Assembly: GCA_029961745.1 (NCBI GenBank)
Contig: CP124680.1
Coordinates: 2,914,001-2,978,000 of the forward strand
Direction of reading: 5' to 3'
From: Nocardioides sp. L-11A
GTDB lineage: Bacteria; Actinomycetota; Actinomycetes; Propionibacteriales; Nocardioidaceae
Length of the DNA: 64,000 nt
Of this stretch, positions 1 through 64,000 are shown piece after piece. Each line of letters starts with the position of its first letter. Position 1 is the first letter of the stretch. The position numbers were made by a program, and so were the translations under genes. The notes under the pieces are model-generated. The model was not told the DNA's origin, searched no databases, and saw nothing but the letters and a program-made list of their open reading frames with translations.

Positions 1-3323
<3,323 letters not shown>

Positions 3324-3326
3324 CCT

Positions 3327-3953
3327 TCAGGCGTCGAAGAGCGACCGGATCCCCTCGATGAGCCACTGCTCGTAGGCCGACCGCGACCATCCCTGGACAA
3401 CGACCAGGCGGTGGTAGTGGTCGGGCGCCATGAGCAGCCAGAGGCGGTCCTGAGCGCGACGGACGGGCAGGGCGGGCGTCGCGTGCAGGCGGGCCAGCAG
3501 GTGGCCGGCGCCAACGTGCCGCTCCGCCTCGCTCGTCTCCCAGAGCGCGGCGACCGCCGGGTCGGCTCCCGAGGCACCGCGGATCACCTCGTGGACGTCG
3601 TCGTAGCGCGCGTTGACGGCGACGACGTGGCGGGCGGTGAGCGTGATCGCCCGGGCGAGGTCGCCGGCTGCGGCGATCGCGGCGACGTCGTCCCGCTCGG
3701 ACACGGCCCGCGGGTCGTCGTCACCGGCCAGCGCGACGTCCCGGACCACCTTGAGCAGGGTGGCCTTGTTGCCGACGGCGGTGAAGACGGTCGGCTTGCT
3801 GACGCCGGCCCGCGCGGCCACCTGCTCGACCGTCGTGCGGCCGTAGCCCTGCTCGACGAAGAGCTCGCGCGCGGCCCGCAGGACCGCGGCCCGGGATGCC
3901 TCGGCCTGCTCGCTGCGCAGGGGGGAGTGATAGCGCCTCTTGACCTCGGCCAC
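3327..3953 (-). CDS. TetR-family transcriptional regulator
   Basis: A 208-residue one-component repressor candidate. The N-terminal helix-turn-helix (about residues 25-70, with the stretch GYGRTTVEQVAARAGVSKPT) is typical of TetR; the C-terminal ligand domain is unclassified and has Trp and His residues in its last third. It is transcribed divergently from the cupin gene at 4033 with 79 bases between the two starts, so the cupin gene is its most likely target (inference from layout). The ligand cannot be read from the sequence. Confidence 0.9.
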   Translation of the reverse strand: MAEVKRRYHSPLRSEQAEASRAAVLRAARELFVEQGYGRTTVEQVAARAGVSKPTVFTAVGNKATLLKVVRDVALAGDDDPRAVSERDDVAAIAAAGDLARAITLTARHVVAVNARYDDVHEVIRGASGADPAVAALWETSEAERHVGAGHLLARLHATPALPVRRAQDRLWLLMAPDHYHRLVVVQGWSRSAYEQWLIEGIRSLFDA

Positions 3954-4032
3954 CCCGGCATCTTACCGTGCATATATTGGTTAGATGGTTGGTAGTTGAA
4001 TTGATCGCCATCTCCGACGACGGGAGAACCCG
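3954..4032. promoter_or_regulatory. Divergent TetR/cupin promoter region
   Basis: The 79 bases between the two divergent starts are much richer in A and T than their surroundings (about 3965-4008: TATATTGGTTAG, then GGTTGGTAGTTG). GGTT recurs with a spacing of about 8 bases. No clean palindrome was found, so the TetR operator is only presumed to lie here. Confidence 0.45.
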
Positions 4033-4503
4033 ATGAGCCTCGCCTACATCGCCCAGGCCGCCGACCACGAGCGGATCGAGTGGATCGAGGGATCGGAGCT
4101 GCAGATCCTCCTCGACGGCTCTCATACGGCGAACCAGGTCACCGTGGTGCGCAGCTCGCTCGGCGCCGGGGCCGCCTCGCCGCTCCACCTGCACCGGGAG
4201 GAGGACGAGATGTTCGTCGTCCTCGAGGGTCACGGCATCTTCTGGGTCGGCGACGAGCGGCACGAGGTCGGCTCGGGAGGTGCGGTGTTCCTCCCCCGGG
4301 AGATCCCGCACGCCTACCGGTTCACCTCGCCTCGCGTCGACCTCCTCACCATCTGCACCCCCAGCGGGATGGAGGGCTTCTTCCGGGGTGCTGGCCGGCG
4401 GCTCACCGATCCCCGCCCGGACGGGTGGGAGGTGAGCCTGGACGCGCTGGTCGCCGCCGGGATCGAGGGCGGCCAGGAGATCCTCGGCCCGCCGCCGGCG
4501 TGA
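4033..4503 (+). CDS. Cupin-domain protein
   Basis: A 156-residue single-domain cupin. Cupin motif 1 is visible as HLHREEDEMFVVLEG (about residues 53-67), giving two His and a Glu as likely metal ligands; motif 2 is PREIPHAYRF (about 96-105) with its His. The C-terminal tail (ICTPSGMEGFF onward) resembles that of quercetin-dioxygenase-like cupins, but the substrate is not determinable. It sits opposite a TetR gene that probably controls it. It is followed after 5 bases by the convergent LysE gene. Confidence 0.85.
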   Translation: MSLAYIAQAADHERIEWIEGSELQILLDGSHTANQVTVVRSSLGAGAASPLHLHREEDEMFVVLEGHGIFWVGDERHEVGSGGAVFLPREIPHAYRFTSPRVDLLTICTPSGMEGFFRGAGRRLTDPRPDGWEVSLDALVAAGIEGGQEILGPPPA

Positions 4504-4508
4504 CCCGA

Positions 4509-5168
4509 TCAGCCGCCGGCCCCGGTCGCGGCCGCCGCCGCGATGGCCAGGTACACCCCGGCGACGGGGAGCGCGCCCCGCGCCGGCCGGCGACCCGGGT
4601 GCGACGCTCGGGCCGCGCGCAGCCGACGGCCCAGCGCACCCGCCACCACGGCGTAGGCGAGGTCGACGACGAGCGCGACCAGCACCGTGACCAGGCCCAG
4701 GGCGAGCACCTCGGCCCGGGCCGCGGCGCCGGTCGTCCCGCGGGTCAGGAACTGGGGCAGGAACGCGAGGAAGAAGAGCGCCACCTTCGGGTTGAGCAGG
4801 TTCATCAGCAGGCCGTCGCAGTACACCCGGCCCAGCCGGGCCGGTACCGCCGCGGTCGGCCCCTCGGCCCGGTGCCGGCGGCGGAGCTCGCGCACGGCGA
4901 GCAGGACCAGGTACGCCGCACCGAGGTACCGGATCGCGGTGAACGCCGCGGGGCTGGCGGCGATCAGCGCCGACAGCCCGAGGGCGGTCGCGGCGGCATA
5001 GACCGCCGTGCCCGTCTCGACGCCCAGCACGGACACGACGCCGGCACGGGTGCCGTGGGCGAGGCTGCGGGTGGTGATGTAGATCGTGTTGGGGCCGGGC
5101 ATGCCGACCAGGACCACGGAGGCCGCGGCGAAGGCGGCCAGCTGCGCGGGCTCGAGGGACAGGCTCAT
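4509..5168 (-). CDS. LysE/RhtB-family amino-acid exporter
   Basis: A 219-residue inner-membrane protein with about six hydrophobic segments. The family signature near the N-terminus is clear: GMPGPNTIYITTRSLAHG (about residues 22-39) followed by GVVSVLGVETG. A second signature, LLMNLLNPKVALFFLAFLPQF, lies near residue 120-140. Members export amino acids or derivatives such as homoserine, threonine, lysine or arginine; the substrate here is unknown. It is divergent from a MocR-type regulator, a pairing common for exporters of this family, which suggests ligand-induced expression (inference). Confidence 0.92.
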   Translation of the reverse strand: MSLSLEPAQLAAFAAASVVLVGMPGPNTIYITTRSLAHGTRAGVVSVLGVETGTAVYAAATALGLSALIAASPAAFTAIRYLGAAYLVLLAVRELRRRHRAEGPTAAVPARLGRVYCDGLLMNLLNPKVALFFLAFLPQFLTRGTTGAAARAEVLALGLVTVLVALVVDLAYAVVAGALGRRLRAARASHPGRRPARGALPVAGVYLAIAAAAATGAGG

Positions 5169-5204
5169 CGGAGAGCTCCGTTCGGGTGGGTGCGGGACGT
5201 CCCC

Positions 5205-5253
5205 TAGCGTGGTCGCCGACCGCCCTGCCGGACCCGGGCCAATGGAGGCGCAA
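5205..5253 (+). promoter_or_regulatory. Promoter and ribosome-binding site of the MocR gene
   Basis: A -10-like hexamer TAGCGT lies at 5205-5210 in the lysE/mocR gap. GGAGG at 5244-5248 is spaced 5 bases from a GTG at 5254 and decides that start over the in-frame ATG at 5242, which overlaps the Shine-Dalgarno sequence. Confidence 0.5.
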
Positions 5254-6708
5254 GTGGATCGTTTTCGCGACCCCGACGAGCTGGTCCGCGTCGTCGGCGA
5301 CCGGATGTCGAGCCGCGGCGCGCTCTACCGACAGCTGGCCGCGGCGCTCGCCGACGCGATCAGCGCGGGCGAGCTGGTGGCCGGCGACCGGCTGCCGTCC
5401 GAACGGGACCTCGCCCGCGCGCTGCACCTGAGCCGGGCCACCGTGGTGGCGGCGTACGACGAGCTGCGGGGGCGCGGCCTCGTCGAGAGCAGGCAGGGGA
5501 GCGGCAGCCGGGTGGCCGCGCCCGACGACCGGGGTCCGGCGGCCGTGACGCGCCGGCTCCGGCGGGGCCTGTCCGCGGAGGCGGTCCGGCGGCTCGACGA
5601 GACGCCCGACGGGCTGATCTCGATGCGGCACGCCGTCGAGCCCGGCGACCCGCGGATCGCCTCGGCCGTGGCGGAGGTCGTCGAGGAGGACCTGCCGACG
5701 CTGCTCGACGAGATCGGCTACACGCCGCGCGGCCTGCCGGCACTGCGCACGGCGCTCGCGGAGCACCACACCCGCCTCGGCCTCGCCACGACCCCGGACC
5801 AGATCCTGGTCACCACCGGCACCCAGCAGGCCCTGTCCCTGGTGGCACAGCTGCTCCTCGAGCGCGGGGCGACCGTCGCGGTCGAGTCACCCAGCTGGCC
5901 GGGATGCTTCGACACGTTCAGCGCGGTCGGCGCGCGGATGGTCGGCGTGGGGCTGGACGAGGAGGGCCCGCGGGTCGACCTGCTGCGCGCCGCCCTGGCG
6001 CAGCAGCCGGTGTCGGCGCTGTTCGTGATGCCCACCTTCCACAACCCGACCGGCCTGCTGACCTCGGCCGCGCGCCGCCGCGCCGTGGCCCGGGTCGCGG
6101 CCGAGCACGGCCTCGCGATCGTCGAGGACCACGGCTACTCGACGCCCCTGACCGCGGCCGGGCCGCTCCCGCCCCCGATCGCGGCGTACGCCCCGCGGGC
6201 CGGGCGGGTCTTCACCGTCGGCTCCCTGTCGAAGTCGCTGTGGGCCGGACTGCGGCTGGGCTGGGTCCGCGCGAGCGCGGCCGACATCGACCGCCTCGGC
6301 TACCTGAAGGCCAATGCCGACATGGGCACCCCGCTGCTCGACCAGGCCGTCGCCACCCGCCTGCTGCCCGATCTCGCTGGGCTGGTCGAGGACCGGACGG
6401 CCGCCGCCCTCGACCGTCTCGCCCACGCCACCACCCTCCTGCGCGAGCGGCTGCCGGACTGGACCTGGCGGGCGCCCGACGGTGGCACGGCGCTGTGGAT
6501 CCGGCTGCCCGGGTACGACGCCGGCGTACTCGCCCGGGTCGCCCTGCGGCACGGCGTCGAGGTCACGCCGGGCCGGGAGACCGATCTCACCGGCGCCTGG
6601 GACGACCACCTCCGGCTGCCGTTCACCTTCGAGCCGACGCTGATGGCCGAGGCGGTACGGCGACTGGCGGCCGCCGCGGATGAGCTCAGCGGGCACTCCG
6701 GCTCCTAG
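5254..6708 (+). CDS. MocR/PdxR-type regulator (GntR helix-turn-helix fused to aminotransferase fold)
   Basis: About 484 residues from the GTG preceded by GGAGG. The N-terminal winged helix (about residues 20-90; GALYRQLAAALADAIS, LPSERDLARALHLSRATV) is GntR type. The rest is a class I aminotransferase-like domain with the PLP lysine in SLSKSLWAGLRLGW and the partner motifs FHNPTG and EDHGYS. MocR proteins bind PLP as a Schiff base and use it for regulation rather than catalysis. It is divergent from the LysE exporter, its probable target. The next gene starts 11 bases after its stop from its own promoter. Confidence 0.92.
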   Translation: MDRFRDPDELVRVVGDRMSSRGALYRQLAAALADAISAGELVAGDRLPSERDLARALHLSRATVVAAYDELRGRGLVESRQGSGSRVAAPDDRGPAAVTRRLRRGLSAEAVRRLDETPDGLISMRHAVEPGDPRIASAVAEVVEEDLPTLLDEIGYTPRGLPALRTALAEHHTRLGLATTPDQILVTTGTQQALSLVAQLLLERGATVAVESPSWPGCFDTFSAVGARMVGVGLDEEGPRVDLLRAALAQQPVSALFVMPTFHNPTGLLTSAARRRAVARVAAEHGLAIVEDHGYSTPLTAAGPLPPPIAAYAPRAGRVFTVGSLSKSLWAGLRLGWVRASAADIDRLGYLKANADMGTPLLDQAVATRLLPDLAGLVEDRTAAALDRLAHATTLLRERLPDWTWRAPDGGTALWIRLPGYDAGVLARVALRHGVEVTPGRETDLTGAWDDHLRLPFTFEPTLMAEAVRRLAAAADELSGHSGS

Positions 6709-6718
6709 GCTGGACGCC

Positions 6719-7366
6719 GTGACCCTCCCAGCCGCCGTCTTGTGGGACATGGACGGAACCCTCGTCGACACCGAGCCGTACTGGATGGCCACCGAGGAGG
6801 CCATCGCCGAGGAGCACGGCGGCACCTGGACCCACGCCGACGCCATGCACCTGGTCGGCAACGACCTGCTCGTCTCGGGGGAGTACATCAAGGCCAAGCT
6901 GGGCCTGGCCCAGTCGGCCGAGGAGGTCGTCGAGATGCTGCTCGACGGCGTCGTCGCGCAGGTCCGGCACGCCGTGCCGTGGTGCCCGGGCTCCCGCGAG
7001 CTGCTCCTCGCGCTGCACGAGGCCGGTGTGCCGTGCGCGCTGGTGACCATGTCCTACCAGCGCTTCGTCGCCCCGATCCTCGAGCACCTGCCGCCCGAGA
7101 CCTTCCGGGTGATCGTCACCGGAGACATGGTCGACAACGGCAAGCCGCACCCGGAGGCCTATCTCACCGCTGCAGCCGCACTCGGGGTCGACCCGGCCGA
7201 CTGCGTCGCCGTCGAGGACTCGCCGACCGGCGCCACCTCCGCCGAGGCCGCGGGCTGCCGGGTCCTCGTCGTCCCGAACCACGTGCCGGTGCCGCCGGGG
7301 CCCGCGCGGGTGTTCCGGGAGAGCCTGGAGGGGCTCACTCCCGCGGATCTGGGCTCACTGCGCTGA
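6719..7366 (+). CDS. HAD-superfamily phosphatase (beta-phosphoglucomutase-like subgroup)
   Basis: A 215-residue haloacid-dehalogenase hydrolase. Motif I is WDMDGTLVDTEPYW near residues 8-21 with the nucleophile and acid aspartates. Motif II is the Thr in VTMSY, motif III the Lys in NGKPHPEAY, and motif IV the acid pair in VAVEDSPTGATSA. The helical cap between motifs I and II puts it in subfamily I, with phosphorylated sugars as usual substrates. The GTG at 6719 is preferred because TAGGCT lies 7 bases before it (leaderless layout); an ATG 13 codons upstream overlaps the mocR end. The 3' end overlaps the convergent nuclease gene by 32 bases. Confidence 0.9.
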   Translation: MTLPAAVLWDMDGTLVDTEPYWMATEEAIAEEHGGTWTHADAMHLVGNDLLVSGEYIKAKLGLAQSAEEVVEMLLDGVVAQVRHAVPWCPGSRELLLALHEAGVPCALVTMSYQRFVAPILEHLPPETFRVIVTGDMVDNGKPHPEAYLTAAAALGVDPADCVAVEDSPTGATSAEAAGCRVLVVPNHVPVPPGPARVFRESLEGLTPADLGSLR

Positions 7367-8279
7367 CCGGCTCCGGATCGTCCGCAGCGGACCGGGGCCC
7401 CCGGGACTCGCGGGGCTCGGGGTAGGGAGGCGGGGTGCCGCCGTAGGCCGGGCAGATCGCCTGGTGGACGCACCAGCGGCAGCCGGCGCCCTTGCGCGCC
7501 TCGAACTCCCGACGCTCGGTGGCCGCCCGGATCGCGTCCCAGACCGCCAGCACCTTGCGCTCGGTGGCCAGCAGGTCCCGCTCGTCGGGCTCGTAGCGCA
7601 GCACCTCGCTGTTGCCGAGGTAGACCAGCTGGAGCATGCGCGGCACGACGCCGCGCATGCGCCACAGGACGAGCGCGTAGAACTTCAGCTGGAACAGCGC
7701 TTTGCCCTCGAACATCTCGTGGGGCGAGGGGCCCGTCTTGTAGTCGCAGATCCGGATCGCGCCGTCGGGCGCGACGTCGACCCGGTCGATGACGCCGCGC
7801 AGCAGCAGCTTGGCATCGGTGAGCGTCTCGACGTACAGCTCCCGCTCGGCGGGCTCGAGCCGGGTCGGGTCCTCGAGGTCGAAGTACTTCGCGAGGGTCT
7901 CGTGGCACGACGCCAGCCACTCCGCGATCTCGGGGCCGTCGACGGGGAACATCGAGCTGACCGCCGGCTCGATCTCCTGCAGCTCCGCCCAGGCGGGAGC
8001 GAGCAGCCCGTCGGCCCGCTCCGGGGTGCGCTCGTCGGCCGGCAGATCGAAGAGCTGCTCCAGCACGCGGTGGATCACCGTGCCGCGCACGGCGGCGGGC
8101 GAGGGCGGCTCGGGGAGCCGGTCGACACTGCGGAAGCGGTAGAGCAGGGGGCAGTTCAGGAAGTCGCCGACCCGGGACGGCGACAACGCACCCAGCACGT
8201 CGACGCCGTCGACGCGGGTGCCCCCGCGCTCGGACGGGTCGGCCGGCTCGATGCCGGCGGCGGAGGTGGTGGTCGTCAT
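7335..8279 (-). CDS. RecB-like PD-(D/E)XK exonuclease with Fe-S cysteines
   Basis: About 314 residues. The nuclease core shows a His motif (RGTVIHRVLEQLF), and the Asp plus D-Y-K motif (RICDYKTGPS). One N-terminal Cys (FLNCPLLYRF) and three C-terminal Cys (GAGCRWCVHQAICPAYGG) match the AddB/Cas4-type 4Fe-4S staple. Such single-domain RecB-like proteins are widespread in actinobacteria and presumed to act in DNA repair; the exact role is unknown. No Cas genes are nearby, so it is not called Cas4. The ATG at 8279 has TACTGT 7 bases upstream; longer upstream readings are Arg/Gly-rich and unlikely. Confidence 0.88.
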   Translation of the reverse strand: MTTTTSAAGIEPADPSERGGTRVDGVDVLGALSPSRVGDFLNCPLLYRFRSVDRLPEPPSPAAVRGTVIHRVLEQLFDLPADERTPERADGLLAPAWAELQEIEPAVSSMFPVDGPEIAEWLASCHETLAKYFDLEDPTRLEPAERELYVETLTDAKLLLRGVIDRVDVAPDGAIRICDYKTGPSPHEMFEGKALFQLKFYALVLWRMRGVVPRMLQLVYLGNSEVLRYEPDERDLLATERKVLAVWDAIRAATERREFEARKGAGCRWCVHQAICPAYGGTPPPYPEPRESRGPRSAADDPEPVSAVSPDPRE

Positions 8280-8364
8280 GGCAGCGACAGTAGGCCAGCC
8301 CTCCGACAACCGGGCGGTGGCCACCGCCGCCGGCGTGCAGCCGGATCCCGGATAGCCTCGGTAC

Positions 8365-9495
8365 GTGTCCGGCCCCCAGCGTCCCGCCCCCGAGCCCGCG
8401 CCGCTGCCCCGGGGCATGTTCCGGATCGGCCGGATCGCCGGCAGCGACGTGCTGGTGTCGAGCTCGTGGTTCCTCATCGCCGGGCTGATCGCACTCATCA
8501 TGGGCCCACGCGTGGACCAGGTGCAGCCGGGGCTCGGCGGCTGGAAGTACGTCGTCGGCGTCGCCTTCGCGATCGCGCTCTACCTCGCCGTGCTCCTCCA
8601 CGAGGCCTCTCACGCCGTCGTGGCCCGCCGGTTCGGGTTCACGGTGCACTCGATCACCCTCCACTTCCTCGGCGGCGCGACCGCGATCGAGGGGGAGGCC
8701 CGCCGTCCGAGGCAGGAGTTCTGGATCGCCGTGGTCGGCCCCCTGACCTCGCTCGCCGTCGGCGCGGCAGCGCTCGCGCTGTGGTTCGTGACGCCGAGCG
8801 GCCTGCTGCTCCTGGTGATCGAGGGCCTGGCCGGCGCGAACCTGATGATCGGGGTCCTCAACCTGGTCCCCGGGCTCCCGCTCGACGGCGGCCGGGTCCT
8901 CAAGGCCGGCGTCTGGGCGCTCACCGGCCAGGCGCACACCGGCACCACGGTCGCCGCCTGGAGCGGACGCGGCGTCGCCGTGCTGGTCGCCGCCGTCGCC
9001 CTGTGGTGGTCCTTCGGCGGCGCGGTGTTCAACCCTCTCGTGCTGCTCGTCGTCGCCCTGTTCCTGTGGACCGGCGCCAGCCAGGCGCTGACCGTGGCCG
9101 GCATCACCCGCCAGTTCAGCGGCATCGTCGCCAGCGACCTGGCCCGCCGCGCCCTGGCCGTGCCGGACGACGTGCCCCTGGCGGAGGCGCTGCGGCGCGC
9201 GCAGGAGGCCGGCGCGGGGAGCATCATCACCACCACGGCCGACGGCCGCCCGATCGGCGTGGTCGACGAGAGCGCCGCGCGCGCCGTACCGGCCGAGCGG
9301 ACGCCGTGGGTCGCGGTCGCCACCGTCGCCCGCACGCTCGAGCCCGGGCTGACCCTGCCGATGCGGATCACCGGCCCAGCGCTGCTCGACACGGTCCGGA
9401 GCACGCCCGCCTCCGAGTACGTCCTGCTCGACGACGACGGCCGCGTGTACGGCGTCCTGGCCGCGACCGACCTGATCCGCGCCGTCCGACGCTGA
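8365..9495 (+). CDS. M50 (site-2 protease family) membrane metalloprotease with C-terminal CBS domain
   Basis: A 376-residue integral membrane protease. The zinc motif HEASH (about residue 80, in LLHEASHAVVARRFG) and the third ligand in LPLDGGRVLKAG identify family M50. About five to six membrane segments are visible. The C-terminal 130 residues form a CBS-like pair (SDLARRALAVPDDVPLAEAL to VYGVLAATDLIRAV), so activity may respond to a nucleotide (inference). Substrates in this family include membrane anti-sigma factors, but no substrate is indicated here. GTG start with TAGCCT 6 bases upstream. Confidence 0.93.
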   Translation: MSGPQRPAPEPAPLPRGMFRIGRIAGSDVLVSSSWFLIAGLIALIMGPRVDQVQPGLGGWKYVVGVAFAIALYLAVLLHEASHAVVARRFGFTVHSITLHFLGGATAIEGEARRPRQEFWIAVVGPLTSLAVGAAALALWFVTPSGLLLLVIEGLAGANLMIGVLNLVPGLPLDGGRVLKAGVWALTGQAHTGTTVAAWSGRGVAVLVAAVALWWSFGGAVFNPLVLLVVALFLWTGASQALTVAGITRQFSGIVASDLARRALAVPDDVPLAEALRRAQEAGAGSIITTTADGRPIGVVDESAARAVPAERTPWVAVATVARTLEPGLTLPMRITGPALLDTVRSTPASEYVLLDDDGRVYGVLAATDLIRAVRR

Positions 9496-9536
9496 GCCGA
9501 TTCAGACCGGGCGGCCGGTGCCGATAGATTGCGCCG

Positions 9537-10490
9537 GTGACCGATGCGCCCCTCAGCCACGCCGGCGACGTTCCCTCCGATGCCTGGTCGGGCGTCCACC
9601 GCGGCCCGCTGCGGGTCGGTGAGTGGGTCCGCCTCGTCGACGGCAAGGGCCGCAAGCACAACTTCGAGCTCACCGCGGGCAAGCGCTTCTTCTCCAACAA
9701 GGGCCACCTCGAGCACGACGAGCTGATCGGTCGCGAGGAGGGCTTCACGGTGACGTCGTCGGCGGGCGGCGAGTACCTCGTGTTCCGACCGCTGCTCTCC
9801 GAGTTCGTCGTCTCCATGCCGCGCGGCGCCGCGGTGGTCTACCCGAAGGACTCCGCCCAGATCGTGGCGATGGCCGACATCTTCCCCGGCGCCCATGTCG
9901 TCGAGGCCGGCGTCGGCTCCGGCGCCCTCACCTGCTCGCTGCTGCGCGCCGTCGGGCCGCACGGCCGCGTCTCGTCGTACGAGCGGCGCGAGGAGTTCGC
10001 CGACGTCGCGCGGCGCAATGTCACCCAGTTCTTCGGCGGCGAGCACCCCGCGTGGCGGCTGACGCTCGGCGATCTCGCCGAGGAGCTGCCGGCGTCGGGC
10101 GAGCGCTGTGACCGGATCATCCTCGACATGCTCGCCCCCTGGGACTGCCTCGACGCCGCTGCCGACGCGCTGCTGCCCGGCGGCATCGTGTGCGCCTACG
10201 TCGCCACCACCACGCAGCTGTCGAAGTTCGTCGAGGCCGTACGGGTCCACGGCGGGTTCACCGAGCCGACGCCGTGGGAATCGCTCGTGCGCGACTGGCA
10301 CGTCGAGGGGCTCGCGGTGCGTCCCGGGCACAAGATGATCGGACACACCGCCTTCCTCGTCACCGCCCGCCGGATGGCTCCCGGCGAGCGCGCGCCACTC
10401 AAGAAGCGCCGGCCGGCGCCCGGCGCCTACGGACCGGACTACACCGGGCCCCGCCCGCCCGGTGTCCCCGACACGCCCGCCGACGGCTGA
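9537..10490 (+). CDS. trmI: tRNA (adenine-58-N1)-methyltransferase TrmI
   Basis: Methylates A58 in the T-loop of tRNAs using S-adenosylmethionine, stabilising tRNA structure. At 317 residues it matches the family. The SAM motif I is VVEAGVGSGALTCSLLRAVG (about residues 121-140), followed by SYERREEF and the catalytic-loop region LDMLAPWDCLDA. The N-terminal domain (GEWVRLVDGKGRKHNFEL) is the usual TrmI cap. It begins at a GTG 6 bases after TAGATT. It lies immediately upstream of mpa, its standard position in actinobacterial proteasome loci. Repeat copy 1 begins 32 bases after the stop. Confidence 0.93.
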   Translation: MTDAPLSHAGDVPSDAWSGVHRGPLRVGEWVRLVDGKGRKHNFELTAGKRFFSNKGHLEHDELIGREEGFTVTSSAGGEYLVFRPLLSEFVVSMPRGAAVVYPKDSAQIVAMADIFPGAHVVEAGVGSGALTCSLLRAVGPHGRVSSYERREEFADVARRNVTQFFGGEHPAWRLTLGDLAEELPASGERCDRIILDMLAPWDCLDAAADALLPGGIVCAYVATTTQLSKFVEAVRVHGGFTEPTPWESLVRDWHVEGLAVRPGHKMIGHTAFLVTARRMAPGERAPLKKRRPAPGAYGPDYTGPRPPGVPDTPADG

Positions 10491-10522
10491 GCCGGCCCGG
10501 CCCGATGGGGTGCTCCGGGCGC

Positions 10523-10582
10523 TGCGGTTTGGTCCCAAACCGCAACAATTCCGGCCCCAGACATGGTGTTTGTGCCCAAACG
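10523..10582 (-). repeat. Bipartite palindromic element, copy 1 (trmI/mpa gap)
   Basis: The hairpin box at 10523-10544 has 10-base perfect arms (TGCGGTTTGG) around TC. The second box, GTTTGTGCCCAAAC, ends at 10581. The CCCAAAC cores start at 10534 and 10575, 41 bases apart. It lies between the trmI stop and the mpa ribosome-binding site, and reads in the minus orientation of the consensus used here (copies 3, 5 and 6 define plus). Confidence 0.9.
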
Positions 10583-10640
10583 GCGTTAATCACTTCCCTG
10601 TAACACCGGCCCGAGTAGTGTCGGATCCAGGAGGTGTGCC

Positions 10641-12404
10641 ATGACGAGCATGGGAGAAGGCACGACAGGCGGACACCGTTCCCCGAGTCGTGAGGAGCTC
10701 GAGGACCAGGTGCGTTACCTCGAGGAGGAGATCCACGATCTGCGCCGCCGCCTGGTCGACACCCCGACCGGCGCCGCCCGGAGCCTGGAGTCCCGGCTGG
10801 CCGAGGCCCAGCGGTCCCTCGCCGCGGTGACGGCCCAGAACGAGCGCCTCGCGGGCACCCTGCGCGACGCGCGCGACCAGATCCTCAAGCTCAAGGAGGA
10901 GGTCGACCGGCTGGCCCAGCCGCCGGCCGGCTTCGGGACCTTCCTGCAGCGCAACGAGGATGACACGGTCGACGTCTTCACCGGCGGCCGCAAGCTCCGC
11001 GTGAGCGTCAGCCCCGCCGTCGAGCTCGACGAGCTGCGTCGCGGCCAGGAGGTCATGCTCAACGAGGCGCTCAACGTGGTCGCCGCGTTCGCGTACGAGA
11101 CGGTCGGCGAGGTCGTCATGTTCAAGGAGCTGCTCGCCGACGGCGAGCGGGTCCTGGTGATCGCCAACGCCGACGAGGAGCGCGTGGTCCGCCTCGCCGA
11201 CCCGCTCCTCGGCGAGACCCTGCGCGCCGGCGACTCGCTGCTGCTCGACTCCCGCGCCGGCTACGTCTACGAGCGGGTCCCGAAGTCGGAGGTCGAGGAG
11301 CTGGTCCTCGAGGAGGTCCCCGACATCACCTACGAGACCATCGGCGGTCTGGGCAACCAGATCGAGATGATCCAGGACGCCGTCGAGCTTCCCTACCTCT
11401 ACCCCGAGCTGTTCGCCGAGCACGAGCTCAAGCCGCCCAAGGGGATCCTGCTCTACGGTCCGCCGGGCTGCGGCAAGACCCTCATCGCGAAGGCCGTCGC
11501 CAATTCGCTGGCCAAGAAGGTCGCGGCCAAGACCGGCCAGGAGGGGAAGTCGTACTTCCTCAACATCAAGGGACCCGAGCTCCTCAACAAGTACGTCGGC
11601 GAGACCGAGCGCCACATCCGGCTGGTGTTCCAGCGCGCCCGTGAGAAGGCGAGCACCGGTACGCCGGTCATCGTGTTCTTCGACGAGATGGACTCGCTCT
11701 TCCGCACCCGCGGCTCGGGGGTGTCCTCCGACGTGGAGAACACCATCGTCCCGCAGCTGCTCAGCGAGATCGACGGCGTGGAGCTGCTGGAGAACGTCCT
11801 GGTCATCGGCGCCTCCAACCGCGAGGACATGATCGACCCGGCGATCCTGCGACCCGGGCGACTGGACGTGAAGATCAAGATCGAGCGTCCTGACGCCGAG
11901 TCGGCCCGCGACATCTTCAGCAAGTACCTCACCGCCAATCTGCCGCTGCACGCCGACGACCTCGCCGAGTTCGGCGGCGACCGCGGGGCCACCGTGACCG
12001 GCATGATCCGGGCCGCCGTCGAGCGGATGTACTCCGAGACCGAGGAGAACCGGTTCCTCGAGGTGACCTACGCCAACGGCGACAAGGAAGTCCTGTACTT
12101 CAAGGACTTCAACTCCGGCGCGATGATCCAGAACATCGTCGACAGGTCGAAGAAGATGGCGATCAAGGACTTCCTCGAGCACGAGCAGAAGGGCCTGCGG
12201 GTCTCCCACCTGCTCCAGGCGTGCGTGGACGAGTTCAAGGAGAACGAGGACCTGCCCAACACGACCAACCCCGACGACTGGGCGCGGATCTCCGGCAAGA
12301 AGGGCGAGCGGATCGTGTTCATCCGCACGCTCATCACGGGCAAGCAGGGCACCGAGCCGGGCCGGTCGATCGACACGGTCAACGACACGGGGCAGTACCT
12401 CTGA
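10641..12404 (+). CDS. mpa: Proteasome-activating AAA ATPase Mpa/ARC
   Basis: A 587-residue hexameric unfoldase that captures Pup-tagged proteins and threads them into the 20S proteasome. An N-terminal coiled coil (about residues 12-85, [18 protein letters not shown] and heptads after it) is the Pup-binding region. Two OB-like domains follow, then one AAA module with Walker A GPPGCGKT at 273-280 and Walker B acids at 348-349 ([11 protein letters not shown]). The C-terminus ends in GQYL, the penultimate-Tyr motif that docks Mpa on the proteasome. A strong AGGAGG lies 7-12 bases before the ATG. Downstream is a small peptide gene and then a terminator. Confidence 0.97.
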
Positions 12405-12471
12405 CGCCCGCTTGGCCCCCTCGCTAGGGTGGGCCACGTCCCCCAACGTCCCCTTCCGACAGGAGCCCCCC

Positions 12472-12549
12472 GTGGTCAAGAAGCTCATCATCGTCGCCCT
12501 CGTCGCGCTCGGCGTCACCGCCGCCGTCAAGGTCGCCAAGGGTCGCTGA
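12472..12549 (+). CDS. 25-residue hydrophobic/basic peptide
   Basis: A GTG-initiated reading frame encoding 25 residues: two basic residues, then a hydrophobic run (LIIVALVALGVTAAV) and a basic tail KVAKGR, i.e. one membrane-spanning segment. AGGAG lies 7-11 bases before the GTG, TAGGGT at 12424-12429 could be its promoter, and a strong terminator follows 15 bases after the stop, so the unit looks like a complete tiny gene. It resembles the small DLW-39-type actinobacterial proteins in its N-terminal half but lacks the DLW tail. Function unknown. Confidence 0.6.
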   Translation: MVKKLIIVALVALGVTAAVKVAKGR

Positions 12550-12564
12550 CCTCTTCGCGTCGAC

Positions 12565-12592
12565 GGGCCCCGCACCACTCGGTGCGGGGCCC
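12565..12592. terminator. Strong hairpin terminator
   Basis: Perfect 12-base arms GGGCCCCGCACC with a 4-base loop ACTC, between the small peptide gene and the convergent DUF1206 gene. There is no T-run, as usual for GC-rich actinobacteria; it probably serves both strands. Confidence 0.85.
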
Positions 12593-12598
12593 GTGACG

Positions 12599-13366
12599 TC
12601 ATCTGCCGCGCAGGTACCAGGCCCGGGCCACCTGGTAGGCGCCGTAGCAGGCGAGTCCGACCGCCACGGCGAGGATCACCCAGCGCCCGTACGGCTCGTC
12701 TCGGAACCGCACGATGGCCTGGTCCAGGCCGCCCGACTTGCTCGGGTCGTGGGTGACGCCCGCCCACGCGAACAGCCCGCCGATCACGGCGAAGGCCGCG
12801 CCCCGGCTCAGGTAGCCGGCCCGTGCCAGCACGGTGATCAGAGCACCGGTGGGACCGGTGCGACCGTCCACCTCGAGGTCCTCCCGCCAACGGTCGCCGA
12901 TCCCCTTGAGCGCGCTCGCCGCCCCGACGCCCAGGATGACGACGCCGAGCGCGACGACGATGACGGGGCCGACCGGCAGGCCCAGCAGCGCCACCGTCAC
13001 GCCCTGCGGCGTCCGCCGCCCACCGCCCCCATCACCGAGCGCGGAGCGGACCGCCAGGACGGCGAGGACGCCCAGCACGACGCTGCGTCCACCGCAGGCG
13101 GCGCGGGCGGGCCACTCGTCCGTCCCCCGGACGAAGCGGATCGCCTGTTCGAGCGCCAGGCCCGCCAGGCCGACGGCGACCAGCCACAAGGCGATCCGGC
13201 CGACCGGATCCTGGGCGAGCTGTTGGAACGCGCCCTGGCCCGACGGCGTGCCGTGCCGGTCCCCGAGGGCCAGCGCTACGGCGAGCCACGCGACGAGGCC
13301 GTAGACGATCCCGTAGGCCACCCGCCCGGCGCGGGCCAGCCGGTCGAGCAGCGGGTGATCCTCCAT
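12599..13366 (-). CDS. DUF1206 membrane protein
   Basis: A 255-residue integral membrane protein with about six hydrophobic segments arranged as three similar repeats (RLARAGRVAYGIVYGLVAWL, LPVGPVIVVALGVVILG and LARAGYLSRGAAFAVIGGLF among them). The repeated Gly/Arg-Ala-Gly-Tyr pattern is characteristic of DUF1206 proteins, whose function is unknown. It stands alone on the minus strand between mpa and dop. It converges on the terminator after mpa and is divergent from dop, with the 66-base gap holding the dop promoter. Confidence 0.85.
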   Translation of the reverse strand: MEDHPLLDRLARAGRVAYGIVYGLVAWLAVALALGDRHGTPSGQGAFQQLAQDPVGRIALWLVAVGLAGLALEQAIRFVRGTDEWPARAACGGRSVVLGVLAVLAVRSALGDGGGGRRTPQGVTVALLGLPVGPVIVVALGVVILGVGAASALKGIGDRWREDLEVDGRTGPTGALITVLARAGYLSRGAAFAVIGGLFAWAGVTHDPSKSGGLDQAIVRFRDEPYGRWVILAVAVGLACYGAYQVARAWYLRGR

Positions 13367-13432
13367 GTGTGCGGAGGTACCCCGTCGCGGCGGGGCGATG
13401 CCGCGGCGTCGCCGTACCCGTAGGCTGGACGC

Positions 13433-14941
13433 ATGAGCGTGCGCCGCGTGATGGGCACCGAGGTGGAGTACGGCATCTCGGTCCAGGGCCAGCCGACCGC
13501 CAACCCGATGGTGGCCTCCTCCCAGATCGTCAACGCGTACGCCACGGCCACCGTGCGTGCCCGTCGCGCGCGCTGGGACTTCGAGGAGGAGTCGCCGCTG
13601 CGCGACGCCCGCGGCTTCGACATGTCGCGACAGGTCGCCGACCCGAGCCAGCTCACCGACGAGGACCTGGGCCTCGCCAACGTCATCCTCACCAACGGCG
13701 CCCGGCTCTACGTCGACCACGCCCACCCGGAGTACTCCACGCCCGAGGTCGTCACCCCGCTCGACGTGGTCCGCTGGGACAAGGCGGGGGAGCAGGTCAT
13801 GCTCGACGCCGCCCGGCGCGCGCAGCAGCTGCCCGGCAACCCCGCGATCGTGCTCTACAAGAACAACACCGACAACAAGGGCGCCTCCTACGGCGCGCAC
13901 GAGAACTACCTCATGCGTCGCTCGACCCCCTTCGCCGACATCGTGCGGCACCTGACCCCGTTCTTCGTGAGCCGGCAGGTGTTCTGCGGCGCCGGAAGGG
14001 TCGGCAAGGGCCAGGACGGTCGCGACCACGGGTTCCAGATCAGCCAGCGCGCCGACTTCTTCGAGGTCGAGGTCGGGCTGGAGACGACGCTCAAGCGCCC
14101 GATCATCAACACCCGCGACGAGCCGCACGCCGACCCGGAGAAGTACCGCCGGCTCCACGTCATCATCGGCGACGCCAACCTCGCCGAGATCGCGACGTAC
14201 CTCAAGGTCGGCACGACCTCGCTGGTCCTGGCGATGATCGAGGACCGCTTCATCGGCCGCGACCTGGCCGTCGACACGCCGGTCGCCGCGCTCCGGGCCG
14301 TGTCCCATGACCCGACCCTGCGCCAGACCGTGACGATGGCCGACGGGCGGCGGCTGACCGGCATCCAGCTGCAACTGGAGTACCTCGACCTGGCGAAGAA
14401 ATACGTCGAGGACCGGTACGGCGCCGACGCCGACGCCCAGACCGTCGACGTCCTGGCCCGGTGGGAGGACGTGCTGGCCCGCCTCGAGTCCGACCCGATG
14501 TCGCTGGCCGACCAGCTCGACTGGGTCGCCAAGCTCAAGCTGATCGAGCAGTACCGCTCGCGCGACGCGCTGGCCTGGGACGACGCGAAGCTCCAGCTCA
14601 TCGACTACCAATACTCCGACATCCGGCCGGAGAAGGGCCTCTACCACCGGCTCGTCGGCGCGGGACGCATCCAGCGGCTGCTGTCCGACGACGAGGTGGA
14701 CCGGGCGATGACGAACCCGCCCGAGGAGACCCGCGCGTACTTCCGGGGCCGCTGCCTGGAGAAGTACGCCCCCGACATCGCCGCCGCATCCTGGGACTCG
14801 GTGATCTTCGACCTGCCGGGACGCGAGTCGCTCCAGCGGGTTCCGACGATCGACCCGCTGCGCGGCAGCAGGGCCCACGTCGGCGAGCTGATCGACCGGT
14901 GTGCGACGGCTGACGAACTCGTCCGCGCGCTCAGCCGCTAG
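13433..14941 (+). CDS. dop: Deamidase/depupylase of Pup
   Basis: 502 residues, glutamine-synthetase-like fold. Dop hydrolyses the isopeptide bond between Pup and target lysines and, where Pup ends in Gln, deamidates that Gln. The N-terminal nucleotide/metal motif [12 protein letters not shown] and the shared Dop/PafA signatures are present ([38 protein letters not shown]). The insertion after the first strand ([17 protein letters not shown]) separates Dop from PafA. ATG with TAGGCT 6 bases upstream. Because Pup here already ends in Glu, depupylation is the likely main role. Confidence 0.96.
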
Positions 14942-14958
14942 GTGGATAGGCTGGAGCC

Positions 14959-15156
14959 ATGGCCCAGGAGCAGAAGCAGCCGCGCAAGTCCGACGAGACG
15001 GAGGAGACGACCGAGGTCGCTCCCGAGTCCGACGTGGCCGAGCGCAAGGAGGCCCTCGACGACGACGTCGACGCGATCCTCGATGAGATCGACGACGTCC
15101 TCGAGACCAACGCCGAGGACTTCGTGAAGTCGTTCATCCAGAAGGGCGGCGAGTAG
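14959..15156 (+). CDS. pup: Prokaryotic ubiquitin-like protein Pup
   Basis: 65 residues, acidic and largely disordered with a C-terminal helix (about residues 33-60: LDDDVDAILDEIDDVLETNA) that binds the Mpa coiled coil. The C-terminus reads QKGGE, so the side-chain carboxylate used for ligation is genetically encoded and needs no deamidation, unlike the GGQ form of mycobacteria. It has its own hexamer (TAGGCT, 14947-14952, 6 bases before the ATG) although it lies only 17 bases after dop. prcB follows after 6 bases, so pup and the protease subunits can be co-transcribed. Confidence 0.97.
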   Translation: MAQEQKQPRKSDETEETTEVAPESDVAERKEALDDDVDAILDEIDDVLETNAEDFVKSFIQKGGE

Positions 15157-15162
15157 TCCCCG

Positions 15163-16017
15163 ATGAACGACGCGCGCATCCCGGGTGCCTTCCTGCGCCC
15201 CGGGACCTCCTCCTTCAGCGACTTCCTGGCCGAGAACGCCCCCGACCTGCTGCCGGCGCGCCGCTCGATGCCCGCCGGTACGACGGGCGCCGGGGATCTC
15301 GCTCCCCACGGCACGACCATCGTCGCGGTGACCTTCCCCGGCGGCCTGGTGATGGCCGGTGACCGCCGCGCCACCATGGGCAACGTGATCGCCCAGCGCG
15401 ACATCCAGAAGGTCTTCCCCGCCGACGAGTACTCCGTGGTCGGCATCGCCGGCACCGCGGGCCTCGCCGTCGAGATGGTCCGGCTGTTCCAGGTCGAGCT
15501 CGAGCACTACGAGAAGATCGAGGGCTCGCTGCTCTCGCTCGACGGCAAGGCGAACCGCCTCTCGGCGCTCATCCGGGCCAACCTCGGCATGGCGATGCAG
15601 GGCCTCGCCGTCGTCCCCATGTTCGCCGGCTACGACCTCGACAGCGGCGCCGGTCGGATCTTCGGGTACGACGTCACGGGCGGCCGCCACGAGGAGGCCT
15701 CCTTCTTCACCGTCGGCTCCGGGTCGCTGTTCGCCCGCGGCGCGCTGAAGAAGCTCTACCGCGACGACCTGTCCGCCGACGACGCCGTCCGGGTGTGCCT
15801 CCAGGCTCTCTACGACGCGGCCGACGACGACTCAGCGACCGGCGGCCCCGACCTGACCCGCCGGATCTTCCCGATCGTTTGGGTCGTGACCGCCGACGGC
15901 GCCGTCCAGCTCGACGAGGCCGCCATCGGCGCGCTCGCCGACCAGGTCGTGGCCGCCCGGATGGATCGCCCCGACGGACCGCTCGCACCCCTGCCCGGCG
16001 CGGGGGAGGAGGCCTGA
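15163..16017 (+). CDS. prcB: 20S proteasome beta subunit (catalytic)
   Basis: 284 residues. The propeptide of about 50 residues ends at HG-TT, and Thr51 ([13 protein letters not shown]) becomes the N-terminal nucleophile after self-cleavage. Downstream signatures of active beta subunits include the [12 protein letters not shown] segment (with Asp and Arg near the active site) and the catalytic Lys region [20 protein letters not shown]. It forms the inner rings of the 20S core. The prcA ATG begins 1 base after its stop; GGAGGAGG just before the stop serves as the prcA ribosome-binding site. Confidence 0.97.
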
Positions 16018-16018
16018 G

Positions 16019-16828
16019 ATGAGCACCCCCTTCTACGTCTCGCCCGAGCAGCTGATGAAGGACCGGGCGGACTTCGCCCGCAAGGGCATCGCCCGCGGCC
16101 GGTCCCTCGCGGCGGTGCAGTACGCCGACGGCGTACTCCTCGTCACCGAGAACCCCTCCCAGGCCCTGCACAAGGTCTCCGAGCTCTACGACCGGCTCGC
16201 GTTCGCCGCGGTCGGCCGCTACAACGAGTTCGAGAACCTCCGCATCGCCGGTGTCCGACTCGCCGACATGCGCGGCTACTCCTACGACCGCCGCGATGTG
16301 ACCGGTCGCGGCCTCGCCAACGCCTACGCCCAGACCCTCGGCACCATCTTCTCCTCGGGCGGCGAGAAGCCGTACGAGGTGGAGATCTTCGTCGCCGAGG
16401 TCGGCGCGACGGCCGCCGACGACCAGATCTACCGGCTCACCTACGAGGGACGGGTGGCCGACGAGCACGGCTTCGCGGTCATGGGCGGCGACGCCGACAC
16501 GGTGTCGTCCTACCTCAAGGAGCACTACGCCGACGGCGCCTCCCTCGACGCCGCCCTGCAGGTCGCCGTCGCGGCGCTGGGCCATTCCTCCGACGGTGGA
16601 CAGGTCCAGGACCGGGTCATCCCCGTCGATGACCTGGAGGTCGCCGTCCTCGACCGGACCCGCACCCAGCCCCGGAAGTTCCGCCGCATCCTCCCCGCCC
16701 GCCTCGCCGAGCTGCTCGGTGACCGCGGCCCCGCCGAGACGGCTCCCGAGCAGCACAGCTCCGAGACGCCGGCAGGCGAGTCGTCCGAGTCGGGCGGAGC
16801 CGAGCCTCCCGTCGCCCCACCGCTCTGA
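16019..16828 (+). CDS. prcA: 20S proteasome alpha subunit
   Basis: 269 residues. The alpha-type N-terminal gate region is visible ([20 protein letters not shown], then [20 protein letters not shown]), and there is no N-terminal Thr nucleophile. Alpha rings cap the core and provide the pockets for the Mpa C-terminal tails. The last 40 residues are a low-complexity Glu/Ser/Pro tail, common in actinobacterial PrcA. Repeat copy 2 begins 16 bases after the stop, and the segment that normally leads to pafA is interrupted by a damaged nuclease-like gene. Confidence 0.96.
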
Positions 16829-16843
16829 CCCGACCTGTGGACT

Positions 16844-16911
16844 GTTGTTGGTGCGGTTTGGTCCCAAACCGCACCAACAACGGCCTCAGACATGCAGTTT
16901 GTGCCCAAACG
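16844..16911 (-). repeat. Bipartite palindromic element, copy 2 (after prcA)
   Basis: This copy has the longest hairpin: 18-base perfect arms at 16844-16861 and 16864-16881 (GTTGTTGGTGCGGTTTGG) around TC. The second box GTTTGTGCCCAAAC ends at 16910. The CCCAAAC cores at 16863 and 16904 are 41 bases apart. The outer arms differ from the other copies yet remain complementary, which argues for selection on structure. Confidence 0.9.
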
Positions 16912-17012
16912 GTGGCCTCGCCTCGACCGGTCGGCGACTGTCGCCGGACGGGTATCCACAGCCGAACAAAGGGCACTTGCTCCCGCCTCCGCGTACGTCG
17001 AGTCTGGGCGTC

Positions 17013-17974
17013 ATGCAGATCGGACCGGACGGCGCCATTCGTGGCGAGGTGCGCACATCTGGACATCAACGTGTCGCGCACGGCCTGTACCGGCTGGAGA
17101 CACCGGAGCTTGCGCCGTGGGAGAACTTCCTACGCGACCTGGGCGCGTTGCGTCTCGTGCTTCCCGACGACGCCGTCTTCACGCACGCGACGGCGGCGCG
17201 TCTTCTCGGCTGGCAACTTCCCGCGCTGCCCGAGCAGGTGCCCTACTTCGCTGCGGTCAGGGGAGCGAACCGTCCCGGCGACCCGGCCTGATCTGCTCGC
17301 GACTGGTCCATGACTCTGAGGCACGCATGGTCCACGGTCTGCCGGTGGATGAGCCGGCCGAGATCTTGCTGCGCGCCGCACGTGATCTCGGGAATCTCGA
17401 CCTCGCCATCATGGTCGACTCGGCGGTGCGGCTCGGGCACGTGACGGATAGCGACGTTCAGGAAATCCTCGCGTCCAAGCGACCCGGAGTCCGACGGCTC
17501 CGTGACGTGTGGCTGAGCCGCAACGAAGGCGCAGAATCGGCCGGCGAGACGCTGCTCCACAGGTTCCATCAGGTTCTGGACGTGCCGACCGAGTCACAGG
17601 TCGAGATCGTTGACGACCAGGGGCGTTTCGTCTGTCGAGCCGATCTGCTCGTCGTCGGAACGACGAGCATCCACGAGTACGACGGCGCGGTACACCGCGA
17701 CAAGCACGCTCATCGGCGCGACCTGCGGCGCGAGCGGGCCCTCACGCGCACGCCGTACGTCCGCCGCGGCTACACCCTGGACGACCTCCTCAACCATCCC
17801 GCAGTGCTGATGCATGAGCTCGACCGGCTTCTCGAGCGTCCGCACAAGGCCGGGAGGCTCCGCGCCTGGCGAGCGCTGATCGGTGACTCCCTCTATTCCG
17901 ACACGGGGCGGTCGCGGGTGATGAACCGCTGGTACCGCTCCACCAACCCCGTCGATTGGGCAAGAACCGCATGA
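17013..17974 (+). pseudogene. Frameshifted AbiEi/DUF559-type protein (antitoxin-like N-terminus, nuclease-like C-terminus)
   Basis: Two frames together encode one recognisable protein. The first, from ATG 17013, carries the AbiEi-like N-terminal region (HGLYRLETPELAPWENFLRD, FTHATAARLLGWQLPALPEQ) and stops at 17289-17291. The second frame continues it (RRPGLICSRLVHDSEARMVH, GLPVDEPAEILLRAARDLGN) to a C-terminal DUF559/Vsr-like region (FVCRADLLVVGTTSIHEYDG, then RRDLRRERALT) ending at 17974. Without the shift near 17270-17290 it would be about 320 residues. Real frameshift, recoding and sequencing error cannot be told apart here. It interrupts prcA-pafA, lies between two inverted copies of the palindromic element, and its stop codon is inside copy 3. 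Confidence 0.7.
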
Positions 17975-18011
17975 CTTCGGCCGAGAATGTTGCGGTTTGG
18001 GACCAAACCGC
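17953..18011 (+). repeat. Bipartite palindromic element, copy 3 (overlaps a gene end)
   Basis: The first box is degenerate (GATTGGGCAAGAACCGCATG); the hairpin box at 17992-18011 has 9-base arms GCGGTTTGG around GA. The TTGGG-containing cores start at 17954 and 17995, 41 bases apart. The first box encodes the last residues and the stop codon of the broken nuclease-like gene. Orientation is opposite to copy 2. Confidence 0.88.
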
Positions 18012-18067
18012 GGCCACCGGCCCCGCAACCACCGCCCAGATGCCCAGCTCAGCAGTAATGTGCCTTC

Positions 18068-19429
18068 ATGGACCGTCGGATCTTCGGGATCGAGAACGAG
18101 TACGGCGTGACGTGCACGTTCCGGGGGCAGCGGAGGCTGAGTCCCGACGAGGTGGCGCGCTATCTGTTCCGCAAGGTGGTCAGCTGGGGGCGCAGCAGCA
18201 ACGTGTTCCTGCGCAACGGCGCCCGCCTCTATCTCGATGTCGGCAGCCATCCGGAGTACGCGACGCCGGAGTGTGACGACATCACCGAGCTCGTGACCCA
18301 CGACAAGGCGGGCGAGCGCGTCCTCGAGGGCTTGCTGCTGGACGCCGAGCAGCGGCTCCACGACGAGGGGATCGCCGGCGAGATCTACCTGTTCAAGAAC
18401 AACACCGACTCGGCCGGCAACTCCTACGGCTGCCACGAGAACTACCTGGTCAGCCGGGCGGGGGAGTTCAGTCGGCTGGCCGACGTACTGATCCCGTTCC
18501 TGGTGACCCGGCAGATCATCGTCGGCGCGGGGAAGGTGACCCAGACGCCGCGCGGGACGAGCTACTCCGTCAGCCAGCGGGCCGAGCACATCTGGGAGGG
18601 CGTGAGCAGCGCGACCACCCGCAGCCGGCCGATCATCAACACCCGCGACGAGCCGCATGCCGACGCGGAGAAGTACCGCCGACTCCACGTCATCGTCGGC
18701 GACTCGAACATGAGCGAGACGACGACCATGCTCAAGGTCGCGTCCTGCGACCTGGTGCTGCGGATGATCGAGGAGGGCGTGGTGATGCGCGACCTCACGA
18801 TGGAGAACCCGATCCGGGCCATCCGCGAGATCTCCCACGACGTCACCGGCCAGCGGAAGGTGCGCCTGGCCAACGGTCGGGAGGCCAGCGCACTGGAGAT
18901 TCAGGGGGAGTACCTCGCCAAGGCGCGCGACTTCGTCGATCGGCGGGGGATCTCCACGCCGGTCATCGAGCGGTCCCTCGACTTGTGGGAGCGCGGCCTG
19001 AAGGCGGTCGAGTCCGATGACCTCGGCCTGGTCGATCGCGAGATCGACTGGGTCATCAAGTGGAAGCTGATCGACCGCTACCGCGCCAAGCACGGCCTGC
19101 CGCTGAGCCACCCACGGGTGGCCCAACTCGATCTCGCCTACCACGACATCCACCGCAACCGCGGGCTCTACTACCTGCTGGAGAAGCGCGGGGCCGTCGC
19201 CCGGGTGACGTCCGACCTCAAGATCTTCGAGGCGAAGTCGGTCCCGCCGCAGAACACCCGCGCCCGGCTGCGCGGCGAGTTCATCCGCCGCGCGCAGGAG
19301 CGCCGACGGGACTTCACGGTCGACTGGGTGCACCTCAAGCTCAACGACCAGGCCCAGCGGACAGTGCTCTGCAAGGACCCGTTCCGGGCGTACGACGAGC
19401 GTGTCCAGCGCCTGATCGACGGCATGTGA
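18068..19429 (+). CDS. pafA: Pup-protein ligase
   Basis: 453 residues. PafA uses ATP to phosphorylate the Pup C-terminal Glu and joins it to a substrate lysine. The N-terminal motif [14 protein letters not shown], the strand [40 protein letters not shown] and [19 protein letters not shown] are the shared PafA/Dop active-site elements; the Dop-specific insertion is absent. TAATGT lies 6 bases before the ATG, so it has its own leaderless-type promoter just after repeat copy 3 rather than depending on prcBA read-through. Confidence 0.97.
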
Positions 19430-19463
19430 CACGCGACTACCTGGCAGTCGGTAGGGTTTGCGC

Positions 19464-20564
19464 GTGCTGATGCGCCTGCGACGTCCCTCCCTGCTGTTCC
19501 TGTCGACCCTGCTGCCCGCGAGCCTGGCTCTGGCTGCCTGCGGCGGATCCGACTCCGACGAGGTCAAGGGCCTCGACGCGGTCACGATCAGCGGCCCGGT
19601 CGGCGAGTCCCCGAAGCTGGACTGGAAGGCGGTCATGACCGCCGAGAAGCCCCGGGCCAAGGTCCTCACGGAGGGCGACGGCGCCGAGCTGAAGAAGGAC
19701 GACGTCGTCCGGGTCGAGTTCACCCTCGCCGACGGCTGGACCCACAAGGTCAACTTCGACAGCTACGACGCCACCTCGCTCAGCACCCTGGTCAAGGTCG
19801 GCGCCGAGAAGGAGCCGCAGACACTCACCGATCTGCTCTCCCTGGGCTTCGCCGACGAGATCAAGCCGGGCCAGAAGATCGGCAGCCGGATCGCGGTCAC
19901 GGTCGGCAGCGACGTCGCCTTCGGCGGCTACCTCGGCAGCCAGGCGGCGGGCCTGCTCGCCGGACTCGACATCGGCAACGAGGACGGCCTGTTGTTCGTC
20001 GCCGACATCGTCGGCATCGCCGGCCCCGAGGGCACCGAGGCCGCCGCGCCCGCGTGGGCGCCGACGATCGTCGAGGAGGCCGGACTGCCCGCCAGCCTCG
20101 ACTTCGCCGACACGCCGAAGCCGAGCGCCAAGCTCGAGGTCGCGACACTGACGGAGGGCACCGGCCCGGTCGTCGCCAAGGGGCAGACGATCCTGGTCAG
20201 CTATCTCGGCCAGATCCCGGACGGCGAGAAGCCGTTCGACTCCAGCTACGCCGAGGCCCGCGCCCTCGAGGCCGTGGTCGGCGGCAAGGACGCCTCGGTC
20301 GTCAAGGGCTGGTCCAAGGCCCTGGTCGGGCTGCCCGTCGGCAGCCGCGTCCTGCTCCAGATCCCGCCGAAGCTCGGCTACGGCAAGGAGGGCCAGGGCG
20401 AGGACATCCCCGGCAACTCGACGCTGTACTTCGTCGTCGACATCCTCGACGCTGCCGACACCAAGCCGAAGCCCGAGCCCGCCCCTGAGGCGACGCCCGA
20501 GACGACCCCTGAGGCCCCCGAGTCAGCCCCCGAGCCGAGTACGGATGCCAGCCCCGAAGAGTGA
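19464..20564 (+). CDS. Lipoprotein FKBP-type peptidyl-prolyl isomerase
   Basis: About 366 residues. The N-terminus is a lipoprotein signal with lipobox LAAC (SLALAACGG), so it should be anchored outside the membrane. The second half is a good FKBP domain (GQTILVSYLGQIPDGEKPFD, VVKGWSKALVGLPVGSRVLL, IPPKLGYG); the first half is a diverged FKBP-like copy. The tail is Pro/Glu-rich. GTG start with TAGGGT 6 bases upstream. It is a usual neighbour of pafA in related actinobacteria and overlaps the start of pafB by 20 bases. Confidence 0.9.
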   Translation: MLMRLRRPSLLFLSTLLPASLALAACGGSDSDEVKGLDAVTISGPVGESPKLDWKAVMTAEKPRAKVLTEGDGAELKKDDVVRVEFTLADGWTHKVNFDSYDATSLSTLVKVGAEKEPQTLTDLLSLGFADEIKPGQKIGSRIAVTVGSDVAFGGYLGSQAAGLLAGLDIGNEDGLLFVADIVGIAGPEGTEAAAPAWAPTIVEEAGLPASLDFADTPKPSAKLEVATLTEGTGPVVAKGQTILVSYLGQIPDGEKPFDSSYAEARALEAVVGGKDASVVKGWSKALVGLPVGSRVLLQIPPKLGYGKEGQGEDIPGNSTLYFVVDILDAADTKPKPEPAPEATPETTPEAPESAPEPSTDASPEE

Positions 20565-21507
20565 GCGCCTGCTCAACCTGCTGATCATGCTCCTGGTACA
20601 GCGCAGACCGATCGCCAAGGAGCGGATCCGCGAACTGCTGTACCCGGACTCGCGCGTCGACGCCTTCGAGAAGATGTTCGAGCGCGACAAGGACGAGCTG
20701 CGCAGTCTCGGGGTCCCCGTGGAAGTGGCGACCATCGACCCCTTCTTCGAGGACGAGGTCGGCTACCGGATCCCGCCGGAGGCCTTCGCGCTGCCCGACG
20801 TGGAGCTGACGCCCGAGGAGGCGGCGGTCGTGGGTATCGCCTCGCGGGTCTGGCAGCACGCAACCATGGCACAGGCCACGACGGACGCCGTCCGGAAGCT
20901 GACCGCATCGGGCATCGACGTCGACCTCGACGCCCTGGAGATCGCCCGCCCGCTGCTGACCGCCGAGGAACCTGCCTTCGAACGCTGCTGGATCGCGGTC
21001 TGTGAGCGCAACGCGATCGAGTTCGACTATCAGCGGCCCGACTCCGAGGCGCCCATGCGACGCCGGGTCCAGCCGTGGGGCGTGGTCCGGTATTCCGGAC
21101 GCTGGTATCTCGTCGGCCACGATGCCGACCGGCAGGCCGAGCGGGTCTTCCGGCTGTCTCGGGTCCACGGCGAGGTCAGGCTCGTCGGGCCGCCGGGGGC
21201 CTACGACGTGCCCGCCGAGACCGACGTGCGCGAGATCGCCCGGCGGATGGCGCCGCCGATGCCGAACACCACCGCGGTCCTGCTCGTCCGCGACGGCGCC
21301 GGCCACGGCCTGCGGCGGGCCGCCGAGCAGATCGAGGTCGGCGTACCCGGTCCCGATGACCGTACCGGCTGGGACCGGGTCGTCCTGGTCCGTCCGACCC
21401 AGGGGCTGGCCGACGAGGTGCTCTCGCACGGGCCCGACGTGGTGATCGTCGAGCCCGTCGACGTCCGGGAGCAGGTCGTCGCGCGGCTGGCGCAGGCCGT
21501 CCCGTGA
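20545..21507 (+). CDS. pafB: WYL-domain regulator PafB
   Basis: 320 residues: N-terminal winged helix-turn-helix (about residues 5-60, LLNLLIMLLVQRRPIAKERI), a WYL domain (about 140-210, with VVRYSGRWYLVGHD) and a C-terminal WCX domain. PafB and PafC together activate many DNA-damage genes in mycobacteria by helping sigma-A recognise a -26 element, in response to single-stranded DNA. The start overlaps the FKBP gene end, so it is translationally coupled to it. Repeat copy 4 starts 11 bases after the stop. Confidence 0.93.
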   Translation: MPAPKSERLLNLLIMLLVQRRPIAKERIRELLYPDSRVDAFEKMFERDKDELRSLGVPVEVATIDPFFEDEVGYRIPPEAFALPDVELTPEEAAVVGIASRVWQHATMAQATTDAVRKLTASGIDVDLDALEIARPLLTAEEPAFERCWIAVCERNAIEFDYQRPDSEAPMRRRVQPWGVVRYSGRWYLVGHDADRQAERVFRLSRVHGEVRLVGPPGAYDVPAETDVREIARRMAPPMPNTTAVLLVRDGAGHGLRRAAEQIEVGVPGPDDRTGWDRVVLVRPTQGLADEVLSHGPDVVIVEPVDVREQVVARLAQAVP

Positions 21508-21517
21508 CCGGTGTGAA

Positions 21518-21580
21518 CGCTGCGGTTTGGTCCCAAACCGCAGCGACACGCCGCGACAGACTGCAGTTTGTGCCCAATCG
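21518..21580 (-). repeat. Bipartite palindromic element, copy 4 (between pafB and pafC)
   Basis: Hairpin with 13-base perfect arms CGCTGCGGTTTGG around TC; the second box is GTTTGTGCCCAATC. Cores at 21532 and 21573 are 41 bases apart. It fills most of the gap between two genes whose products act as one heterodimer and that are usually adjacent, overlapping or fused. Confidence 0.9.
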
Positions 21581-21601
21581 AGAGGCGGAAGGAGCGATCT
21601 C

Positions 21602-22609
21602 GTGAGCCGTACGCCGGCCCCCGGGGCCCGCGACCAGGTTGCCCGCCTGCTGACCCTGGTGCCGTTCCTGCACCACCGCGACGGCGTCCGGCTGGAGGAG
21701 GCCGCCGCGCTCCTGGGTACGACGCCCCAGCAGGTCGTCCAGGACCTGAAGGTGCTCTTCATGTGTGGTCTGCCCGGCGGGCTTCCCGACGACCTGATCG
21801 ACGTCGACCTCGATGCCATCGTCACCGAGGCGGGCAGTCCGGTGACCGAGGGCGTGATCCGGATCGAGAATGCCGACTATCTCGCCCGTCCGCTGAGGCT
21901 GAGCGCGACGGAGGCGTCGGCGATGATCGTGGCGCTGCGAATGCTGCGCGACACGGGCTCGGCGGGCGCAGCGCCGGAGCTGGTCGACCGGGTGCTCGCG
22001 AAGCTGGAGGCGGCGGCCGGGGCGCCGCGGGTGGAGATCACGCCGTCGCCGCACGACGCCCAACAGGTGGTGGTGGCGCAGTTGACCGCGCTGGTCGACG
22101 AGGCGGTGGCGTCCGGCAGGCAGCTGCGGCTGCTGTACTTCGTGCCCTCGCGCGACGAGGAGTCCGAACGGGTCGTCGACCCCTACGGCGTGGTCGCGCA
22201 CGGGGTGTTCTCGTACCTCGACGCGTACTGCCACCGGGCGGGCGGCGACCGGCTGTTCCGGCTGGACCGGATCACGAAGGCCGAGCTGCTGCCGAGCGCG
22301 CCGACGACGTCGCCGCGGGCCGCGCGGGACCTGAGCGACGGGCTGTTCACCGACGACGCCGTCCCGGACGCCACGGTCGTGACCCTGCAGCTCGGGCCAC
22401 CGGCGCGGTGGGCGACCGACTACTACCCGGTGCGGGAGGTGCGTGACCTCGACGACGGGTCGGCGGAGGTCGACCTCGTCGTGGTGGACCGCAGGTGGCT
22501 GACCCGACTGCTGCTGCGGCTGGCGCCGCACGCCACGGTGGTCCGCCCCGCGGAGTTCACCGACACGTTCACCGCCCGCGCACAGGAGACCCTCAGCCTG
22601 TACCGGTGA
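21602..22609 (+). CDS. pafC: WYL-domain regulator PafC
   Basis: About 335 residues from the GTG preceded by GGAAGGAG. It has the same architecture as PafB: a helix-turn-helix (about residues 10-60, HHRDGVRLEEAAALLGTTPQ), WYL domain (LRLLYFVPSRDEESERVVDP, VFSYLDAYCHRAGGDRLFRL) and C-terminal WCX part. It is the partner of PafB in the DNA-damage response. The 94-base separation from pafB, occupied by a palindromic element, could uncouple their expression (inference). Confidence 0.93.
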   Translation: MSRTPAPGARDQVARLLTLVPFLHHRDGVRLEEAAALLGTTPQQVVQDLKVLFMCGLPGGLPDDLIDVDLDAIVTEAGSPVTEGVIRIENADYLARPLRLSATEASAMIVALRMLRDTGSAGAAPELVDRVLAKLEAAAGAPRVEITPSPHDAQQVVVAQLTALVDEAVASGRQLRLLYFVPSRDEESERVVDPYGVVAHGVFSYLDAYCHRAGGDRLFRLDRITKAELLPSAPTTSPRAARDLSDGLFTDDAVPDATVVTLQLGPPARWATDYYPVREVRDLDDGSAEVDLVVVDRRWLTRLLLRLAPHATVVRPAEFTDTFTARAQETLSLYR

Positions 22610-22666
22610 GAGGGCGTAGCATGGACGACGTCAGCCGAACCCGATGATCGAGAGTTGGTCCCGTCG

Positions 22667-22939
22667 ATGATTCCCCTGCTCGGAATGCCCCAGGGAGCCG
22701 AGTGGCTCATCATCCTGGCGATCGTGATCCTGGTCTTCGGCGCCGCGAAGCTCCCCGACCTCGCGCGCGGCACGGGGCAGGCGCTGCGGATCTTCAAGGC
22801 GGAGACCAAGGGACTGCGCGACGACGAGAAGAAGACCCCGCCGCCGTCGACGGGGCAGCTGCCCCCCGCTGACGGGGCGCGCCTCGACGACGTCGCCGAG
22901 GGCGAGATCGTCGACGAGCGCCGCGAGAACAACGCCTGA
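22667..22939 (+). CDS. tatA: Sec-independent translocase subunit TatA
   Basis: 90 residues: a short N-terminal membrane helix (GAEWLIILAIVILVFGAAKL), the Phe-Gly hinge (VFGAAKLPDLARGTG), an amphipathic helix (QALRIFKAETKG) and an acidic tail. TatA oligomerises to let folded proteins cross the membrane together with TatC. An in-frame start 4 codons upstream is also possible. tatC follows after 2 bases. Confidence 0.94.
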   Translation: MIPLLGMPQGAEWLIILAIVILVFGAAKLPDLARGTGQALRIFKAETKGLRDDEKKTPPPSTGQLPPADGARLDDVAEGEIVDERRENNA

Positions 22940-22941
22940 CC

Positions 22942-23778
22942 TTGGCGTTCACGGGTCTCTTCAAGCTCTTCATCGGAAAGCCCGTCCATCCCGTCGGCGA
23001 CGACGGCCGGATGGCGCTGTCCGACCACCTCCGGGAACTGCGCGCGCGGATCCTCAAGGCGGGCTTCGCGGTGGTGCTCGCGTTCGCGATCGCGCTGTTC
23101 TTCTTCGACCAGCTCTTCCAGCTGGTGCTCGAGCCCTATCTCGACGCTCAGGCGAAGCTGCCCGACGGGTCGAGCGAGGCGACCACCTCCGGGCCCGCGG
23201 GCGGCTTCCTGCTGTACCTCAAGCTGTGCGGGCTGGCGGCACTGGTCGGCTCCAGCCCGATCTGGCTCTACCAGATCTGGGCGTTCATCCTCCCGGGCCT
23301 GCACCCGAGCGAGAAGCGCTGGACCGGGATCTTCGCGGTCATCGCCGGGCCGCTGTTCGTGGTCGGCATCGTGCTGGGCTACGTGACCCTGCCCAAGGGC
23401 CTGGAGATCCTGATCGGGCTCAACCCCGAAGAGCTGACCAACCTGGTCGAGTTCAACGACTACCTCACCTTCTTCAGCCGGACCCTGCTCGGCTTCGGCA
23501 TCGCCTTCGAGATCCCGGTCTTCGTTGTGCTGCTCAACATGGCGGGCGTCCTCAAGGGCAAGACGCTCGGCGCCCACCGGCCCTGGATGATCGTGGGCAC
23601 CTTCATCTTCGCGGCCGTCATCACGCCCTCGGGCGACCCGTTCACGATGAGCTTCATGGCCGTGCCGATGGTGGTGCTCTTCCTGGTCTCCGAGGTGATC
23701 GCCCGTCTCAACGACCGGCGCCGCGACCGGAAGGCGATCAACGCCGGCCTCTCGCCCGACGAGCCCAGCCCGATCTGA
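22942..23778 (+). CDS. tatC: Sec-independent translocase subunit TatC
   Basis: 278 residues with six membrane segments. It has the N-terminal signature MALSDHLRELRARILKAG, whose Arg and Glu residues help read the twin-Arg signal, and the conserved EIPVFVVLLNMAG region with its Glu in the fourth to fifth segments. It starts at TTG 2 bases after tatA. Its stop overlaps the next ATG (TGATG), so the lipid kinase gene is coupled to it. No tatB was seen, as in many actinobacterial tatAC operons. Confidence 0.95.
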   Translation: MAFTGLFKLFIGKPVHPVGDDGRMALSDHLRELRARILKAGFAVVLAFAIALFFFDQLFQLVLEPYLDAQAKLPDGSSEATTSGPAGGFLLYLKLCGLAALVGSSPIWLYQIWAFILPGLHPSEKRWTGIFAVIAGPLFVVGIVLGYVTLPKGLEILIGLNPEELTNLVEFNDYLTFFSRTLLGFGIAFEIPVFVVLLNMAGVLKGKTLGAHRPWMIVGTFIFAAVITPSGDPFTMSFMAVPMVVLFLVSEVIARLNDRRRDRKAINAGLSPDEPSPI

Positions 23779-24647
23779 TGCCCCGCGCGATCGTCCTGAC
23801 GAACCCCACCTCGGGGAAGGGGCGCGGCGCCCGGATGCGCGACGACGCGCTGCCCCGCTTCCACGACGCCGGCTGGCGGACCACGGCGCTGACCGGCCGC
23901 GACGCCGGCGAGGCGCTCGACCTGGCGCGGCTGGCGGTCGCCGAGGAGCCCGACGTGCTGGTCCTGTGCGGCGGCGACGGCATGGTCAACATCGGCCTGC
24001 AGGCGGCCGCAGGCACCGAGGTGCCGGTCGGGATCCTGCCGGCCGGCACGGGCAACGACTTCGCCCGGTACTTCGACCTGCCGCTGGGGCACGGCGCGGC
24101 GGCGGCGACCCGCATCCTGCAGGCCTCGCCGCGCACCATCGACCTGGCCCGCATCGGGGGGCGCTACTTCGGCGGCGTCCTGGCCGCCGGCTTCGACGCC
24201 ATCGTCAACGAGCGGGCCAACCGGATGCGCTGGCCGCGTGGTCAGATGCGCTACAACCTGGCCACGCTCGCCGAGCTCCGGGTCTTCGAGCCGCTGCCCT
24301 ACGTCCTCGAGCTCGACGGCGTCGAGCGCCGCCTCGAGGCGATGCTGGTGGCCGTCGGCAACGGGCCCTCCTTCGGCGGCGGTCTGCGGATCACCCACGG
24401 CGCGCAGCTCGACGACGGCCTCCTCGACGTGGTCCTCATCAAGCCGGTCAGCCGGGTCGAGCTGGTCCGGACCTTCCCCAAGCTCTTCGACGGGAGACAC
24501 GTGAGCCATCCCCAGTACGAGCGGCACCGGGTCCGTCGGGTGACCATCGCCAGCCCCGGCATCGTCGGGTACGCCGACGGCGAGCGCTTCGGACCGCTCC
24601 CGCTCACCGTCGAGGTGGTCCCGGGCGCGGTACGGGTGATGGCATGA
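23778..24647 (+). CDS. Diacylglycerol kinase-family lipid kinase
   Basis: 289 residues. The DAGK catalytic core is clear: NPTSGKGRGARMRDDAL near the N-terminus, the nucleotide loop VLCGGDGMVNIGLQA (about residues 62-76), ILPAGTGNDFARYFDLPL and the C-terminal LIKPVSRVELVRTFPKLFDG. Such kinases phosphorylate diacylglycerol or related lipids; the physiological substrate is unknown. Coupled to tatC upstream (TGATG) and to helY downstream (ATGA), so it is part of the tatAC-helY operon. Confidence 0.9.
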   Translation: MPRAIVLTNPTSGKGRGARMRDDALPRFHDAGWRTTALTGRDAGEALDLARLAVAEEPDVLVLCGGDGMVNIGLQAAAGTEVPVGILPAGTGNDFARYFDLPLGHGAAAATRILQASPRTIDLARIGGRYFGGVLAAGFDAIVNERANRMRWPRGQMRYNLATLAELRVFEPLPYVLELDGVERRLEAMLVAVGNGPSFGGGLRITHGAQLDDGLLDVVLIKPVSRVELVRTFPKLFDGRHVSHPQYERHRVRRVTIASPGIVGYADGERFGPLPLTVEVVPGAVRVMA

Positions 24648-27460
24648 GCATCCACGACGGCGACCACGGCAGCGCGGGGGAGCAGCAGTCGCCCGCGCAG
24701 CGCTACGCGGCCTACCGCAAGGACCGTGCCCACCCGGTCTTCCGTGACTTCGCCGCGGGCTTCTCCTTCGAGCTCGACGGCTTCCAGGTCGAAGGCTGCA
24801 AGGCGGTCGAGGACGGCGACGGCGTCCTCGTCGCGGCGCCCACCGGCGCCGGCAAGACGGTCGTGGGGGAGTTCGCGGTCCACCTCGCCCTGGAGACCGA
24901 CCGGAAGTGCTTCTACACGACGCCGATCAAAGCGCTGTCGAACCAGAAGTACGCCGACCTGGCCGCCCGCTACGGCCACGAGAACGTCGGCCTCCTGACC
25001 GGCGACACGACGATCAACGGCGAGGCACCGGTGGTCGTGATGACCACCGAGGTGCTGCGCAACATGCTCTACGCGCGCTCCCGGACGCTGGTCGGCCTCG
25101 GGTTCGTGGTGATGGACGAGGTGCACTACCTCGCCGACCGGGCCCGCGGCGCGGTGTGGGAGGAGGTCATCATCCACCTGCCCGAATCGGTGTCGGTGAT
25201 CTCCCTGTCGGCCACCGTCTCCAACGCCGAGGAGTTCGGCGAGTGGCTGGAGACGGTCCGCGGATCGACCCGCACGATCGTCGCCGAGCGGCGTCCGGTC
25301 CCGCTGTTCCAGCACGTGATGGTGGGCCGCCGACTGCTCGACCTGTTCGCGTCCTCCGATGTCGACGCCGCCGCGGGCTTCGTGCGCGAGGGGGCGCCGG
25401 TCAACGACGAGTTGATGAAGCTGGCCCGCGACGACTGGGCCGCCAGCCGGCTCAAGGACCGCCGCACCCCCAAGGGCGCGCGCGGACGCCAGGGCGGGCC
25501 GGGCAGCCGCAACGTCGGCAGCGGCCGCCGGATCTGGATCCCGGGGCGTCTCGATGTCGTCGAGCGGCTGCAGCGCGACAACCTGCTGCCGGCGATCGAC
25601 TTCATCTTCAGCCGCGCCGGCTGCGACGCGGCCGTGCAGCAGTGCCTCGACGCCAACCTGCGGCTGAACTCGCCCGAGGAGCGCGACGAGGTCATCGCGT
25701 ACGTCGAGCAGGCGCTCGGCACGCTGCCGTCGGCCGACCTGCACGTGCTGCGCTATCACGACTTCCTCGACGCCGCCTCCCGCGGCGTCGCCGCCCACCA
25801 CGCCGGCATGCTGCCGGCGTTCAAGGAGTGCGTCGAGGAGCTCTACCTGCGCGGCCTGGTCAAGATCGTGTTCGCGACCGAGACCCTGGCCCTCGGCATC
25901 AACATGCCGGCCCGGACCGTGGTGCTGGAGAAGCTGAGCAAGTGGAACGGTGAGACGCACGCCGACATCACGCCGGGGGAGTACACCCAGCTCACCGGCC
26001 GGGCCGGGCGCCGCGGTCTCGACATCGAGGGCCACGCCGTCGTGCTCTGGCAGCCCGGGATGAACCCGCGCGAGCTCGCCGGGCTCGCCTCCACCCGCAC
26101 CTACCCGCTGCGCAGCAGCTTCCGGCCGTCGTACAACATGGCGGTCAACCTGGTGCACTCCTACGGCCGCCACCAGGCCCGCGAGCTGCTGGAGCAGTCC
26201 TTCGCGCAGTTCCAGGCCGACCGGGCCGTCGTGGGCCTGGCCCGGCAGCAGCGCAAGGCCGAGGACGCACTCCAGGGCTACGCCGAGGCCGCCCGCTGCC
26301 ATCTCGGCGACTTCATGGAGTACGCCGCCCTGCGCCGGCAGGTCGGCGAGCTCGAGAAGGAGTCGAGCAAGGCCCGCCGCCAGGACCGCCGCGGCGAGGC
26401 CCTCATGTCGTTGGAGCGACTCACGCCGGGCGACGTGATCATCGTGCCCGTCGGGAAGTTCGCCGGTCCCGCGGTCGTCGTCGACCCCGGCCTGTCCGAG
26501 CACGGCCACCGTCCCCTGGTCATCACCGCTGAGCGTCAGGGACGCCGCCTGGCCATGATGGACTTCCCGACCCCGGTCGAGCCGGTCGCCCACATCCGGC
26601 TCCCGAAACGGGTCGACGCCCGCAACCCCCACCAGCGCAAGGACATCGCCCAGCAGGTCCGCGAGGCCGTCCGAGCGCTGCCGTTGTCGGTCACCCGGCC
26701 CCGCACGGAGCGGGGACCGGTCGACGAGGCCACCGCGACCGAGATCCAGGCACTGCGTGCCCGCATCCGCGAGCACCCCTGCCACGGCTGCGCCGACCGT
26801 GAGGACCACGCCCGCTGGGCCGAACGGCACGCCAAGCTGCAGAAGGACACCGACCTGCTCGCCCAGCGCATCGAGCGGCGCACCAACACCGTGGCCCGTA
26901 CGTTCGACCGGGTCTGCGAGGTGCTGGAGGCGCTCGAGTACCTCAGCGGGGGCCCCGACGACACGGTCACCGAGCGCGGTCGCGGCCTGATGCGGATCTA
27001 TTCCGAGCTCGACCTCGTCGCCGCCGAGTCGCTGCGCCGGGGCCTGTGGGACGACCTGACGCCGTCGCAGCTCGGTGCCGTGCTCTCCGCGCTGGTCTAC
27101 GAGTCGCGGCGCCCCGAGGACGGCCCCCCGAGCGTCCCCGGCGGAGCGATCGCCACGACCATCGAGGCGATGACGCGGCTGTGGAGCGACCTCGAGCGGC
27201 TGGAGCGTGAGCACCGTCTCGACTTCCTCCGGCGGCCCGACGCCGGCTTCGCGTGGACCGCGTGGCGCTGGGCGGAGGGTCAGGAGCTCGACGAGGTGAT
27301 CACTCGCAACGACCAGACAGCCGGCGACTTCGTGCGCCAGATGAAGCAGCTCATCGACTTCGCCGGCCAGATCGCCGACGCCGCCGCCGGTACGCCGGTA
27401 CGCGACACCGCGCGGGCGCTGGTCAAGCTGCTGCGGCGCGGGATCGTGGCGACCGGGTGA
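24644..27460 (+). CDS. helY: Ski2-like DEAD/DEAH-box RNA helicase HelY
   Basis: 938 residues, superfamily 2 helicase related to Ski2/Mtr4. Walker A is APTGAGKT at about 65-72, DEVH at 158-161, motif III SLSATVSNAEEFGEWL, and motif VI QLTGRAGRRGLDIEG. The C-terminal DSHCT-like region (YSELDLVAAESLRRGLWDDL, then RRPDAGFAWTAWRWAEG) matches the family. It probably unwinds structured RNA during turnover; the exact role in actinobacteria is little studied. The ATG overlaps the lipid kinase stop, and this position after tatAC is typical in actinobacteria. Confidence 0.94.
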   Translation: MSIHDGDHGSAGEQQSPAQRYAAYRKDRAHPVFRDFAAGFSFELDGFQVEGCKAVEDGDGVLVAAPTGAGKTVVGEFAVHLALETDRKCFYTTPIKALSNQKYADLAARYGHENVGLLTGDTTINGEAPVVVMTTEVLRNMLYARSRTLVGLGFVVMDEVHYLADRARGAVWEEVIIHLPESVSVISLSATVSNAEEFGEWLETVRGSTRTIVAERRPVPLFQHVMVGRRLLDLFASSDVDAAAGFVREGAPVNDELMKLARDDWAASRLKDRRTPKGARGRQGGPGSRNVGSGRRIWIPGRLDVVERLQRDNLLPAIDFIFSRAGCDAAVQQCLDANLRLNSPEERDEVIAYVEQALGTLPSADLHVLRYHDFLDAASRGVAAHHAGMLPAFKECVEELYLRGLVKIVFATETLALGINMPARTVVLEKLSKWNGETHADITPGEYTQLTGRAGRRGLDIEGHAVVLWQPGMNPRELAGLASTRTYPLRSSFRPSYNMAVNLVHSYGRHQARELLEQSFAQFQADRAVVGLARQQRKAEDALQGYAEAARCHLGDFMEYAALRRQVGELEKESSKARRQDRRGEALMSLERLTPGDVIIVPVGKFAGPAVVVDPGLSEHGHRPLVITAERQGRRLAMMDFPTPVEPVAHIRLPKRVDARNPHQRKDIAQQVREAVRALPLSVTRPRTERGPVDEATATEIQALRARIREHPCHGCADREDHARWAERHAKLQKDTDLLAQRIERRTNTVARTFDRVCEVLEALEYLSGGPDDTVTERGRGLMRIYSELDLVAAESLRRGLWDDLTPSQLGAVLSALVYESRRPEDGPPSVPGGAIATTIEAMTRLWSDLERLEREHRLDFLRRPDAGFAWTAWRWAEGQELDEVITRNDQTAGDFVRQMKQLIDFAGQIADAAAGTPVRDTARALVKLLRRGIVATG

Positions 27461-27467
27461 GTGCGGC

Positions 27468-27878
27468 ATGAGCCTCGTCGTCGCGGCCGCCGTCGTCCTG
27501 CGCGGGCGGCGCCTGCTGGTGGTGAGCAAGCACGCCGCCCCCGACGTCTTCTACCTGCCCGGTGGCAAGCTCGAGCCGGGGGAGTCGCCGGAGGAGGCGA
27601 TGCGTCGGGAGGTCCGCGAGGAGCTCGGCGTGACGGTGCGCGACGCCGCCCATTTCCTCGACGTCCGGGCGCCGGCCGCCATCGAGCGGGTCCCGATGCG
27701 GCTGACGGTCTTCCGGGTCGCGATCGAGGGCGAGCCCGCGATCAACGCCGAGCTCGCGGCCCTCGACTGGGTCGCCGATGCGACCGCACCCGGCCTGGGG
27801 CCGGCCATCCGGGACCACGTGATCCCGGCCCTCGTCGCTGCCCGCCTGCTGGACGCGGCGGCGCTACCCGTCGACTGA
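27468..27878 (+). CDS. NUDIX hydrolase
   Basis: 136 residues with a complete Nudix box at about 33-54 (GKLEPGESPEEAMRREVREE then LG), providing the metal-binding glutamates for hydrolysis of a nucleoside diphosphate linked to another group. Substrate unknown; the small size and VSKHAAPDVFYLPGGK lead-in fit housecleaning or dNTP-type enzymes. It follows helY by 7 bases and is likely in the same transcript. Its 3' end overlaps the convergent exonuclease gene by 15 bases. Confidence 0.9.
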   Translation: MSLVVAAAVVLRGRRLLVVSKHAAPDVFYLPGGKLEPGESPEEAMRREVREELGVTVRDAAHFLDVRAPAAIERVPMRLTVFRVAIEGEPAINAELAALDWVADATAPGLGPAIRDHVIPALVAARLLDAAALPVD

Positions 27879-28790
27879 CGCCAGGACCCCGGTGAGCCGC
27901 TCCACCGGCGAGCTCAGCGACCAGCGCTCGACCAGCGCCGCGAGGCCGTCCGGGTCGGCGGGGGTGCGGGGGAGCACGAGGTGCTCGCGCGGCAGGTCGA
28001 TGTCGCGCGCCACGGCCACGACCGTCGGTGCGACGGCGAGGTAGGCCGCGGCCTCCCGGATCTTGGCCCGCGGCCCGGGGCCGAGGTCGCTGCCGGGGTC
28101 GTCGACGGCGGCGACGATGCCGGCCAGGTCGCCGTACTTCTGCAGCATGCTGGCCGCCGTCTTCTCCCCGACCCCCTTGACGCCGGGGAGGCCGTCGGAG
28201 GCGTCGCCGCGCAGCGTGGCGAAGTCGGCGTACTGGTCGGCGCGCACGCCGTACTTCTCCAGCACCCAGGTCTCGTCGACCCGCTCGTGACGCCCGACCC
28301 CCTTGCCGACGTACAGCACCCGCACGGCGGCGTCGTCGTCGACGAGCTGGAACAGGTCGCGATCACCGGTCACGACGTCGACAGGCATGCCGGCGCCGGT
28401 GGCCAGGGTGCCGATCACGTCGTCGGCCTCGTAACCGGGGGCGCCGACGACGGCGATGCCGAAGGCGGCGAGCACGTCGCGGATGACCGGCACCTGCAGC
28501 TCCAGCGGGTCCGGGACCTCCTCGACGTCGGGTGCGCCGGCCACCTCCTCGACGACGCGGTGCGCCTTGTAGGTCGGGATCAGGTCCACCCGCCACTGAG
28601 GACGCCAGTCGTCGTCCCAGCAGCAGGCCAGGTGCGTGGGCCGGTACTGGTCGACCAGCTGGGAGAGATAGCCGAGCAGACCGCGTACGGCGTTCACGTT
28701 GGTGCCGTCCGGCGCGAGGATCTCCGGGGAGCCGAAGTAGGCCCGGAAGTAGAGGCTGGCCGTATCGAGGAGTAGAAGGCGCTGAGTCAT
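27864..28790 (-). CDS. 5'-3' exonuclease (FEN-like, free-standing PolA nuclease homologue)
   Basis: 308 residues corresponding to the 5' nuclease domain of DNA polymerase I. Acidic metal ligands are visible in LLLLDTASLYFRAYFG, GYEADDVIGTLA and VVTGDRDLFQLVDDDAAVRV. A helix-hairpin-helix follows (DASDGLPGVKGVGEKTAASM). It probably removes flaps or RNA primers as a back-up to PolA. The ATG at 28790 is 8 bases from TAGGCT (read on the minus strand), which is back-to-back with the lrp promoter. An upstream reading frame of more than 700 codons on this strand is not supported. Confidence 0.93.
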   Translation of the reverse strand: MTQRLLLLDTASLYFRAYFGSPEILAPDGTNVNAVRGLLGYLSQLVDQYRPTHLACCWDDDWRPQWRVDLIPTYKAHRVVEEVAGAPDVEEVPDPLELQVPVIRDVLAAFGIAVVGAPGYEADDVIGTLATGAGMPVDVVTGDRDLFQLVDDDAAVRVLYVGKGVGRHERVDETWVLEKYGVRADQYADFATLRGDASDGLPGVKGVGEKTAASMLQKYGDLAGIVAAVDDPGSDLGPGPRAKIREAAAYLAVAPTVVAVARDIDLPREHLVLPRTPADPDGLAALVERWSLSSPVERLTGVLASVDG

Positions 28791-28798
28791 CACCGCGC

Positions 28799-28811
28799 AG
28801 CCTATTAGGGT
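28799..28811. promoter_or_regulatory. Overlapping divergent leaderless promoters
   Basis: Two -10 hexamers sit back to back in 13 bases: TAGGCT on the minus strand (28804-28799), 8 bases before the exonuclease ATG, and TAGGGT on the plus strand (28806-28811), 6 bases before the lrp GTG. The two genes start only 27 bases apart, so both polymerases cannot bind at once. Confidence 0.75.
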
Positions 28812-28817
28812 GGCGCC

Positions 28818-29282
28818 GTGAGTCAGAGCAGCAATCCAGCGGTCGAGTCCATCGACCGGCAGATCCTGGAGCTCCTGGCCAAGGACGGACGGATGTCCTA
28901 CACGGACCTCGGGCGCGCGACGGGACTGTCCACCTCGGCCGTGCACCAGCGCGTCAAGCGCCTGGAGCAGCGCGGCCTCATCCTCGGCTACGGCGCCACC
29001 GTCAACTACGCCGAGATCGGCGTACCGCTGACGGCCTTCATCGCGATCCGCCCGATCGACCCCTCCCAGCCCGACGACTGCCCGGACCGGCTCGTCGGCA
29101 TCCCGGAGATCGAGTCGTGCTGGTCGGTCGCCGGGGAGGAGTCCTACCTCCTCAAGGTCCGCACGGAGACGCCCGCCGAGCTCGAGCTGCTGCTCGGCCG
29201 GATCCGGTCGGCGGCGAACGTGTCGACCCGGACCACGATCGTGCTCTCGACGTACTACGAGAACCGGCCCGTCGGGCACTGA
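28818..29282 (+). CDS. Lrp/AsnC-family regulator
   Basis: 154 residues: N-terminal helix-turn-helix (about residues 12-60, ILELLAKDGRMSYTDLGRAT then STSAVHQRVKRLEQRG) and a C-terminal RAM/AsnC ligand domain (PEIESCWSVAGEESYLLKVR). Such proteins bind amino acids and act locally or globally. No amino-acid gene is adjacent. It shares its promoter with the divergent exonuclease gene, so that gene and lrp itself are candidate targets. A 417-base gene-free region follows. Confidence 0.92.
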   Translation: MSQSSNPAVESIDRQILELLAKDGRMSYTDLGRATGLSTSAVHQRVKRLEQRGLILGYGATVNYAEIGVPLTAFIAIRPIDPSQPDDCPDRLVGIPEIESCWSVAGEESYLLKVRTETPAELELLLGRIRSAANVSTRTTIVLSTYYENRPVGH

Positions 29283-29699
29283 GCGACACCACGCCCGGCG
29301 CGTCGCCACGCGACACGCCGAGGGCGGGTGATTTTTTGCAGTTTTCTTGGCCCGGCGGCGGCCCGGCCTGACCTGCGGGAACGCGTATCGCTGCAGGTCA
29401 GCGGCCGGTTGACAGGACGGTTGGCGCTCACCAGAGTACGGAGACGTTCGCCCGTGCAGGTCGTGGCCGGCGGACCGACGTCCGAGTGGCCGTATGTCGG
29501 CGGAGTAGCACCAGCTCCGCACGGGGACGGTTCGCGGAGGTCGGTTCGCTCCTCGGGGGCGAGCCGGAAGGACTCGGATCTCCCTAGACAACGTCGCGGG
29601 CGGCGGCAGCCAGTCGGACGCCGGGATGGTCCGAAGGCGATCCGAGTCCTTCCGTGCCTGACGGCCGGGGCCGCCACCGCAACCACTAGGCTCACCGCC
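29283..29699. other. Gene-free region with strong secondary structure, upstream of lnt
   Basis: No convincing gene: the reading frame that runs through into lnt is Arg-rich and low quality. It holds an unusual T-run (about 29331-29350), a 9-base inverted repeat CTGACCTGC at 29368-29376 with its complement at 29393-29401, and a long 16-base inverted repeat at 29565-29654. TAGGCT at 29687-29692 is the likely lnt promoter, so the structured part is upstream of the lnt transcript and could be the lrp 3' end, a terminator or a small RNA. Confidence 0.6.
29565..29654. repeat. Long perfect inverted repeat, 16-base arms
   Basis: CGGAAGGACTCGGATC at 29565-29580 is exactly complementary to 29639-29654, with a 58-base G/C-rich loop. 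It lies in the lrp-lnt gap, 45 bases before the lnt GTG. The length and perfection of the arms are not expected by chance in non-coding DNA of this size. Confidence 0.85.
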
Positions 29700-31268
29700 G
29701 TGGTGCAGCGTCTTCTCCTCGCGGTCATCGGCGGCGCGCTGCTCACCGCCTCGTTCGAGCCACTCGCCCTGCCGTGGCTGCTGCCGTTCGGCGTCGCCTG
29801 CTACGCCCTCGCCACGCGCGAGCTCGCCGTACGCCGGGCGGGGCTGGTCGGCCTCGTCTTCGGGGTCGTCTTCTACTTCAGCCACATCTCCTGGATGCGC
29901 GGCTCGATCGGGTCCGACGCCTGGCTGGCCCTGTCCAGCATCGAGGCGCTGTTCTACGGCCTGCTCGGCCTCGCCGTGCCGCTGCTGCGGCGCCTGCCCG
30001 CCTGGCCGCTGTGGCTGGCGGCGGCCTGGACCACCATGGAGACGGTGCGCAGCGGCTGGCCGTTCAGCGGGATGCCCTGGGGGAGGCTCTCGTTCGCCGC
30101 GATCGACACCCCGGTGGCCCCGGCGGTCGCCTACGTCGGCATGACCGGACTGTCGTTCCTGCTGGCGCTCGCCGGGTTCTGCCTGGCCCGCCTGGCCGAG
30201 GCGGCGCTGGCCGGCGAGCGGCGCCGGGCCTGGGCTGCGGTCCTGGTCGGGGTGCTGGCCGTCCTGGTCACTCCTGCCGTCGTGCCGTACGACGTCCCCG
30301 AGACGGGCAGCACGACCGTCGCCGTCGTCCAGGGCGACGTACCGGGACCGGGCAACGACATCCTGTGGGACCACGAGGGCGTGACCCGCAACCACGTGGA
30401 CGCGACGGTGCGGCTGGCCGCCGACGTCGCCGCGGGGCGGGTGCCGCGGCCCGACTTCGTGCTGTGGCCGGAGAACTCCACCGCCGTGGACCCGTTCGAG
30501 CCCGGCCGGGTCAACACCGGCATCCGGGAGGCGGTCGCGGCCGTCCAGGCTCCGGTGGTGGTCGGCGGGATCGTGGGCGACGGGCCCGAGCACGTCCTCA
30601 ACCAGGGCATCGTCTGGGACCCGGTCAGCGGGCCGGGGGACCGCTACACCAAGCACCACCCGGTGCCCTACGGCGAGTACATCCCGATGCGCGACCTGTG
30701 GGATCCCAAGTTCGGCAAGCTGGCGCTGATCACCCGGGACATGAAGAGCGGCACCCGGACCGAGCCGCTGCGCGTCGCCGGCGTCCGGGTGGGCGACGCC
30801 ATCTGCTTCGACGTCGCCTACGACGACGTGATGCCGCCGCAGGTCCGTGACGGCGCCGAGCTGCTCGTGGTCCAGACCAGCAACGCCAGCTTCATCTTCA
30901 CCCACCAGATCGAGCAGCAGTTCGCCATCACCCGGCTCCGGGCGATCGAGGCCGGTCGGTGGCTCGCCGTGGCCTCCACGAACGGCCAGACGGGCGTCAT
31001 CGCACCCGACGGCACCGTGGTGGCCTCCGTGACGCCCCGGACGACCGACGTGCTCGTCGAGCGGGTCGGGCTCAGCACCGCGCTCACGCCGGCCATGTGG
31101 CTGGGCCCCTGGCCCGCCCGGTTGTTCATCCTCCTGACGCTCGCTGCTCTCGTGTCAGGTGCCGTCGCGTACCGTCGAAGGCAAGAGTTCGATGGCCCTG
31201 CGCAGGAGGATCCCGCCGTGGAGCCGCCTGCGCCGTCCCCGACCCCGAGTGAGGCACCCGTTGTCTGA
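29700..31268 (+). CDS. lnt: Apolipoprotein N-acyltransferase
   Basis: About 522 residues. Adds the third acyl chain to the N-terminal Cys of lipoproteins at the outer face of the membrane. The N-terminal 200 residues hold about six membrane segments (VVQRLLLAVIGGALLTASFE onward); the nitrilase-like domain has the catalytic Glu in LWPENSTAVDPF, Lys in YTKHHPVPYGEYIP and Cys in GVRVGDAICFDVAYDD. GTG with TAGGCT 7 bases upstream. Its end overlaps the mannosyltransferase start; in mycobacteria the two domains are fused as Ppm1. Confidence 0.93.
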   Translation: MVQRLLLAVIGGALLTASFEPLALPWLLPFGVACYALATRELAVRRAGLVGLVFGVVFYFSHISWMRGSIGSDAWLALSSIEALFYGLLGLAVPLLRRLPAWPLWLAAAWTTMETVRSGWPFSGMPWGRLSFAAIDTPVAPAVAYVGMTGLSFLLALAGFCLARLAEAALAGERRRAWAAVLVGVLAVLVTPAVVPYDVPETGSTTVAVVQGDVPGPGNDILWDHEGVTRNHVDATVRLAADVAAGRVPRPDFVLWPENSTAVDPFEPGRVNTGIREAVAAVQAPVVVGGIVGDGPEHVLNQGIVWDPVSGPGDRYTKHHPVPYGEYIPMRDLWDPKFGKLALITRDMKSGTRTEPLRVAGVRVGDAICFDVAYDDVMPPQVRDGAELLVVQTSNASFIFTHQIEQQFAITRLRAIEAGRWLAVASTNGQTGVIAPDGTVVASVTPRTTDVLVERVGLSTALTPAMWLGPWPARLFILLTLAALVSGAVAYRRRQEFDGPAQEDPAVEPPAPSPTPSEAPVV

Positions 31269-32043
31269 CCAGCTCTCCACCCTGGGCCGCACGGTGATGG
31301 TCATCCCGACCTACAACGAGGCCGACAATATCGCCTGGATCGTCGACCGCGTCCGTACCGCGCAGCCCCAGGTCGACATCCTCGTGGTCGACGACGGCTC
31401 GCCCGACGGCACCGGCGTCGTCGCCGACGGCCTGGCCCGCGCCGACCAGCACGTCCACGTGCTCCACCGCACCACCAAGGAGGGCCTCGGCGCGGCCTAC
31501 CTCGCGGGCTTCGCCTGGGCGCTGGCCGAGGGCTACGACGTCATCGGCGAGATGGACGCCGACGGCTCCCACCAGCCCGAGCAGCTCCAGCGGCTGCTCG
31601 TCGGCCTGCTGGACGCCGACCTGGTGATCGGCTCGCGCTGGGTCCCCGGCGGCTCGGTGGTCAACTGGCCCTGGGAGCGCGAGGTGCTCTCCCGGGGCGG
31701 CAATCTCTACGTCCGGCTGCTGCTCGGCATCCAGGTGCGCGACGCGACCGCCGGCTTCCGGCTGTTCCGCCGCTCCACACTCGAGAAGATCCGTCTCGAC
31801 GAGGTGAAGTCCACCGGATACGTGTTCCAGACCGACCTGGTCACCCGCACGCTCCATGCCGGCCTGACGGTCCGTGAGGTGCCCATCGAGTTCGTCGAGC
31901 GGGTTCGCGGCGAGTCGAAGATGAGCGGCCAGGTCGCCCTGGAGTCGCTCCGGCGGATCACCTGGTGGGGCCTACGCGAGCGCTGGGGCCAGATGAAGCA
32001 CCGGCGCCACGTCGCGCCCGAGCGGCGGCTGCAGACCCGATGA
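31261..32043 (+). CDS. ppm: Polyprenol-phosphate-mannose synthase (GT2)
   Basis: About 260 residues. Transfers mannose from GDP-mannose to polyprenyl phosphate, making the donor for lipoglycan and protein O-mannosylation. GT2 motifs: VIPTYNEADNIAWIVDRV, VVDDGSPDGTG (DxD-type region), IGEMDADGSHQPEQLQ and GSRWVPGGSVVNWPWER. Like actinobacterial Ppm it lacks a C-terminal membrane anchor. The start is uncertain: TTG 31261 overlaps the lnt end by 8 bases and is chosen for coupling; ATG/GTG near 31291 are alternatives. The close pairing with lnt supports the known physical partnership of these enzymes. Confidence 0.9.
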   Translation: MSDQLSTLGRTVMVIPTYNEADNIAWIVDRVRTAQPQVDILVVDDGSPDGTGVVADGLARADQHVHVLHRTTKEGLGAAYLAGFAWALAEGYDVIGEMDADGSHQPEQLQRLLVGLLDADLVIGSRWVPGGSVVNWPWEREVLSRGGNLYVRLLLGIQVRDATAGFRLFRRSTLEKIRLDEVKSTGYVFQTDLVTRTLHAGLTVREVPIEFVERVRGESKMSGQVALESLRRITWWGLRERWGQMKHRRHVAPERRLQTR

Positions 32044-32065
32044 GACCGACGAGGGGGAGGGCCGG

Positions 32066-32539
32066 ATGAGTCGGCGGAGGTCGCGCCGCGCCGCGGTGGT
32101 GCTGTTCCTCGTCTTCGTCGTGATGCCGGTCCTCGAGATCGTCGTCCTCATCCAGGTCGGCCAGGTGATCGGCCCCTGGTGGACGATCCTGCTCCTCGTC
32201 CTCGACAGCATCGTCGGCGCCTGGCTGATCAAGCGGGAGGGACGGCGGGCCTGGCTCGCGCTGCGTGAGCGGGTCGAGACCGGCCGTCTCCCGGCCCGTG
32301 AGCTCGCCGACGGCGTCCTGGTGGTGCTCGGCGGCGCGTTCCTGCTCAGCCCGGGCTTCGTGACCGACGTGCTCGGCATCCTGCTCATCCTGCCCGTCAC
32401 CCGTCCGCTCTTCCGCGGCCTGCTGATGGCCTACGCCGGGCGACAGGTGAGCCGCCGTACGGCGGCGACGGCGCCCGGAAATGGCCCTCGCCCCGGACCG
32501 ACGGTGGTCCGGGGCGAGGTCATCGACGACGGGGACTGA
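32066..32539 (+). CDS. fxsA: FxsA-family membrane protein
   Basis: 157 residues. Two N-terminal hydrophobic helices (VVLFLVFVVMPVLEIVVLIQ, then GPWWTILLLVLDSIVGAWLI) and the signature PGFVTDVLGILLILPVTRPL are those of FxsA, a membrane protein first known for suppressing phage T7 exclusion by F plasmid; its normal role is unclear. It follows ppm by 22 bases with GGGGGAGG before the ATG, so it is the last gene of lnt-ppm-fxsA. A hairpin sits inside its final codons. Confidence 0.88.
   Translation: MSRRRSRRAAVVLFLVFVVMPVLEIVVLIQVGQVIGPWWTILLLVLDSIVGAWLIKREGRRAWLALRERVETGRLPARELADGVLVVLGGAFLLSPGFVTDVLGILLILPVTRPLFRGLLMAYAGRQVSRRTAATAPGNGPRPGPTVVRGEVIDDGD
32486..32519. terminator. Hairpin inside the 3' end of fxsA
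   Basis: 14-base perfect arms CCTCGCCCCGGACC around a 6-base loop. It lies in the last 20 codons of fxsA, between the convergent ends of fxsA and rbpA. Probable bidirectional terminator encoded within protein-coding sequence. Confidence 0.65.
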
Positions 32540-32552
32540 CTCCCCGCGTCTC

Positions 32553-32942
32553 TCAGGCCTTCGCGGGCTTCTTCTTGCGAGCGTTGGCGCGGTGCAGGTG
32601 CGCCGGGCCGATCTCGCCGCCGCGGAGCAGTTCGAGGCGCTCGGTGAGGATCTCCTCGAGCTCCTTCTCGGAGCGCCGCTCGAGCAGCATGTCCCAGTGG
32701 GTGCGCTGGGGCTTCTCGGCCTTCACCTCGCGCTCGATGCCGGCGGTCGACTCGGCCTCGAGGCCGCACCGCGGACACTCCCAGACGGCCGGCACCTCCG
32801 CCTCGATCGACATGGTGATCTCGAACTCGTGACCGTGCGGGCACTTGTAGCCGACCTGCTGCCGGGCCGCGAACTCGATCCCGCGCTCGTCCTCGAAGGA
32901 CTGGCCCCCCAGTCGGGCACCGCGCAGTGTGCGCTCTGCCAT
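32553..32942 (-). CDS. rbpA: RNA polymerase-binding protein RbpA
   Basis: 129 residues. RbpA binds RNA polymerase and the principal sigma factor and stabilises the open complex. The N-terminal tail and core (MAERTLRGARLGGQSFEDER), the zinc-type cysteine pairs in YKCPHGHEF and WECPRCGLEAES, the basic linker and the sigma-binding C-terminal helix RTHWDMLLERRSEKELEEIL are all present. The Lys-rich tail KKKPAK is an extension. A GGGAGGTGGGG stretch precedes the ATG and a SigR/SigH-type promoter lies 38 bases upstream, as reported for Streptomyces rbpA. Confidence 0.95.
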   Translation of the reverse strand: MAERTLRGARLGGQSFEDERGIEFAARQQVGYKCPHGHEFEITMSIEAEVPAVWECPRCGLEAESTAGIEREVKAEKPQRTHWDMLLERRSEKELEEILTERLELLRGGEIGPAHLHRANARKKKPAKA

Positions 32943-32979
32943 CAGACCCCACCTCCCGTGTCTCGTCCTCGAACCCTTT

Positions 32980-33005
32980 AACGCTACCCGGCGGTAAAAG
33001 GTTCC
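32980..33005 (-). promoter_or_regulatory. SigR/SigH-type promoter of rbpA
   Basis: On the minus strand GGAAC (33005-33001) is followed after exactly 18 bases by GTT (32982-32980), matching the GGAAY-N18-GTT consensus of the disulphide-stress sigma factors SigR (Streptomyces) and SigH (mycobacteria). It is correctly oriented for rbpA. A TAGCGT within the spacer could be an overlapping housekeeping -10. Confidence 0.7.
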
Positions 33006-33014
33006 AATCCTGGC

Positions 33015-34370
33015 TCAGATCACCGCGGGACGGGCGTTGCCGGCGTCGCGGATGCCGCGCTCGGTGTCGACCCGCAGGAGCAGCAGGCCGCCGAGGACGA
33101 AGAACGCGATCAGCGCGAAGATCGCCGGCCGGTAGGAGTCGGTGAGCTGGTAGACGACGCCGAAGGTGAGCGTGCCGAACCACGAGGTGCCGCGGTCCAT
33201 GGCGTGGTAGAGGCTGAAGTACTCCGCCTCCTTGCCACGGGGGATGAACAGCGAGAAGTACGACCGGGCGAGCGCCTGGGTGCCGCCCAGCACGACGCCG
33301 ATCGCGACCCCGAGGACGAGGAAGGGCACCAGCTGCCCCCGGGGGACGACCAGCGCGACGGTGACGATGCCCATCCAGCCCACGATCCCGCCGAGGATGA
33401 CCTTCTTGGCACCGAAGCGCGCGGCCAGGCGGCCGAAGCCGACCGCCCCGAACATCGCGACGAACTGCACGAGCAGGTAGGTGCCGAGCACCGTGCCCTC
33501 CTCGAAGTCCAACTCCTCGATGCCGAAGGTCGACGCGGACGCGATGACGGTCTGGATGCCGTCGTTGAAGAAGAGGTAGGCGACCAGGAAGGTGAGCGCG
33601 ACCGGGTAGTTGCGCAGATCCTTCAGCGTGGCCGCCAGCTGCCCGAACGAGCGGCTGATCAGGCCGCCCGCGACCTCCTCGACGGCGGCCGGCTGGTGCC
33701 GCTTGATGCCGCGCCACGGGATGATCATGAACGCCGCCCACCACACCGCCGCGGAGAGCAGGGAGAGGCGGACCGCCATCTCCTTGTCGAGCCCGATCGC
33801 CTCGTGGAAGGTGACGACGGCGAAGTTCACGGCGAGCAGCAGTCCGCCACCGGCGTACCCGTAGGCCCAGCCGACCGACGAGGTGCGGTCGCGCTCGGCC
33901 TCCGTCGAGATCAGCGGCAGCACCGAGTCGCTGACCACGATCGCCGCTCCGGCCGCGAGATTGGCGACCATGAACGCGATGCTGCCGAACAGCCAGTTCT
34001 CGCCGTTCATGAAGAACAGCAGGCCGGCCGCGGTCGCGCCCACCCACGACAAGCCGACCAGTAGGTCCGGCTTGCGTGCGGTGCGGTCGGCGAGAGCACC
34101 GACGACCGGGAAGATCAGGGCGCTCAGCAGGGTCGAGATCGTGATGACGTACGACGGCAGCGAGCCGGGCGCGATGGCGAGGCCGAGCACATGGATCCGG
34201 CCGTGCTCGCCGACGGCGTTCTCGGCGACCGAGATGAGATAGGGCGCGAACAGGACGCCGGCCACGGTGGTCTGGAAGGCCGAGGCGGCCCAGTCGGTGA
34301 AGTACCAGGCCCGCTGCTCCCGCGCCCGGTTCAGCGGCCCCAGGTCCGCGATCCCCGTCGTCCCGCTCAT
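33015..34370 (-). CDS. MFS permease, UMF1/Atg22-like type
   Basis: About 451 residues with 12 predicted membrane segments. The N-terminal REQRAWYFTDWAASAFQTTV motif followed by a membrane segment is characteristic of the UMF1/Atg22-like branch of the major facilitator superfamily; substrates are mostly unknown. The ATG at 34370 overlaps the stop of the GDPD gene (ATGA), so the two are coupled. An extended start 10 codons upstream is possible. Its 3' end lies near the rbpA promoter. Confidence 0.88.
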   Translation of the reverse strand: MSGTTGIADLGPLNRAREQRAWYFTDWAASAFQTTVAGVLFAPYLISVAENAVGEHGRIHVLGLAIAPGSLPSYVITISTLLSALIFPVVGALADRTARKPDLLVGLSWVGATAAGLLFFMNGENWLFGSIAFMVANLAAGAAIVVSDSVLPLISTEAERDRTSSVGWAYGYAGGGLLLAVNFAVVTFHEAIGLDKEMAVRLSLLSAAVWWAAFMIIPWRGIKRHQPAAVEEVAGGLISRSFGQLAATLKDLRNYPVALTFLVAYLFFNDGIQTVIASASTFGIEELDFEEGTVLGTYLLVQFVAMFGAVGFGRLAARFGAKKVILGGIVGWMGIVTVALVVPRGQLVPFLVLGVAIGVVLGGTQALARSYFSLFIPRGKEAEYFSLYHAMDRGTSWFGTLTFGVVYQLTDSYRPAIFALIAFFVLGGLLLLRVDTERGIRDAGNARPAVI

Positions 34371-35158
34371 GCCGTCGCCCCTCCCCGCGCGGACCACCAC
34401 TGGCCGCGTCCCAGGAGGACATCCTTGAGCAGGTCGGTGCGGTCCGTGAAGAGCCCGTCGACGCCGCGGTCGAGCAGGGCCGCCATCTCAGCCGGGTCGT
34501 CGATGGTCCACACGTGGACCTGGAGTCCGGCGGCATGTGCGCGCCGGACCAGGCCGGCGGTGGTCACGGTGAGGCCGTTGCGGCGGTGCGGGACCTGGAA
34601 GGCGGCGAATCCGCCGCCGGCCAGCAGCCGCGCGATCCGGGCGCTGGGAGAGACCCGGAAGGCGACGATCTGCCAGGGATCGGCGGCGGTGGGCACCCGG
34701 CCGCCGGTGAGCTCGCGGAACCGCCGGATCCGACGGCGCGAGAAGGAGGCCACCAGCAGCCGGTCCCACAGGTGGCGCTCACGGACCAGGTCGGCCAGCG
34801 CGATCACCGCGCCGTCGGACTTGAGGTCGATGTTGAACCGGGCATCGGGGAAGGCGTCGAGCAGCTCGACGAGGGTGGGCACCTGCTCGCGACCGCCGAT
34901 CCGCGCCCGGCGTACGTCGGCCAGGGTGAGGTCGCGGATCGCCCCCCGCTGGTCGGTGACGCGGTCGAGCACCTCGTCGTGGAAGGCGAGCAGCACGCCG
35001 TCCGCGGTGACGTGGACGTCGGTCTCGAGATAGTCGTAGCCCAGCGCGGCGGCGTGCCGGAACGCGGCGAGGGTGTTCTCCAGGCCCTCGATCTCGGGGT
35101 GGTAGGCACCGCCGCGGTGCGCGAACGCCAGCACCCGGCCAGGCTCGAGGTAGGCCAC
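34367..35158 (-). CDS. Glycerophosphodiester phosphodiesterase
   Basis: About 263 residues. Hydrolyses glycerophosphodiesters to glycerol-3-phosphate and alcohol. Motifs of the TIM barrel: FAHRGGAYHPEIEGLENTLA (catalytic His), LETDVHVTADGVLLAFHDEV (metal acids and second His) and FNIDLKSD. No signal peptide, so probably cytosolic. Start is GTG 35158, just past the murA-like stop, or GTG 35194 inside that gene; neither has a strong ribosome site. It is coupled to the MFS permease gene. Confidence 0.9.
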   Translation of the reverse strand: MAYLEPGRVLAFAHRGGAYHPEIEGLENTLAAFRHAAALGYDYLETDVHVTADGVLLAFHDEVLDRVTDQRGAIRDLTLADVRRARIGGREQVPTLVELLDAFPDARFNIDLKSDGAVIALADLVRERHLWDRLLVASFSRRRIRRFRELTGGRVPTAADPWQIVAFRVSPSARIARLLAGGGFAAFQVPHRRNGLTVTTAGLVRRAHAAGLQVHVWTIDDPAEMAALLDRGVDGLFTDRTDLLKDVLLGRGQWWSARGGATA

Positions 35159-35162
35159 GGAC

Positions 35163-36704
35163 CTAGATGTCCCGGAAGGTCTCGATCTCGGCACCGAGGT
35201 CGCTGAGCCGCTCGGCGAGGTCCTCGTAGCCCCGATGGATGACGTAGGTGCTGCGCAGCACCGAGGTGCCCTTGCTGGCCAGCATGGCCAGCAGGACGAC
35301 GACCGCGGGCCGCAGCGCGGGCGGACAGACCAGCTCGGTGCCGGTCCACGACGTGGGGCCGTCGATCTGCACCCGGTGCGGGTCGAGGAGGGTGACCCGG
35401 CCGCCGAGCTTGTTGAGCTCGGTGAGGTAGATCGCCCGGTTGTCGTAGACCCAGTCGTTGAGATAGGTCGTGCCCTCGGCCACCGCGGCGATCACCGCGA
35501 AGAACGGCAGGTTGTCGATGTTGAGGCCCGGGAAGGGCATCGGGTGGATCTTGTCGCGCGGCGCGACCAGGTCGGAGGGGTGCGTGGTGATGTCGACCAG
35601 GCGGGTGCGCCCGTTGGCCGCGAGGTACTCCTCGGAGCGGTCGTAGCGGAAGCCCATCTCCTCCAGGACCGCCAGCTCGATCTCCAGGAACTCGATCGGC
35701 GCGCGCCGGATCGTGATCTCCGAGCGGGTCACGATCGCCGCCGCGAGCAGCGACATGGCCTCGATCGGGTCCTCGCTGGGTGAGTAGTCGACGTCGACGT
35801 CGATGCTCTCGCGGCCGGTGACGGTCAGCGTGGTGGTGCCGATGCCCTCGACCTCGACGCCGAGCGCCTGCAGGTAGAAGCACAGGTCCTGGACCATGTA
35901 GTTGGACGACGCGTTGCGGATGACCGTCGTGCCCGGGTGCAGCGCCGCCGCCATGAGGGCGTTCTCGGTCACCGTGTCACCACGCTCGGTGAGCACGATC
36001 GGGCGGCCGGGGACGATCGCCCGGTTGAGCTGGGCGTGGTACCAGCCGTCGGTGGCCTTCACCTCCAGGCCGAACGGCCGCAGGGCCGACATGTGCGGCT
36101 CGACGGTGCGGGTGCCGAGGTTGCAGCCGCCGGCGTACGGCAGCTCGAAGGTGTCGGCGCGGTGCAGCAGGGGGCCGAGGAACATGATGACCGAGCGGGT
36201 GCGCCGGGCGGCCTCCTCGTCGATCCGGGTCAGGTCGAGGTCCTTGGGCGGGACGATCTCGAGATCGTTGTCGGCGTTGATCCAGCGGGTCTGCACGCCG
36301 ATGCTCGTCAGCACCTCGAGCAGCCGGTTGACCTCCTCGATCCGGGCCACCTTGCGCAGCGTGGTCCGACCGCGGTTGAGCAGCGCGGCGCACAGCAGCG
36401 CGACCCCGGCGTTCTTCGAGGTCTTGACGTCGATGCTGCCCGAGAGCGTGGTGGGGCCCTTGACCCGCAGGTGGGTCGGCCCGGCGCCCAGCGCGACGAT
36501 CTCGGAGTCCAGCGCAGCACCGATCCGGGCGAGCATCTCGAGCGACAGGTTCTGGTGGCCCTTCTCGATCCGGTTGATCGCGCTCTGGCTGGTGCCGAGG
36601 CGTTCGGCGAGCTGCGCCTGGGTGAGTCCGCGGTGCTTGCGGGCGTCGCGGATGAGGTTCCCGATCCGGCCCTTGTAGTCGTCGTGCGACACGTCGAGCG
36701 TCAT
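35163..36704 (-). CDS. Enolpyruvyl transferase (MurA-like) with N-terminal Xre helix-turn-helix
   Basis: 513 residues: an Xre helix-turn-helix at about 12-70 (IRDARKHRGLTQAQLAERLG then TSQSAINRIEKGHQN) fused to a full EPSP-synthase-fold MurA domain. MurA residues are kept: the KTSKNAGVALLCAALL substrate loop and the active-site Cys in YAGGCNLGTRTVEPH (position of MurA Cys115). So it may both bind DNA and make UDP-GlcNAc-enolpyruvate, or act as a UDP-GlcNAc sensor (inference). TACCGT is 6 bases before the ATG, next to a palindrome that could be its own operator. Confidence 0.9.
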   Translation of the reverse strand: MTLDVSHDDYKGRIGNLIRDARKHRGLTQAQLAERLGTSQSAINRIEKGHQNLSLEMLARIGAALDSEIVALGAGPTHLRVKGPTTLSGSIDVKTSKNAGVALLCAALLNRGRTTLRKVARIEEVNRLLEVLTSIGVQTRWINADNDLEIVPPKDLDLTRIDEEAARRTRSVIMFLGPLLHRADTFELPYAGGCNLGTRTVEPHMSALRPFGLEVKATDGWYHAQLNRAIVPGRPIVLTERGDTVTENALMAAALHPGTTVIRNASSNYMVQDLCFYLQALGVEVEGIGTTTLTVTGRESIDVDVDYSPSEDPIEAMSLLAAAIVTRSEITIRRAPIEFLEIELAVLEEMGFRYDRSEEYLAANGRTRLVDITTHPSDLVAPRDKIHPMPFPGLNIDNLPFFAVIAAVAEGTTYLNDWVYDNRAIYLTELNKLGGRVTLLDPHRVQIDGPTSWTGTELVCPPALRPAVVVLLAMLASKGTSVLRSTYVIHRGYEDLAERLSDLGAEIETFRDI

Positions 36705-36714
36705 GACTCGACGG

Positions 36715-36733
36715 TAACTCACATATGAGATAA
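36715..36733. promoter_or_regulatory. Palindromic operator candidate at the MurA-Xre promoter
   Basis: An A/T-rich near-palindrome with arms CTCA and TGAG around CATATG-like bases, flanked by TAA on each side. It overlaps the -10 hexamer (minus-strand TACCGT, 36716-36711) of the Xre-MurA gene and faces the dehydrogenase gene 54 bases away. Autoregulation is inference. Confidence 0.55.
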
Positions 36734-36786
36734 CGCAAGTCGCCACGGCGCGGTCGCGGAGGATCCGGGTCTGCGAGGATCCTCCT

Positions 36787-37815
36787 ATGCGCGCCACCAC
36801 CATCCACGCTCCGGGCGACATCCGCTTCGAGGAGGTCCCCGACCCGCAGTTGAAGAAGCCCACCGACGCCATCGTCAGGGTCACCGCCGGCTGCATCTGC
36901 GGCTCCGACCTGTGGCCCTACCGCGGCGAGAACCCGATCCGGCCCGGTGCCACGATCGGCCACGAGTGCATCGGCGTCGTGGAGGAGGTCGGCGACGAGG
37001 TCCGCGACGTGCGTCCCGGCGACTTCGTCGTCGTCCCGTTCTGCCACTGCGACAACACCTGCGCCCACTGCCGCGCCGGCGCGCAGTCGGCGTGCGTCAA
37101 CCTCGGGATGACCGCCAGTGGCCAGGCCGAGTACGCCCGGGTCAATCAGGCCGACGGCAGCCTGGTCCGCGTCGACGGCGCCCGGCCCGGCGAGCTCGAC
37201 GCGAGCCTGGTGGCCTCGCTGCTCGCGCTCAGCGACGTGATGCCGACCGGGTGGCACGCCGCGGTCGCGGCCGGGGTGAAGCCCGGTGACACCGCGGTCG
37301 TGGTCGGCGACGGAGCCGTCGGGCTGTGCGGCGTGATCGCCGCCTCGGTGCTGGGCGCGGAGCGGATCGTCGCGATGTCGCGCCACGAGCCGCGCCAGGA
37401 GCTCGCCCGCGCCTTCGGCGCGACCCACGTGGTGGCCGCCCGCGGCGAGGAGGGCGTCGCCGAGGTGCGCGAGCTGACCGACGGCATCGGGGCCGACGCG
37501 GTCCTGGAGTGCGTCGGCACCAACGACGCGATGACCACCGCGATCGGCGTCACCCGCCCGGGCGGCGGCGTCGGCTTCGTGGGCGTGCCGCACGGCGTCG
37601 AGCTGCCGGTGCGCACGCTGTTCGAGCGCAACATCGGGCTGCGCGGCGGCATCGCGCCGGTGCGCCGCTATCTGCCCGAGCTGCTCGCGCTGGTCCAGGA
37701 GCGACGGATCGATCCGGGCCGGGTCTTCGACCTCACCCTGCCGCTCGCGGAGGTGGCCGACGGCTACCGCGCCATGGACGAGCGCCGGGCCATCAAGGTC
37801 CTGTTGCGGCCCTGA
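36787..37815 (+). CDS. Zinc-dependent alcohol dehydrogenase
   Basis: 342 residues, medium-chain dehydrogenase. Catalytic zinc ligands: Cys in CICGSDLW, His-Glu in GHECIGVVEEVG. Structural zinc cysteines are in FCHCDNTCAHCRAGAQSACV. The Rossmann motif is VVVGDGAVGLCGVIAASVLG. Related enzymes oxidise alcohols or reduce aldehydes with NAD(P); the substrate is not known. CCTCC precedes the start and a small AGGATCCT palindrome lies at 36776-36783. Divergent from the Xre-MurA gene. Confidence 0.92.
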   Translation: MRATTIHAPGDIRFEEVPDPQLKKPTDAIVRVTAGCICGSDLWPYRGENPIRPGATIGHECIGVVEEVGDEVRDVRPGDFVVVPFCHCDNTCAHCRAGAQSACVNLGMTASGQAEYARVNQADGSLVRVDGARPGELDASLVASLLALSDVMPTGWHAAVAAGVKPGDTAVVVGDGAVGLCGVIAASVLGAERIVAMSRHEPRQELARAFGATHVVAARGEEGVAEVRELTDGIGADAVLECVGTNDAMTTAIGVTRPGGGVGFVGVPHGVELPVRTLFERNIGLRGGIAPVRRYLPELLALVQERRIDPGRVFDLTLPLAEVADGYRAMDERRAIKVLLRP

Positions 37816-37865
37816 CCCGGCCCCGATGTGTGCGGATGTCGGCGTCGCGACCTAGCGTCGCGACC

Positions 37866-38669
37866 ATGACCCGTCTGGAGCACACCGCCTATCTCGACCA
37901 CATCCGCACCGAGTCGGCCCGGTTCGTCGCGGTCCTCGAGGGCTGCCCGCCCGACGCCCGGGTCCCGTCCTGCCCCGACTGGGACGCGGCCGACCTGCTG
38001 TGGCACCTCACCGAGGTCCAGCACTCCTGGGACCACGTGATCCGGCACCGACCCGCAGCACCCGAGGACTACGCCGAGCCGACCCGCCCGGCCACGTACG
38101 ACGAGCTGCTCGCGGCCTTCCGCAGCACGCACGCCGCCTTCGGCGAGGCGCTGCGGGCCGCCCCGCCGGCCGACGCCGCCTGGTTCTGGTCCGGTGACCC
38201 CGACCACCAGAACGTTGCCCACCTGGCCCGGCGCCAGGCCCACGAGGCGCTCATCCACCGACTCGACGCCGAGCTCGCGGCCGGCCGGGTCACCGCGCTG
38301 CCGCCCGCGCTGGCCGCCGACGGCATCGACGAGGTCCTCGACGTGATGTACGGCGGCCTGCCGCCGTGGGGGAGGTTCGAGCCGCGCGAGCAGTACGCCG
38401 AGTTCCGCGCCAGCGACACCGGCACCTCGGTGTGGGTCCGGCTCGGCACGTTCTCGGGTACGACGCCCGACGGCGTCGAGCGCAGCGGCGAGCCCGACCA
38501 GCACGTCGTCACGGACCCCGGCGTGGCCGCGGATCTGCTGGTCACGGGCACGGCCGGCGACCTCGACGCCTGGCTGTGGCACCGCGGCGACGAGGACCGG
38601 GTGACGATCACCGGCGACGCCGGGGTGCGCGCCCATGTGGGCGCGGTGCTGGGTCAGGCGATCGACTGA
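37866..38669 (+). CDS. Maleylpyruvate isomerase-family (mycothiol-dependent, DinB-like) protein
   Basis: 267 residues. The N-terminal DinB-type four-helix bundle (ESARFVAVLEGCPPDARVPS, CPDWDAADLLWHLTEVQHSW, RQAHEALIHRLDAELAAGR) carries three histidines that bind metal in this fold, and a C-terminal MDMPI domain follows. Characterised members are mycothiol-dependent isomerases; many paralogues in actinobacteria are uncharacterised. ATG with TAGCGT 7 bases before. The 3' end overlaps the small membrane protein gene by 16 bases. Confidence 0.85.
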   Translation: MTRLEHTAYLDHIRTESARFVAVLEGCPPDARVPSCPDWDAADLLWHLTEVQHSWDHVIRHRPAAPEDYAEPTRPATYDELLAAFRSTHAAFGEALRAAPPADAAWFWSGDPDHQNVAHLARRQAHEALIHRLDAELAAGRVTALPPALAADGIDEVLDVMYGGLPPWGRFEPREQYAEFRASDTGTSVWVRLGTFSGTTPDGVERSGEPDQHVVTDPGVAADLLVTGTAGDLDAWLWHRGDEDRVTITGDAGVRAHVGAVLGQAID

Positions 38670-38800
38670 GGACCGGCACCGCGCACCTGCGCCCGGCGGC
38701 TCGACCGGCCCGCGACCAGCACGACGCCGAACAGCGCGGCGATGCCCAGGACGAACAGCAGCACGACCGCCAGGACGATCACGAGGGCGAGAAGACTCAT
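38654..38800 (-). CDS. Small single-pass membrane protein
   Basis: 48 residues: one long hydrophobic helix (LLALVIVLAVVLLFVLGIAA onward) and a short basic cytoplasmic tail (RSSRRAQVRGAG). Not recognised. The ATG at 38800 is preferred over an in-frame start 12 codons upstream because the latter would put a charged stretch before the helix. Two CRP-like sites lie 15-53 bases upstream. Confidence 0.6.
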   Translation of the reverse strand: MSLLALVIVLAVVLLFVLGIAALFGVVLVAGRSSRRAQVRGAGPQSIA

Positions 38801-38814
38801 GGGCCCCACCTTCG

Positions 38815-38853
38815 CATGACGCAGGTCACATCCCAAGAGTGATGCGGGTCACA
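38815..38853 (-). promoter_or_regulatory. Two tandem CRP/GlxR-like sites
   Basis: On the minus strand, TGTGACCCGCATCACT (38853-38838) and TGTGACCTGCGTCATG (38830-38815) both match TGTGA-N6-TCA, the left half and half of the right arm of the CRP-family consensus. They are 23 bases apart (about two helical turns). They lie in the divergent gap between the small membrane protein and the SDR gene. Confidence 0.6.
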
Positions 38854-38920
38854 GGGAAGCGTTCGGCTTTGCGACCGGGGGAGGACGACGCCCGCCACGT
38901 GCCTGCGCGAGGATCGCGCC

Positions 38921-39760
38921 ATGGGCGATCTCCACGACATGACGTTCCTGGTGACCGGAGCCAACACCGGCATCGGCAAGGAGACGGTCCGCGGCCTCGC
39001 CGGGCGCGGTGCCCGGGTGGTGCTCGCCGGCCGCTCCGAGGAGCGGACCCGCGCGGCGATCCGCGAGATCGCGGCGGAGACAGGCAACACCGCCCTCGAC
39101 TTCCTGCCCCTCGACCTGGGCGACCTGGCGTCGGTGCGGGCCGCCGCGGCGAGCTTCCTCGGCTCCGGCGAGCGGCTCGACGTCCTGATCAACAACGCCG
39201 GCCTCGCCGGGAAGCGGGGGATGAGCGCCAGCGGGTTCGAGCTGGCGTTCGGCACCAACCACGTGGGGCCGTTCCTGTTCACCGAGCTGCTCCGCGACCA
39301 CATCGCCGCGACCGGACCCGGCCGGATCGTCAATGTCGCGAGCACGGGCCACTACCGGGCGAAGGGCATCGACTGGGAGGCGGTCCGCCGGCCCTCGGTC
39401 ACCCGCACCGCCTTCGACGAGTACTGCGTCTCGAAGCTCGCCAACGTGCTGCACGCGCGCGAGCTCGGCCGGCGGCTACAGGGCACCGGCGTGACGACGT
39501 ACGCGCTGCACCCGGGGGCGATCGCCTCGGACGTGTGGCGGGAGGTGCCCTTCGGACTGCGCCACGCGATGAAGCTGTTCATGAAGTCGCCGGCCGACGG
39601 CGCCCGGACGTCGCTGTACTGCGCGACCTCGCCCGACCTCGCGCGAGACACCGGACGCTACTACGACGACCGGCGCGAGAAGGAGCCGTCCCGCGTCGTC
39701 ACCGACGAGCTCGCCGCCGAGCTGTGGGAGCGCAGCGAGGCCTGGGTCACCGCGGGCTGA
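38921..39760 (+). CDS. Short-chain dehydrogenase (retinol-dehydrogenase-like)
   Basis: 279 residues. Cofactor motif TGANTGIGKE (residues 11-20), NNAG at about 90, Ser in VNVASTGHYRAKG and the catalytic Tyr-x-x-x-Lys as EYCVSKLANVLHARELGRRL. The RSEERTRA segment after the second strand suggests NADP(H). Substrate unknown. The gene is separated from the leftward membrane protein gene by 120 bases holding the CRP-like sites. Its end overlaps the convergent FAD oxidase gene by 14 bases. Confidence 0.9.
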   Translation: MGDLHDMTFLVTGANTGIGKETVRGLAGRGARVVLAGRSEERTRAAIREIAAETGNTALDFLPLDLGDLASVRAAAASFLGSGERLDVLINNAGLAGKRGMSASGFELAFGTNHVGPFLFTELLRDHIAATGPGRIVNVASTGHYRAKGIDWEAVRRPSVTRTAFDEYCVSKLANVLHARELGRRLQGTGVTTYALHPGAIASDVWREVPFGLRHAMKLFMKSPADGARTSLYCATSPDLARDTGRYYDDRREKEPSRVVTDELAAELWERSEAWVTAG

Positions 39761-41366
39761 GCAGCACCCCGGGGTTGAGGATCCCGGCCGGGTCGAGGGA
39801 TGCCTTCGCCGCGCGCAGCGCGACGGCGAAGGGCTCCGGTCGCTGGGTGTCGTACCACGGCCGGTGGTCGCGGCCGACCGCGTGGTGGTGGGTGATCGTG
39901 CCGCCCTGGTCGGCGATGGCCGACGACACCGCGGCCTTGATCTCATCCCACTGGGCGACGGTGCTGCCCCAGCGGCCGGCGGCGTAGATGCCGTAGTACG
40001 GCGCCGGACCGTCGGGGTAGACGTGGGTGAACCGGCAGGTGACCACGCCCTGACCGCCGCAGACGCGGGCGATCGCGTCGGTCGCGGCGGCGGTGACGGC
40101 CGCGTGGAGGGCCGGGAACGCCGCCCAGGTGCACGCCGTCTCGAAGGTCTCGACGATCATCGAGCGTCGGGCGAGGGCGTCGCGCTGGTAGGGCATCCGG
40201 ATGAAGGCGGAGCGCCAGGCCCGGGAGGCGTCGCCTGCCGGCTCCGGCGTGGGAGTGGCGGACCTGTCGCGGGTGGTGCGCACCGTGCCGCCGTGATCGG
40301 CGACGAGCTCGAGGGCGCGGTCGAGCCAGGCATCGACGGGGTGGTCGGCGGACTCGAAGGCGACGATGAGGACGCCGCCCTCGGTCGCCGTGCCGGCGTT
40401 GATGAGCGCCTCGGCGGGGTCGAGCAGGCGGCAGTTGGCGGGGTGCAGGCCGGACTGGGCGATCGCGCGGGTGGCGGCGACCGCGGCGTCGTAGGAGGCG
40501 AAGTCGGTGGTCGCCGTCCGCTGCCAGGTCGGGCGCCGTTGGAGGCGCATCCAGGCCTCGGTGATCACGCCGAGGATGCCTTCGGAGCCGAGGAACATCC
40601 GGTCCGGCGCCGGGCCCGCGCCCGAGCCCGGCAGCCGGCGGGACTCGACGGTGCCCACCGGCGTGACGATCCGCAGTGACTCGGTGAGGTCGTCGATGTG
40701 GGTGGCCAGGGTGGCGAAGTGGCCGCCCGCGCGGGTGGCCAGCCAACCGCCGAGCGTGGAGAACTCGAAGGACTGCGGGAAGTGGCGCAGGGTCAGCCCG
40801 TGCGGCTTGAGCTCCGCCTCGAGCGCGGGTCCGTAGGCGCCGGCCTGGATGCGCGCGGCGCGAGTGGTGGCGTCGATCTCGACGACCCGGTCCAGGCGCT
40901 CGAGGTCGAGGCTGACCGCCGGACCGTCGAACCGGGGCTCGACGCCGCCGACGACCGAGCTGCCCCCGCCGTACGGCACCACGGGGGTGCCGGTCGTCGT
41001 GCACCAGTCGAGCAGGTCGACGACGTCCTGCTCGGTGCGGGGCCGGGCGACGAGGTCCGGCACGTGGGTGACGTCGCCGTGCAGGTTGCGCACGACGTCG
41101 CGGAACGCCTTGCCTCGGGCGTGGGCCAGTCGGTCGACCGGGTCGGTCGAGCAGAGTCCGGCCAGGGTGGCCGGCGGCACCACCCGGGATTCCGGTACGC
41201 CGAGGCCGCGCGGGTCCGGGGGAGCGTGGTCGGTCAGATCGTGCCCGGGGAGCAATCCGGCCACCCGTGCCACCAGGTCGGTGGTCTCGGTCGGGGTGAG
41301 CCGACCCTGTTCGGTGCCCCAGCCCCACCAGGAGCGGGTCGCGCCCGGTGCGGGGGTGCCGCTCAT
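39747..41366 (-). CDS. FAD-binding oxidoreductase, alkyldihydroxyacetonephosphate synthase-like
   Basis: 539 residues. A PCMH-type FAD domain (PRTEQDVVDLLDWCTTTGTP, VVPYGGGSSVVGG, then FSTLGGWLATRAGGHFATLA) and a C-terminal FAD-oxidase C domain ending DPAGILNPGVLL. The N-terminal WWGWGTE stretch and the HHHAVGRDH motif are strongly characteristic of the AGPS-like branch, whose eukaryotic members make ether lipids. The bacterial role is unproven. The ATG overlaps the stop of the upstream membrane protein gene (ATGA), so they form a two-gene operon. Confidence 0.9.
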   Translation of the reverse strand: MSGTPAPGATRSWWGWGTEQGRLTPTETTDLVARVAGLLPGHDLTDHAPPDPRGLGVPESRVVPPATLAGLCSTDPVDRLAHARGKAFRDVVRNLHGDVTHVPDLVARPRTEQDVVDLLDWCTTTGTPVVPYGGGSSVVGGVEPRFDGPAVSLDLERLDRVVEIDATTRAARIQAGAYGPALEAELKPHGLTLRHFPQSFEFSTLGGWLATRAGGHFATLATHIDDLTESLRIVTPVGTVESRRLPGSGAGPAPDRMFLGSEGILGVITEAWMRLQRRPTWQRTATTDFASYDAAVAATRAIAQSGLHPANCRLLDPAEALINAGTATEGGVLIVAFESADHPVDAWLDRALELVADHGGTVRTTRDRSATPTPEPAGDASRAWRSAFIRMPYQRDALARRSMIVETFETACTWAAFPALHAAVTAAATDAIARVCGGQGVVTCRFTHVYPDGPAPYYGIYAAGRWGSTVAQWDEIKAAVSSAIADQGGTITHHHAVGRDHRPWYDTQRPEPFAVALRAAKASLDPAGILNPGVLLSPR

Positions 41367-41761
41367 GCCGAGGCCAGGATCAGGGCGACGGGCAGGCCGA
41401 CGACGAGCAGCAGGAGCACGGCGAGCAGGAGCACGAAGGCGAGCAGGCCGGGTGCCCGTTGCTTCGTGAGCCCCATCGCGCCGGACATGAAGGTGAGCAC
41501 GGGAGCGGCGTAGTAGACGTCGACCGTCTGTCCCGGCGCCAGCTGGACCCGTTGGCTGGCCTGCCCGTAGCGCCACATCCACTGGGCATGGGCCGAGACG
41601 GTGTGGACGCCCGGCGGCATCGGGATGACGTTCGGGCCGAAGCGGACCGCGACGGGATAGCCGTTGACCTGCACACTCGGCGTGATCATGGTGAGCATCC
41701 GGTTGCCCTGGACGTGCACGCGGAGGTGGCCGGGCGGGGGCGGCGGAGGCGGGAGGGTCAT
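41363..41761 (-). CDS. Hypothetical membrane-anchored protein
   Basis: 132 residues. A Pro-rich N-terminus is followed by a beta-rich stretch of about 80 residues (HVQGNRMLTMITPSVQVNGY to VHTVSAHAQWMWRYGQASQR, then PGQTVDVYYAAPVL) and one C-terminal membrane helix (LLAFVLLLAVLLLLVVGLPV). The small beta domain recurs in actinobacterial proteins of unknown function. TAGGGT 7 bases before the ATG on the minus strand. Coupled to the FAD oxidase. Confidence 0.7.
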   Translation of the reverse strand: MTLPPPPPPPGHLRVHVQGNRMLTMITPSVQVNGYPVAVRFGPNVIPMPPGVHTVSAHAQWMWRYGQASQRVQLAPGQTVDVYYAAPVLTFMSGAMGLTKQRAPGLLAFVLLLAVLLLLVVGLPVALILASA

Positions 41762-41832
41762 GCGGGTGACCCTAGGAGATCGAGTGGCGACCGGTGGACC
41801 GCCGGGCCGTCGGTGCAGTACATCATGGGGGG

Positions 41833-42330
41833 GTGAGCCCTCTCGATCCCGAGCGCCTGCGCACCCTCACCCTGCTGAGGCGGGTGCGCGACCGGATCGA
41901 CCGCGAGTACGCCCGGCCGCTGGACGTCGAGGCGCTGGCACGCGATGTGCACATGTCGGCCGGTCATCTGAGCCGCGAGTTCAAGAAGGCCTATGGTGAG
42001 CCGCCGTACTCCTACCTGATGACCCGGCGGATCGAACGGGCGATGGCTCTGCTGCGGCGCGGCGACCTGAGCGTGACCGACATCTGCTTCGAGGTGGGCT
42101 TCTCGTCGCTGGGCACGTTCAGCACCCGTTTCACCGAGCTGGTGGGCGTGCCGCCGAGCGCCTACCGCGACGACGTCCCCGAGCTCGAGGACGGCGCGGC
42201 CGAGCCGCCGTCGTGCGTGACGAAGAAGGTCACGCGACCGGTCCGGCGCGGCGGCGCGCAGACCAGTCCGGACCTGCCGGCATCGGTCAGGAATCGAGAA
42301 GCACCCCGGTTCGGCACGCCGCTAGCGTGA
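41833..42330 (+). CDS. AraC-family regulator (DNA-binding domain only)
   Basis: 165 residues with the AraC double helix-turn-helix at about 15-115 (LDVEALARDVHMSAGHLSRE, then VTDICFEVGFSSLGTFSTRF and VGVPPSAYR). There is no separate N-terminal ligand domain; a basic C-terminal tail of about 50 residues follows. The closely following VOC gene (6 bases after the stop, with its own promoter) is a common partner of this AraC type and a likely target. Divergent from the 41761 membrane gene. Confidence 0.9.
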   Translation: MSPLDPERLRTLTLLRRVRDRIDREYARPLDVEALARDVHMSAGHLSREFKKAYGEPPYSYLMTRRIERAMALLRRGDLSVTDICFEVGFSSLGTFSTRFTELVGVPPSAYRDDVPELEDGAAEPPSCVTKKVTRPVRRGGAQTSPDLPASVRNREAPRFGTPLA

Positions 42331-42335
42331 GCGAC

Positions 42336-42746
42336 ATGGACATCAGCATTCAGCACAGCTTCCTCCCGCAGACCGACCCGGAGGCCTCGCTGGCCTTCTA
42401 CCGTGACGTGCTCGGCTTCGAGCTGCTCAACGACGTCGGGTACGGCGACATGCGGTGGCTCACCGTCGCCCCGAAGGGCCAGTCCGCCCCGTCGGTCGTG
42501 CTCTGCCCACCGACGGCGGACCCGGGCATCACCGAGGACGAGAAGAAGGTGATCGCCGAGATGATGGCGAAGGGCACCTACGCCACCCTCGTCCTCAGCA
42601 CGCCCGACCTCGACGGCACCTTCGAACGGATCCAGGCGACCGGCGCCGAGGTGATCCAGGAGCCGATCGACCAGCCGTACGGCGTGCGCGACTGCGCGTT
42701 CCGCGACCCGGCCGGCAACCACGTCCGCATCAACCAGGCGGTCTGA
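42336..42746 (+). CDS. VOC-family (glyoxalase/bleomycin-resistance-like) protein
   Basis: 136 residues with two beta-alpha-beta-beta-beta units: HSFLPQTDPEASLAFYRDVL, LGFELLNDVGYGDMRWLTV, then LVLSTPDLDGTFERIQATGA and DCAFRDPAGNHVRINQ. The first unit's His, and the acidic residues near the ends of strands, are possible metal ligands. Function unknown. TAGCGT is 7 bases before the ATG. AraC-plus-VOC pairs like this are common in actinobacteria. Confidence 0.88.
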   Translation: MDISIQHSFLPQTDPEASLAFYRDVLGFELLNDVGYGDMRWLTVAPKGQSAPSVVLCPPTADPGITEDEKKVIAEMMAKGTYATLVLSTPDLDGTFERIQATGAEVIQEPIDQPYGVRDCAFRDPAGNHVRINQAV

Positions 42747-42774
42747 GCGCACCGACGGGGCCTAGGCTGCTGTC

Positions 42775-43239
42775 GTGCCCCCGTCCGACCCGCCGCCCGC
42801 CCGCGACCGCGCCACCCGGCAGACCGACGCCCGGGCGCTGCTGGCCACGCCGGAGATCGACGTCTGGGTCGCGACGGCCTCCGCCGCCGGCGTACCCCAC
42901 CTCGTGCCGGTGTCCCTCGCCTGGGTGGGGGAGCGGGTCGTGATCGCGGTCGAGGGCGGTTCGATCACCGCGCGCAACCTGACCGCCTCCGGTGTCGCGC
43001 GCCTGGGCGTCGGCCCCACGCGCGACGTCGTCATGATCGACGCGGTCCTCGATCGGTCGGTGCCGGTCGACGAGGATCCCGCACTGGGCGAGGCCTACGC
43101 CGGCCGGGCCGACTGGGACCCGCGCGGCCTGGCGGGCTATGTGTTCCTCGTGCTCCGGCCCGAGCGGATCCAGGCCTGGCGGGAGTCCAACGAGATGGCC
43201 GGCCGCACGATCCTGCGCGCGGGCGCCTGGCTCAGCTGA
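42775..43239 (+). CDS. Pyridoxamine 5'-phosphate oxidase-family flavin protein
   Basis: 154 residues, split-barrel flavin-binding fold (LLATPEIDVWVATASAAGVP, HLVPVSLAWVGERVVIAVEG, then ITARNLTASGVARLGVGPTR). Members bind FMN or coenzyme F420; which one cannot be told here. GTG with TAGGCT 6 bases before it. The 3' end overlaps the convergent helR gene by 8 bases. Confidence 0.85.
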   Translation: MPPSDPPPARDRATRQTDARALLATPEIDVWVATASAAGVPHLVPVSLAWVGERVVIAVEGGSITARNLTASGVARLGVGPTRDVVMIDAVLDRSVPVDEDPALGEAYAGRADWDPRGLAGYVFLVLRPERIQAWRESNEMAGRTILRAGAWLS

Positions 43240-45394
43240 GCACCACCAGGCGCTGGGTGGCGCGGGTCATCGCGACATAGCGGTCGACGGCGCCCTCGGT
43301 CCCGGTCCCGAAGTGGCCCGGTGCCACGAGCACGACGAGGTCGAACTCCAGGCCCTTGGCGTGCTCGGGGCGCAGCGACCGGACCCGGGCAGTGCCCACG
43401 AAGCCTGGCTCGCCGATGACCGCGGCGACGCCCTCGTCGTGTTCGGCCAGCCAGGTCTCGATGATCCCGGGTAGCTCGCTGCGCTCGCCGTACCGGACGG
43501 GAACGCCGGTGCTCCGGATCGACGTCGGCACGTTGGCGTCGGGCAGCACCTGCCGGATCACGGGCTCGGCGGCCGCCATCACCTCGGCCGGGGTGCGGTA
43601 GTTGACGGTGAGCGAGGCGAGCTCGGCGTCGGGCAGGCCGACCCGCTCCAGGCGCTCGCTCCAGGCCTCGGTGAAGCCGTGCCGGGCCTGGGCGCGATCG
43701 CCCACGACGGTGAAGCTGCGCGACGGGCAGCGGCGCACCAGCATCTGCCACTCCGCGTCGGTCAGCTCCTGCGCCTCGTCGACCACCACGTGAGCGAACG
43801 GCCCCGCGTAGCGGCCGGGATCGGCAGCCGGTGCCGCGGCGCCCGTCGCGAGCGCGCCGCGCAGGTCGGCGCCGCGGAGCATCGACATGATCATCAGGTC
43901 GGAGTCGTCGGAGGCGACCAGATGGTCCACGACGCGATCCATCTCCTCCCGCTCCGCCGCCGCCTCGGCCTCCTGCCGCCGCCGGGCCCGGGCCGCGTCC
44001 GGGTCGCCCAGCCGGGCGCGCGCGAGATCGAGGAGCGGTAGGTCCGCGACGGTCCACACCTGGGGCCCGGTACGCCGTAGCGTGCGGACCTCGTCCGGGG
44101 TGAGCCAGGGTGCGCAGTGACGCAGGTAGGCCGGGACCTCCCACAGGTCGCCCACCAGGTCGGTCGGCTCGATCATCGGCCAGGCCCGGGTCAGCGCCTC
44201 CACCAGCTCGCCGTTGCGGCGCAGGGAGCGCCGCAGCTGCTCCGGCGATGCGTCGACGGCGTCGTGCTTGTCGACGAGGATGTCGAGCAACGCCTCCCAG
44301 ACCTGGTCGCGCGCCTCGTTGTGGGGTGTGCCGGGGTCGGGCGCCCCAAAGGCCTCGGCCCAATCGCCCGCCCCGAGCCACACCTCCGACCACTCCGTCT
44401 CGACGACCATGCCCTCCGCGGGCGGCTCCTCGTAGAGCCGGACCGCCGGCTCGATCGCGCCGACCAGGGCGACGTCGGCCTTGAGCCGGGCCACCTCCGG
44501 GTCGGTCTCGGCGACGGCGTGGCGGCCCTCGGCGACGAGGTCCCGCACGGTGCAGGTCCGCACGCCCTCCTCGCCGAGGCTCGGCAGCACGTCGGAGACG
44601 TAGGCGAGATAGGGCTCGTGGGGACCGACGAACAGCACGCCCCCGCGCCCGTCGCCGAGCCGCGGGTCGGCGTACAGGAGGTAGGCGGCGCGGTGCAGCG
44701 CGACCACCGTCTTCCCGGTGCCCGGGCCGCCGTCGACGACCAGCGTGCCGCGGGAGCCGGCCCGGACGATGGCGTCCTGGTCGGCCTGGATCGTGGCGAG
44801 CACGTCGCGCATCCGAGCCGACCGGCTGCTGCCGAGGCTTGCCACGAACGCGGACTGGTCGTCGAGGGCGGCGCTGCCTGCCGCGTCGTCCAGGGCGGCG
44901 GCGGTGAAGACCTCGTCCCAGTAGTCGCTCACCCGGCCGTCGGTCCACCGGTAGCGACGTCTGCTCATCAGCCCCATCGGGTCGCCGTGGGTGGCACCGA
45001 AGAAGGGCTCGGCGGCCGGCGAGCGCCAGTCGACGAGGAGGCGCCGACCGTCGGCGTCGGTCAGGCCGAAGCGACCGACGTGGACGGTCTCGCCGTCGGC
45101 CGCCACCATCCGGCCCAGGCACAGGTCGAGGCGATAGCGGCGCAGCGCCTTGAGTCGGCCGCTGAGCCGGTGCACCTCGAGGTCGCGGTCCATCGCCTCC
45201 TGCCCGGTCCCGCCCGGCTGCCGGCGTACGTCGGCGAGGCGTTCCTCGAGCTCGGCCACGGTGCGCTCGAGGCTGGCACCGATCGCCGCGAAGTGGGCCT
45301 CGTCATCGGCCACGAGCGCGGGGGTGTCTTTGGAGGGGTGGTCCTGCAGGTCGAACGCGCGGGTCGTCGCGTCGGTCAATTCATCAGCTCCCAT
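43232..45394 (-). CDS. helR: RNA polymerase recycling ATPase HelR (HelD class)
   Basis: 720 residues, UvrD-like superfamily 1 ATPase. The N-terminal coiled coil (about residues 28-90, FAAIGASLERTVAELEERLA onward) is the arm that enters the polymerase secondary channel in HelD-class proteins. Walker A is GGPGTGKTVVALHRAAYLLY with Lys228; VVDEAQELTDAEWQMLVRRC is motif II and TVVGDRAQARHGF motif III. HelR is known to remove rifamycin-bound polymerase from DNA and give rifamycin tolerance in Streptomyces. A perfect rifamycin-associated element sits 52 bases before the ATG, which supports HelR over generic UvrD. Confidence 0.85.
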   Translation of the reverse strand: MGADELTDATTRAFDLQDHPSKDTPALVADDEAHFAAIGASLERTVAELEERLADVRRQPGGTGQEAMDRDLEVHRLSGRLKALRRYRLDLCLGRMVAADGETVHVGRFGLTDADGRRLLVDWRSPAAEPFFGATHGDPMGLMSRRRYRWTDGRVSDYWDEVFTAAALDDAAGSAALDDQSAFVASLGSSRSARMRDVLATIQADQDAIVRAGSRGTLVVDGGPGTGKTVVALHRAAYLLYADPRLGDGRGGVLFVGPHEPYLAYVSDVLPSLGEEGVRTCTVRDLVAEGRHAVAETDPEVARLKADVALVGAIEPAVRLYEEPPAEGMVVETEWSEVWLGAGDWAEAFGAPDPGTPHNEARDQVWEALLDILVDKHDAVDASPEQLRRSLRRNGELVEALTRAWPMIEPTDLVGDLWEVPAYLRHCAPWLTPDEVRTLRRTGPQVWTVADLPLLDLARARLGDPDAARARRRQEAEAAAEREEMDRVVDHLVASDDSDLMIMSMLRGADLRGALATGAAAPAADPGRYAGPFAHVVVDEAQELTDAEWQMLVRRCPSRSFTVVGDRAQARHGFTEAWSERLERVGLPDAELASLTVNYRTPAEVMAAAEPVIRQVLPDANVPTSIRSTGVPVRYGERSELPGIIETWLAEHDEGVAAVIGEPGFVGTARVRSLRPEHAKGLEFDLVVLVAPGHFGTGTEGAVDRYVAMTRATQRLVVLS

Positions 45395-45446
45395 GCGGGT
45401 TTCGTGACGTGTCGGGCCGGTCGGAGACCGGGATTCTGCCCGCTCC

Positions 45447-45469
45447 AGGGGGCCTTGCGGCAAGGCCCC
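45447..45469. promoter_or_regulatory. Rifamycin-associated element (RAE) of helR
   Basis: A perfect inverted repeat with 10-base arms GGGGGCCTTG around CGG (the 11th pair A/T also matches). This fits the published 19-base RAE pattern GGGGCTTGCGGCAAGGCCC found before rifamycin-inactivation and helR genes (recalled, not looked up). A minus-strand -10 candidate TATAGC at 45480-45475 lies 5 bases upstream, so the element sits at the presumed transcription start. Confidence 0.8.
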
Positions 45470-45528
45470 CTCTGCGCTATACCTTGGGAGTGGCGAGGAG
45501 TGTCGGTGCCGCCCGATAGAAGTCAGGT

Positions 45529-45990
45529 ATGAGCCGCGACCTCCAGATCACCTTCGACTGCCACGACCCACGCACCCTGTCCTCGTTCTGGCGCGACGTC
45601 CTGGGCTACGTCCACCCCGGGCCGCCCGGCGTCCCGCTCCCTCCCGGCGCTGACCCGCTCGCCGCCTGGGACTCGTTCCTGGAGCGGATCGGGGTGCCGG
45701 AGGCGGCGCGCAACACCCGCTCGGCGATCGAGGATCCCGACGGCTCCGGGCCGCGGGTGTTCTTCCAGCAGGTTCCCGAGGGCAAGTCCGTCAAGAACCG
45801 CGTGCACCTCGACGTCCGCGCCGCGCCCGGTCTGGCGGGGGAGGAGCGGATGGCCGCCCTCGAGGCCGAGTGCGACCGCCTCGTGGCGCTCGGCGCGACC
45901 CGGCTGGCCCGGCACGAGCCCGCGCCGCCGATGGGCGCGGGGCACCTGGTGCTGGCCGACCCGGAGGGCAACGAGTTCTGCCTCGACTGA
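45529..45990 (+). CDS. VOC-family protein (glyoxalase-like)
   Basis: 153 residues. FDCHDPRTLSSFWRDVLGYV is the first VOC unit; the family long-loop FFQQVPEGKSVKNRVHLDV and the C-terminal HLVLADPEGNEFCLD close the second unit, the pattern of the glyoxalase-like subgroup. Function unknown. A TAGAAG hexamer lies 6 bases before the ATG. It is divergent from helR, and the RAE lies between the two, so it could also respond to the same signal (inference). Confidence 0.85.
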   Translation: MSRDLQITFDCHDPRTLSSFWRDVLGYVHPGPPGVPLPPGADPLAAWDSFLERIGVPEAARNTRSAIEDPDGSGPRVFFQQVPEGKSVKNRVHLDVRAAPGLAGEERMAALEAECDRLVALGATRLARHEPAPPMGAGHLVLADPEGNEFCLD

Positions 45991-46010
45991 GGGATCGGTA
46001 GCGTCGCGGC

Positions 46011-46760
46011 ATGCAACGACGTCTGGCGGTGGTGACGGGCGGCAGCCGGGGGATCGGCGCGGCGACGGCGCGGATGCTGGCGGGCTCCGGGTGGAACGTG
46101 CTCCTGACCTATCAGTCCGATCACGCCGCCGCCCGTGTCGTGGTCGGGGACTGCCGGGCATCCGGGGCGTGGGCCGACGCGATCGCGCTCGACGTGAGCG
46201 ACGAGTCCGCCGTCGAGAGCGCCTTCGCCGCCCTGCCCGACGACGCGGGCCCGCTGCGCGGCCTGGTCAACAACGCCGGCATCGTGGCGCCGACCGCCAC
46301 CGTCGCCGAGCTCCGTGCCGACCGGATCCGGCGGGTCCTCGAGGTCAACGTGCTCGGCTCGCTGCTCTGCTCCCGGGAGGCGGTGCTCCGGATGTCGACC
46401 GATCGAGGGGGAGCGGGCGGCGCCGTGGTCAACGTGTCCTCCCGCGCTGCCGTGCTCGGCGCGCCCGGCGAGTATGTCGACTACGCCGCGTCGAAGGCGG
46501 CCCTCGACGCCGTCACCCGCGGGCTGGCCGTCGAGACCGCCGGGCAGGGGATCCGGGTCAACAGTGTGCGCCTCGGACTCATCGACACCGAGATCCACGC
46601 TCGCAACGGCGAGCCGACCCGGCTCGCCCGGCTCGCGCCGGCGGTGCCGATGGGCCGCCCCGGCACCACCGCCGAGGCGGCCGCGGCCATCTGCTGGCTG
46701 CTGGACGACGCGTCGTCGTACACGACCGGTGCGGTGCTCGACGTGGCGGGCGGCCGGTGA
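46011..46760 (+). CDS. Short-chain dehydrogenase (FabG-like)
   Basis: 249 residues, classical SDR. TGGSRGIGAATARML (cofactor), NNAG near residue 86, Ser in VVNVSSRAAVLGAPGEY and Tyr-x-x-x-Lys as DYAASKAALDAVTRGLAVET, followed by GQGIRVNSVRLGLIDTEIH and the typical C-terminal YTTGAVLDVAGGR. Substrate unknown. TAGCGT lies 6 bases before the ATG. A gap of 134 bases follows in which no gene was seen. Confidence 0.9.
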   Translation: MQRRLAVVTGGSRGIGAATARMLAGSGWNVLLTYQSDHAAARVVVGDCRASGAWADAIALDVSDESAVESAFAALPDDAGPLRGLVNNAGIVAPTATVAELRADRIRRVLEVNVLGSLLCSREAVLRMSTDRGGAGGAVVNVSSRAAVLGAPGEYVDYAASKAALDAVTRGLAVETAGQGIRVNSVRLGLIDTEIHARNGEPTRLARLAPAVPMGRPGTTAEAAAAICWLLDDASSYTTGAVLDVAGGR

Positions 46761-46894
46761 GGGGCCTGTCGGTTTCCTTCAAGCCGCCGGTCGGCGCCGC
46801 TCGGTAGCCTCGCCGGGATCACGGGGCACGGGTCCCTGACGATCGACCACGCACCCACCGGGTCGCCCTCACGTACGCACTGCCGGTCTGACGG

Positions 46895-47647
46895 CTATCC
46901 GACGGGGGCGACCCAGACCTTCTCGCCGAGGACCCGGCCGCGGGCGTCGAGGAAGCTCAGCGTCACCTGCGGCACTCCGACCGCCTCGGGCAGCGCGGTG
47001 CCGTACCCGTGCGAGTCCGGCCGCACGGGCAGCATCCGGTCGACTCCGGGCGCCCGGACCCGCACCTGGGTGGCGCTCGGCCACGGCGAGATGCCGTACA
47101 GGATCGGCTCGCTGTCGGTGAAGTAGCCGCCGAGCTGCTCAGGGGAGGTCAGCTCCTGGGGCGGTACGTCGTCCCCGGCCCAGATCGTTCCGCCGCAGCC
47201 GTACTCGAGTTCCTGCTTCGTCGGCGTGCCGGTGCCGTCCCAGACGCCGTCGCTCATCGCGTAGCAGACCTTCCCGGTCGAGGAGGTCGCCACCCAGAAG
47301 GCGAACACGCCGTGGCCGGTGTCGAACTGCGCGACCAGCGCGGGCTCGTCGAGCTTCCCGAGGCCGTTGCCGGTCGTGTTCGGCTGGTGGGCGAAGTCCT
47401 CGATCACGCTGGACACGACCTCGGTCGGACCACCGATCGCGACGGCTGTGGCGGCGCCCACGGTCGAGAACGCCAGGCCCAGCCCGATGGCGGTACGACG
47501 GCGGGCGCGGCGGCGCCGTACCCGGGCGTCGGTGGAGGTGACGAGGGGGTCCCGGTCCTCGGCGAGGATCCGGGCGAGCGCCGCCTCGGACCAGTCCGGA
47601 TCGAGGGGGAGGGGAGCGGGGGCGAGGGCAGTGATCGGGTCGGTCAT
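46895..47647 (-). CDS. Membrane-anchored partner of an ECF sigma factor
   Basis: 250 residues: a cytoplasmic N-terminus of about 50 residues (MTDPITALAPAPLPLDPDWS, then EAALARILAEDRD), one membrane helix (IGLGLAFSTVGAATAVAIGG) and an external domain of about 175 residues with three Cys. The topology and the ATGA overlap with the sigma gene suggest an anti-sigma factor, but the usual zinc-binding HxxxCxxC motif is absent. Not recognised otherwise. Confidence 0.65.
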   Translation of the reverse strand: MTDPITALAPAPLPLDPDWSEAALARILAEDRDPLVTSTDARVRRRRARRRTAIGLGLAFSTVGAATAVAIGGPTEVVSSVIEDFAHQPNTTGNGLGKLDEPALVAQFDTGHGVFAFWVATSSTGKVCYAMSDGVWDGTGTPTKQELEYGCGGTIWAGDDVPPQELTSPEQLGGYFTDSEPILYGISPWPSATQVRVRAPGVDRMLPVRPDSHGYGTALPEAVGVPQVTLSFLDARGRVLGEKVWVAPVG

Positions 47648-48189
47648 CGGAGGCCACCTTCGGTCAGGGGTCGGTGCGGGCGGGCGGTGCGTGGCTCCGC
47701 CGGGGACGTGAGGTCATGCAGGGCGGCGCGAGCGCGGTGGGCGCGGACCCGGAAGGTGCCCGGCCGGATTCCGAGGACATCGGCCGCGGCGTCGGGCGTC
47801 AGGCCGTCCCACGCGACCAGCAGCAGCGCCTCGCGCTGGTCGTCGGGCAGCGCCGCGAGCGCCTCGAGGGCGGCCATCCGATCGGTCGCGAGCAGGCCGG
47901 CATCCTCACCGGTGCGCGCCGCGGCGTCGAGCAACCGCAATCGGTCGTGCAGCGCTGTGCGCCGGCGGGTGGAGCGCCGGCTGTTGCCGACGACCCTGCG
48001 GGCCGCCGCGATCAGCCAGGCGATCGGCGGGCGCGGCACGTCGTCCCAACGGCGCCAGGCCTGCACGAAGGTCTCGGCGACGACGTCCTGAACGTCGTCG
48101 GGCGGCACGTGGCGGCGTACGTAGGCCGCGACGCGTGGGCCGTCACGGCGCCACGCCTCGCTGAACTCGGCGTCATCGGAGGTGCTCAT
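47644..48189 (-). CDS. ECF-type RNA polymerase sigma factor
   Basis: 181 residues. Region 2 is visible in AYVRRHVPPDDVQDVVAETF (about 23-42) with VQAWRRWDDVPRPPIAWLIA, and region 4 in LPDDQREALLLVAWDGLTPD (about 114-133) followed by AAADVLGIRPGTFRVRAHRARAAL-like helix-turn-helix residues. It is co-directional and overlapping with the downstream membrane protein. TACTAG lies a few bases before the ATG on the minus strand. Its regulon is unknown. Confidence 0.9.
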   Translation of the reverse strand: MSTSDDAEFSEAWRRDGPRVAAYVRRHVPPDDVQDVVAETFVQAWRRWDDVPRPPIAWLIAAARRVVGNSRRSTRRRTALHDRLRLLDAAARTGEDAGLLATDRMAALEALAALPDDQREALLLVAWDGLTPDAAADVLGIRPGTFRVRAHRARAALHDLTSPAEPRTARPHRPLTEGGLR

Positions 48190-48287
48190 GTCCTAGTAGT
48201 GTCCGGCTCCCTCCCCGTGTTACCGGCGCCACCGCGCCGTTCCGCTCCCGGCGCGGGCAGAGCAGGCCGGGTACGTACGATGGCCGG

Positions 48288-48857
48288 GTGCAGCGCCCTC
48301 TCGTCATGACGATCGCGCTGCTCGCGATCCTCGCCGGCGGAGCCGGGTGGCTCCGGGCGGAGCGCGGCGCCGGAGATCCCGCCGACCGGCCGGCCGCGAG
48401 CGACCTGCTGGGCTGGCGCGAGGTCGACGGCGTCCCGTGGCCGCAGCTGCCGAGCGTGACCCCTGTCGACTCCTCCCCGAACGACCTGCCCGCCAGTGGC
48501 ACCGTGCTGGTGAACTTCTGGGCGTCCACCTGCGGTCCCTGCCGCGACGAGATGCCGATGCTCCAGCGCCTGGCCGGCACGGGCCGGGTCGCGGTCGTCG
48601 GGGTCTCCCGGGACCTCGACGACGACAGTGCCCGCGCCGCTCTCGACGAGTTCGGGGTGTCGTACCCGAACTTCCGCGACCGGGACGGCCACCTTGCGGA
48701 GGCACTGGCCGACGTCGTCCCCTTCAACGGCGTGCCGTCGACCGTGCTGGTCGTCGACGGCCGGATCCGGTGGGCCCACATCGGCGACTTCGACAGCTAC
48801 GACGAGCTGGTGCGCGACGTCGACGCGCGCGTGGCCGGGGGAGCGCCGGGTCGCTGA
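48288..48857 (+). CDS. Membrane-anchored thioredoxin-like (TlpA/ResA) protein
   Basis: 189 residues with an N-terminal uncleaved anchor (PLVMTIALLAILAGGAGW) and an external thioredoxin domain. Active-site Cys pair in FWASTCGPCRDEMPMLQRL (about residues 82-100), cis-Pro region NGVPSTVLVVDG. It probably reduces or swaps disulphides outside the membrane, for example in cytochrome c maturation or redox stress; no ccs genes are adjacent. GTG start; TACGAT lies 8 bases upstream. Confidence 0.9.
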   Translation: MQRPLVMTIALLAILAGGAGWLRAERGAGDPADRPAASDLLGWREVDGVPWPQLPSVTPVDSSPNDLPASGTVLVNFWASTCGPCRDEMPMLQRLAGTGRVAVVGVSRDLDDDSARAALDEFGVSYPNFRDRDGHLAEALADVVPFNGVPSTVLVVDGRIRWAHIGDFDSYDELVRDVDARVAGGAPGR

Positions 48858-48919
48858 GCCGAGCGCCGGCGATGTGGCTGAGCCGGGGGAGAGCCGCGCA
48901 CGCCGTACAGTCCGACCTC

Positions 48920-49381
48920 GTGGACCTTCACGCCGCCGGGGCCTACCGACGCACCCGGGCCCAGCGGGCGAGCCCCTGGCTCTCCTGGTCACGACCGGAC
49001 CGCGCGTTCTTCGCCTCGGGGGCGTGCCACATCCTGGCGTGGACCTGTCGCGAGCTGCACCCGAGCGAGCCGATCGGCATCGCGGCGCTGCGCGCCACCG
49101 GCGCCGAGCAGGTGTTCCACGCCTTCGCGACCTGGGGCGCCTGGGCGTTCGACCACAGCGGCTGGCACCCGGCGGACGCCCTCGTCGGCGTGAACCAGGA
49201 CTTCGCCGGCCACGCGATCGAGCGCGTCGAGATCACCACCGACCTGGCGACCTTCTGCCGACAGCACCGCCACCGGATGCCGCACCAGTACCACGACGAC
49301 CCGCGCCCCCGGGCCCGTGACTACGTCCGCCGGTTCGAGCCGCCGTGGCCGGCCGCGACAGCAGGGGAGCACGACCGATGA
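48920..49381 (+). CDS. Conserved-looking hypothetical protein
   Basis: About 153 residues from a GTG 8 bases after TACAGT; an ATG 16 codons upstream is the alternative. Soluble, rich in His, Trp and Arg (SPWLSWSRPDRAFFASGACH, FHAFATWGAWAFDHSGWHPA, TFCRQHRHRMPHQYHDDPRP). No family recognised. The cluster of His and two conserved-looking Cys could bind metal, but this is only a description of composition. A DHFR/RibD-type gene follows after 51 bases. Confidence 0.65.
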   Translation: MDLHAAGAYRRTRAQRASPWLSWSRPDRAFFASGACHILAWTCRELHPSEPIGIAALRATGAEQVFHAFATWGAWAFDHSGWHPADALVGVNQDFAGHAIERVEITTDLATFCRQHRHRMPHQYHDDPRPRARDYVRRFEPPWPAATAGEHDR

Positions 49382-49432
49382 GTTCGCGGCGCCCGGCCGG
49401 TCCTCTCGGGTGACGCCAGGAAGGAGCACACC

Positions 49433-50002
49433 GTGCGGAAGCTGACCTTCGCCATGAACGTGAGTCTGGACGGCTACGTCGCCGCACCCGGCGACGATCT
49501 CGGTTGGAGCGTACCGAGTGACGAGCTGTTCCAGTGGTGGTCCGATCGGGTCGCCGCGACGAGTCTGGCGCTGTACGGGCGCAAGCTCTGGGACACGATG
49601 AGCTCGCACTGGCCGACAGCCGACCAACAGCCCGACGCCACCGAGGCGGAGCGCGAGTACGCCCGTCGCTGGCGCGCCATGCCCAAGGCGGTGTTCTCGT
49701 CGACGACCCGTACGGTGGACTGGAACAGCCGTCTGGTCACCGGCGACGCGGTCGCCGAGATCACCCGGCTCAAGGCCGAGGACGGCGGCCCGATGGACAT
49801 CGCCGGCGCCACGCTGGCCGCGACGGCCATGCGGGCCGGACTGATCGACGAGTACGTGCTCGCCACCGCGCCGGTCCTGGTCGGCGGCGGCACGCCGTTC
49901 TTCACGGTTCTGGACGACCGGGTGCACCTCGACCTGGTCGAGACCCGGGTGTTCTCCAACGGCGTGGTCCTGACCAGGTACCGGCGGCGGCACGCTCTTT
50001 GA
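49433..50002 (+). CDS. Dihydrofolate-reductase-fold protein (RibD C-terminal family)
   Basis: 189 residues. The N-terminal LTFAMNVSLDGYVAAPGDDL and the middle LALYGRKLWDTMSSHWP match the RibD C-terminal/DHFR-like family that binds NADPH; GGTPFFTVLDDRVHLDLVET is the usual C-terminal part. Most such stand-alone proteins have no known reaction. GTG start preceded by AGGAAGGAG. A small divergent reading frame of 218 codons on the other strand is a shadow. Confidence 0.88.
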   Translation: MRKLTFAMNVSLDGYVAAPGDDLGWSVPSDELFQWWSDRVAATSLALYGRKLWDTMSSHWPTADQQPDATEAEREYARRWRAMPKAVFSSTTRTVDWNSRLVTGDAVAEITRLKAEDGGPMDIAGATLAATAMRAGLIDEYVLATAPVLVGGGTPFFTVLDDRVHLDLVETRVFSNGVVLTRYRRRHAL

Positions 50003-50090
50003 AAGTGGCTCACCTGGTCGAGGACCTCGATCATCGCACCGTCCCCCTGACGCGTCGCCCGATCGGGCGCGTTCGATAGCGTCAGCCGGC

Positions 50091-50654
50091 ATGGTGTGCC
50101 TTCGTCAACAGTCCAGGTTCCGGGTGTCACAAGCTACGAGCCGCCCTACACAGGCAGCCCTGGCGGTCTTCATGCTGGTCGGCACTGCCGCCTGTGGCGA
50201 CACCCAGGACGGCGACGGCGCCGATGGCGGCCCGGGCCCGGACGCCACAGCATCGCCCTCGGCGGAGTCCTCTGCAGAGCCCACGACGGATCGGTCCGGG
50301 GCCGCCCAGAGTCCGGAGGAGAGCTTTCGTGCCTGGCTGGTCGCGAGCCGGAAGCCTGACGCCGCCCGGGCCTGCACCTACCTGACGTCCGGCCTGGTCG
50401 AGAAGATGATCGCCGAGCTGGCGACCAGCGGCCTGGCCAGCGTGTCGAGCTGCGAGGAGCTCACCGAGCTGAGCGCCGCACTGTTCAAGGCGGCCGGGAC
50501 GGACGCCGAGGTCGTCGTGGACACCAGGGAACAGGGTCCGAGCCACGCCGAGCTGTGGGTCGAGTACGTCAGTAGCGGGAAGTGCGGCACGGTCGACATG
50601 GTCCCGTCCGGCGGACAATGGGTGATGACCGAGCAGTCTGAGGTTCGCTGCTGA
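50091..50654 (+). CDS. Putative secreted or lipoprotein of unknown function
   Basis: 187 residues. The N-terminus (ALAVFMLVGTAACGD) ends in a Cys that could be a lipobox (TAAC), though the -3 residue is Thr and the charged n-region is long. A Ser/Ala/Glu-rich linker follows, then a domain of about 100 residues with four Cys (ARACTYLTSGLVEKM, VSSCEELTEL, SGKCGTVDMV, and the final RC) that could make disulphides outside the cell. TAGCGT 8 bases before the ATG. Function unknown. Confidence 0.6.
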   Translation: MVCLRQQSRFRVSQATSRPTQAALAVFMLVGTAACGDTQDGDGADGGPGPDATASPSAESSAEPTTDRSGAAQSPEESFRAWLVASRKPDAARACTYLTSGLVEKMIAELATSGLASVSSCEELTELSAALFKAAGTDAEVVVDTREQGPSHAELWVEYVSSGKCGTVDMVPSGGQWVMTEQSEVRC

Positions 50655-50783
50655 GCGATGCCCGCGCGGAGAGCGCCTCCAGGAGTTCGAACACGGCAGT
50701 TCGGCCCGCAAACCCCACCACGTCCAGGGACTCTCCTCGACATCGGGGTTTAGGCACGGGCAGCGTGCGATAGGAAAATGGGC

Positions 50784-51923
50784 ATGCGTGCTCGACTCCT
50801 CACCTCGTTGATCTCCGTCGCGGGCATCGCGCTCGCCGGATCGGTAGCCGCGGCACCTGCCGCACGCGCTGACGAGAAGGTGATCGCCGCATCCGGGATC
50901 CTGAAGAGGGTCGAACCGCCGGCCACCGACAACGCCGCCCGCCAACTGGTGCAGACCAGCGTTCGCCTCGTCTTCGACCAGAACCGCGCCACAGCGACAG
51001 TCGTGCTTGCGGGCTCGCCGACTACTGGCGCCGACCAGGCGACACTCCGACTCACCGTCGGCGAGAGCGTCCCCGGCGGCTGCGACGGACCCGCGTACGC
51101 GACGCCGACCGTCGGAGACACCGATGTTGAGTGGCAGCGCACCGGACCGACGACGTACGTCCTCGACTGGAGCGGCGTGTACCTGGACGACGACTACGAC
51201 TGCGCCGCCGTGGAGTTGGTCGGCTCGGGCACTCGGTACGACTACCTGTTCGGCACTCTCGTCCCCGAGCACGCCCAGCCGGCGCTCCAGGTGGACTCGA
51301 CCACCCTGCTCGGCAAGCCGAAGCTCAACCTGGTGCCCGGCGTCTGGACGAAGGTCGACGTCGACGTTCGCAACACCGGTCAGGGGATCGCGAGCCAGGT
51401 GGTCGTGCAGGGGAGGGGCAAGGGTCTCAAAGTGAAGAGCGCGACAGTGCCGTACGACATCTACCCCGGCTCCACCGGCACCGCGAAGCTGACCGTCAAG
51501 CTCAAGAAGAAGCGCAAGAGCAAGCTGGTGGTCACGGTCCTCAGCGGTGTGGCGCGGGCGACGGCCAACGCGAAGGTGAAGCCGGCTCAGGCGCCGTCTC
51601 GGCTGCGCGCCGGGACGTACCGCAGCAAGGACAAGAGCGTGACCTTCCGCGTCAAGGGCAACAAGGTGGTCGGCTTCCGGGTCCGGACCCAGACGACGTG
51701 CGGCGGTTACCCGAACCCGTTCACGTACACCACGAACTGGTACGACATGCCGACGTTCAAGCTCCCGAAGTCCGGCATCGTCGATGTCACCGACCGGGGC
51801 GACCTCTACTCCGCCACCCTGGGCGGACGGGCGTCCGGCAAGAAGGTCAAGGCGACCTTCCGCTACAGCGGCCCCGACCGGTGCCGCGCCACGAAGGAGT
51901 TCACCGCCAAGCGAATCGGCTGA
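50784..51923 (+). CDS. Exported Lys-rich protein with CARDB-like domain
   Basis: About 379 residues. Signal peptide with AARA-DEK cleavage near residue 32. After a first domain of about 130 residues comes a beta-rich CARDB-like unit (PGVWTKVDVDVRNTGQGIAS, then SGTAKLTVKLKKKRKSKLV-like Lys-rich strands) and a C-terminal Cys-containing domain (LRAGTYRSKDKSVTFRVKGN, QTTCGGYPNPF, DRCRATKEF). Lys-rich strands suggest interaction with the cell wall or acidic polymers (inference). ATG 50784 is preferred over 50778 from the TAGGAA hexamer position. Confidence 0.65.
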   Translation: MRARLLTSLISVAGIALAGSVAAAPAARADEKVIAASGILKRVEPPATDNAARQLVQTSVRLVFDQNRATATVVLAGSPTTGADQATLRLTVGESVPGGCDGPAYATPTVGDTDVEWQRTGPTTYVLDWSGVYLDDDYDCAAVELVGSGTRYDYLFGTLVPEHAQPALQVDSTTLLGKPKLNLVPGVWTKVDVDVRNTGQGIASQVVVQGRGKGLKVKSATVPYDIYPGSTGTAKLTVKLKKKRKSKLVVTVLSGVARATANAKVKPAQAPSRLRAGTYRSKDKSVTFRVKGNKVVGFRVRTQTTCGGYPNPFTYTTNWYDMPTFKLPKSGIVDVTDRGDLYSATLGGRASGKKVKATFRYSGPDRCRATKEFTAKRIG

Positions 51924-52017
51924 CACCCGTGATCCGGCGGCCGCCCACGTGCCGGTGAGCCGCACGAGGGGCTTCGGGAGGCGTGCTGCAACTCCCGGGT
52001 GAGTGATCGCCGATAAG

Positions 52018-52030
52018 TGACATTATGTCA
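52018..52030. promoter_or_regulatory. Perfect TGACAT-T-ATGTCA palindrome
   Basis: A 13-base perfect odd palindrome in an A/T-rich patch between the 3' ends of the exported Lys-rich protein gene and the DinB gene. It is not in front of either start, so its role is unclear; it could be an orphan regulator site. Confidence 0.4.
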
Positions 52031-52063
52031 GATCACAGTGCGCTAGCCGGCACGGACCATCAC

Positions 52064-52645
52064 TCAGGTCCCGATGCTCCCGTCGATCCCCTCACGCAGC
52101 AGGTCGGCGTGTCCGCAGTGCTGGGCATATTCGGTGATCATGCGGAGCACCAACCAGCGCAGATCGACATCTTCATGCCAATCCAGCGGACGGGCAGTGT
52201 CATCGAGCTCGTGGGCGCGAAGGATCTCGCGGGAGGCAGCGCACTCCTGGCGCCAGTTCTCCAGGTCGGCGACGAAGTCGGCATCCGTCGGCAGGTCGAA
52301 GTCGAGGTTGGGATTGTCGTCCGTGAAGAAGAGGTAGGGCACGTCGCGTCGCTCGAAGTTCTGCTGGAACCACCAGCGTTCACACCCGGCGAGGTGGCGG
52401 ACCAGACCGTGGAGCGACAACGTCGATGGCGGCATGGACCTGGTCCGCGCCTGTTCCGGAGTCAGACCGCGACACTTCATCTCCACGGTCGCCCGGTAGT
52501 AGTCCAGGTACGCCGCGAGCGCCTCACGTTCACCGGCCACCCGCGGGATGCGCGGCCGGTCATCGTCAGCCCACTTGGGCGAGAAGGCGTCGTCCGCCAG
52601 GCCGGACTCCGACCCGACGGCGGCCTCCCCGGAGTTGTCGCTCAT
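52064..52645 (-). CDS. DinB-like (DUF664) protein
   Basis: About 193 residues, DinB/mini-damage-inducible fold. Signature stretch TVEMKCRGLTPEQARTRSMP then PSTLSLHGLVRHLAGCERWW; the His in VRHLAG and those in LDWHEDVDLRW and AQHCGHADLLREGIDG form the usual metal site. In actinobacteria such proteins are often mycothiol-dependent transferases; substrate unknown. It aligns to the two fragments of the decayed copy at 55259-55601. Confidence 0.87.
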   Translation of the reverse strand: MSDNSGEAAVGSESGLADDAFSPKWADDDRPRIPRVAGEREALAAYLDYYRATVEMKCRGLTPEQARTRSMPPSTLSLHGLVRHLAGCERWWFQQNFERRDVPYLFFTDDNPNLDFDLPTDADFVADLENWRQECAASREILRAHELDDTARPLDWHEDVDLRWLVLRMITEYAQHCGHADLLREGIDGSIGT

Positions 52646-52687
52646 CCACCGCACCCTGCCATGCCCTGCCAGCGGGAAGGTCCTCGG

Positions 52688-53020
52688 TCACTCCCCCTCG
52701 CCCAGCGACTCGGCGACCACCTTGATGGCAGCGAGCCGACGGTCCCAGGCCGCGCCGATCTCCTCCAGTGCGCGCGCGGTGGCGCTGAGCTCGGCGCCGA
52801 GCGCCCGGAAACGCAGCTCCCGGCCGACGCGGTGCGACTCGACCAGGCCGACGGCCTCCAGCGCACCCAGGTGCTTGGCGATGGCCTGACGGCTCGGCGG
52901 CAGGATCTCGGCCAGCGCCGAGGCCGAGTGGTCGGCCCGGCCGAGCTGCTCCAGGATCCGCCAGCGCGTCTCGTCACCGAGCGCCGCGCACACCGCCAGC
53001 ACCTGGCCGTGCGCGCTCAC
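52688..53020 (-). CDS. ArsR-family regulator
   Basis: 110 residues. Winged helix-turn-helix of ArsR type (LAVCAALGDETRWRILEQLG, HSASALAEILPPSRQAIAKH, LVESHRVGRELRFRAL). No Cys-based metal site is apparent, so it is not obviously a metal sensor. The GTG at 53020 overlaps the stop of the SRPBCC gene (GTGA). ArsR-SRPBCC pairs are frequent and usually self-regulated; twin operators lie upstream of the operon. Confidence 0.88.
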   Translation of the reverse strand: MSAHGQVLAVCAALGDETRWRILEQLGRADHSASALAEILPPSRQAIAKHLGALEAVGLVESHRVGRELRFRALGAELSATARALEEIGAAWDRRLAAIKVVAESLGEGE

Positions 53021-53493
53021 GCCGCCAGCTCGACGCTCGGCGCGAACGCGACCAGCTCGGCCAGCTCGTCGCGCCACCCCTCGACATTGCCGGCCCAGGC
53101 CTTCGTGCGATAGGCAGCGTCGCCCGCCAGCAGATCGAAGCCGGTCTCCGTCACCGTCAGCCGGGTCCCGCCGTCGATCTCCTCGAGCTCGAACGTCACC
53201 GTGGTCCGGTGCCCCTCCGACAGATCGCCTCCCGGTTCGTTGGCCCAGTGGAAGCTGATCCGGGTCGACTCCTCCACCTCGATCACCTCCACCGGCACCG
53301 ACACGCCGTGCTCGGTCCAGCCGAAGCTCCCCTGGCCTCCGGGACGCGCGTCGAACTCGCACTGGTCACCGAACCAGCACGCGATCAGCTCACTACGGGT
53401 GACCGCCGCCCACACCTGGGGCACGGCGGCCGCGATCTCCACCGTGCGGGTGATGCTGACCGCCTCGACCGTCTCCGTGTCGTTCCTGACCAT
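53017..53493 (-). CDS. SRPBCC/AHSA1-domain protein
   Basis: 158 residues with START/AHSA1 features: TRTVEIAAAVPQVWAAVTRS, ELIACWFGDQCEFDARPGGQ, TTVTFELEEIDGGTRLTVTE and the C-terminal AGNVEGWRDELAELV helix. The fold has a hydrophobic pocket for lipids or aromatic compounds; function unknown. AGAAGGAG precedes the ATG. It is the first gene of the operon with the ArsR gene. Confidence 0.88.
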   Translation of the reverse strand: MVRNDTETVEAVSITRTVEIAAAVPQVWAAVTRSELIACWFGDQCEFDARPGGQGSFGWTEHGVSVPVEVIEVEESTRISFHWANEPGGDLSEGHRTTVTFELEEIDGGTRLTVTETGFDLLAGDAAYRTKAWAGNVEGWRDELAELVAFAPSVELAA

Positions 53494-53527
53494 GACTGCA
53501 CTCCTTCTGAAATCGGTTGTCGATGAC

Positions 53528-53578
53528 TGCAACCTCAGCGTTGCACATTCACTGTCGTAATGCAACCACGGCGTTGCA
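53528..53578. promoter_or_regulatory. Twin operators of the SRPBCC-ArsR operon
   Basis: Two inverted repeats with identical arms TGCAAC and GTTGCA around 6 variable bases: 53528-53545 (centre CTCAGC) and 53561-53578 (centre CACGGC). Their centres are 33 bases apart, about three helical turns, so dimers would sit on the same face. They lie 35-85 bases before the SRPBCC ATG, over the presumed promoter. Confidence 0.8.
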
Positions 53579-53607
53579 GTTCAGTGCGGACGGATCGCCG
53601 GAGCCGA

Positions 53608-55248
53608 TCACCGCTCGCTGACCCGACCCCCGTCGACGTGCAGCTCGCGGTCTGTCGCCACGGCTGCGCGCATCCGGCGGTCGTGGGTGACCAGCAGGAG
53701 GGTGCCTGGGAAGGCGGTGAGCGCCGACTCGAGCTGCTCGATCGCGGGCAGGTCGAGGTGGTTGGTGGGCTCATCGAGCACGAGCAGGTTCACTCCCCTG
53801 GCCTGCAGCAGCGCGAGCGCGCCGCGGGTCCGCTCGCCGGGCGACAATGTCGCCGCCGACCTCAGCACGTGGTCGGCCTTCAGGCCGAACTTCGCCAGGA
53901 GCGTGCGCACCGGCTCCGGGGCGAGGTCCGGCACATGGCGCTGGAAGGCCTCGACCAGCGGCTCATCGGTCTCGAACAGCCGTCGCGCCTGGTCGACCTC
54001 GCCGACCACCACGCCCGGCCCGAGGTGCGACTCCCCCGCGGCGAGCTCGGCGCGGCCCAGCAGAGCGGCGAGCAGCGTGGACTTCCCTGCCCCGTTGGCC
54101 CCGGTGATCGTCACCTTCTCGGCCCAGCCGATCTCCAGGCTCACCGGCCCCAGGGTGAACCCGCCCCGGCGTACGACGGCGTCGCGGAGCACCGCGGTCA
54201 CCGCGCCGGAGCGTGGGGCGGCGGCGATCTCCATCCGCAGCTCCCACTCCTTGCGGGGCTCGGCGACCTCCTCCAGACGCTCCAGCGCCCGCTCGGACTG
54301 GCGCACCTTGGCCGCCTGCTTCTCGCTGGACTCAGCGCGGAACCTCCGCACCGACTTGTCGGGCTCCTTGTCGATGCTGCGCCGCGCGTTGCGCACGCCC
54401 TGGGCAGCCCAGCCGCGCTGCGTGGTGATCCGAGCCTGGAGGCCCGCCACCGTGTCGGCGTACTCCTCATAGGCCTCGCGGGCGTGACGGCGGGCGACCT
54501 CGCGCTCCTGGAGCCAGGCCTCGTAGCCGCCGCCGTAGACGTTGATCGCCCGCTGGTGGAGGTCCAGTTCGACGATCCGGTTGACGGTGCGCGCGAGGAA
54601 CTCGCGATCGTGGCTCACGATGACCGCGGCGACACCGAGATCGGCGACGAAGCGCTCCAGCCGGTCGAGTCCGTCGAGGTCCAGGTCGTTCGTGGGCTCG
54701 TCCAGCAGGAACACGTCATAGCGCGAGAGCAGCAGGCTGGCCAGGCCGGCCCGCGCCGCCTGACCGCCCGACAGCGACGTCATCGGCTGGTCGAGGTCCA
54801 CGGCGAGCCCGACGTCGGCGGCGATCGCCTCGGCGCGCTCGTCCAGGTCCGGCGCGCCCAGCGCCAGCCAGCGCTTCAGCGCCTCGGCGTACTCGTCGTC
54901 GGCGCCCTGCTCCCCCGCCTCGAGCCGCGCGGTCGCGGTGTCGAACCGGGCCTGCGCCGCTGCCACGCCGGTACGGCGTCCGAGGAACCCCCGCACCGTC
55001 TCCCCGGCCCGGCGCTCGGTCTCCTGGGGCAGGTAGCCGATCGTGGCCGACGCCGGCGCGATGGCGACCGAGCCGGCCTCGGGCCGCAGGTCGCCGGCGA
55101 GGGTCCGCAGCAGCGTCGACTTGCCGGCGCCGTTCGGGCCGACCAGCCCGATGATGTCGCGCGGCGCGATCACCAGGTCCAGTCCGGAGAACAGTGCTGT
55201 CGCCCCGTGCCCGGCCGCCAGCCCAGCGGCCTTGATCGTCGCGCTCAC
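53608..55248 (-). CDS. ABC-F family ATPase (antibiotic-resistance/translation factor type)
   Basis: 546 residues with two ATP-binding domains and no membrane segments. First Walker A GPNGAGKST at 37-45, signature LSGGQ, Walker B LLDEPTNDLDLDGL; second Walker A GANGAGKST, signature LSPGERTRGAL, Walker B LLVLDEPTNHLDLPAIEQLE. The linker between domains (EEVAEPRKEWEL and the coiled coil before it) is the P-site tRNA interaction region. Members act on stalled ribosomes and may protect against antibiotics. The specific role cannot be read. Confidence 0.92.
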   Translation of the reverse strand: MSATIKAAGLAAGHGATALFSGLDLVIAPRDIIGLVGPNGAGKSTLLRTLAGDLRPEAGSVAIAPASATIGYLPQETERRAGETVRGFLGRRTGVAAAQARFDTATARLEAGEQGADDEYAEALKRWLALGAPDLDERAEAIAADVGLAVDLDQPMTSLSGGQAARAGLASLLLSRYDVFLLDEPTNDLDLDGLDRLERFVADLGVAAVIVSHDREFLARTVNRIVELDLHQRAINVYGGGYEAWLQEREVARRHAREAYEEYADTVAGLQARITTQRGWAAQGVRNARRSIDKEPDKSVRRFRAESSEKQAAKVRQSERALERLEEVAEPRKEWELRMEIAAAPRSGAVTAVLRDAVVRRGGFTLGPVSLEIGWAEKVTITGANGAGKSTLLAALLGRAELAAGESHLGPGVVVGEVDQARRLFETDEPLVEAFQRHVPDLAPEPVRTLLAKFGLKADHVLRSAATLSPGERTRGALALLQARGVNLLVLDEPTNHLDLPAIEQLESALTAFPGTLLLVTHDRRMRAAVATDRELHVDGGRVSER

Positions 55249-55258
55249 GCCGCTGAGG

Positions 55259-55601
55259 CTAGCCGGGCCGGGCGGCGCCCTCGGCTACTGCCCGCTCCGC
55301 TCCGACCAGCTCCCCCAGATCCTCGAACGCGGCGAGGACGGCATCGGTCGCCTCCTGTTCCCGTGCCAGGTCGGCCCGGGCTGCCGCGACCAGCTCCTCG
55401 CTGCCCGCGGCGCCGTCGAAGTCTCCGTCGGGCTCGCCGTACAGGCCGGGCTCAGGCTCGCCCGCGGTTGCGCAGGTAGTCGAGCAGGGTGGCCCGCTCC
55501 CCCTCCGCGCTCGGCCCGTCGGTCTCGCGGGGATCGTCGTCGGCGTCGAGCCACATGTCCGGGTGGACGGTCGCCCGGGTCCAGCGCTCCGGCGTGGTCA
55601 C
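55259..55601 (-). pseudogene. Decayed DinB-like (DUF664) gene
   Basis: The first frame, from GTG 55601, reads VTTPERWTRATVHPDMWLDA then EGERATLLDYLRNRGRA and stops near 55452. A second frame continues the family pattern (PGLYGEPDGDFDGAAGSEEL, then AAARADLAREQEATDAVLA) to a stop at 55259-55261. Compared with the intact DinB protein at 52064, the central helix with the KCxGL and VRHLAG motifs is missing, so a deletion with frame change removed it. The start overlaps the HD-gene stop (GTGA), a trace of the former operon. Confidence 0.65.
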
Positions 55602-56233
55602 GGCCGGATCCAGCCCCGCCGTAGGCCCTCCTCGACGAGCAGTCCGGTCGCATCGCCCAGGGATGTCGACGCGGCGACCACCCCCGCCTCGCGGGCGCGG
55701 ACGGTGGCCTCCGAGGCGCCGGGCAGGCCCCAGGTGCCGCCACCGGCGAGCCAGTTCAGCAGCATCGGCTCCAGCCGGTCCATCGCCTTGCCGAACCGCG
55801 CCTCGGGCGTGACGCCCGCCTCGAACTCGTCCCACAGGGCGCGCAGCTCACTCGCCTGGTCCAGCGGCAGCAGGCCGAACAGCCGGTCGGCCGCCGCGGA
55901 CTCACGCTCCTCCTGGTCGTCGGCGGCGCCGGGCACGAACACCGGACTGTCGCCCGCGTAGATCTCGACCAGATCGTGGATCACCACGAGCTTGACCGCG
56001 TGCCCGACGTCGATCGGCTCGTCGGCGTACTCAGCGAGCAGGACCACCATCAGCGCGAGGTGCCACGAGTGCTCGGCGTCGTTCTCGCGGCGATCCGCGG
56101 CCGCGAGCGGCGAGGCGCGCAGCACGGTCTTGAGCTTGTCGGCCTCCGCGACGAACCTCAGCTGGGCCGCGAGCCGCTCCGGGATCCCGGCGGGCAGCGG
56201 CTGACGGTCCATGATCAGGGCGTCGTCGTCCAT
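55598..56233 (-). CDS. HD-domain nucleotidase (YfbR-like)
   Basis: 211 residues. The HD metal motif is EHSWHLALMVVLLAEYAD with VIHDLVEIYAGDSP (HD at about 85-86), as in 5'-deoxynucleotidases that hydrolyse dNMPs. The C-terminal half is helical (FGKAMDRLEPMLLNWLAGGG). Substrate not proven. The DinB remnant overlapped its stop codon. Confidence 0.88.
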   Translation of the reverse strand: MDDDALIMDRQPLPAGIPERLAAQLRFVAEADKLKTVLRASPLAAADRRENDAEHSWHLALMVVLLAEYADEPIDVGHAVKLVVIHDLVEIYAGDSPVFVPGAADDQEERESAAADRLFGLLPLDQASELRALWDEFEAGVTPEARFGKAMDRLEPMLLNWLAGGGTWGLPGASEATVRAREAGVVAASTSLGDATGLLVEEGLRRGWIRP

Positions 56234-56263
56234 GGCTCCACCCTGCCATCGCCGGATCGCCGG

Positions 56264-56563
56264 TCAGCCCTCGCGGGGTACGTCGACGAAGTGCTCGACC
56301 ACCGGGAACGGCTCGTAGAACCGGTGCAGTAGCGCGCGCCACCGCTGGTAGTCCGGCGAGCCACGGAAGCCGACGGTGTGGTCCTCCAGCGTGTCCCACT
56401 CGACGAGCAGCAGGTAGTGGCTCGGCGTCTCGACGGAGCGCCGCAGCGCGAGGCTGCGGAAGCCCGGCATCGCCGCGATGATCGGCCGGGCCTGCGCGAA
56501 GGCCGCCTCGAACTCCTCCTCCCGACCGGGTACGACGGGCAGGACGGCGTGCTCGAGGATCAT
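56264..56563 (-). CDS. Antibiotic-biosynthesis monooxygenase-like (ABM) protein
   Basis: 99 residues, dimeric ferredoxin-like fold (ILEHAVLPVVPGREEEFEAA, MPGFRSLALRRSVETPSHYL, VEWDTLEDHTVGFRGSPDYQ). Members are quinol or small-molecule monooxygenases or haem-degrading proteins; the role here is unknown. It starts 74 bases from the divergent cyclophilin gene. Confidence 0.85.
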   Translation of the reverse strand: MILEHAVLPVVPGREEEFEAAFAQARPIIAAMPGFRSLALRRSVETPSHYLLLVEWDTLEDHTVGFRGSPDYQRWRALLHRFYEPFPVVEHFVDVPREG

Positions 56564-56636
56564 GGGCGGAGTCTGTCATCCGCCGGTCGGCCGAAACGGC
56601 ACCGTCCGCTCAGGTCCCTTGCGTACGATGCGCCCC

Positions 56637-57392
56637 ATGCGCTCTCGCCTGCTCGCCGGTGTCCCGGCACTGCTGCTGCTCGCCGCCCTGTCCGCCTGCG
56701 GCGACGACTCGTCGTCCGCCGAGGACCCGGAGACGGGTGGGTCCACGACGCCGTCCGCGGACACGACGACGACCGACAGCACGGCCGACGCCGCGGCCGG
56801 TCAGTGCGACTGGGAGGAGGACGGCGAGGCCGCGCGACCGGTCGACCTGCCGCCCACGGACCCGCAGTACTCCGGCGACGTGCCTGCGGTGCTGAAGACC
56901 TCCATCGGCGAGCTCACGATCACCCTCGACGCGGCCAAGGCACCGTGCACGGTCGAGTCCTTCGCCTCGCTCGCGAAGCAGGGCTACTACGACGACACGT
57001 CCTGCCACCGCCAGGGCAACGACCCCGGCTTCGAGTTCCTGCAGTGCGGCGACCCGTACTTCGACCCGAAGGCGTCCGACGCCGACCCGAAGACCGGCAC
57101 CGGCGGGCCCGGCTACACGATCCCCGACGAGGTCGACGGATCCGAGACGTACCCGGCCGGGACCCTGGCCATGGCCAACACCGGTCAGCCCCACAGCGGT
57201 GGCGGCCAGTTCTTCATCGTCTTCGGCGACTCGCAGTTCCCGCCCAACTACACGGTGTGGGGACACCTCGACGAGGCGTCGGTGAAGAAGCTCCAGGAGG
57301 CGACCGCGAGCGGCAACGACGGCTACTGGGCCCAGAGCGGCGGTGGCCGCCCCAACACCCCGGTGACCTTCGAGAGCATCACGGTCGGCTGA
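56637..57392 (+). CDS. Lipoprotein cyclophilin-type peptidyl-prolyl isomerase
   Basis: 251 residues. Signal with lipobox LSAC (LLLLAALSACGDD), a Thr/Ser/Asp-rich linker, then a cyclophilin domain (AVLKTSIGELTITLDAAKAP, CTVESFASLAKQGYYDDTSC, HRQGNDPGFEFLQCG, GGGQFFIVFGDSQFPPNYTV). The catalytic Arg is in CHRQGN. It probably helps exported proteins fold outside the membrane. TACGAT lies 7 bases before the ATG. The 3' end overlaps the convergent SDR gene by 14 bases. Confidence 0.9.
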   Translation: MRSRLLAGVPALLLLAALSACGDDSSSAEDPETGGSTTPSADTTTTDSTADAAAGQCDWEEDGEAARPVDLPPTDPQYSGDVPAVLKTSIGELTITLDAAKAPCTVESFASLAKQGYYDDTSCHRQGNDPGFEFLQCGDPYFDPKASDADPKTGTGGPGYTIPDEVDGSETYPAGTLAMANTGQPHSGGGQFFIVFGDSQFPPNYTVWGHLDEASVKKLQEATASGNDGYWAQSGGGRPNTPVTFESITVG

Positions 57393-58287
57393 ACCGCTCC
57401 GGGGCGACGGCGCCGGTCAGCCCGACGGACCGCTCCCACAGCGCCCGCGCCAGCAGCTCGTCGTCGGCCTTCCGCGACATCCTGGCCGGCGCGGGCCAGC
57501 CCCACAGCTCGGTCCGCCCGTGCGGGCCGACATAGGTCCCGCCGGGCACGTCCATGGTCGCCGCGTAGACGGTGCAGAGCGCGCCGCGCCAGGCCGGCAT
57601 GCCGACGAGCCTCTGGCCGTAGTGGCCGATCGCCGTCACGACCGGATGGCCCGAGCCGCTGGTGATGCCGGTCGCCGACGCGCCGGGGTGGGCGGCGACG
57701 GCGCGCAGCGTCGCCCCCTCGGCGCGCAGCCTGCGGTCGAGCTCGCGCATGAACAGCAGGTCGGCGAGCTTCGAGTCGCCGTAGGCCTGGAACGGCCGAT
57801 AGGGGCGGCGCTGCCAGCCGAGATCATCGAGGTCGAGCCGCCCCGAGCGGTGCTCGCGGGAGCTCACCACGACCACCCGGTCGGTGAGCACCGGCAGCAC
57901 CAGCCGGGTGAGCAGGAAGTGGCCGAGGTAGTTGGTCGCGAAGTGCATCTCGACGCCCTCCGGCGTCACCGCGTGCGGGACTCCGAGCACGCCGGCGTTG
58001 TTGACCAGGACGTCGACCGGCCGCCCGTCCGCGACCAGGCCGTCGGCGAAGGCGCGCACCGACGCGAGGTCGCTCACGTCCACCTGGCGCACCTCGACCC
58101 GGCCCTTGTCGACACCCGGGACGGTGCGCGCCGCGGCCTCGCCCTTCGCCAGGCTGCGGCAGGCCAGGACGACCTCCGCCCCTCGGGAGCCGAGGATGCG
58201 GGCGGTCTCCAGGCCCAGGCCACCGTTGGAGCCGGTGATGACGAACCGTCTGCCCTGCTGAGGCGGCACCTGGGTCCACGCGCGCAT
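57379..58287 (-). CDS. Short-chain dehydrogenase (WW-oxidoreductase/retinol-dehydrogenase-like)
   Basis: 302 residues. Cofactor motif TGSNGGLGLETARILGSRGA, NNAG near residue 95, Ser in VVVVSSREHRSGRLD and Tyr-x-x-x-Lys as QAYGDSKLADLLFMRELDRR. The CRSLAKGEAA segment suggests NADP(H). Substrate unknown. The neighbouring gene is divergent (54 bases between starts). The very long reading frame through this strand is not a gene. Confidence 0.9.
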   Translation of the reverse strand: MRAWTQVPPQQGRRFVITGSNGGLGLETARILGSRGAEVVLACRSLAKGEAAARTVPGVDKGRVEVRQVDVSDLASVRAFADGLVADGRPVDVLVNNAGVLGVPHAVTPEGVEMHFATNYLGHFLLTRLVLPVLTDRVVVVSSREHRSGRLDLDDLGWQRRPYRPFQAYGDSKLADLLFMRELDRRLRAEGATLRAVAAHPGASATGITSGSGHPVVTAIGHYGQRLVGMPAWRGALCTVYAATMDVPGGTYVGPHGRTELWGWPAPARMSRKADDELLARALWERSVGLTGAVAPERFSRP

Positions 58288-58341
58288 GGCCCGAACCCTC
58301 CCACATCCGCAGCCGTCCGGCGTCCGTTCTAGGCTGACTGG

Positions 58342-60767
<2,426 letters not shown>

Positions 60768-60771
<4 letters not shown>

Positions 60772-61589
60772 CCGGGGTGAAGGCGCGCCGTCCGGGTCCC
60801 ACGACCCGCCTTCGGGTCGAGGAGCATCGCGGCGACGACGTCCGCCGGCACGAGGACCGGGTGCTGACCGAGGAGCCGCTGGAGATCCGGCTGGCCTGGC
60901 CGGGCGCCCCGGCCCGGCGGGTCTGGACGACCCTGCGCACGCCGGGTCACGACTTCGAGCTGGCTGCCGGGTGGGTGCACCACGAGGGCCTCGGCCGGGC
61001 CACCGGCGTCGCCTACTGCACCGACGTGGAGCTGCGCCCGGAGCAGAAGTTCAACGTCGTGACCGTGACCCTGGACGCCGTACCCGCCCGGGTGCCGAGA
61101 CAACTCGACGCGCTCAGCGCCGGCTCGGCCGCCTGCGGGGTGTGCGGCTCCGACGAGGTCGCCGAGGTGCTGGCCCGGCGGGCGACGGCACCGTGGGCCG
61201 GGCCACTCCCCTCCCCCGACCTGGTCCGCCGCCTGCCCGGCCGGATGCGGCCCCGGCAGGAGCTGTTCGACCGCACCGGCGGCGCCCACGCGGCGGGCCT
61301 GTTCGCCGACGACGGCACCCTGCTCGCCGTCCGGGAGGACGTCGGGCGGCACAACGCCGTCGACAAGGTCGTCGGCGCCCGGCTCCTCGCCGGCGCGCCG
61401 TCGGCGGCCGCGGCGCTGGTCGTGAGCGGCCGCGCCGGCTTCGAGCTGGTGCAGAAGGCCGTCGCCAGCGGCGTCGGCGTCCTCGTCGCCGTCGGCGCCC
61501 CCACGGGACTGTCCGTCCGACTGGCCGAGGCCGGCGGACTGGCGCTCTACGGCTGGACCAAGGACGACCGGACCGTCCGGTACGCCTGA
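60768..61589 (+). CDS. fdhD: Formate dehydrogenase accessory sulfurtransferase FdhD
   Basis: 273 residues. FdhD transfers sulphur from IscS to the bis-MGD molybdenum cofactor of formate dehydrogenase. The Cys pair CGVC (123-126, in SAACGVCGSDEV) and the C-terminal REDVGRHNAVDKVVGARLL and VVSGRAGFELVQKAV motifs are characteristic. No formate dehydrogenase gene is in the window. It starts at a GTG overlapping the pepN stop. Confidence 0.93.
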
Positions 61590-61639
61590 ATCGGCGCGCC
61601 CCGCGACGTTCTGTCGGGCCCTCCTGTTTGACTGCTCCC

Positions 61640-63079
61640 ATGGCCCTCCTCCTCGCCCTCCTCGTCGGTCTCCTGCTCGGTGCAGGGGCCGGCTGGCTGG
61701 TGCGCCAGGCCACCCTCCCCGCCACCCCCGAGGTCGCGCCGGAGGAGGCCCCCGAGGTCGTCGCCGCCCGCCACGAGGCGGTCCTGGCTGGGCTGCGCGC
61801 CGAGCACGAGACCGCGCTCGCCGAGCTGCGTCACGAGGTGCAGCGGGTCCAGCTGCAGGGCGAGTCCCGCGCCGGCGCGGTCCGTGCCGAGGAGGCCGCC
61901 GCCCGCGCCGCCGTGCAGGCCGAGCTGACCGGCGCGCTCGCGACGGTCGAGGAGCTGCGCGACGCCGTCGACGACGCCCGGGCCCGCTACCGCACCCTCG
62001 TCGAGCAGCAGCGCCAGGCCCAGCAGGAGCGGGAGCGCGGCGAGACCGGCCAGACCCAGGTGCTCAAGACGCTCACCCCGGTCGTCGAGCACCTGCGCGC
62101 CATGCAGCGCAAGGTCGACGACCTCGAGAAGGCCCGCGTCCAGCAGCACACCGAGCTGGCGACCCAGATCAAGCACACCCAGCGCTCGGTCGAGGACTCC
62201 CGCAAGGCCGCCGACACCCTCGCCTCGGTGCTCAAGAACAACGCCGTCCGGGGTGCATGGGGCGAGACCCAGCTGCGCACGCTGGTCGAGACCGCGGGAC
62301 TGCTCAACCGGGTCGACTTCGAGCTGCAGCACTCCGTCGAGGCCGACTCCGGCAGCCGCCGGCCCGACATGGTCATCAACCTCCCCGGCGGCAAGCAGAT
62401 GGCGATCGACGCCAAGGTGCCCTACAACGCGTTCATGGACGCCCAGCGCGAGGGCCTCGAGCCCGAGACCCGGCAGCGACTGCTCGACGATCACGCCCGC
62501 AAGGTCCGCGGCCACGTCGACACCCTCGCCCGCAAGGGGTACTGGACCGGCCTCGCGGTCAGCCCGGAGTTCACCGTCGCGTTCATCCCCAACGAGCAGC
62601 TCCTCAACGCCGCCCTCGAGGTCGACCCGTCGCTGATGGAGCACGCCTTCGGCAACGGCATCGTCCTGGCGACCCCGACGAACCTCTGGAGCATGCTCAA
62701 GACCGTCGCCTTCACCTGGAAGCAGGAGGCCCTCACCGAGGACGCCCAGGTCCTCTTCGAGCTCGGTCAGGTCCTCTACCGCCGGATCCTCAAGCTCTCC
62801 GAGCACGTCGACAAGCTCGGCCGCTCGCTGCAGCGCAGCGTCAAGGACTACAACGCCTTCACCGGCTCCCTCGAGCGCTCGGTCCTGCCCGCCGCCCGCA
62901 AGCTCAACGCCGCCGACCCGGTCGCCGACATCCCCGTGCCCAAGGAGATCGAGGAGGCACCCAAGGCGCTCGCCTCCAGCGAGTTCGGCGCGCTCGCCGA
63001 CCTCGACCGCGACGAGCTCACCTTCGACTTCGACCTCCCGGTCGACGCGGAGATCGTGGACGACACCCGAGCAGGCTGA
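61640..63079 (+). CDS. rmuC: DNA recombination protein RmuC
   Basis: 479 residues. An N-terminal membrane anchor (LLLALLVGLLLGAGAGWLVR) precedes a long coiled coil (about residues 40-190) and a C-terminal nuclease-like RmuC domain (NNAVRGAWGETQLRTLVETA, MVINLPGGKQMAIDAKVPYN, GYWTGLAVSPEFTVAFIPNE). RmuC limits inversions at short inverted repeats, which is notable given the palindromic elements that follow it. No strong ribosome-binding site was seen before the ATG. Confidence 0.9.
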   Translation: MALLLALLVGLLLGAGAGWLVRQATLPATPEVAPEEAPEVVAARHEAVLAGLRAEHETALAELRHEVQRVQLQGESRAGAVRAEEAAARAAVQAELTGALATVEELRDAVDDARARYRTLVEQQRQAQQERERGETGQTQVLKTLTPVVEHLRAMQRKVDDLEKARVQQHTELATQIKHTQRSVEDSRKAADTLASVLKNNAVRGAWGETQLRTLVETAGLLNRVDFELQHSVEADSGSRRPDMVINLPGGKQMAIDAKVPYNAFMDAQREGLEPETRQRLLDDHARKVRGHVDTLARKGYWTGLAVSPEFTVAFIPNEQLLNAALEVDPSLMEHAFGNGIVLATPTNLWSMLKTVAFTWKQEALTEDAQVLFELGQVLYRRILKLSEHVDKLGRSLQRSVKDYNAFTGSLERSVLPAARKLNAADPVADIPVPKEIEEAPKALASSEFGALADLDRDELTFDFDLPVDAEIVDDTRAG

Positions 63080-63186
63080 GCCCCGGCGGACTGAGCCCCG
63101 GGCCGGGCAATGCGGTCCGCCCCTGCTGGGGTGCGGCCGGTCGTGTTCATGACGGGTGAATCGACGGCGGGCTGTCACTGGTCTCG

Positions 63187-63246
63187 GGATTGGGCACAAA
63201 CCGCAGGGAATTGCCCCGAATTGCTGCGGTTTGGGACCAAACCGCA
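63187..63246 (+). repeat. Bipartite palindromic element, copy 5 (after rmuC)
   Basis: First box GATTGGGCACAAACCGCA and hairpin box with 10-base arms TGCGGTTTGG around GA. The cores at 63188 and 63229 are 41 bases apart. Similarity to copy 6 extends about 14 bases past the hairpin (ACCACCGCGC), so copies 5 and 6 look like a recent local duplication. Confidence 0.9.
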
Positions 63247-63351
63247 ACGACCACCGCGCTCGGCATCCTGGCGACGAGCCGGCTCCTCCTCGACGCCGAC
63301 GATCGTCACCGGCACCACCCAGACGGCAGTCTTGCCCTCACAGACCCACCG
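63247..63351. other. Spacer between palindromic elements 5 and 6
   Basis: The spacer has no start-to-stop gene. On the minus strand one frame reads a plausible protein-like fragment (WVCEGKTAVWVVPVTIVGVE, then EEPARRQDAERG) that runs into both repeats; it could be a remnant of a coding end carried along with the repeat. Bases 63080-63186, before copy 5, show nothing recognisable. Confidence 0.4.
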
Positions 63352-63417
63352 CGTTTGGGCACAAACCGCATGGAATTGCCCCGAAATGTTGCGGTTTGGG
63401 ACCAAACCGCAACAACC
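63352..63417 (+). repeat. Bipartite palindromic element, copy 6 (before the thioesterase stop)
   Basis: First box GTTTGGGCACAAACCGCA and hairpin arms GTTGCGGTTTGG around GA (12 bases, the best hairpin among the plus-oriented copies). Cores at 63353 and 63394 are 41 bases apart. It ends 9 bases before the stop codon of the leftward thioesterase gene, and copies 5-6 similarity runs up to that stop. Confidence 0.9.
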
Positions 63418-63426
63418 ACCGCGCCC

Positions 63427-64000
63427 TCAGACCGCGCCGCGGGGCTCCACCCCGCCCGAGAGATCGACGGTACGCCGGGTGTTGGCGAGGGAGGTGACGG
63501 TGGCGGTGCCCAGGCTTCCGCTGCCGTCGAAGACCTCCGCCGTGCCGACGGCGATCCCGTCGGCGGCGAGGTGGTCGGCGGCGCGCAGGCCGAGCCGGGT
63601 GCTGTCCGGGAGCCGGCACAGTGCCAGGTCGATGTCGGTGTTGATGTGCTCGACACCGCGCGCACCCCAGTTGGTGACCATGCTGGTGGCGTCGGCGATC
63701 GAGGCCACCGCCTGGAAGGGCGTGCACTCCTCACCGGCGACGATCGGGATGGCGGTCTGCCAGGTCTGGTGCCGTCCGGCGTTCTGGTGGTCGCCGAAGT
63801 TGTCGGACCAGCCGGCGGTGCTGGCGAAGATCGGCACGTGGTGCTCGCTCGGAGCCGGGAGGAGGTCGGCCGGTGGCGGGACGGGCCGCTCCGCCGGCGC
63901 CGCCCAGACCTCGCCCGGCGCGTTCGCCGACGGCGCCAGGAAGGTCGCTCCGGCCCGGGCGACGACCACCCCCTCCTGCTCGACGACGGCGTCCAGCAGC
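63427..64000 (-). CDS. Thioesterase-family (TesB-like) protein, 5'-truncated by the window edge
   Basis: The frame is open to the window end, so about 190 C-terminal residues are visible. LDAVVEQEGVVVARAGATFL, the central HHVPIFASTAGWSDNFGD, and MVTNWGARGVEHINTDIDLA with the C-terminal strand GTAEVFDGSGSLGTATVTSL match the hot-dog TesB-like acyl-CoA thioesterase family; the family hydrolyses acyl-CoA to fatty acid and CoA, but which acyl group is not known. The gene ends beside repeat copy 6 and converges on rmuC. Confidence 0.8.
   Translation of the reverse strand, partial: LLDAVVEQEGVVVARAGATFLAPSANAPGEVWAAPAERPVPPPADLLPAPSEHHVPIFASTAGWSDNFGDHQNAGRHQTWQTAIPIVAGEECTPFQAVASIADATSMVTNWGARGVEHINTDIDLALCRLPDSTRLGLRAADHLAADGIAVGTAEVFDGSGSLGTATVTSLANTRRTVDLSGGVEPRGAV

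Follow-up and report, generated by a model that had tools for sequence, protein, structure and literature searches.

A bipartite palindrome of Nocardioides as the probable inverted end of a REPtron-like unit with a predicted nuclease gene

REPINs are counted among the commonest bacterial repeat families and in E. coli are commoner where a RAYT is present, according to PMC8049555. A second source reports no obvious REP-RAYT correlation across species, and one REP class (CGTC) apparently without a dedicated transposase (PMC3733652). As outlined there, REPs or REPINs together with RAYTs (REPtrons) are short palindromic repeats, often paired and mostly extragenic, and copies stand on either side of a resident gene (PMC3733652); all of this is shared by the Nocardioides element described here. 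The same text describes TIRtrons, tyrosine-transposase genes with long TIRs on either side, some of which form repeat families (PMC3733652); the Nocardioides locus likewise has a gene between inverted repeats that form a dispersed family, but the enzyme class differs. A search for a RAYT (TnpA-REP) gene, suggested in an earlier note on this DNA, found none: the Y1_Tnp model (PF01797) matches in 0/20 genomes, with the control matched in 5/14, so that unlike REPtrons the element is without a Y1/HUH transposase. Further differences are the absence of a GTAG or CGTC tag from the consensus of 36 copies, a resident gene predicted to encode a Vsr/EDxHD-type nuclease, boxes that repeat directly with an invariant step of 41 bp, and copies that cluster around the resident gene. 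No paper describing the element was found in the literature, most papers being judged by titles and abstract openings.

The window, i.e. the whole stretch of 64,000 nucleotides that was analysed, holds all six copies at the places proposed in the earlier note. Each consists of a box B and a box A (20-mers, 1-based, read B-to-A), and box A repeats box B directly in degenerate form (TGCGGTTTGGTCCCAAACCG / TGCRGTYTNTGCCCAATCG), which bears out that the two boxes are related. The B-to-A step is 41 bp in 6/6 copies and there are three copies per strand, so the fixed spacing and the mixed orientation also stand.

10524..10584, + strand: element 1 (B 10524-10543, A 10565-10584), flanked by a TrmI-like methyltransferase gene and a proteasomal ATPase gene
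16845..16913, + strand: element 2 (B 16853-16872, A 16894-16913), inverted end on the left of the gene unit, following a proteasome subunit gene (by position prcA)
17951..18011, - strand: element 3 (A 17951-17970, B 17992-18011), inverted end on the right of the gene unit
21522..21582, + strand: element 4 (B 21522-21541, A 21563-21582), with a WYL-domain (PafB/PafC-type) gene on either side
63185..63245, - strand: element 5 (A 63185-63204, B 63226-63245), with an RmuC-family gene on one side and a convergent gene on the other
63350..63410, - strand: element 6 (A 63350-63369, B 63391-63410), 165 bp from element 5

The proposed location at gene 3' ends holds, apart from one detail on copy 5. Elements 1, 2 and 4 start 33, 24 and 14 bp past stop codons, element 3 covers a stop codon and the end of element 6 is separated by 16 bp from a convergent stop, whereas element 5 lies 105 bp beyond the stop of the RmuC frame, a frame supported by Pfam. 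This location, and a strong single-strand hairpin in some copies (z -6.3, -4.6, -3.9 and -2.9; -1.3 and -1.0 in the other two), would suit ordinary transcription terminators or RNA 3'-end hairpins, and the earlier note had considered a combined role in termination. However, the four copies in window positions 10001-22000 (elements 1-4) carry no terminator-like site and the window has no Rfam match. The longer outer arms of box B noticed in copies 2 and 4 do not characterise the family, as outer pairing across 36 copies lies at or near shuffled levels (2/12 offsets at P 0.04-0.05, the others higher), and there is no convincing support for outer-arm covariation of the hairpin. Terminators would moreover leave the fixed step, the resident gene and the clustering unexplained, and this reading is very improbable.

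At up to 3 mismatches the palindrome occurs at 37 places in the genome against 0 for a reversed-pattern control, and a chance origin of the family is therefore excluded. The second box lies exactly 41 bp away in 36/37, so the family is neither confined to the six copies nor variable in spacing, the two outcomes that would have told against the earlier note. Scored with a copy-derived matrix, the 338 kb surrounding the window yield 20 bipartite elements, whereas 400 kb sampled from other places yield 0, as does one shuffled control; half-decayed copies scoring 15-58 bits are absent from the 338 kb. The paired palindromes were detected by motif scoring, a de novo search on palindromicity only being unproductive. 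Across the genus, 61/215 Nocardioides genomes have at least 6 palindromes and 154/215 have fewer than 6 matches; 'element-free' here means no match to the search pattern, which other spellings could escape. Spelling varies among species and the 41-bp step recurs. Copies are present or absent between species, and at orthologous sites boxes A and B are conserved as the flanks turn over. On an MCC-beta gene tree of 26/31 genomes (the five without an extracted gene being left out) the element label is patchy, because it needs 7 changes, at least 3 of them forced by starred branches; 77/500 shuffles do as well. Viral contigs, plasmids and phages contain no element matches.

Elements 2 and 3 are inverted repeats around one gene (window positions 16853-18011), giving the arrangement B-A-[gene]-A-B.

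16892..17974, + strand: open frame of the resident gene, homologous part 17007-17938

Box A of element 3 forms the last codons of this gene (V D W A R T A) plus its stop, and the right box A supplies the final codons in 14/19 loci. The window copy looks frameshifted, because two reading frames are required to match its relatives; its C-terminal half retains ESAGET..RADL..HEYDG..HRD..D..R. The gene, of about 320 codons and lying in or near the prcA-pafA interval, was detected in 20 element-bearing genomes and adjoins an element in all of them, with an element on both sides clear in 18/20, weaker in one and one-sided in one. It is present in 18/18 element-bearing genomes where both prcA and pafA were covered (the stretches of G233 and G198 did not span that junction and do not enter the counts) and absent between prcA and pafA, the locus to which this count refers, in 10/10 element-free genomes; gene and element are thus co-absent there. 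These loci are a non-random set: an exact-palindrome scan supplied six named ones, L068 and L078 were added, and G276, G271, G093, G250 and G207 were chosen because each showed two sites with a spacing of about 1.1 kb. A gene-content comparison around dif yielded no candidate gene, and the candidate was identified through comparison of G111 with G146. At the G111/G146 junctions sequence is replaced, some copies being almost without net insertion; there are no clean empty sites, and by eye no target-site duplication or clean insertion boundary.

The product models as an AbiEi-like (AbiEi/Rv2827c-like) N-terminal part joined to a Vsr/EDxHD homing-endonuclease-like domain, and in the structure prediction the catalytic domain adopts a Vsr-like fold. 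The candidate active-site residues D212, E223, D225, H229 and D238, which by analogy we take to be catalytic, are invariant in 40/40 homologues. With Foldseek alone no hit fell below E 0.001, and PDB sequence searches gave nothing useful. DUF559 (PF04480) stays below its curated cut-off in the G029 protein (17.7 vs 20.6 bits), has no match in two others and matches 5/40 homologues at E up to 0.1. The NCBIfam esterase LipQ model matches 9/40 homologues (best E 1.7e-5). In contrast to EDxHD/Vsr-fold homing endonucleases such as I-Bth0305I, the Nocardioides protein has no visible intron or intein host, is joined to an AbiEi-like part and is flanked by its own palindromes; compared with AbiEi antitoxins and Rv2827c, its AbiEi-like part is fused to a nuclease-like domain.

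A paired binding site on one DNA face, as the earlier note put it, is plausible as the protein's way of reading the element. With palindromes on one face, a predicted AbiEi-like part and copies adjoining the resident gene, the protein might instead act as a regulator, either a repressor or antitoxin-like, with the copies as its operators at many genes. Such a regulon is improbable, since a repressor would not need the conserved Vsr-like active site and since the copies avoid divergent promoters (6/150 classified intergenic site clusters against 185/693 gaps). The clusters were classed with a crude gene caller on the loci examined, overlapping loci being counted more than once, as 150 intergenic, 43 inside called ORFs and 12 in gaps >1200 bp. 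Promoter-type sites were also followed as a lead to a regulator, which led nowhere.

The window contains the replication terminus, with parB 0.477 of the genome away, and a dif site that is not part of the element.

52007..52030, + strand: dif, the site of chromosome dimer resolution, with 1 mismatch against the pattern

The tenth of the chromosome that surrounds dif holds 56-83% of loci in six closed genomes (p 5e-5 to 1e-10), and 12/13 in a seventh among the matches listed. A different dispersed repeat in G131 has 0/29 loci closer than 176 kb to dif, and no other repeat stands out near dif in element-free genomes. The clustering was first read as a terminus site system like matS/MatP, in which a protein, perhaps the resident one, tamed, organises or pairs the terminus, with sites being retained near dif by selection. 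The likeness lies in palindromic sites dense in the terminus, and boxes conserved amid changing flanks and the lack of half-decayed copies also speak for it. On the other hand, the Nocardioides genomes are without MatP (PF06303 in 0/20; the control matches in E. coli), the site is bipartite, most of the genus has fewer than six matches, G093 has its sites spread over the genome among the matches listed, and far from the terminus some copies lie inside coding genes. In seven genomes the distance between the resident gene and dif is 31-50 kb, and this closeness is apparently why copies cluster at the terminus. Near copies centre on the gene (32 per side) and not on dif, by a small margin (Wilcoxon p 0.046), and in G276 and G271 the copy medians are nearer dif than the gene, so the preference for the gene is weak. 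The matS-like reading was given up in view of where the gene lies, and is now unlikely. A polar fork trap of the Tus/Ter or RTP type, which would fit a bipartite site near the terminus, was set aside on site orientation around dif and is barely credible. Orientation is mixed on both sides in G000 (left 15+/8-, right 8+/6-) and G276 (left 10+/12-, right 12+/7-) and mixed to the right in G182 (left 4+/0-, right 11+/9-), although G233 leans polar (left 4+/0-, right 4+/10-). An extra ParB/Noc paralogue was rejected as well: ParB_N has one strong copy in 30/30 genomes, and extra weak matches do not track the elements.

The bipartite palindrome probably serves as the inverted repeat at either end of a REPtron-like unit, B-A-[nuclease gene]-A-B, that lacks a RAYT tyrosine transposase and would be spread over short range by its own protein. 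The REP-like mobile palindrome of the earlier note survives in the dispersed family, the presence or absence of copies between species and the element-flanked resident gene, but not in its enzyme, which is no RAYT. A dimer of the nuclease-like protein would read each palindrome, boxes A and B lying four helical turns apart, and would nick or cut at the element. Repair of the break may then copy the element into new places, and since copying would prefer the neighbourhood of the donor gene, solo A-B copies would fill the terminus. Copies that hurt genes would be lost, leaving survivors at gene 3' ends. As a counterpoint to the REPtron-like reading, 37 palindromes persist in a genome whose gene copy in the window looks frameshifted. 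The lack of visible target-site duplications, the weak preference for the gene over dif, the non-random choice of loci, the Foldseek result and the LipQ matches also weigh against it.

Evenly poised between right and wrong is the wider proposal of a new kind of REP-like population, kept by an AbiEi-Vsr/EDxHD protein, in which the element serves as both the unit end and the coding end of the nuclease and short-range homing decorates the terminus in much of the genus. If true, REP-like populations can run on a second, unrelated enzyme chemistry, that of a Vsr/homing-type nuclease. The protein and the 61-bp element would then form a defined test pair, and related genomes with and without the system would make its gain, loss and cost directly measurable.

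The six copies that the earlier note had described in the window are all present at their positions with an A–B step of exactly 41 bp (6/6), and the kinship it saw between the boxes is borne out, box A being a degenerate direct repeat of box B. In the B-to-A direction the element consensus is GTTGCGGTTTGGTCCCAAACCGCAACAATTCGGGCC......TGCGGTTTGTGCCCAATCG. The source genome (5,684,321 bp, one contig) contains 37 palindromes against none for a reversed-pattern control, and in 36 of the 37 box A is placed at exactly +41. A matrix scan of the 338 kb around the window returned 20 elements at 58–75 bits. These matches are expected because the matrix was built from those very copies, and the finding is the gap beneath them, with nothing in the 338 kb scoring between 15 and 58 bits; the same copy-derived matrix gave zero elements in 400 kb sampled elsewhere. 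Midway between the boxes, at about 20 bp from the centre of either one, there is a conserved GGGCC stretch, as if it were a third contact two helical turns from each box. Immediately outside box A or B several own copies (2288886, 2747267, 2747411, 2760261, 2832302, 2904495 and others) carry a further palindrome, TGGTCNGACCA, which at some of them contains the adjacent gene's stop codon and which we take to resemble a FadR-type operator.

The degenerate pattern matches 81 of 215 Nocardioides genomes, with at least 6 sites in 61 and 1 to 4 in the other 20 (a hand count of result rows), and in a sample of 391 genomes of the order those outside this genus have at most 2 matches each. The exact palindrome occurs in at least 120 stretches of public genomes; among those listed, Nocardioides or Pimelobacter account for 117, and Beijerinckia, Pelomonas and a Rhodobacteraceae MAG for one each. 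Arm and centre spelling varies from species to species. The 41-bp spacing makes up 39 of the 52 spacings below 150 bp in ten genomes and is present in nine of these including the source genome; it was found in G006 when the score was loosened, and G061 and G238 contain arrays of the element with a 41-bp period.

Elements 2 and 3 of the window enclose a resident gene, whose modelled product combines an AbiEi-like part and a Vsr/EDxHD homing-endonuclease-like domain.

The resident gene: genomes that carry it and genomes that lack it at prcA–pafA
16892–17974, forward strand: resident gene, between elements 2 and 3, which are inverted repeats of each other
Carriers 1–9: source genome (G000); AVDCRST_MAG06 (L043); Pimelobacter simplex 3E (L061 = L319, G250); TF02-7 (L068); Root190 (L070); Root240 (L078, G006); N. 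immobilis (L092); PD653-B2 (L128); N. szechwanensis (L148)
Carriers 10–20: G131, G029, G182, G111, G276, G271, G093, G207, G108, G135, G177
Element-free, no gene at prcA–pafA: G146, G189, G187, G079, G166, G254, G193, G213, G170, G227

The gene was found in 20 element-bearing genomes. The own genome, the exact-palindrome loci, G131, G029, G182 and G111 were chosen before it was suspected, and G276, G271, G093, G250 and G207 were selected because each has two sites separated by about 1.1 kb. Both prcA and pafA are readable in 18 of the 20, and every such element-bearing stretch has the gene; at the prcA–pafA junction, the one locus inspected, it is absent from 10/10 element-free genomes. Elements lie on both sides of the gene in 18/20 genomes (at most 2 mismatches); the upstream copy of G135 was detected only in a separate look at flanking copies, and G111 has an element on one side only. 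These flanking copies are mostly spelled as in their own genome. In 14 of the 19 loci read, which do not include that of G108, the right box A forms the end of the frame, GAT TGG GCA ... ACN GCA TGA or near it (D W A x T A stop); as exceptions, L148 is degenerate and L068, G111 and G135 differ. The predicted ends of three database homologues (P0074, P0075 and P0116) continue into translated palindrome-like sequence (VPNR, RFVTKPQ, RFGTKPQ), which suggests that their genomes bear the same flanking elements. The window's own copy matches its relatives only via two frames and may be inactive.

G111 has 40 sites, and its alignment with G146, a sister genome free of the element, shows the elements to be missing in the latter, which retains 20–51 bp at 8 of the 12 junctions read and 77, 88, 270 and 2332 at the rest. 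G146 also lacks one gene between prcA and pafA, the same as that at 16892–17974 of the window, together with the element preceding it. Two G111 copies (L281 7643–7704 and L286 5498) have replaced sequence with near-zero length change relative to G146, and apparently sit inside coding genes. By crude gene calls, where deep relatives could be read at the same gene junction a site is present in 10 cases and absent in 8, the element-free G146 has 0/5, and divergent gaps hold 6 of 150 intergenic site clusters.

Over 42 pairs of orthologous sites, identity is 44% in the flanks (ungapped) and 80% in box A, where several core positions reach 95% or more; box A is kept at +41 (score at least 15 of 19) in 40 of the 42. 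Box B served to locate the loci, and its conservation is no test. The retention of box A amid changing flanks would fit either selection or ongoing rewriting by the putative nuclease. Presence and absence at the same sites among relatives, a further check that the note had raised, do vary: one own-genome site is missing from SLBN-35, and the linker of the MCC-beta gene has an in-frame copy in G000, G177 and G276, with none in other relatives whose linker is readable (31 rows, four unread). The same linker copy was found in SLBN-35, TF02-7 and one MAG. A second dispersed Nocardioides repeat (CGCTCGACCACCGG) is unrelated to the element, and the MCC-beta linkers of several species carry one or the other in frame, so that the linker looks like a tolerant landing place for repeats.

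The own dif site lies at window positions 52007–52030, and the window thus spans the replication terminus; the proteasome–pafBC block stands to one side of it, about 30–45 kb off. A dif-like site was matched in 134 of 147 genomes. In six closed genomes the parB–dif distance is 0.46–0.50 of the chromosome, and 56–83% of element loci lie within the dif-centred tenth of it. Such clustering is no general rule for repeats, because the CGCTCGACCACCGG repeat of G131 (48 matches, 29 loci) has 0/29 loci nearer to dif than 176 kb and 1/29 in the dif-centred tenth. Among the matches listed, G093 has elements scattered genome-wide, yet its resident gene has the usual elements on its flanks, and in G111 several sites are distant from dif. 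Gene and dif were compared as centres in seven genomes, using loci within 5% of the genome from either (n=64), leaving out the two that flank the gene and drawing on lists that hold 18/25 palindromes for G271, 10/18 for G108 and 26/28 for G131. Forty-three of the 64 loci are nearer the gene (median 27 kb against 53 kb for dif, p 0.046), and loci within 5% of the genome from the gene divide evenly, 32 on each side; in G276 and G271 the medians taken across all loci lean towards dif. Clustering at the terminus is therefore most simply read as a by-product of where the resident gene sits, the margin being small.

Overall, the element acts like the terminal sequence of a REPtron-like unit in which a gene for a putative Vsr/EDxHD-type nuclease stands where the REPtron has that of the RAYT transposase. 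This nuclease would bind and cut the element, which would then be copied, and solo copies, which are missing where the usual prcA–pafA locus lacks the gene, would be non-autonomous offspring of the gene-bearing unit. The own resident gene looks frameshifted, yet 37 element copies persist; the source genome possibly harbours a recently silenced system.
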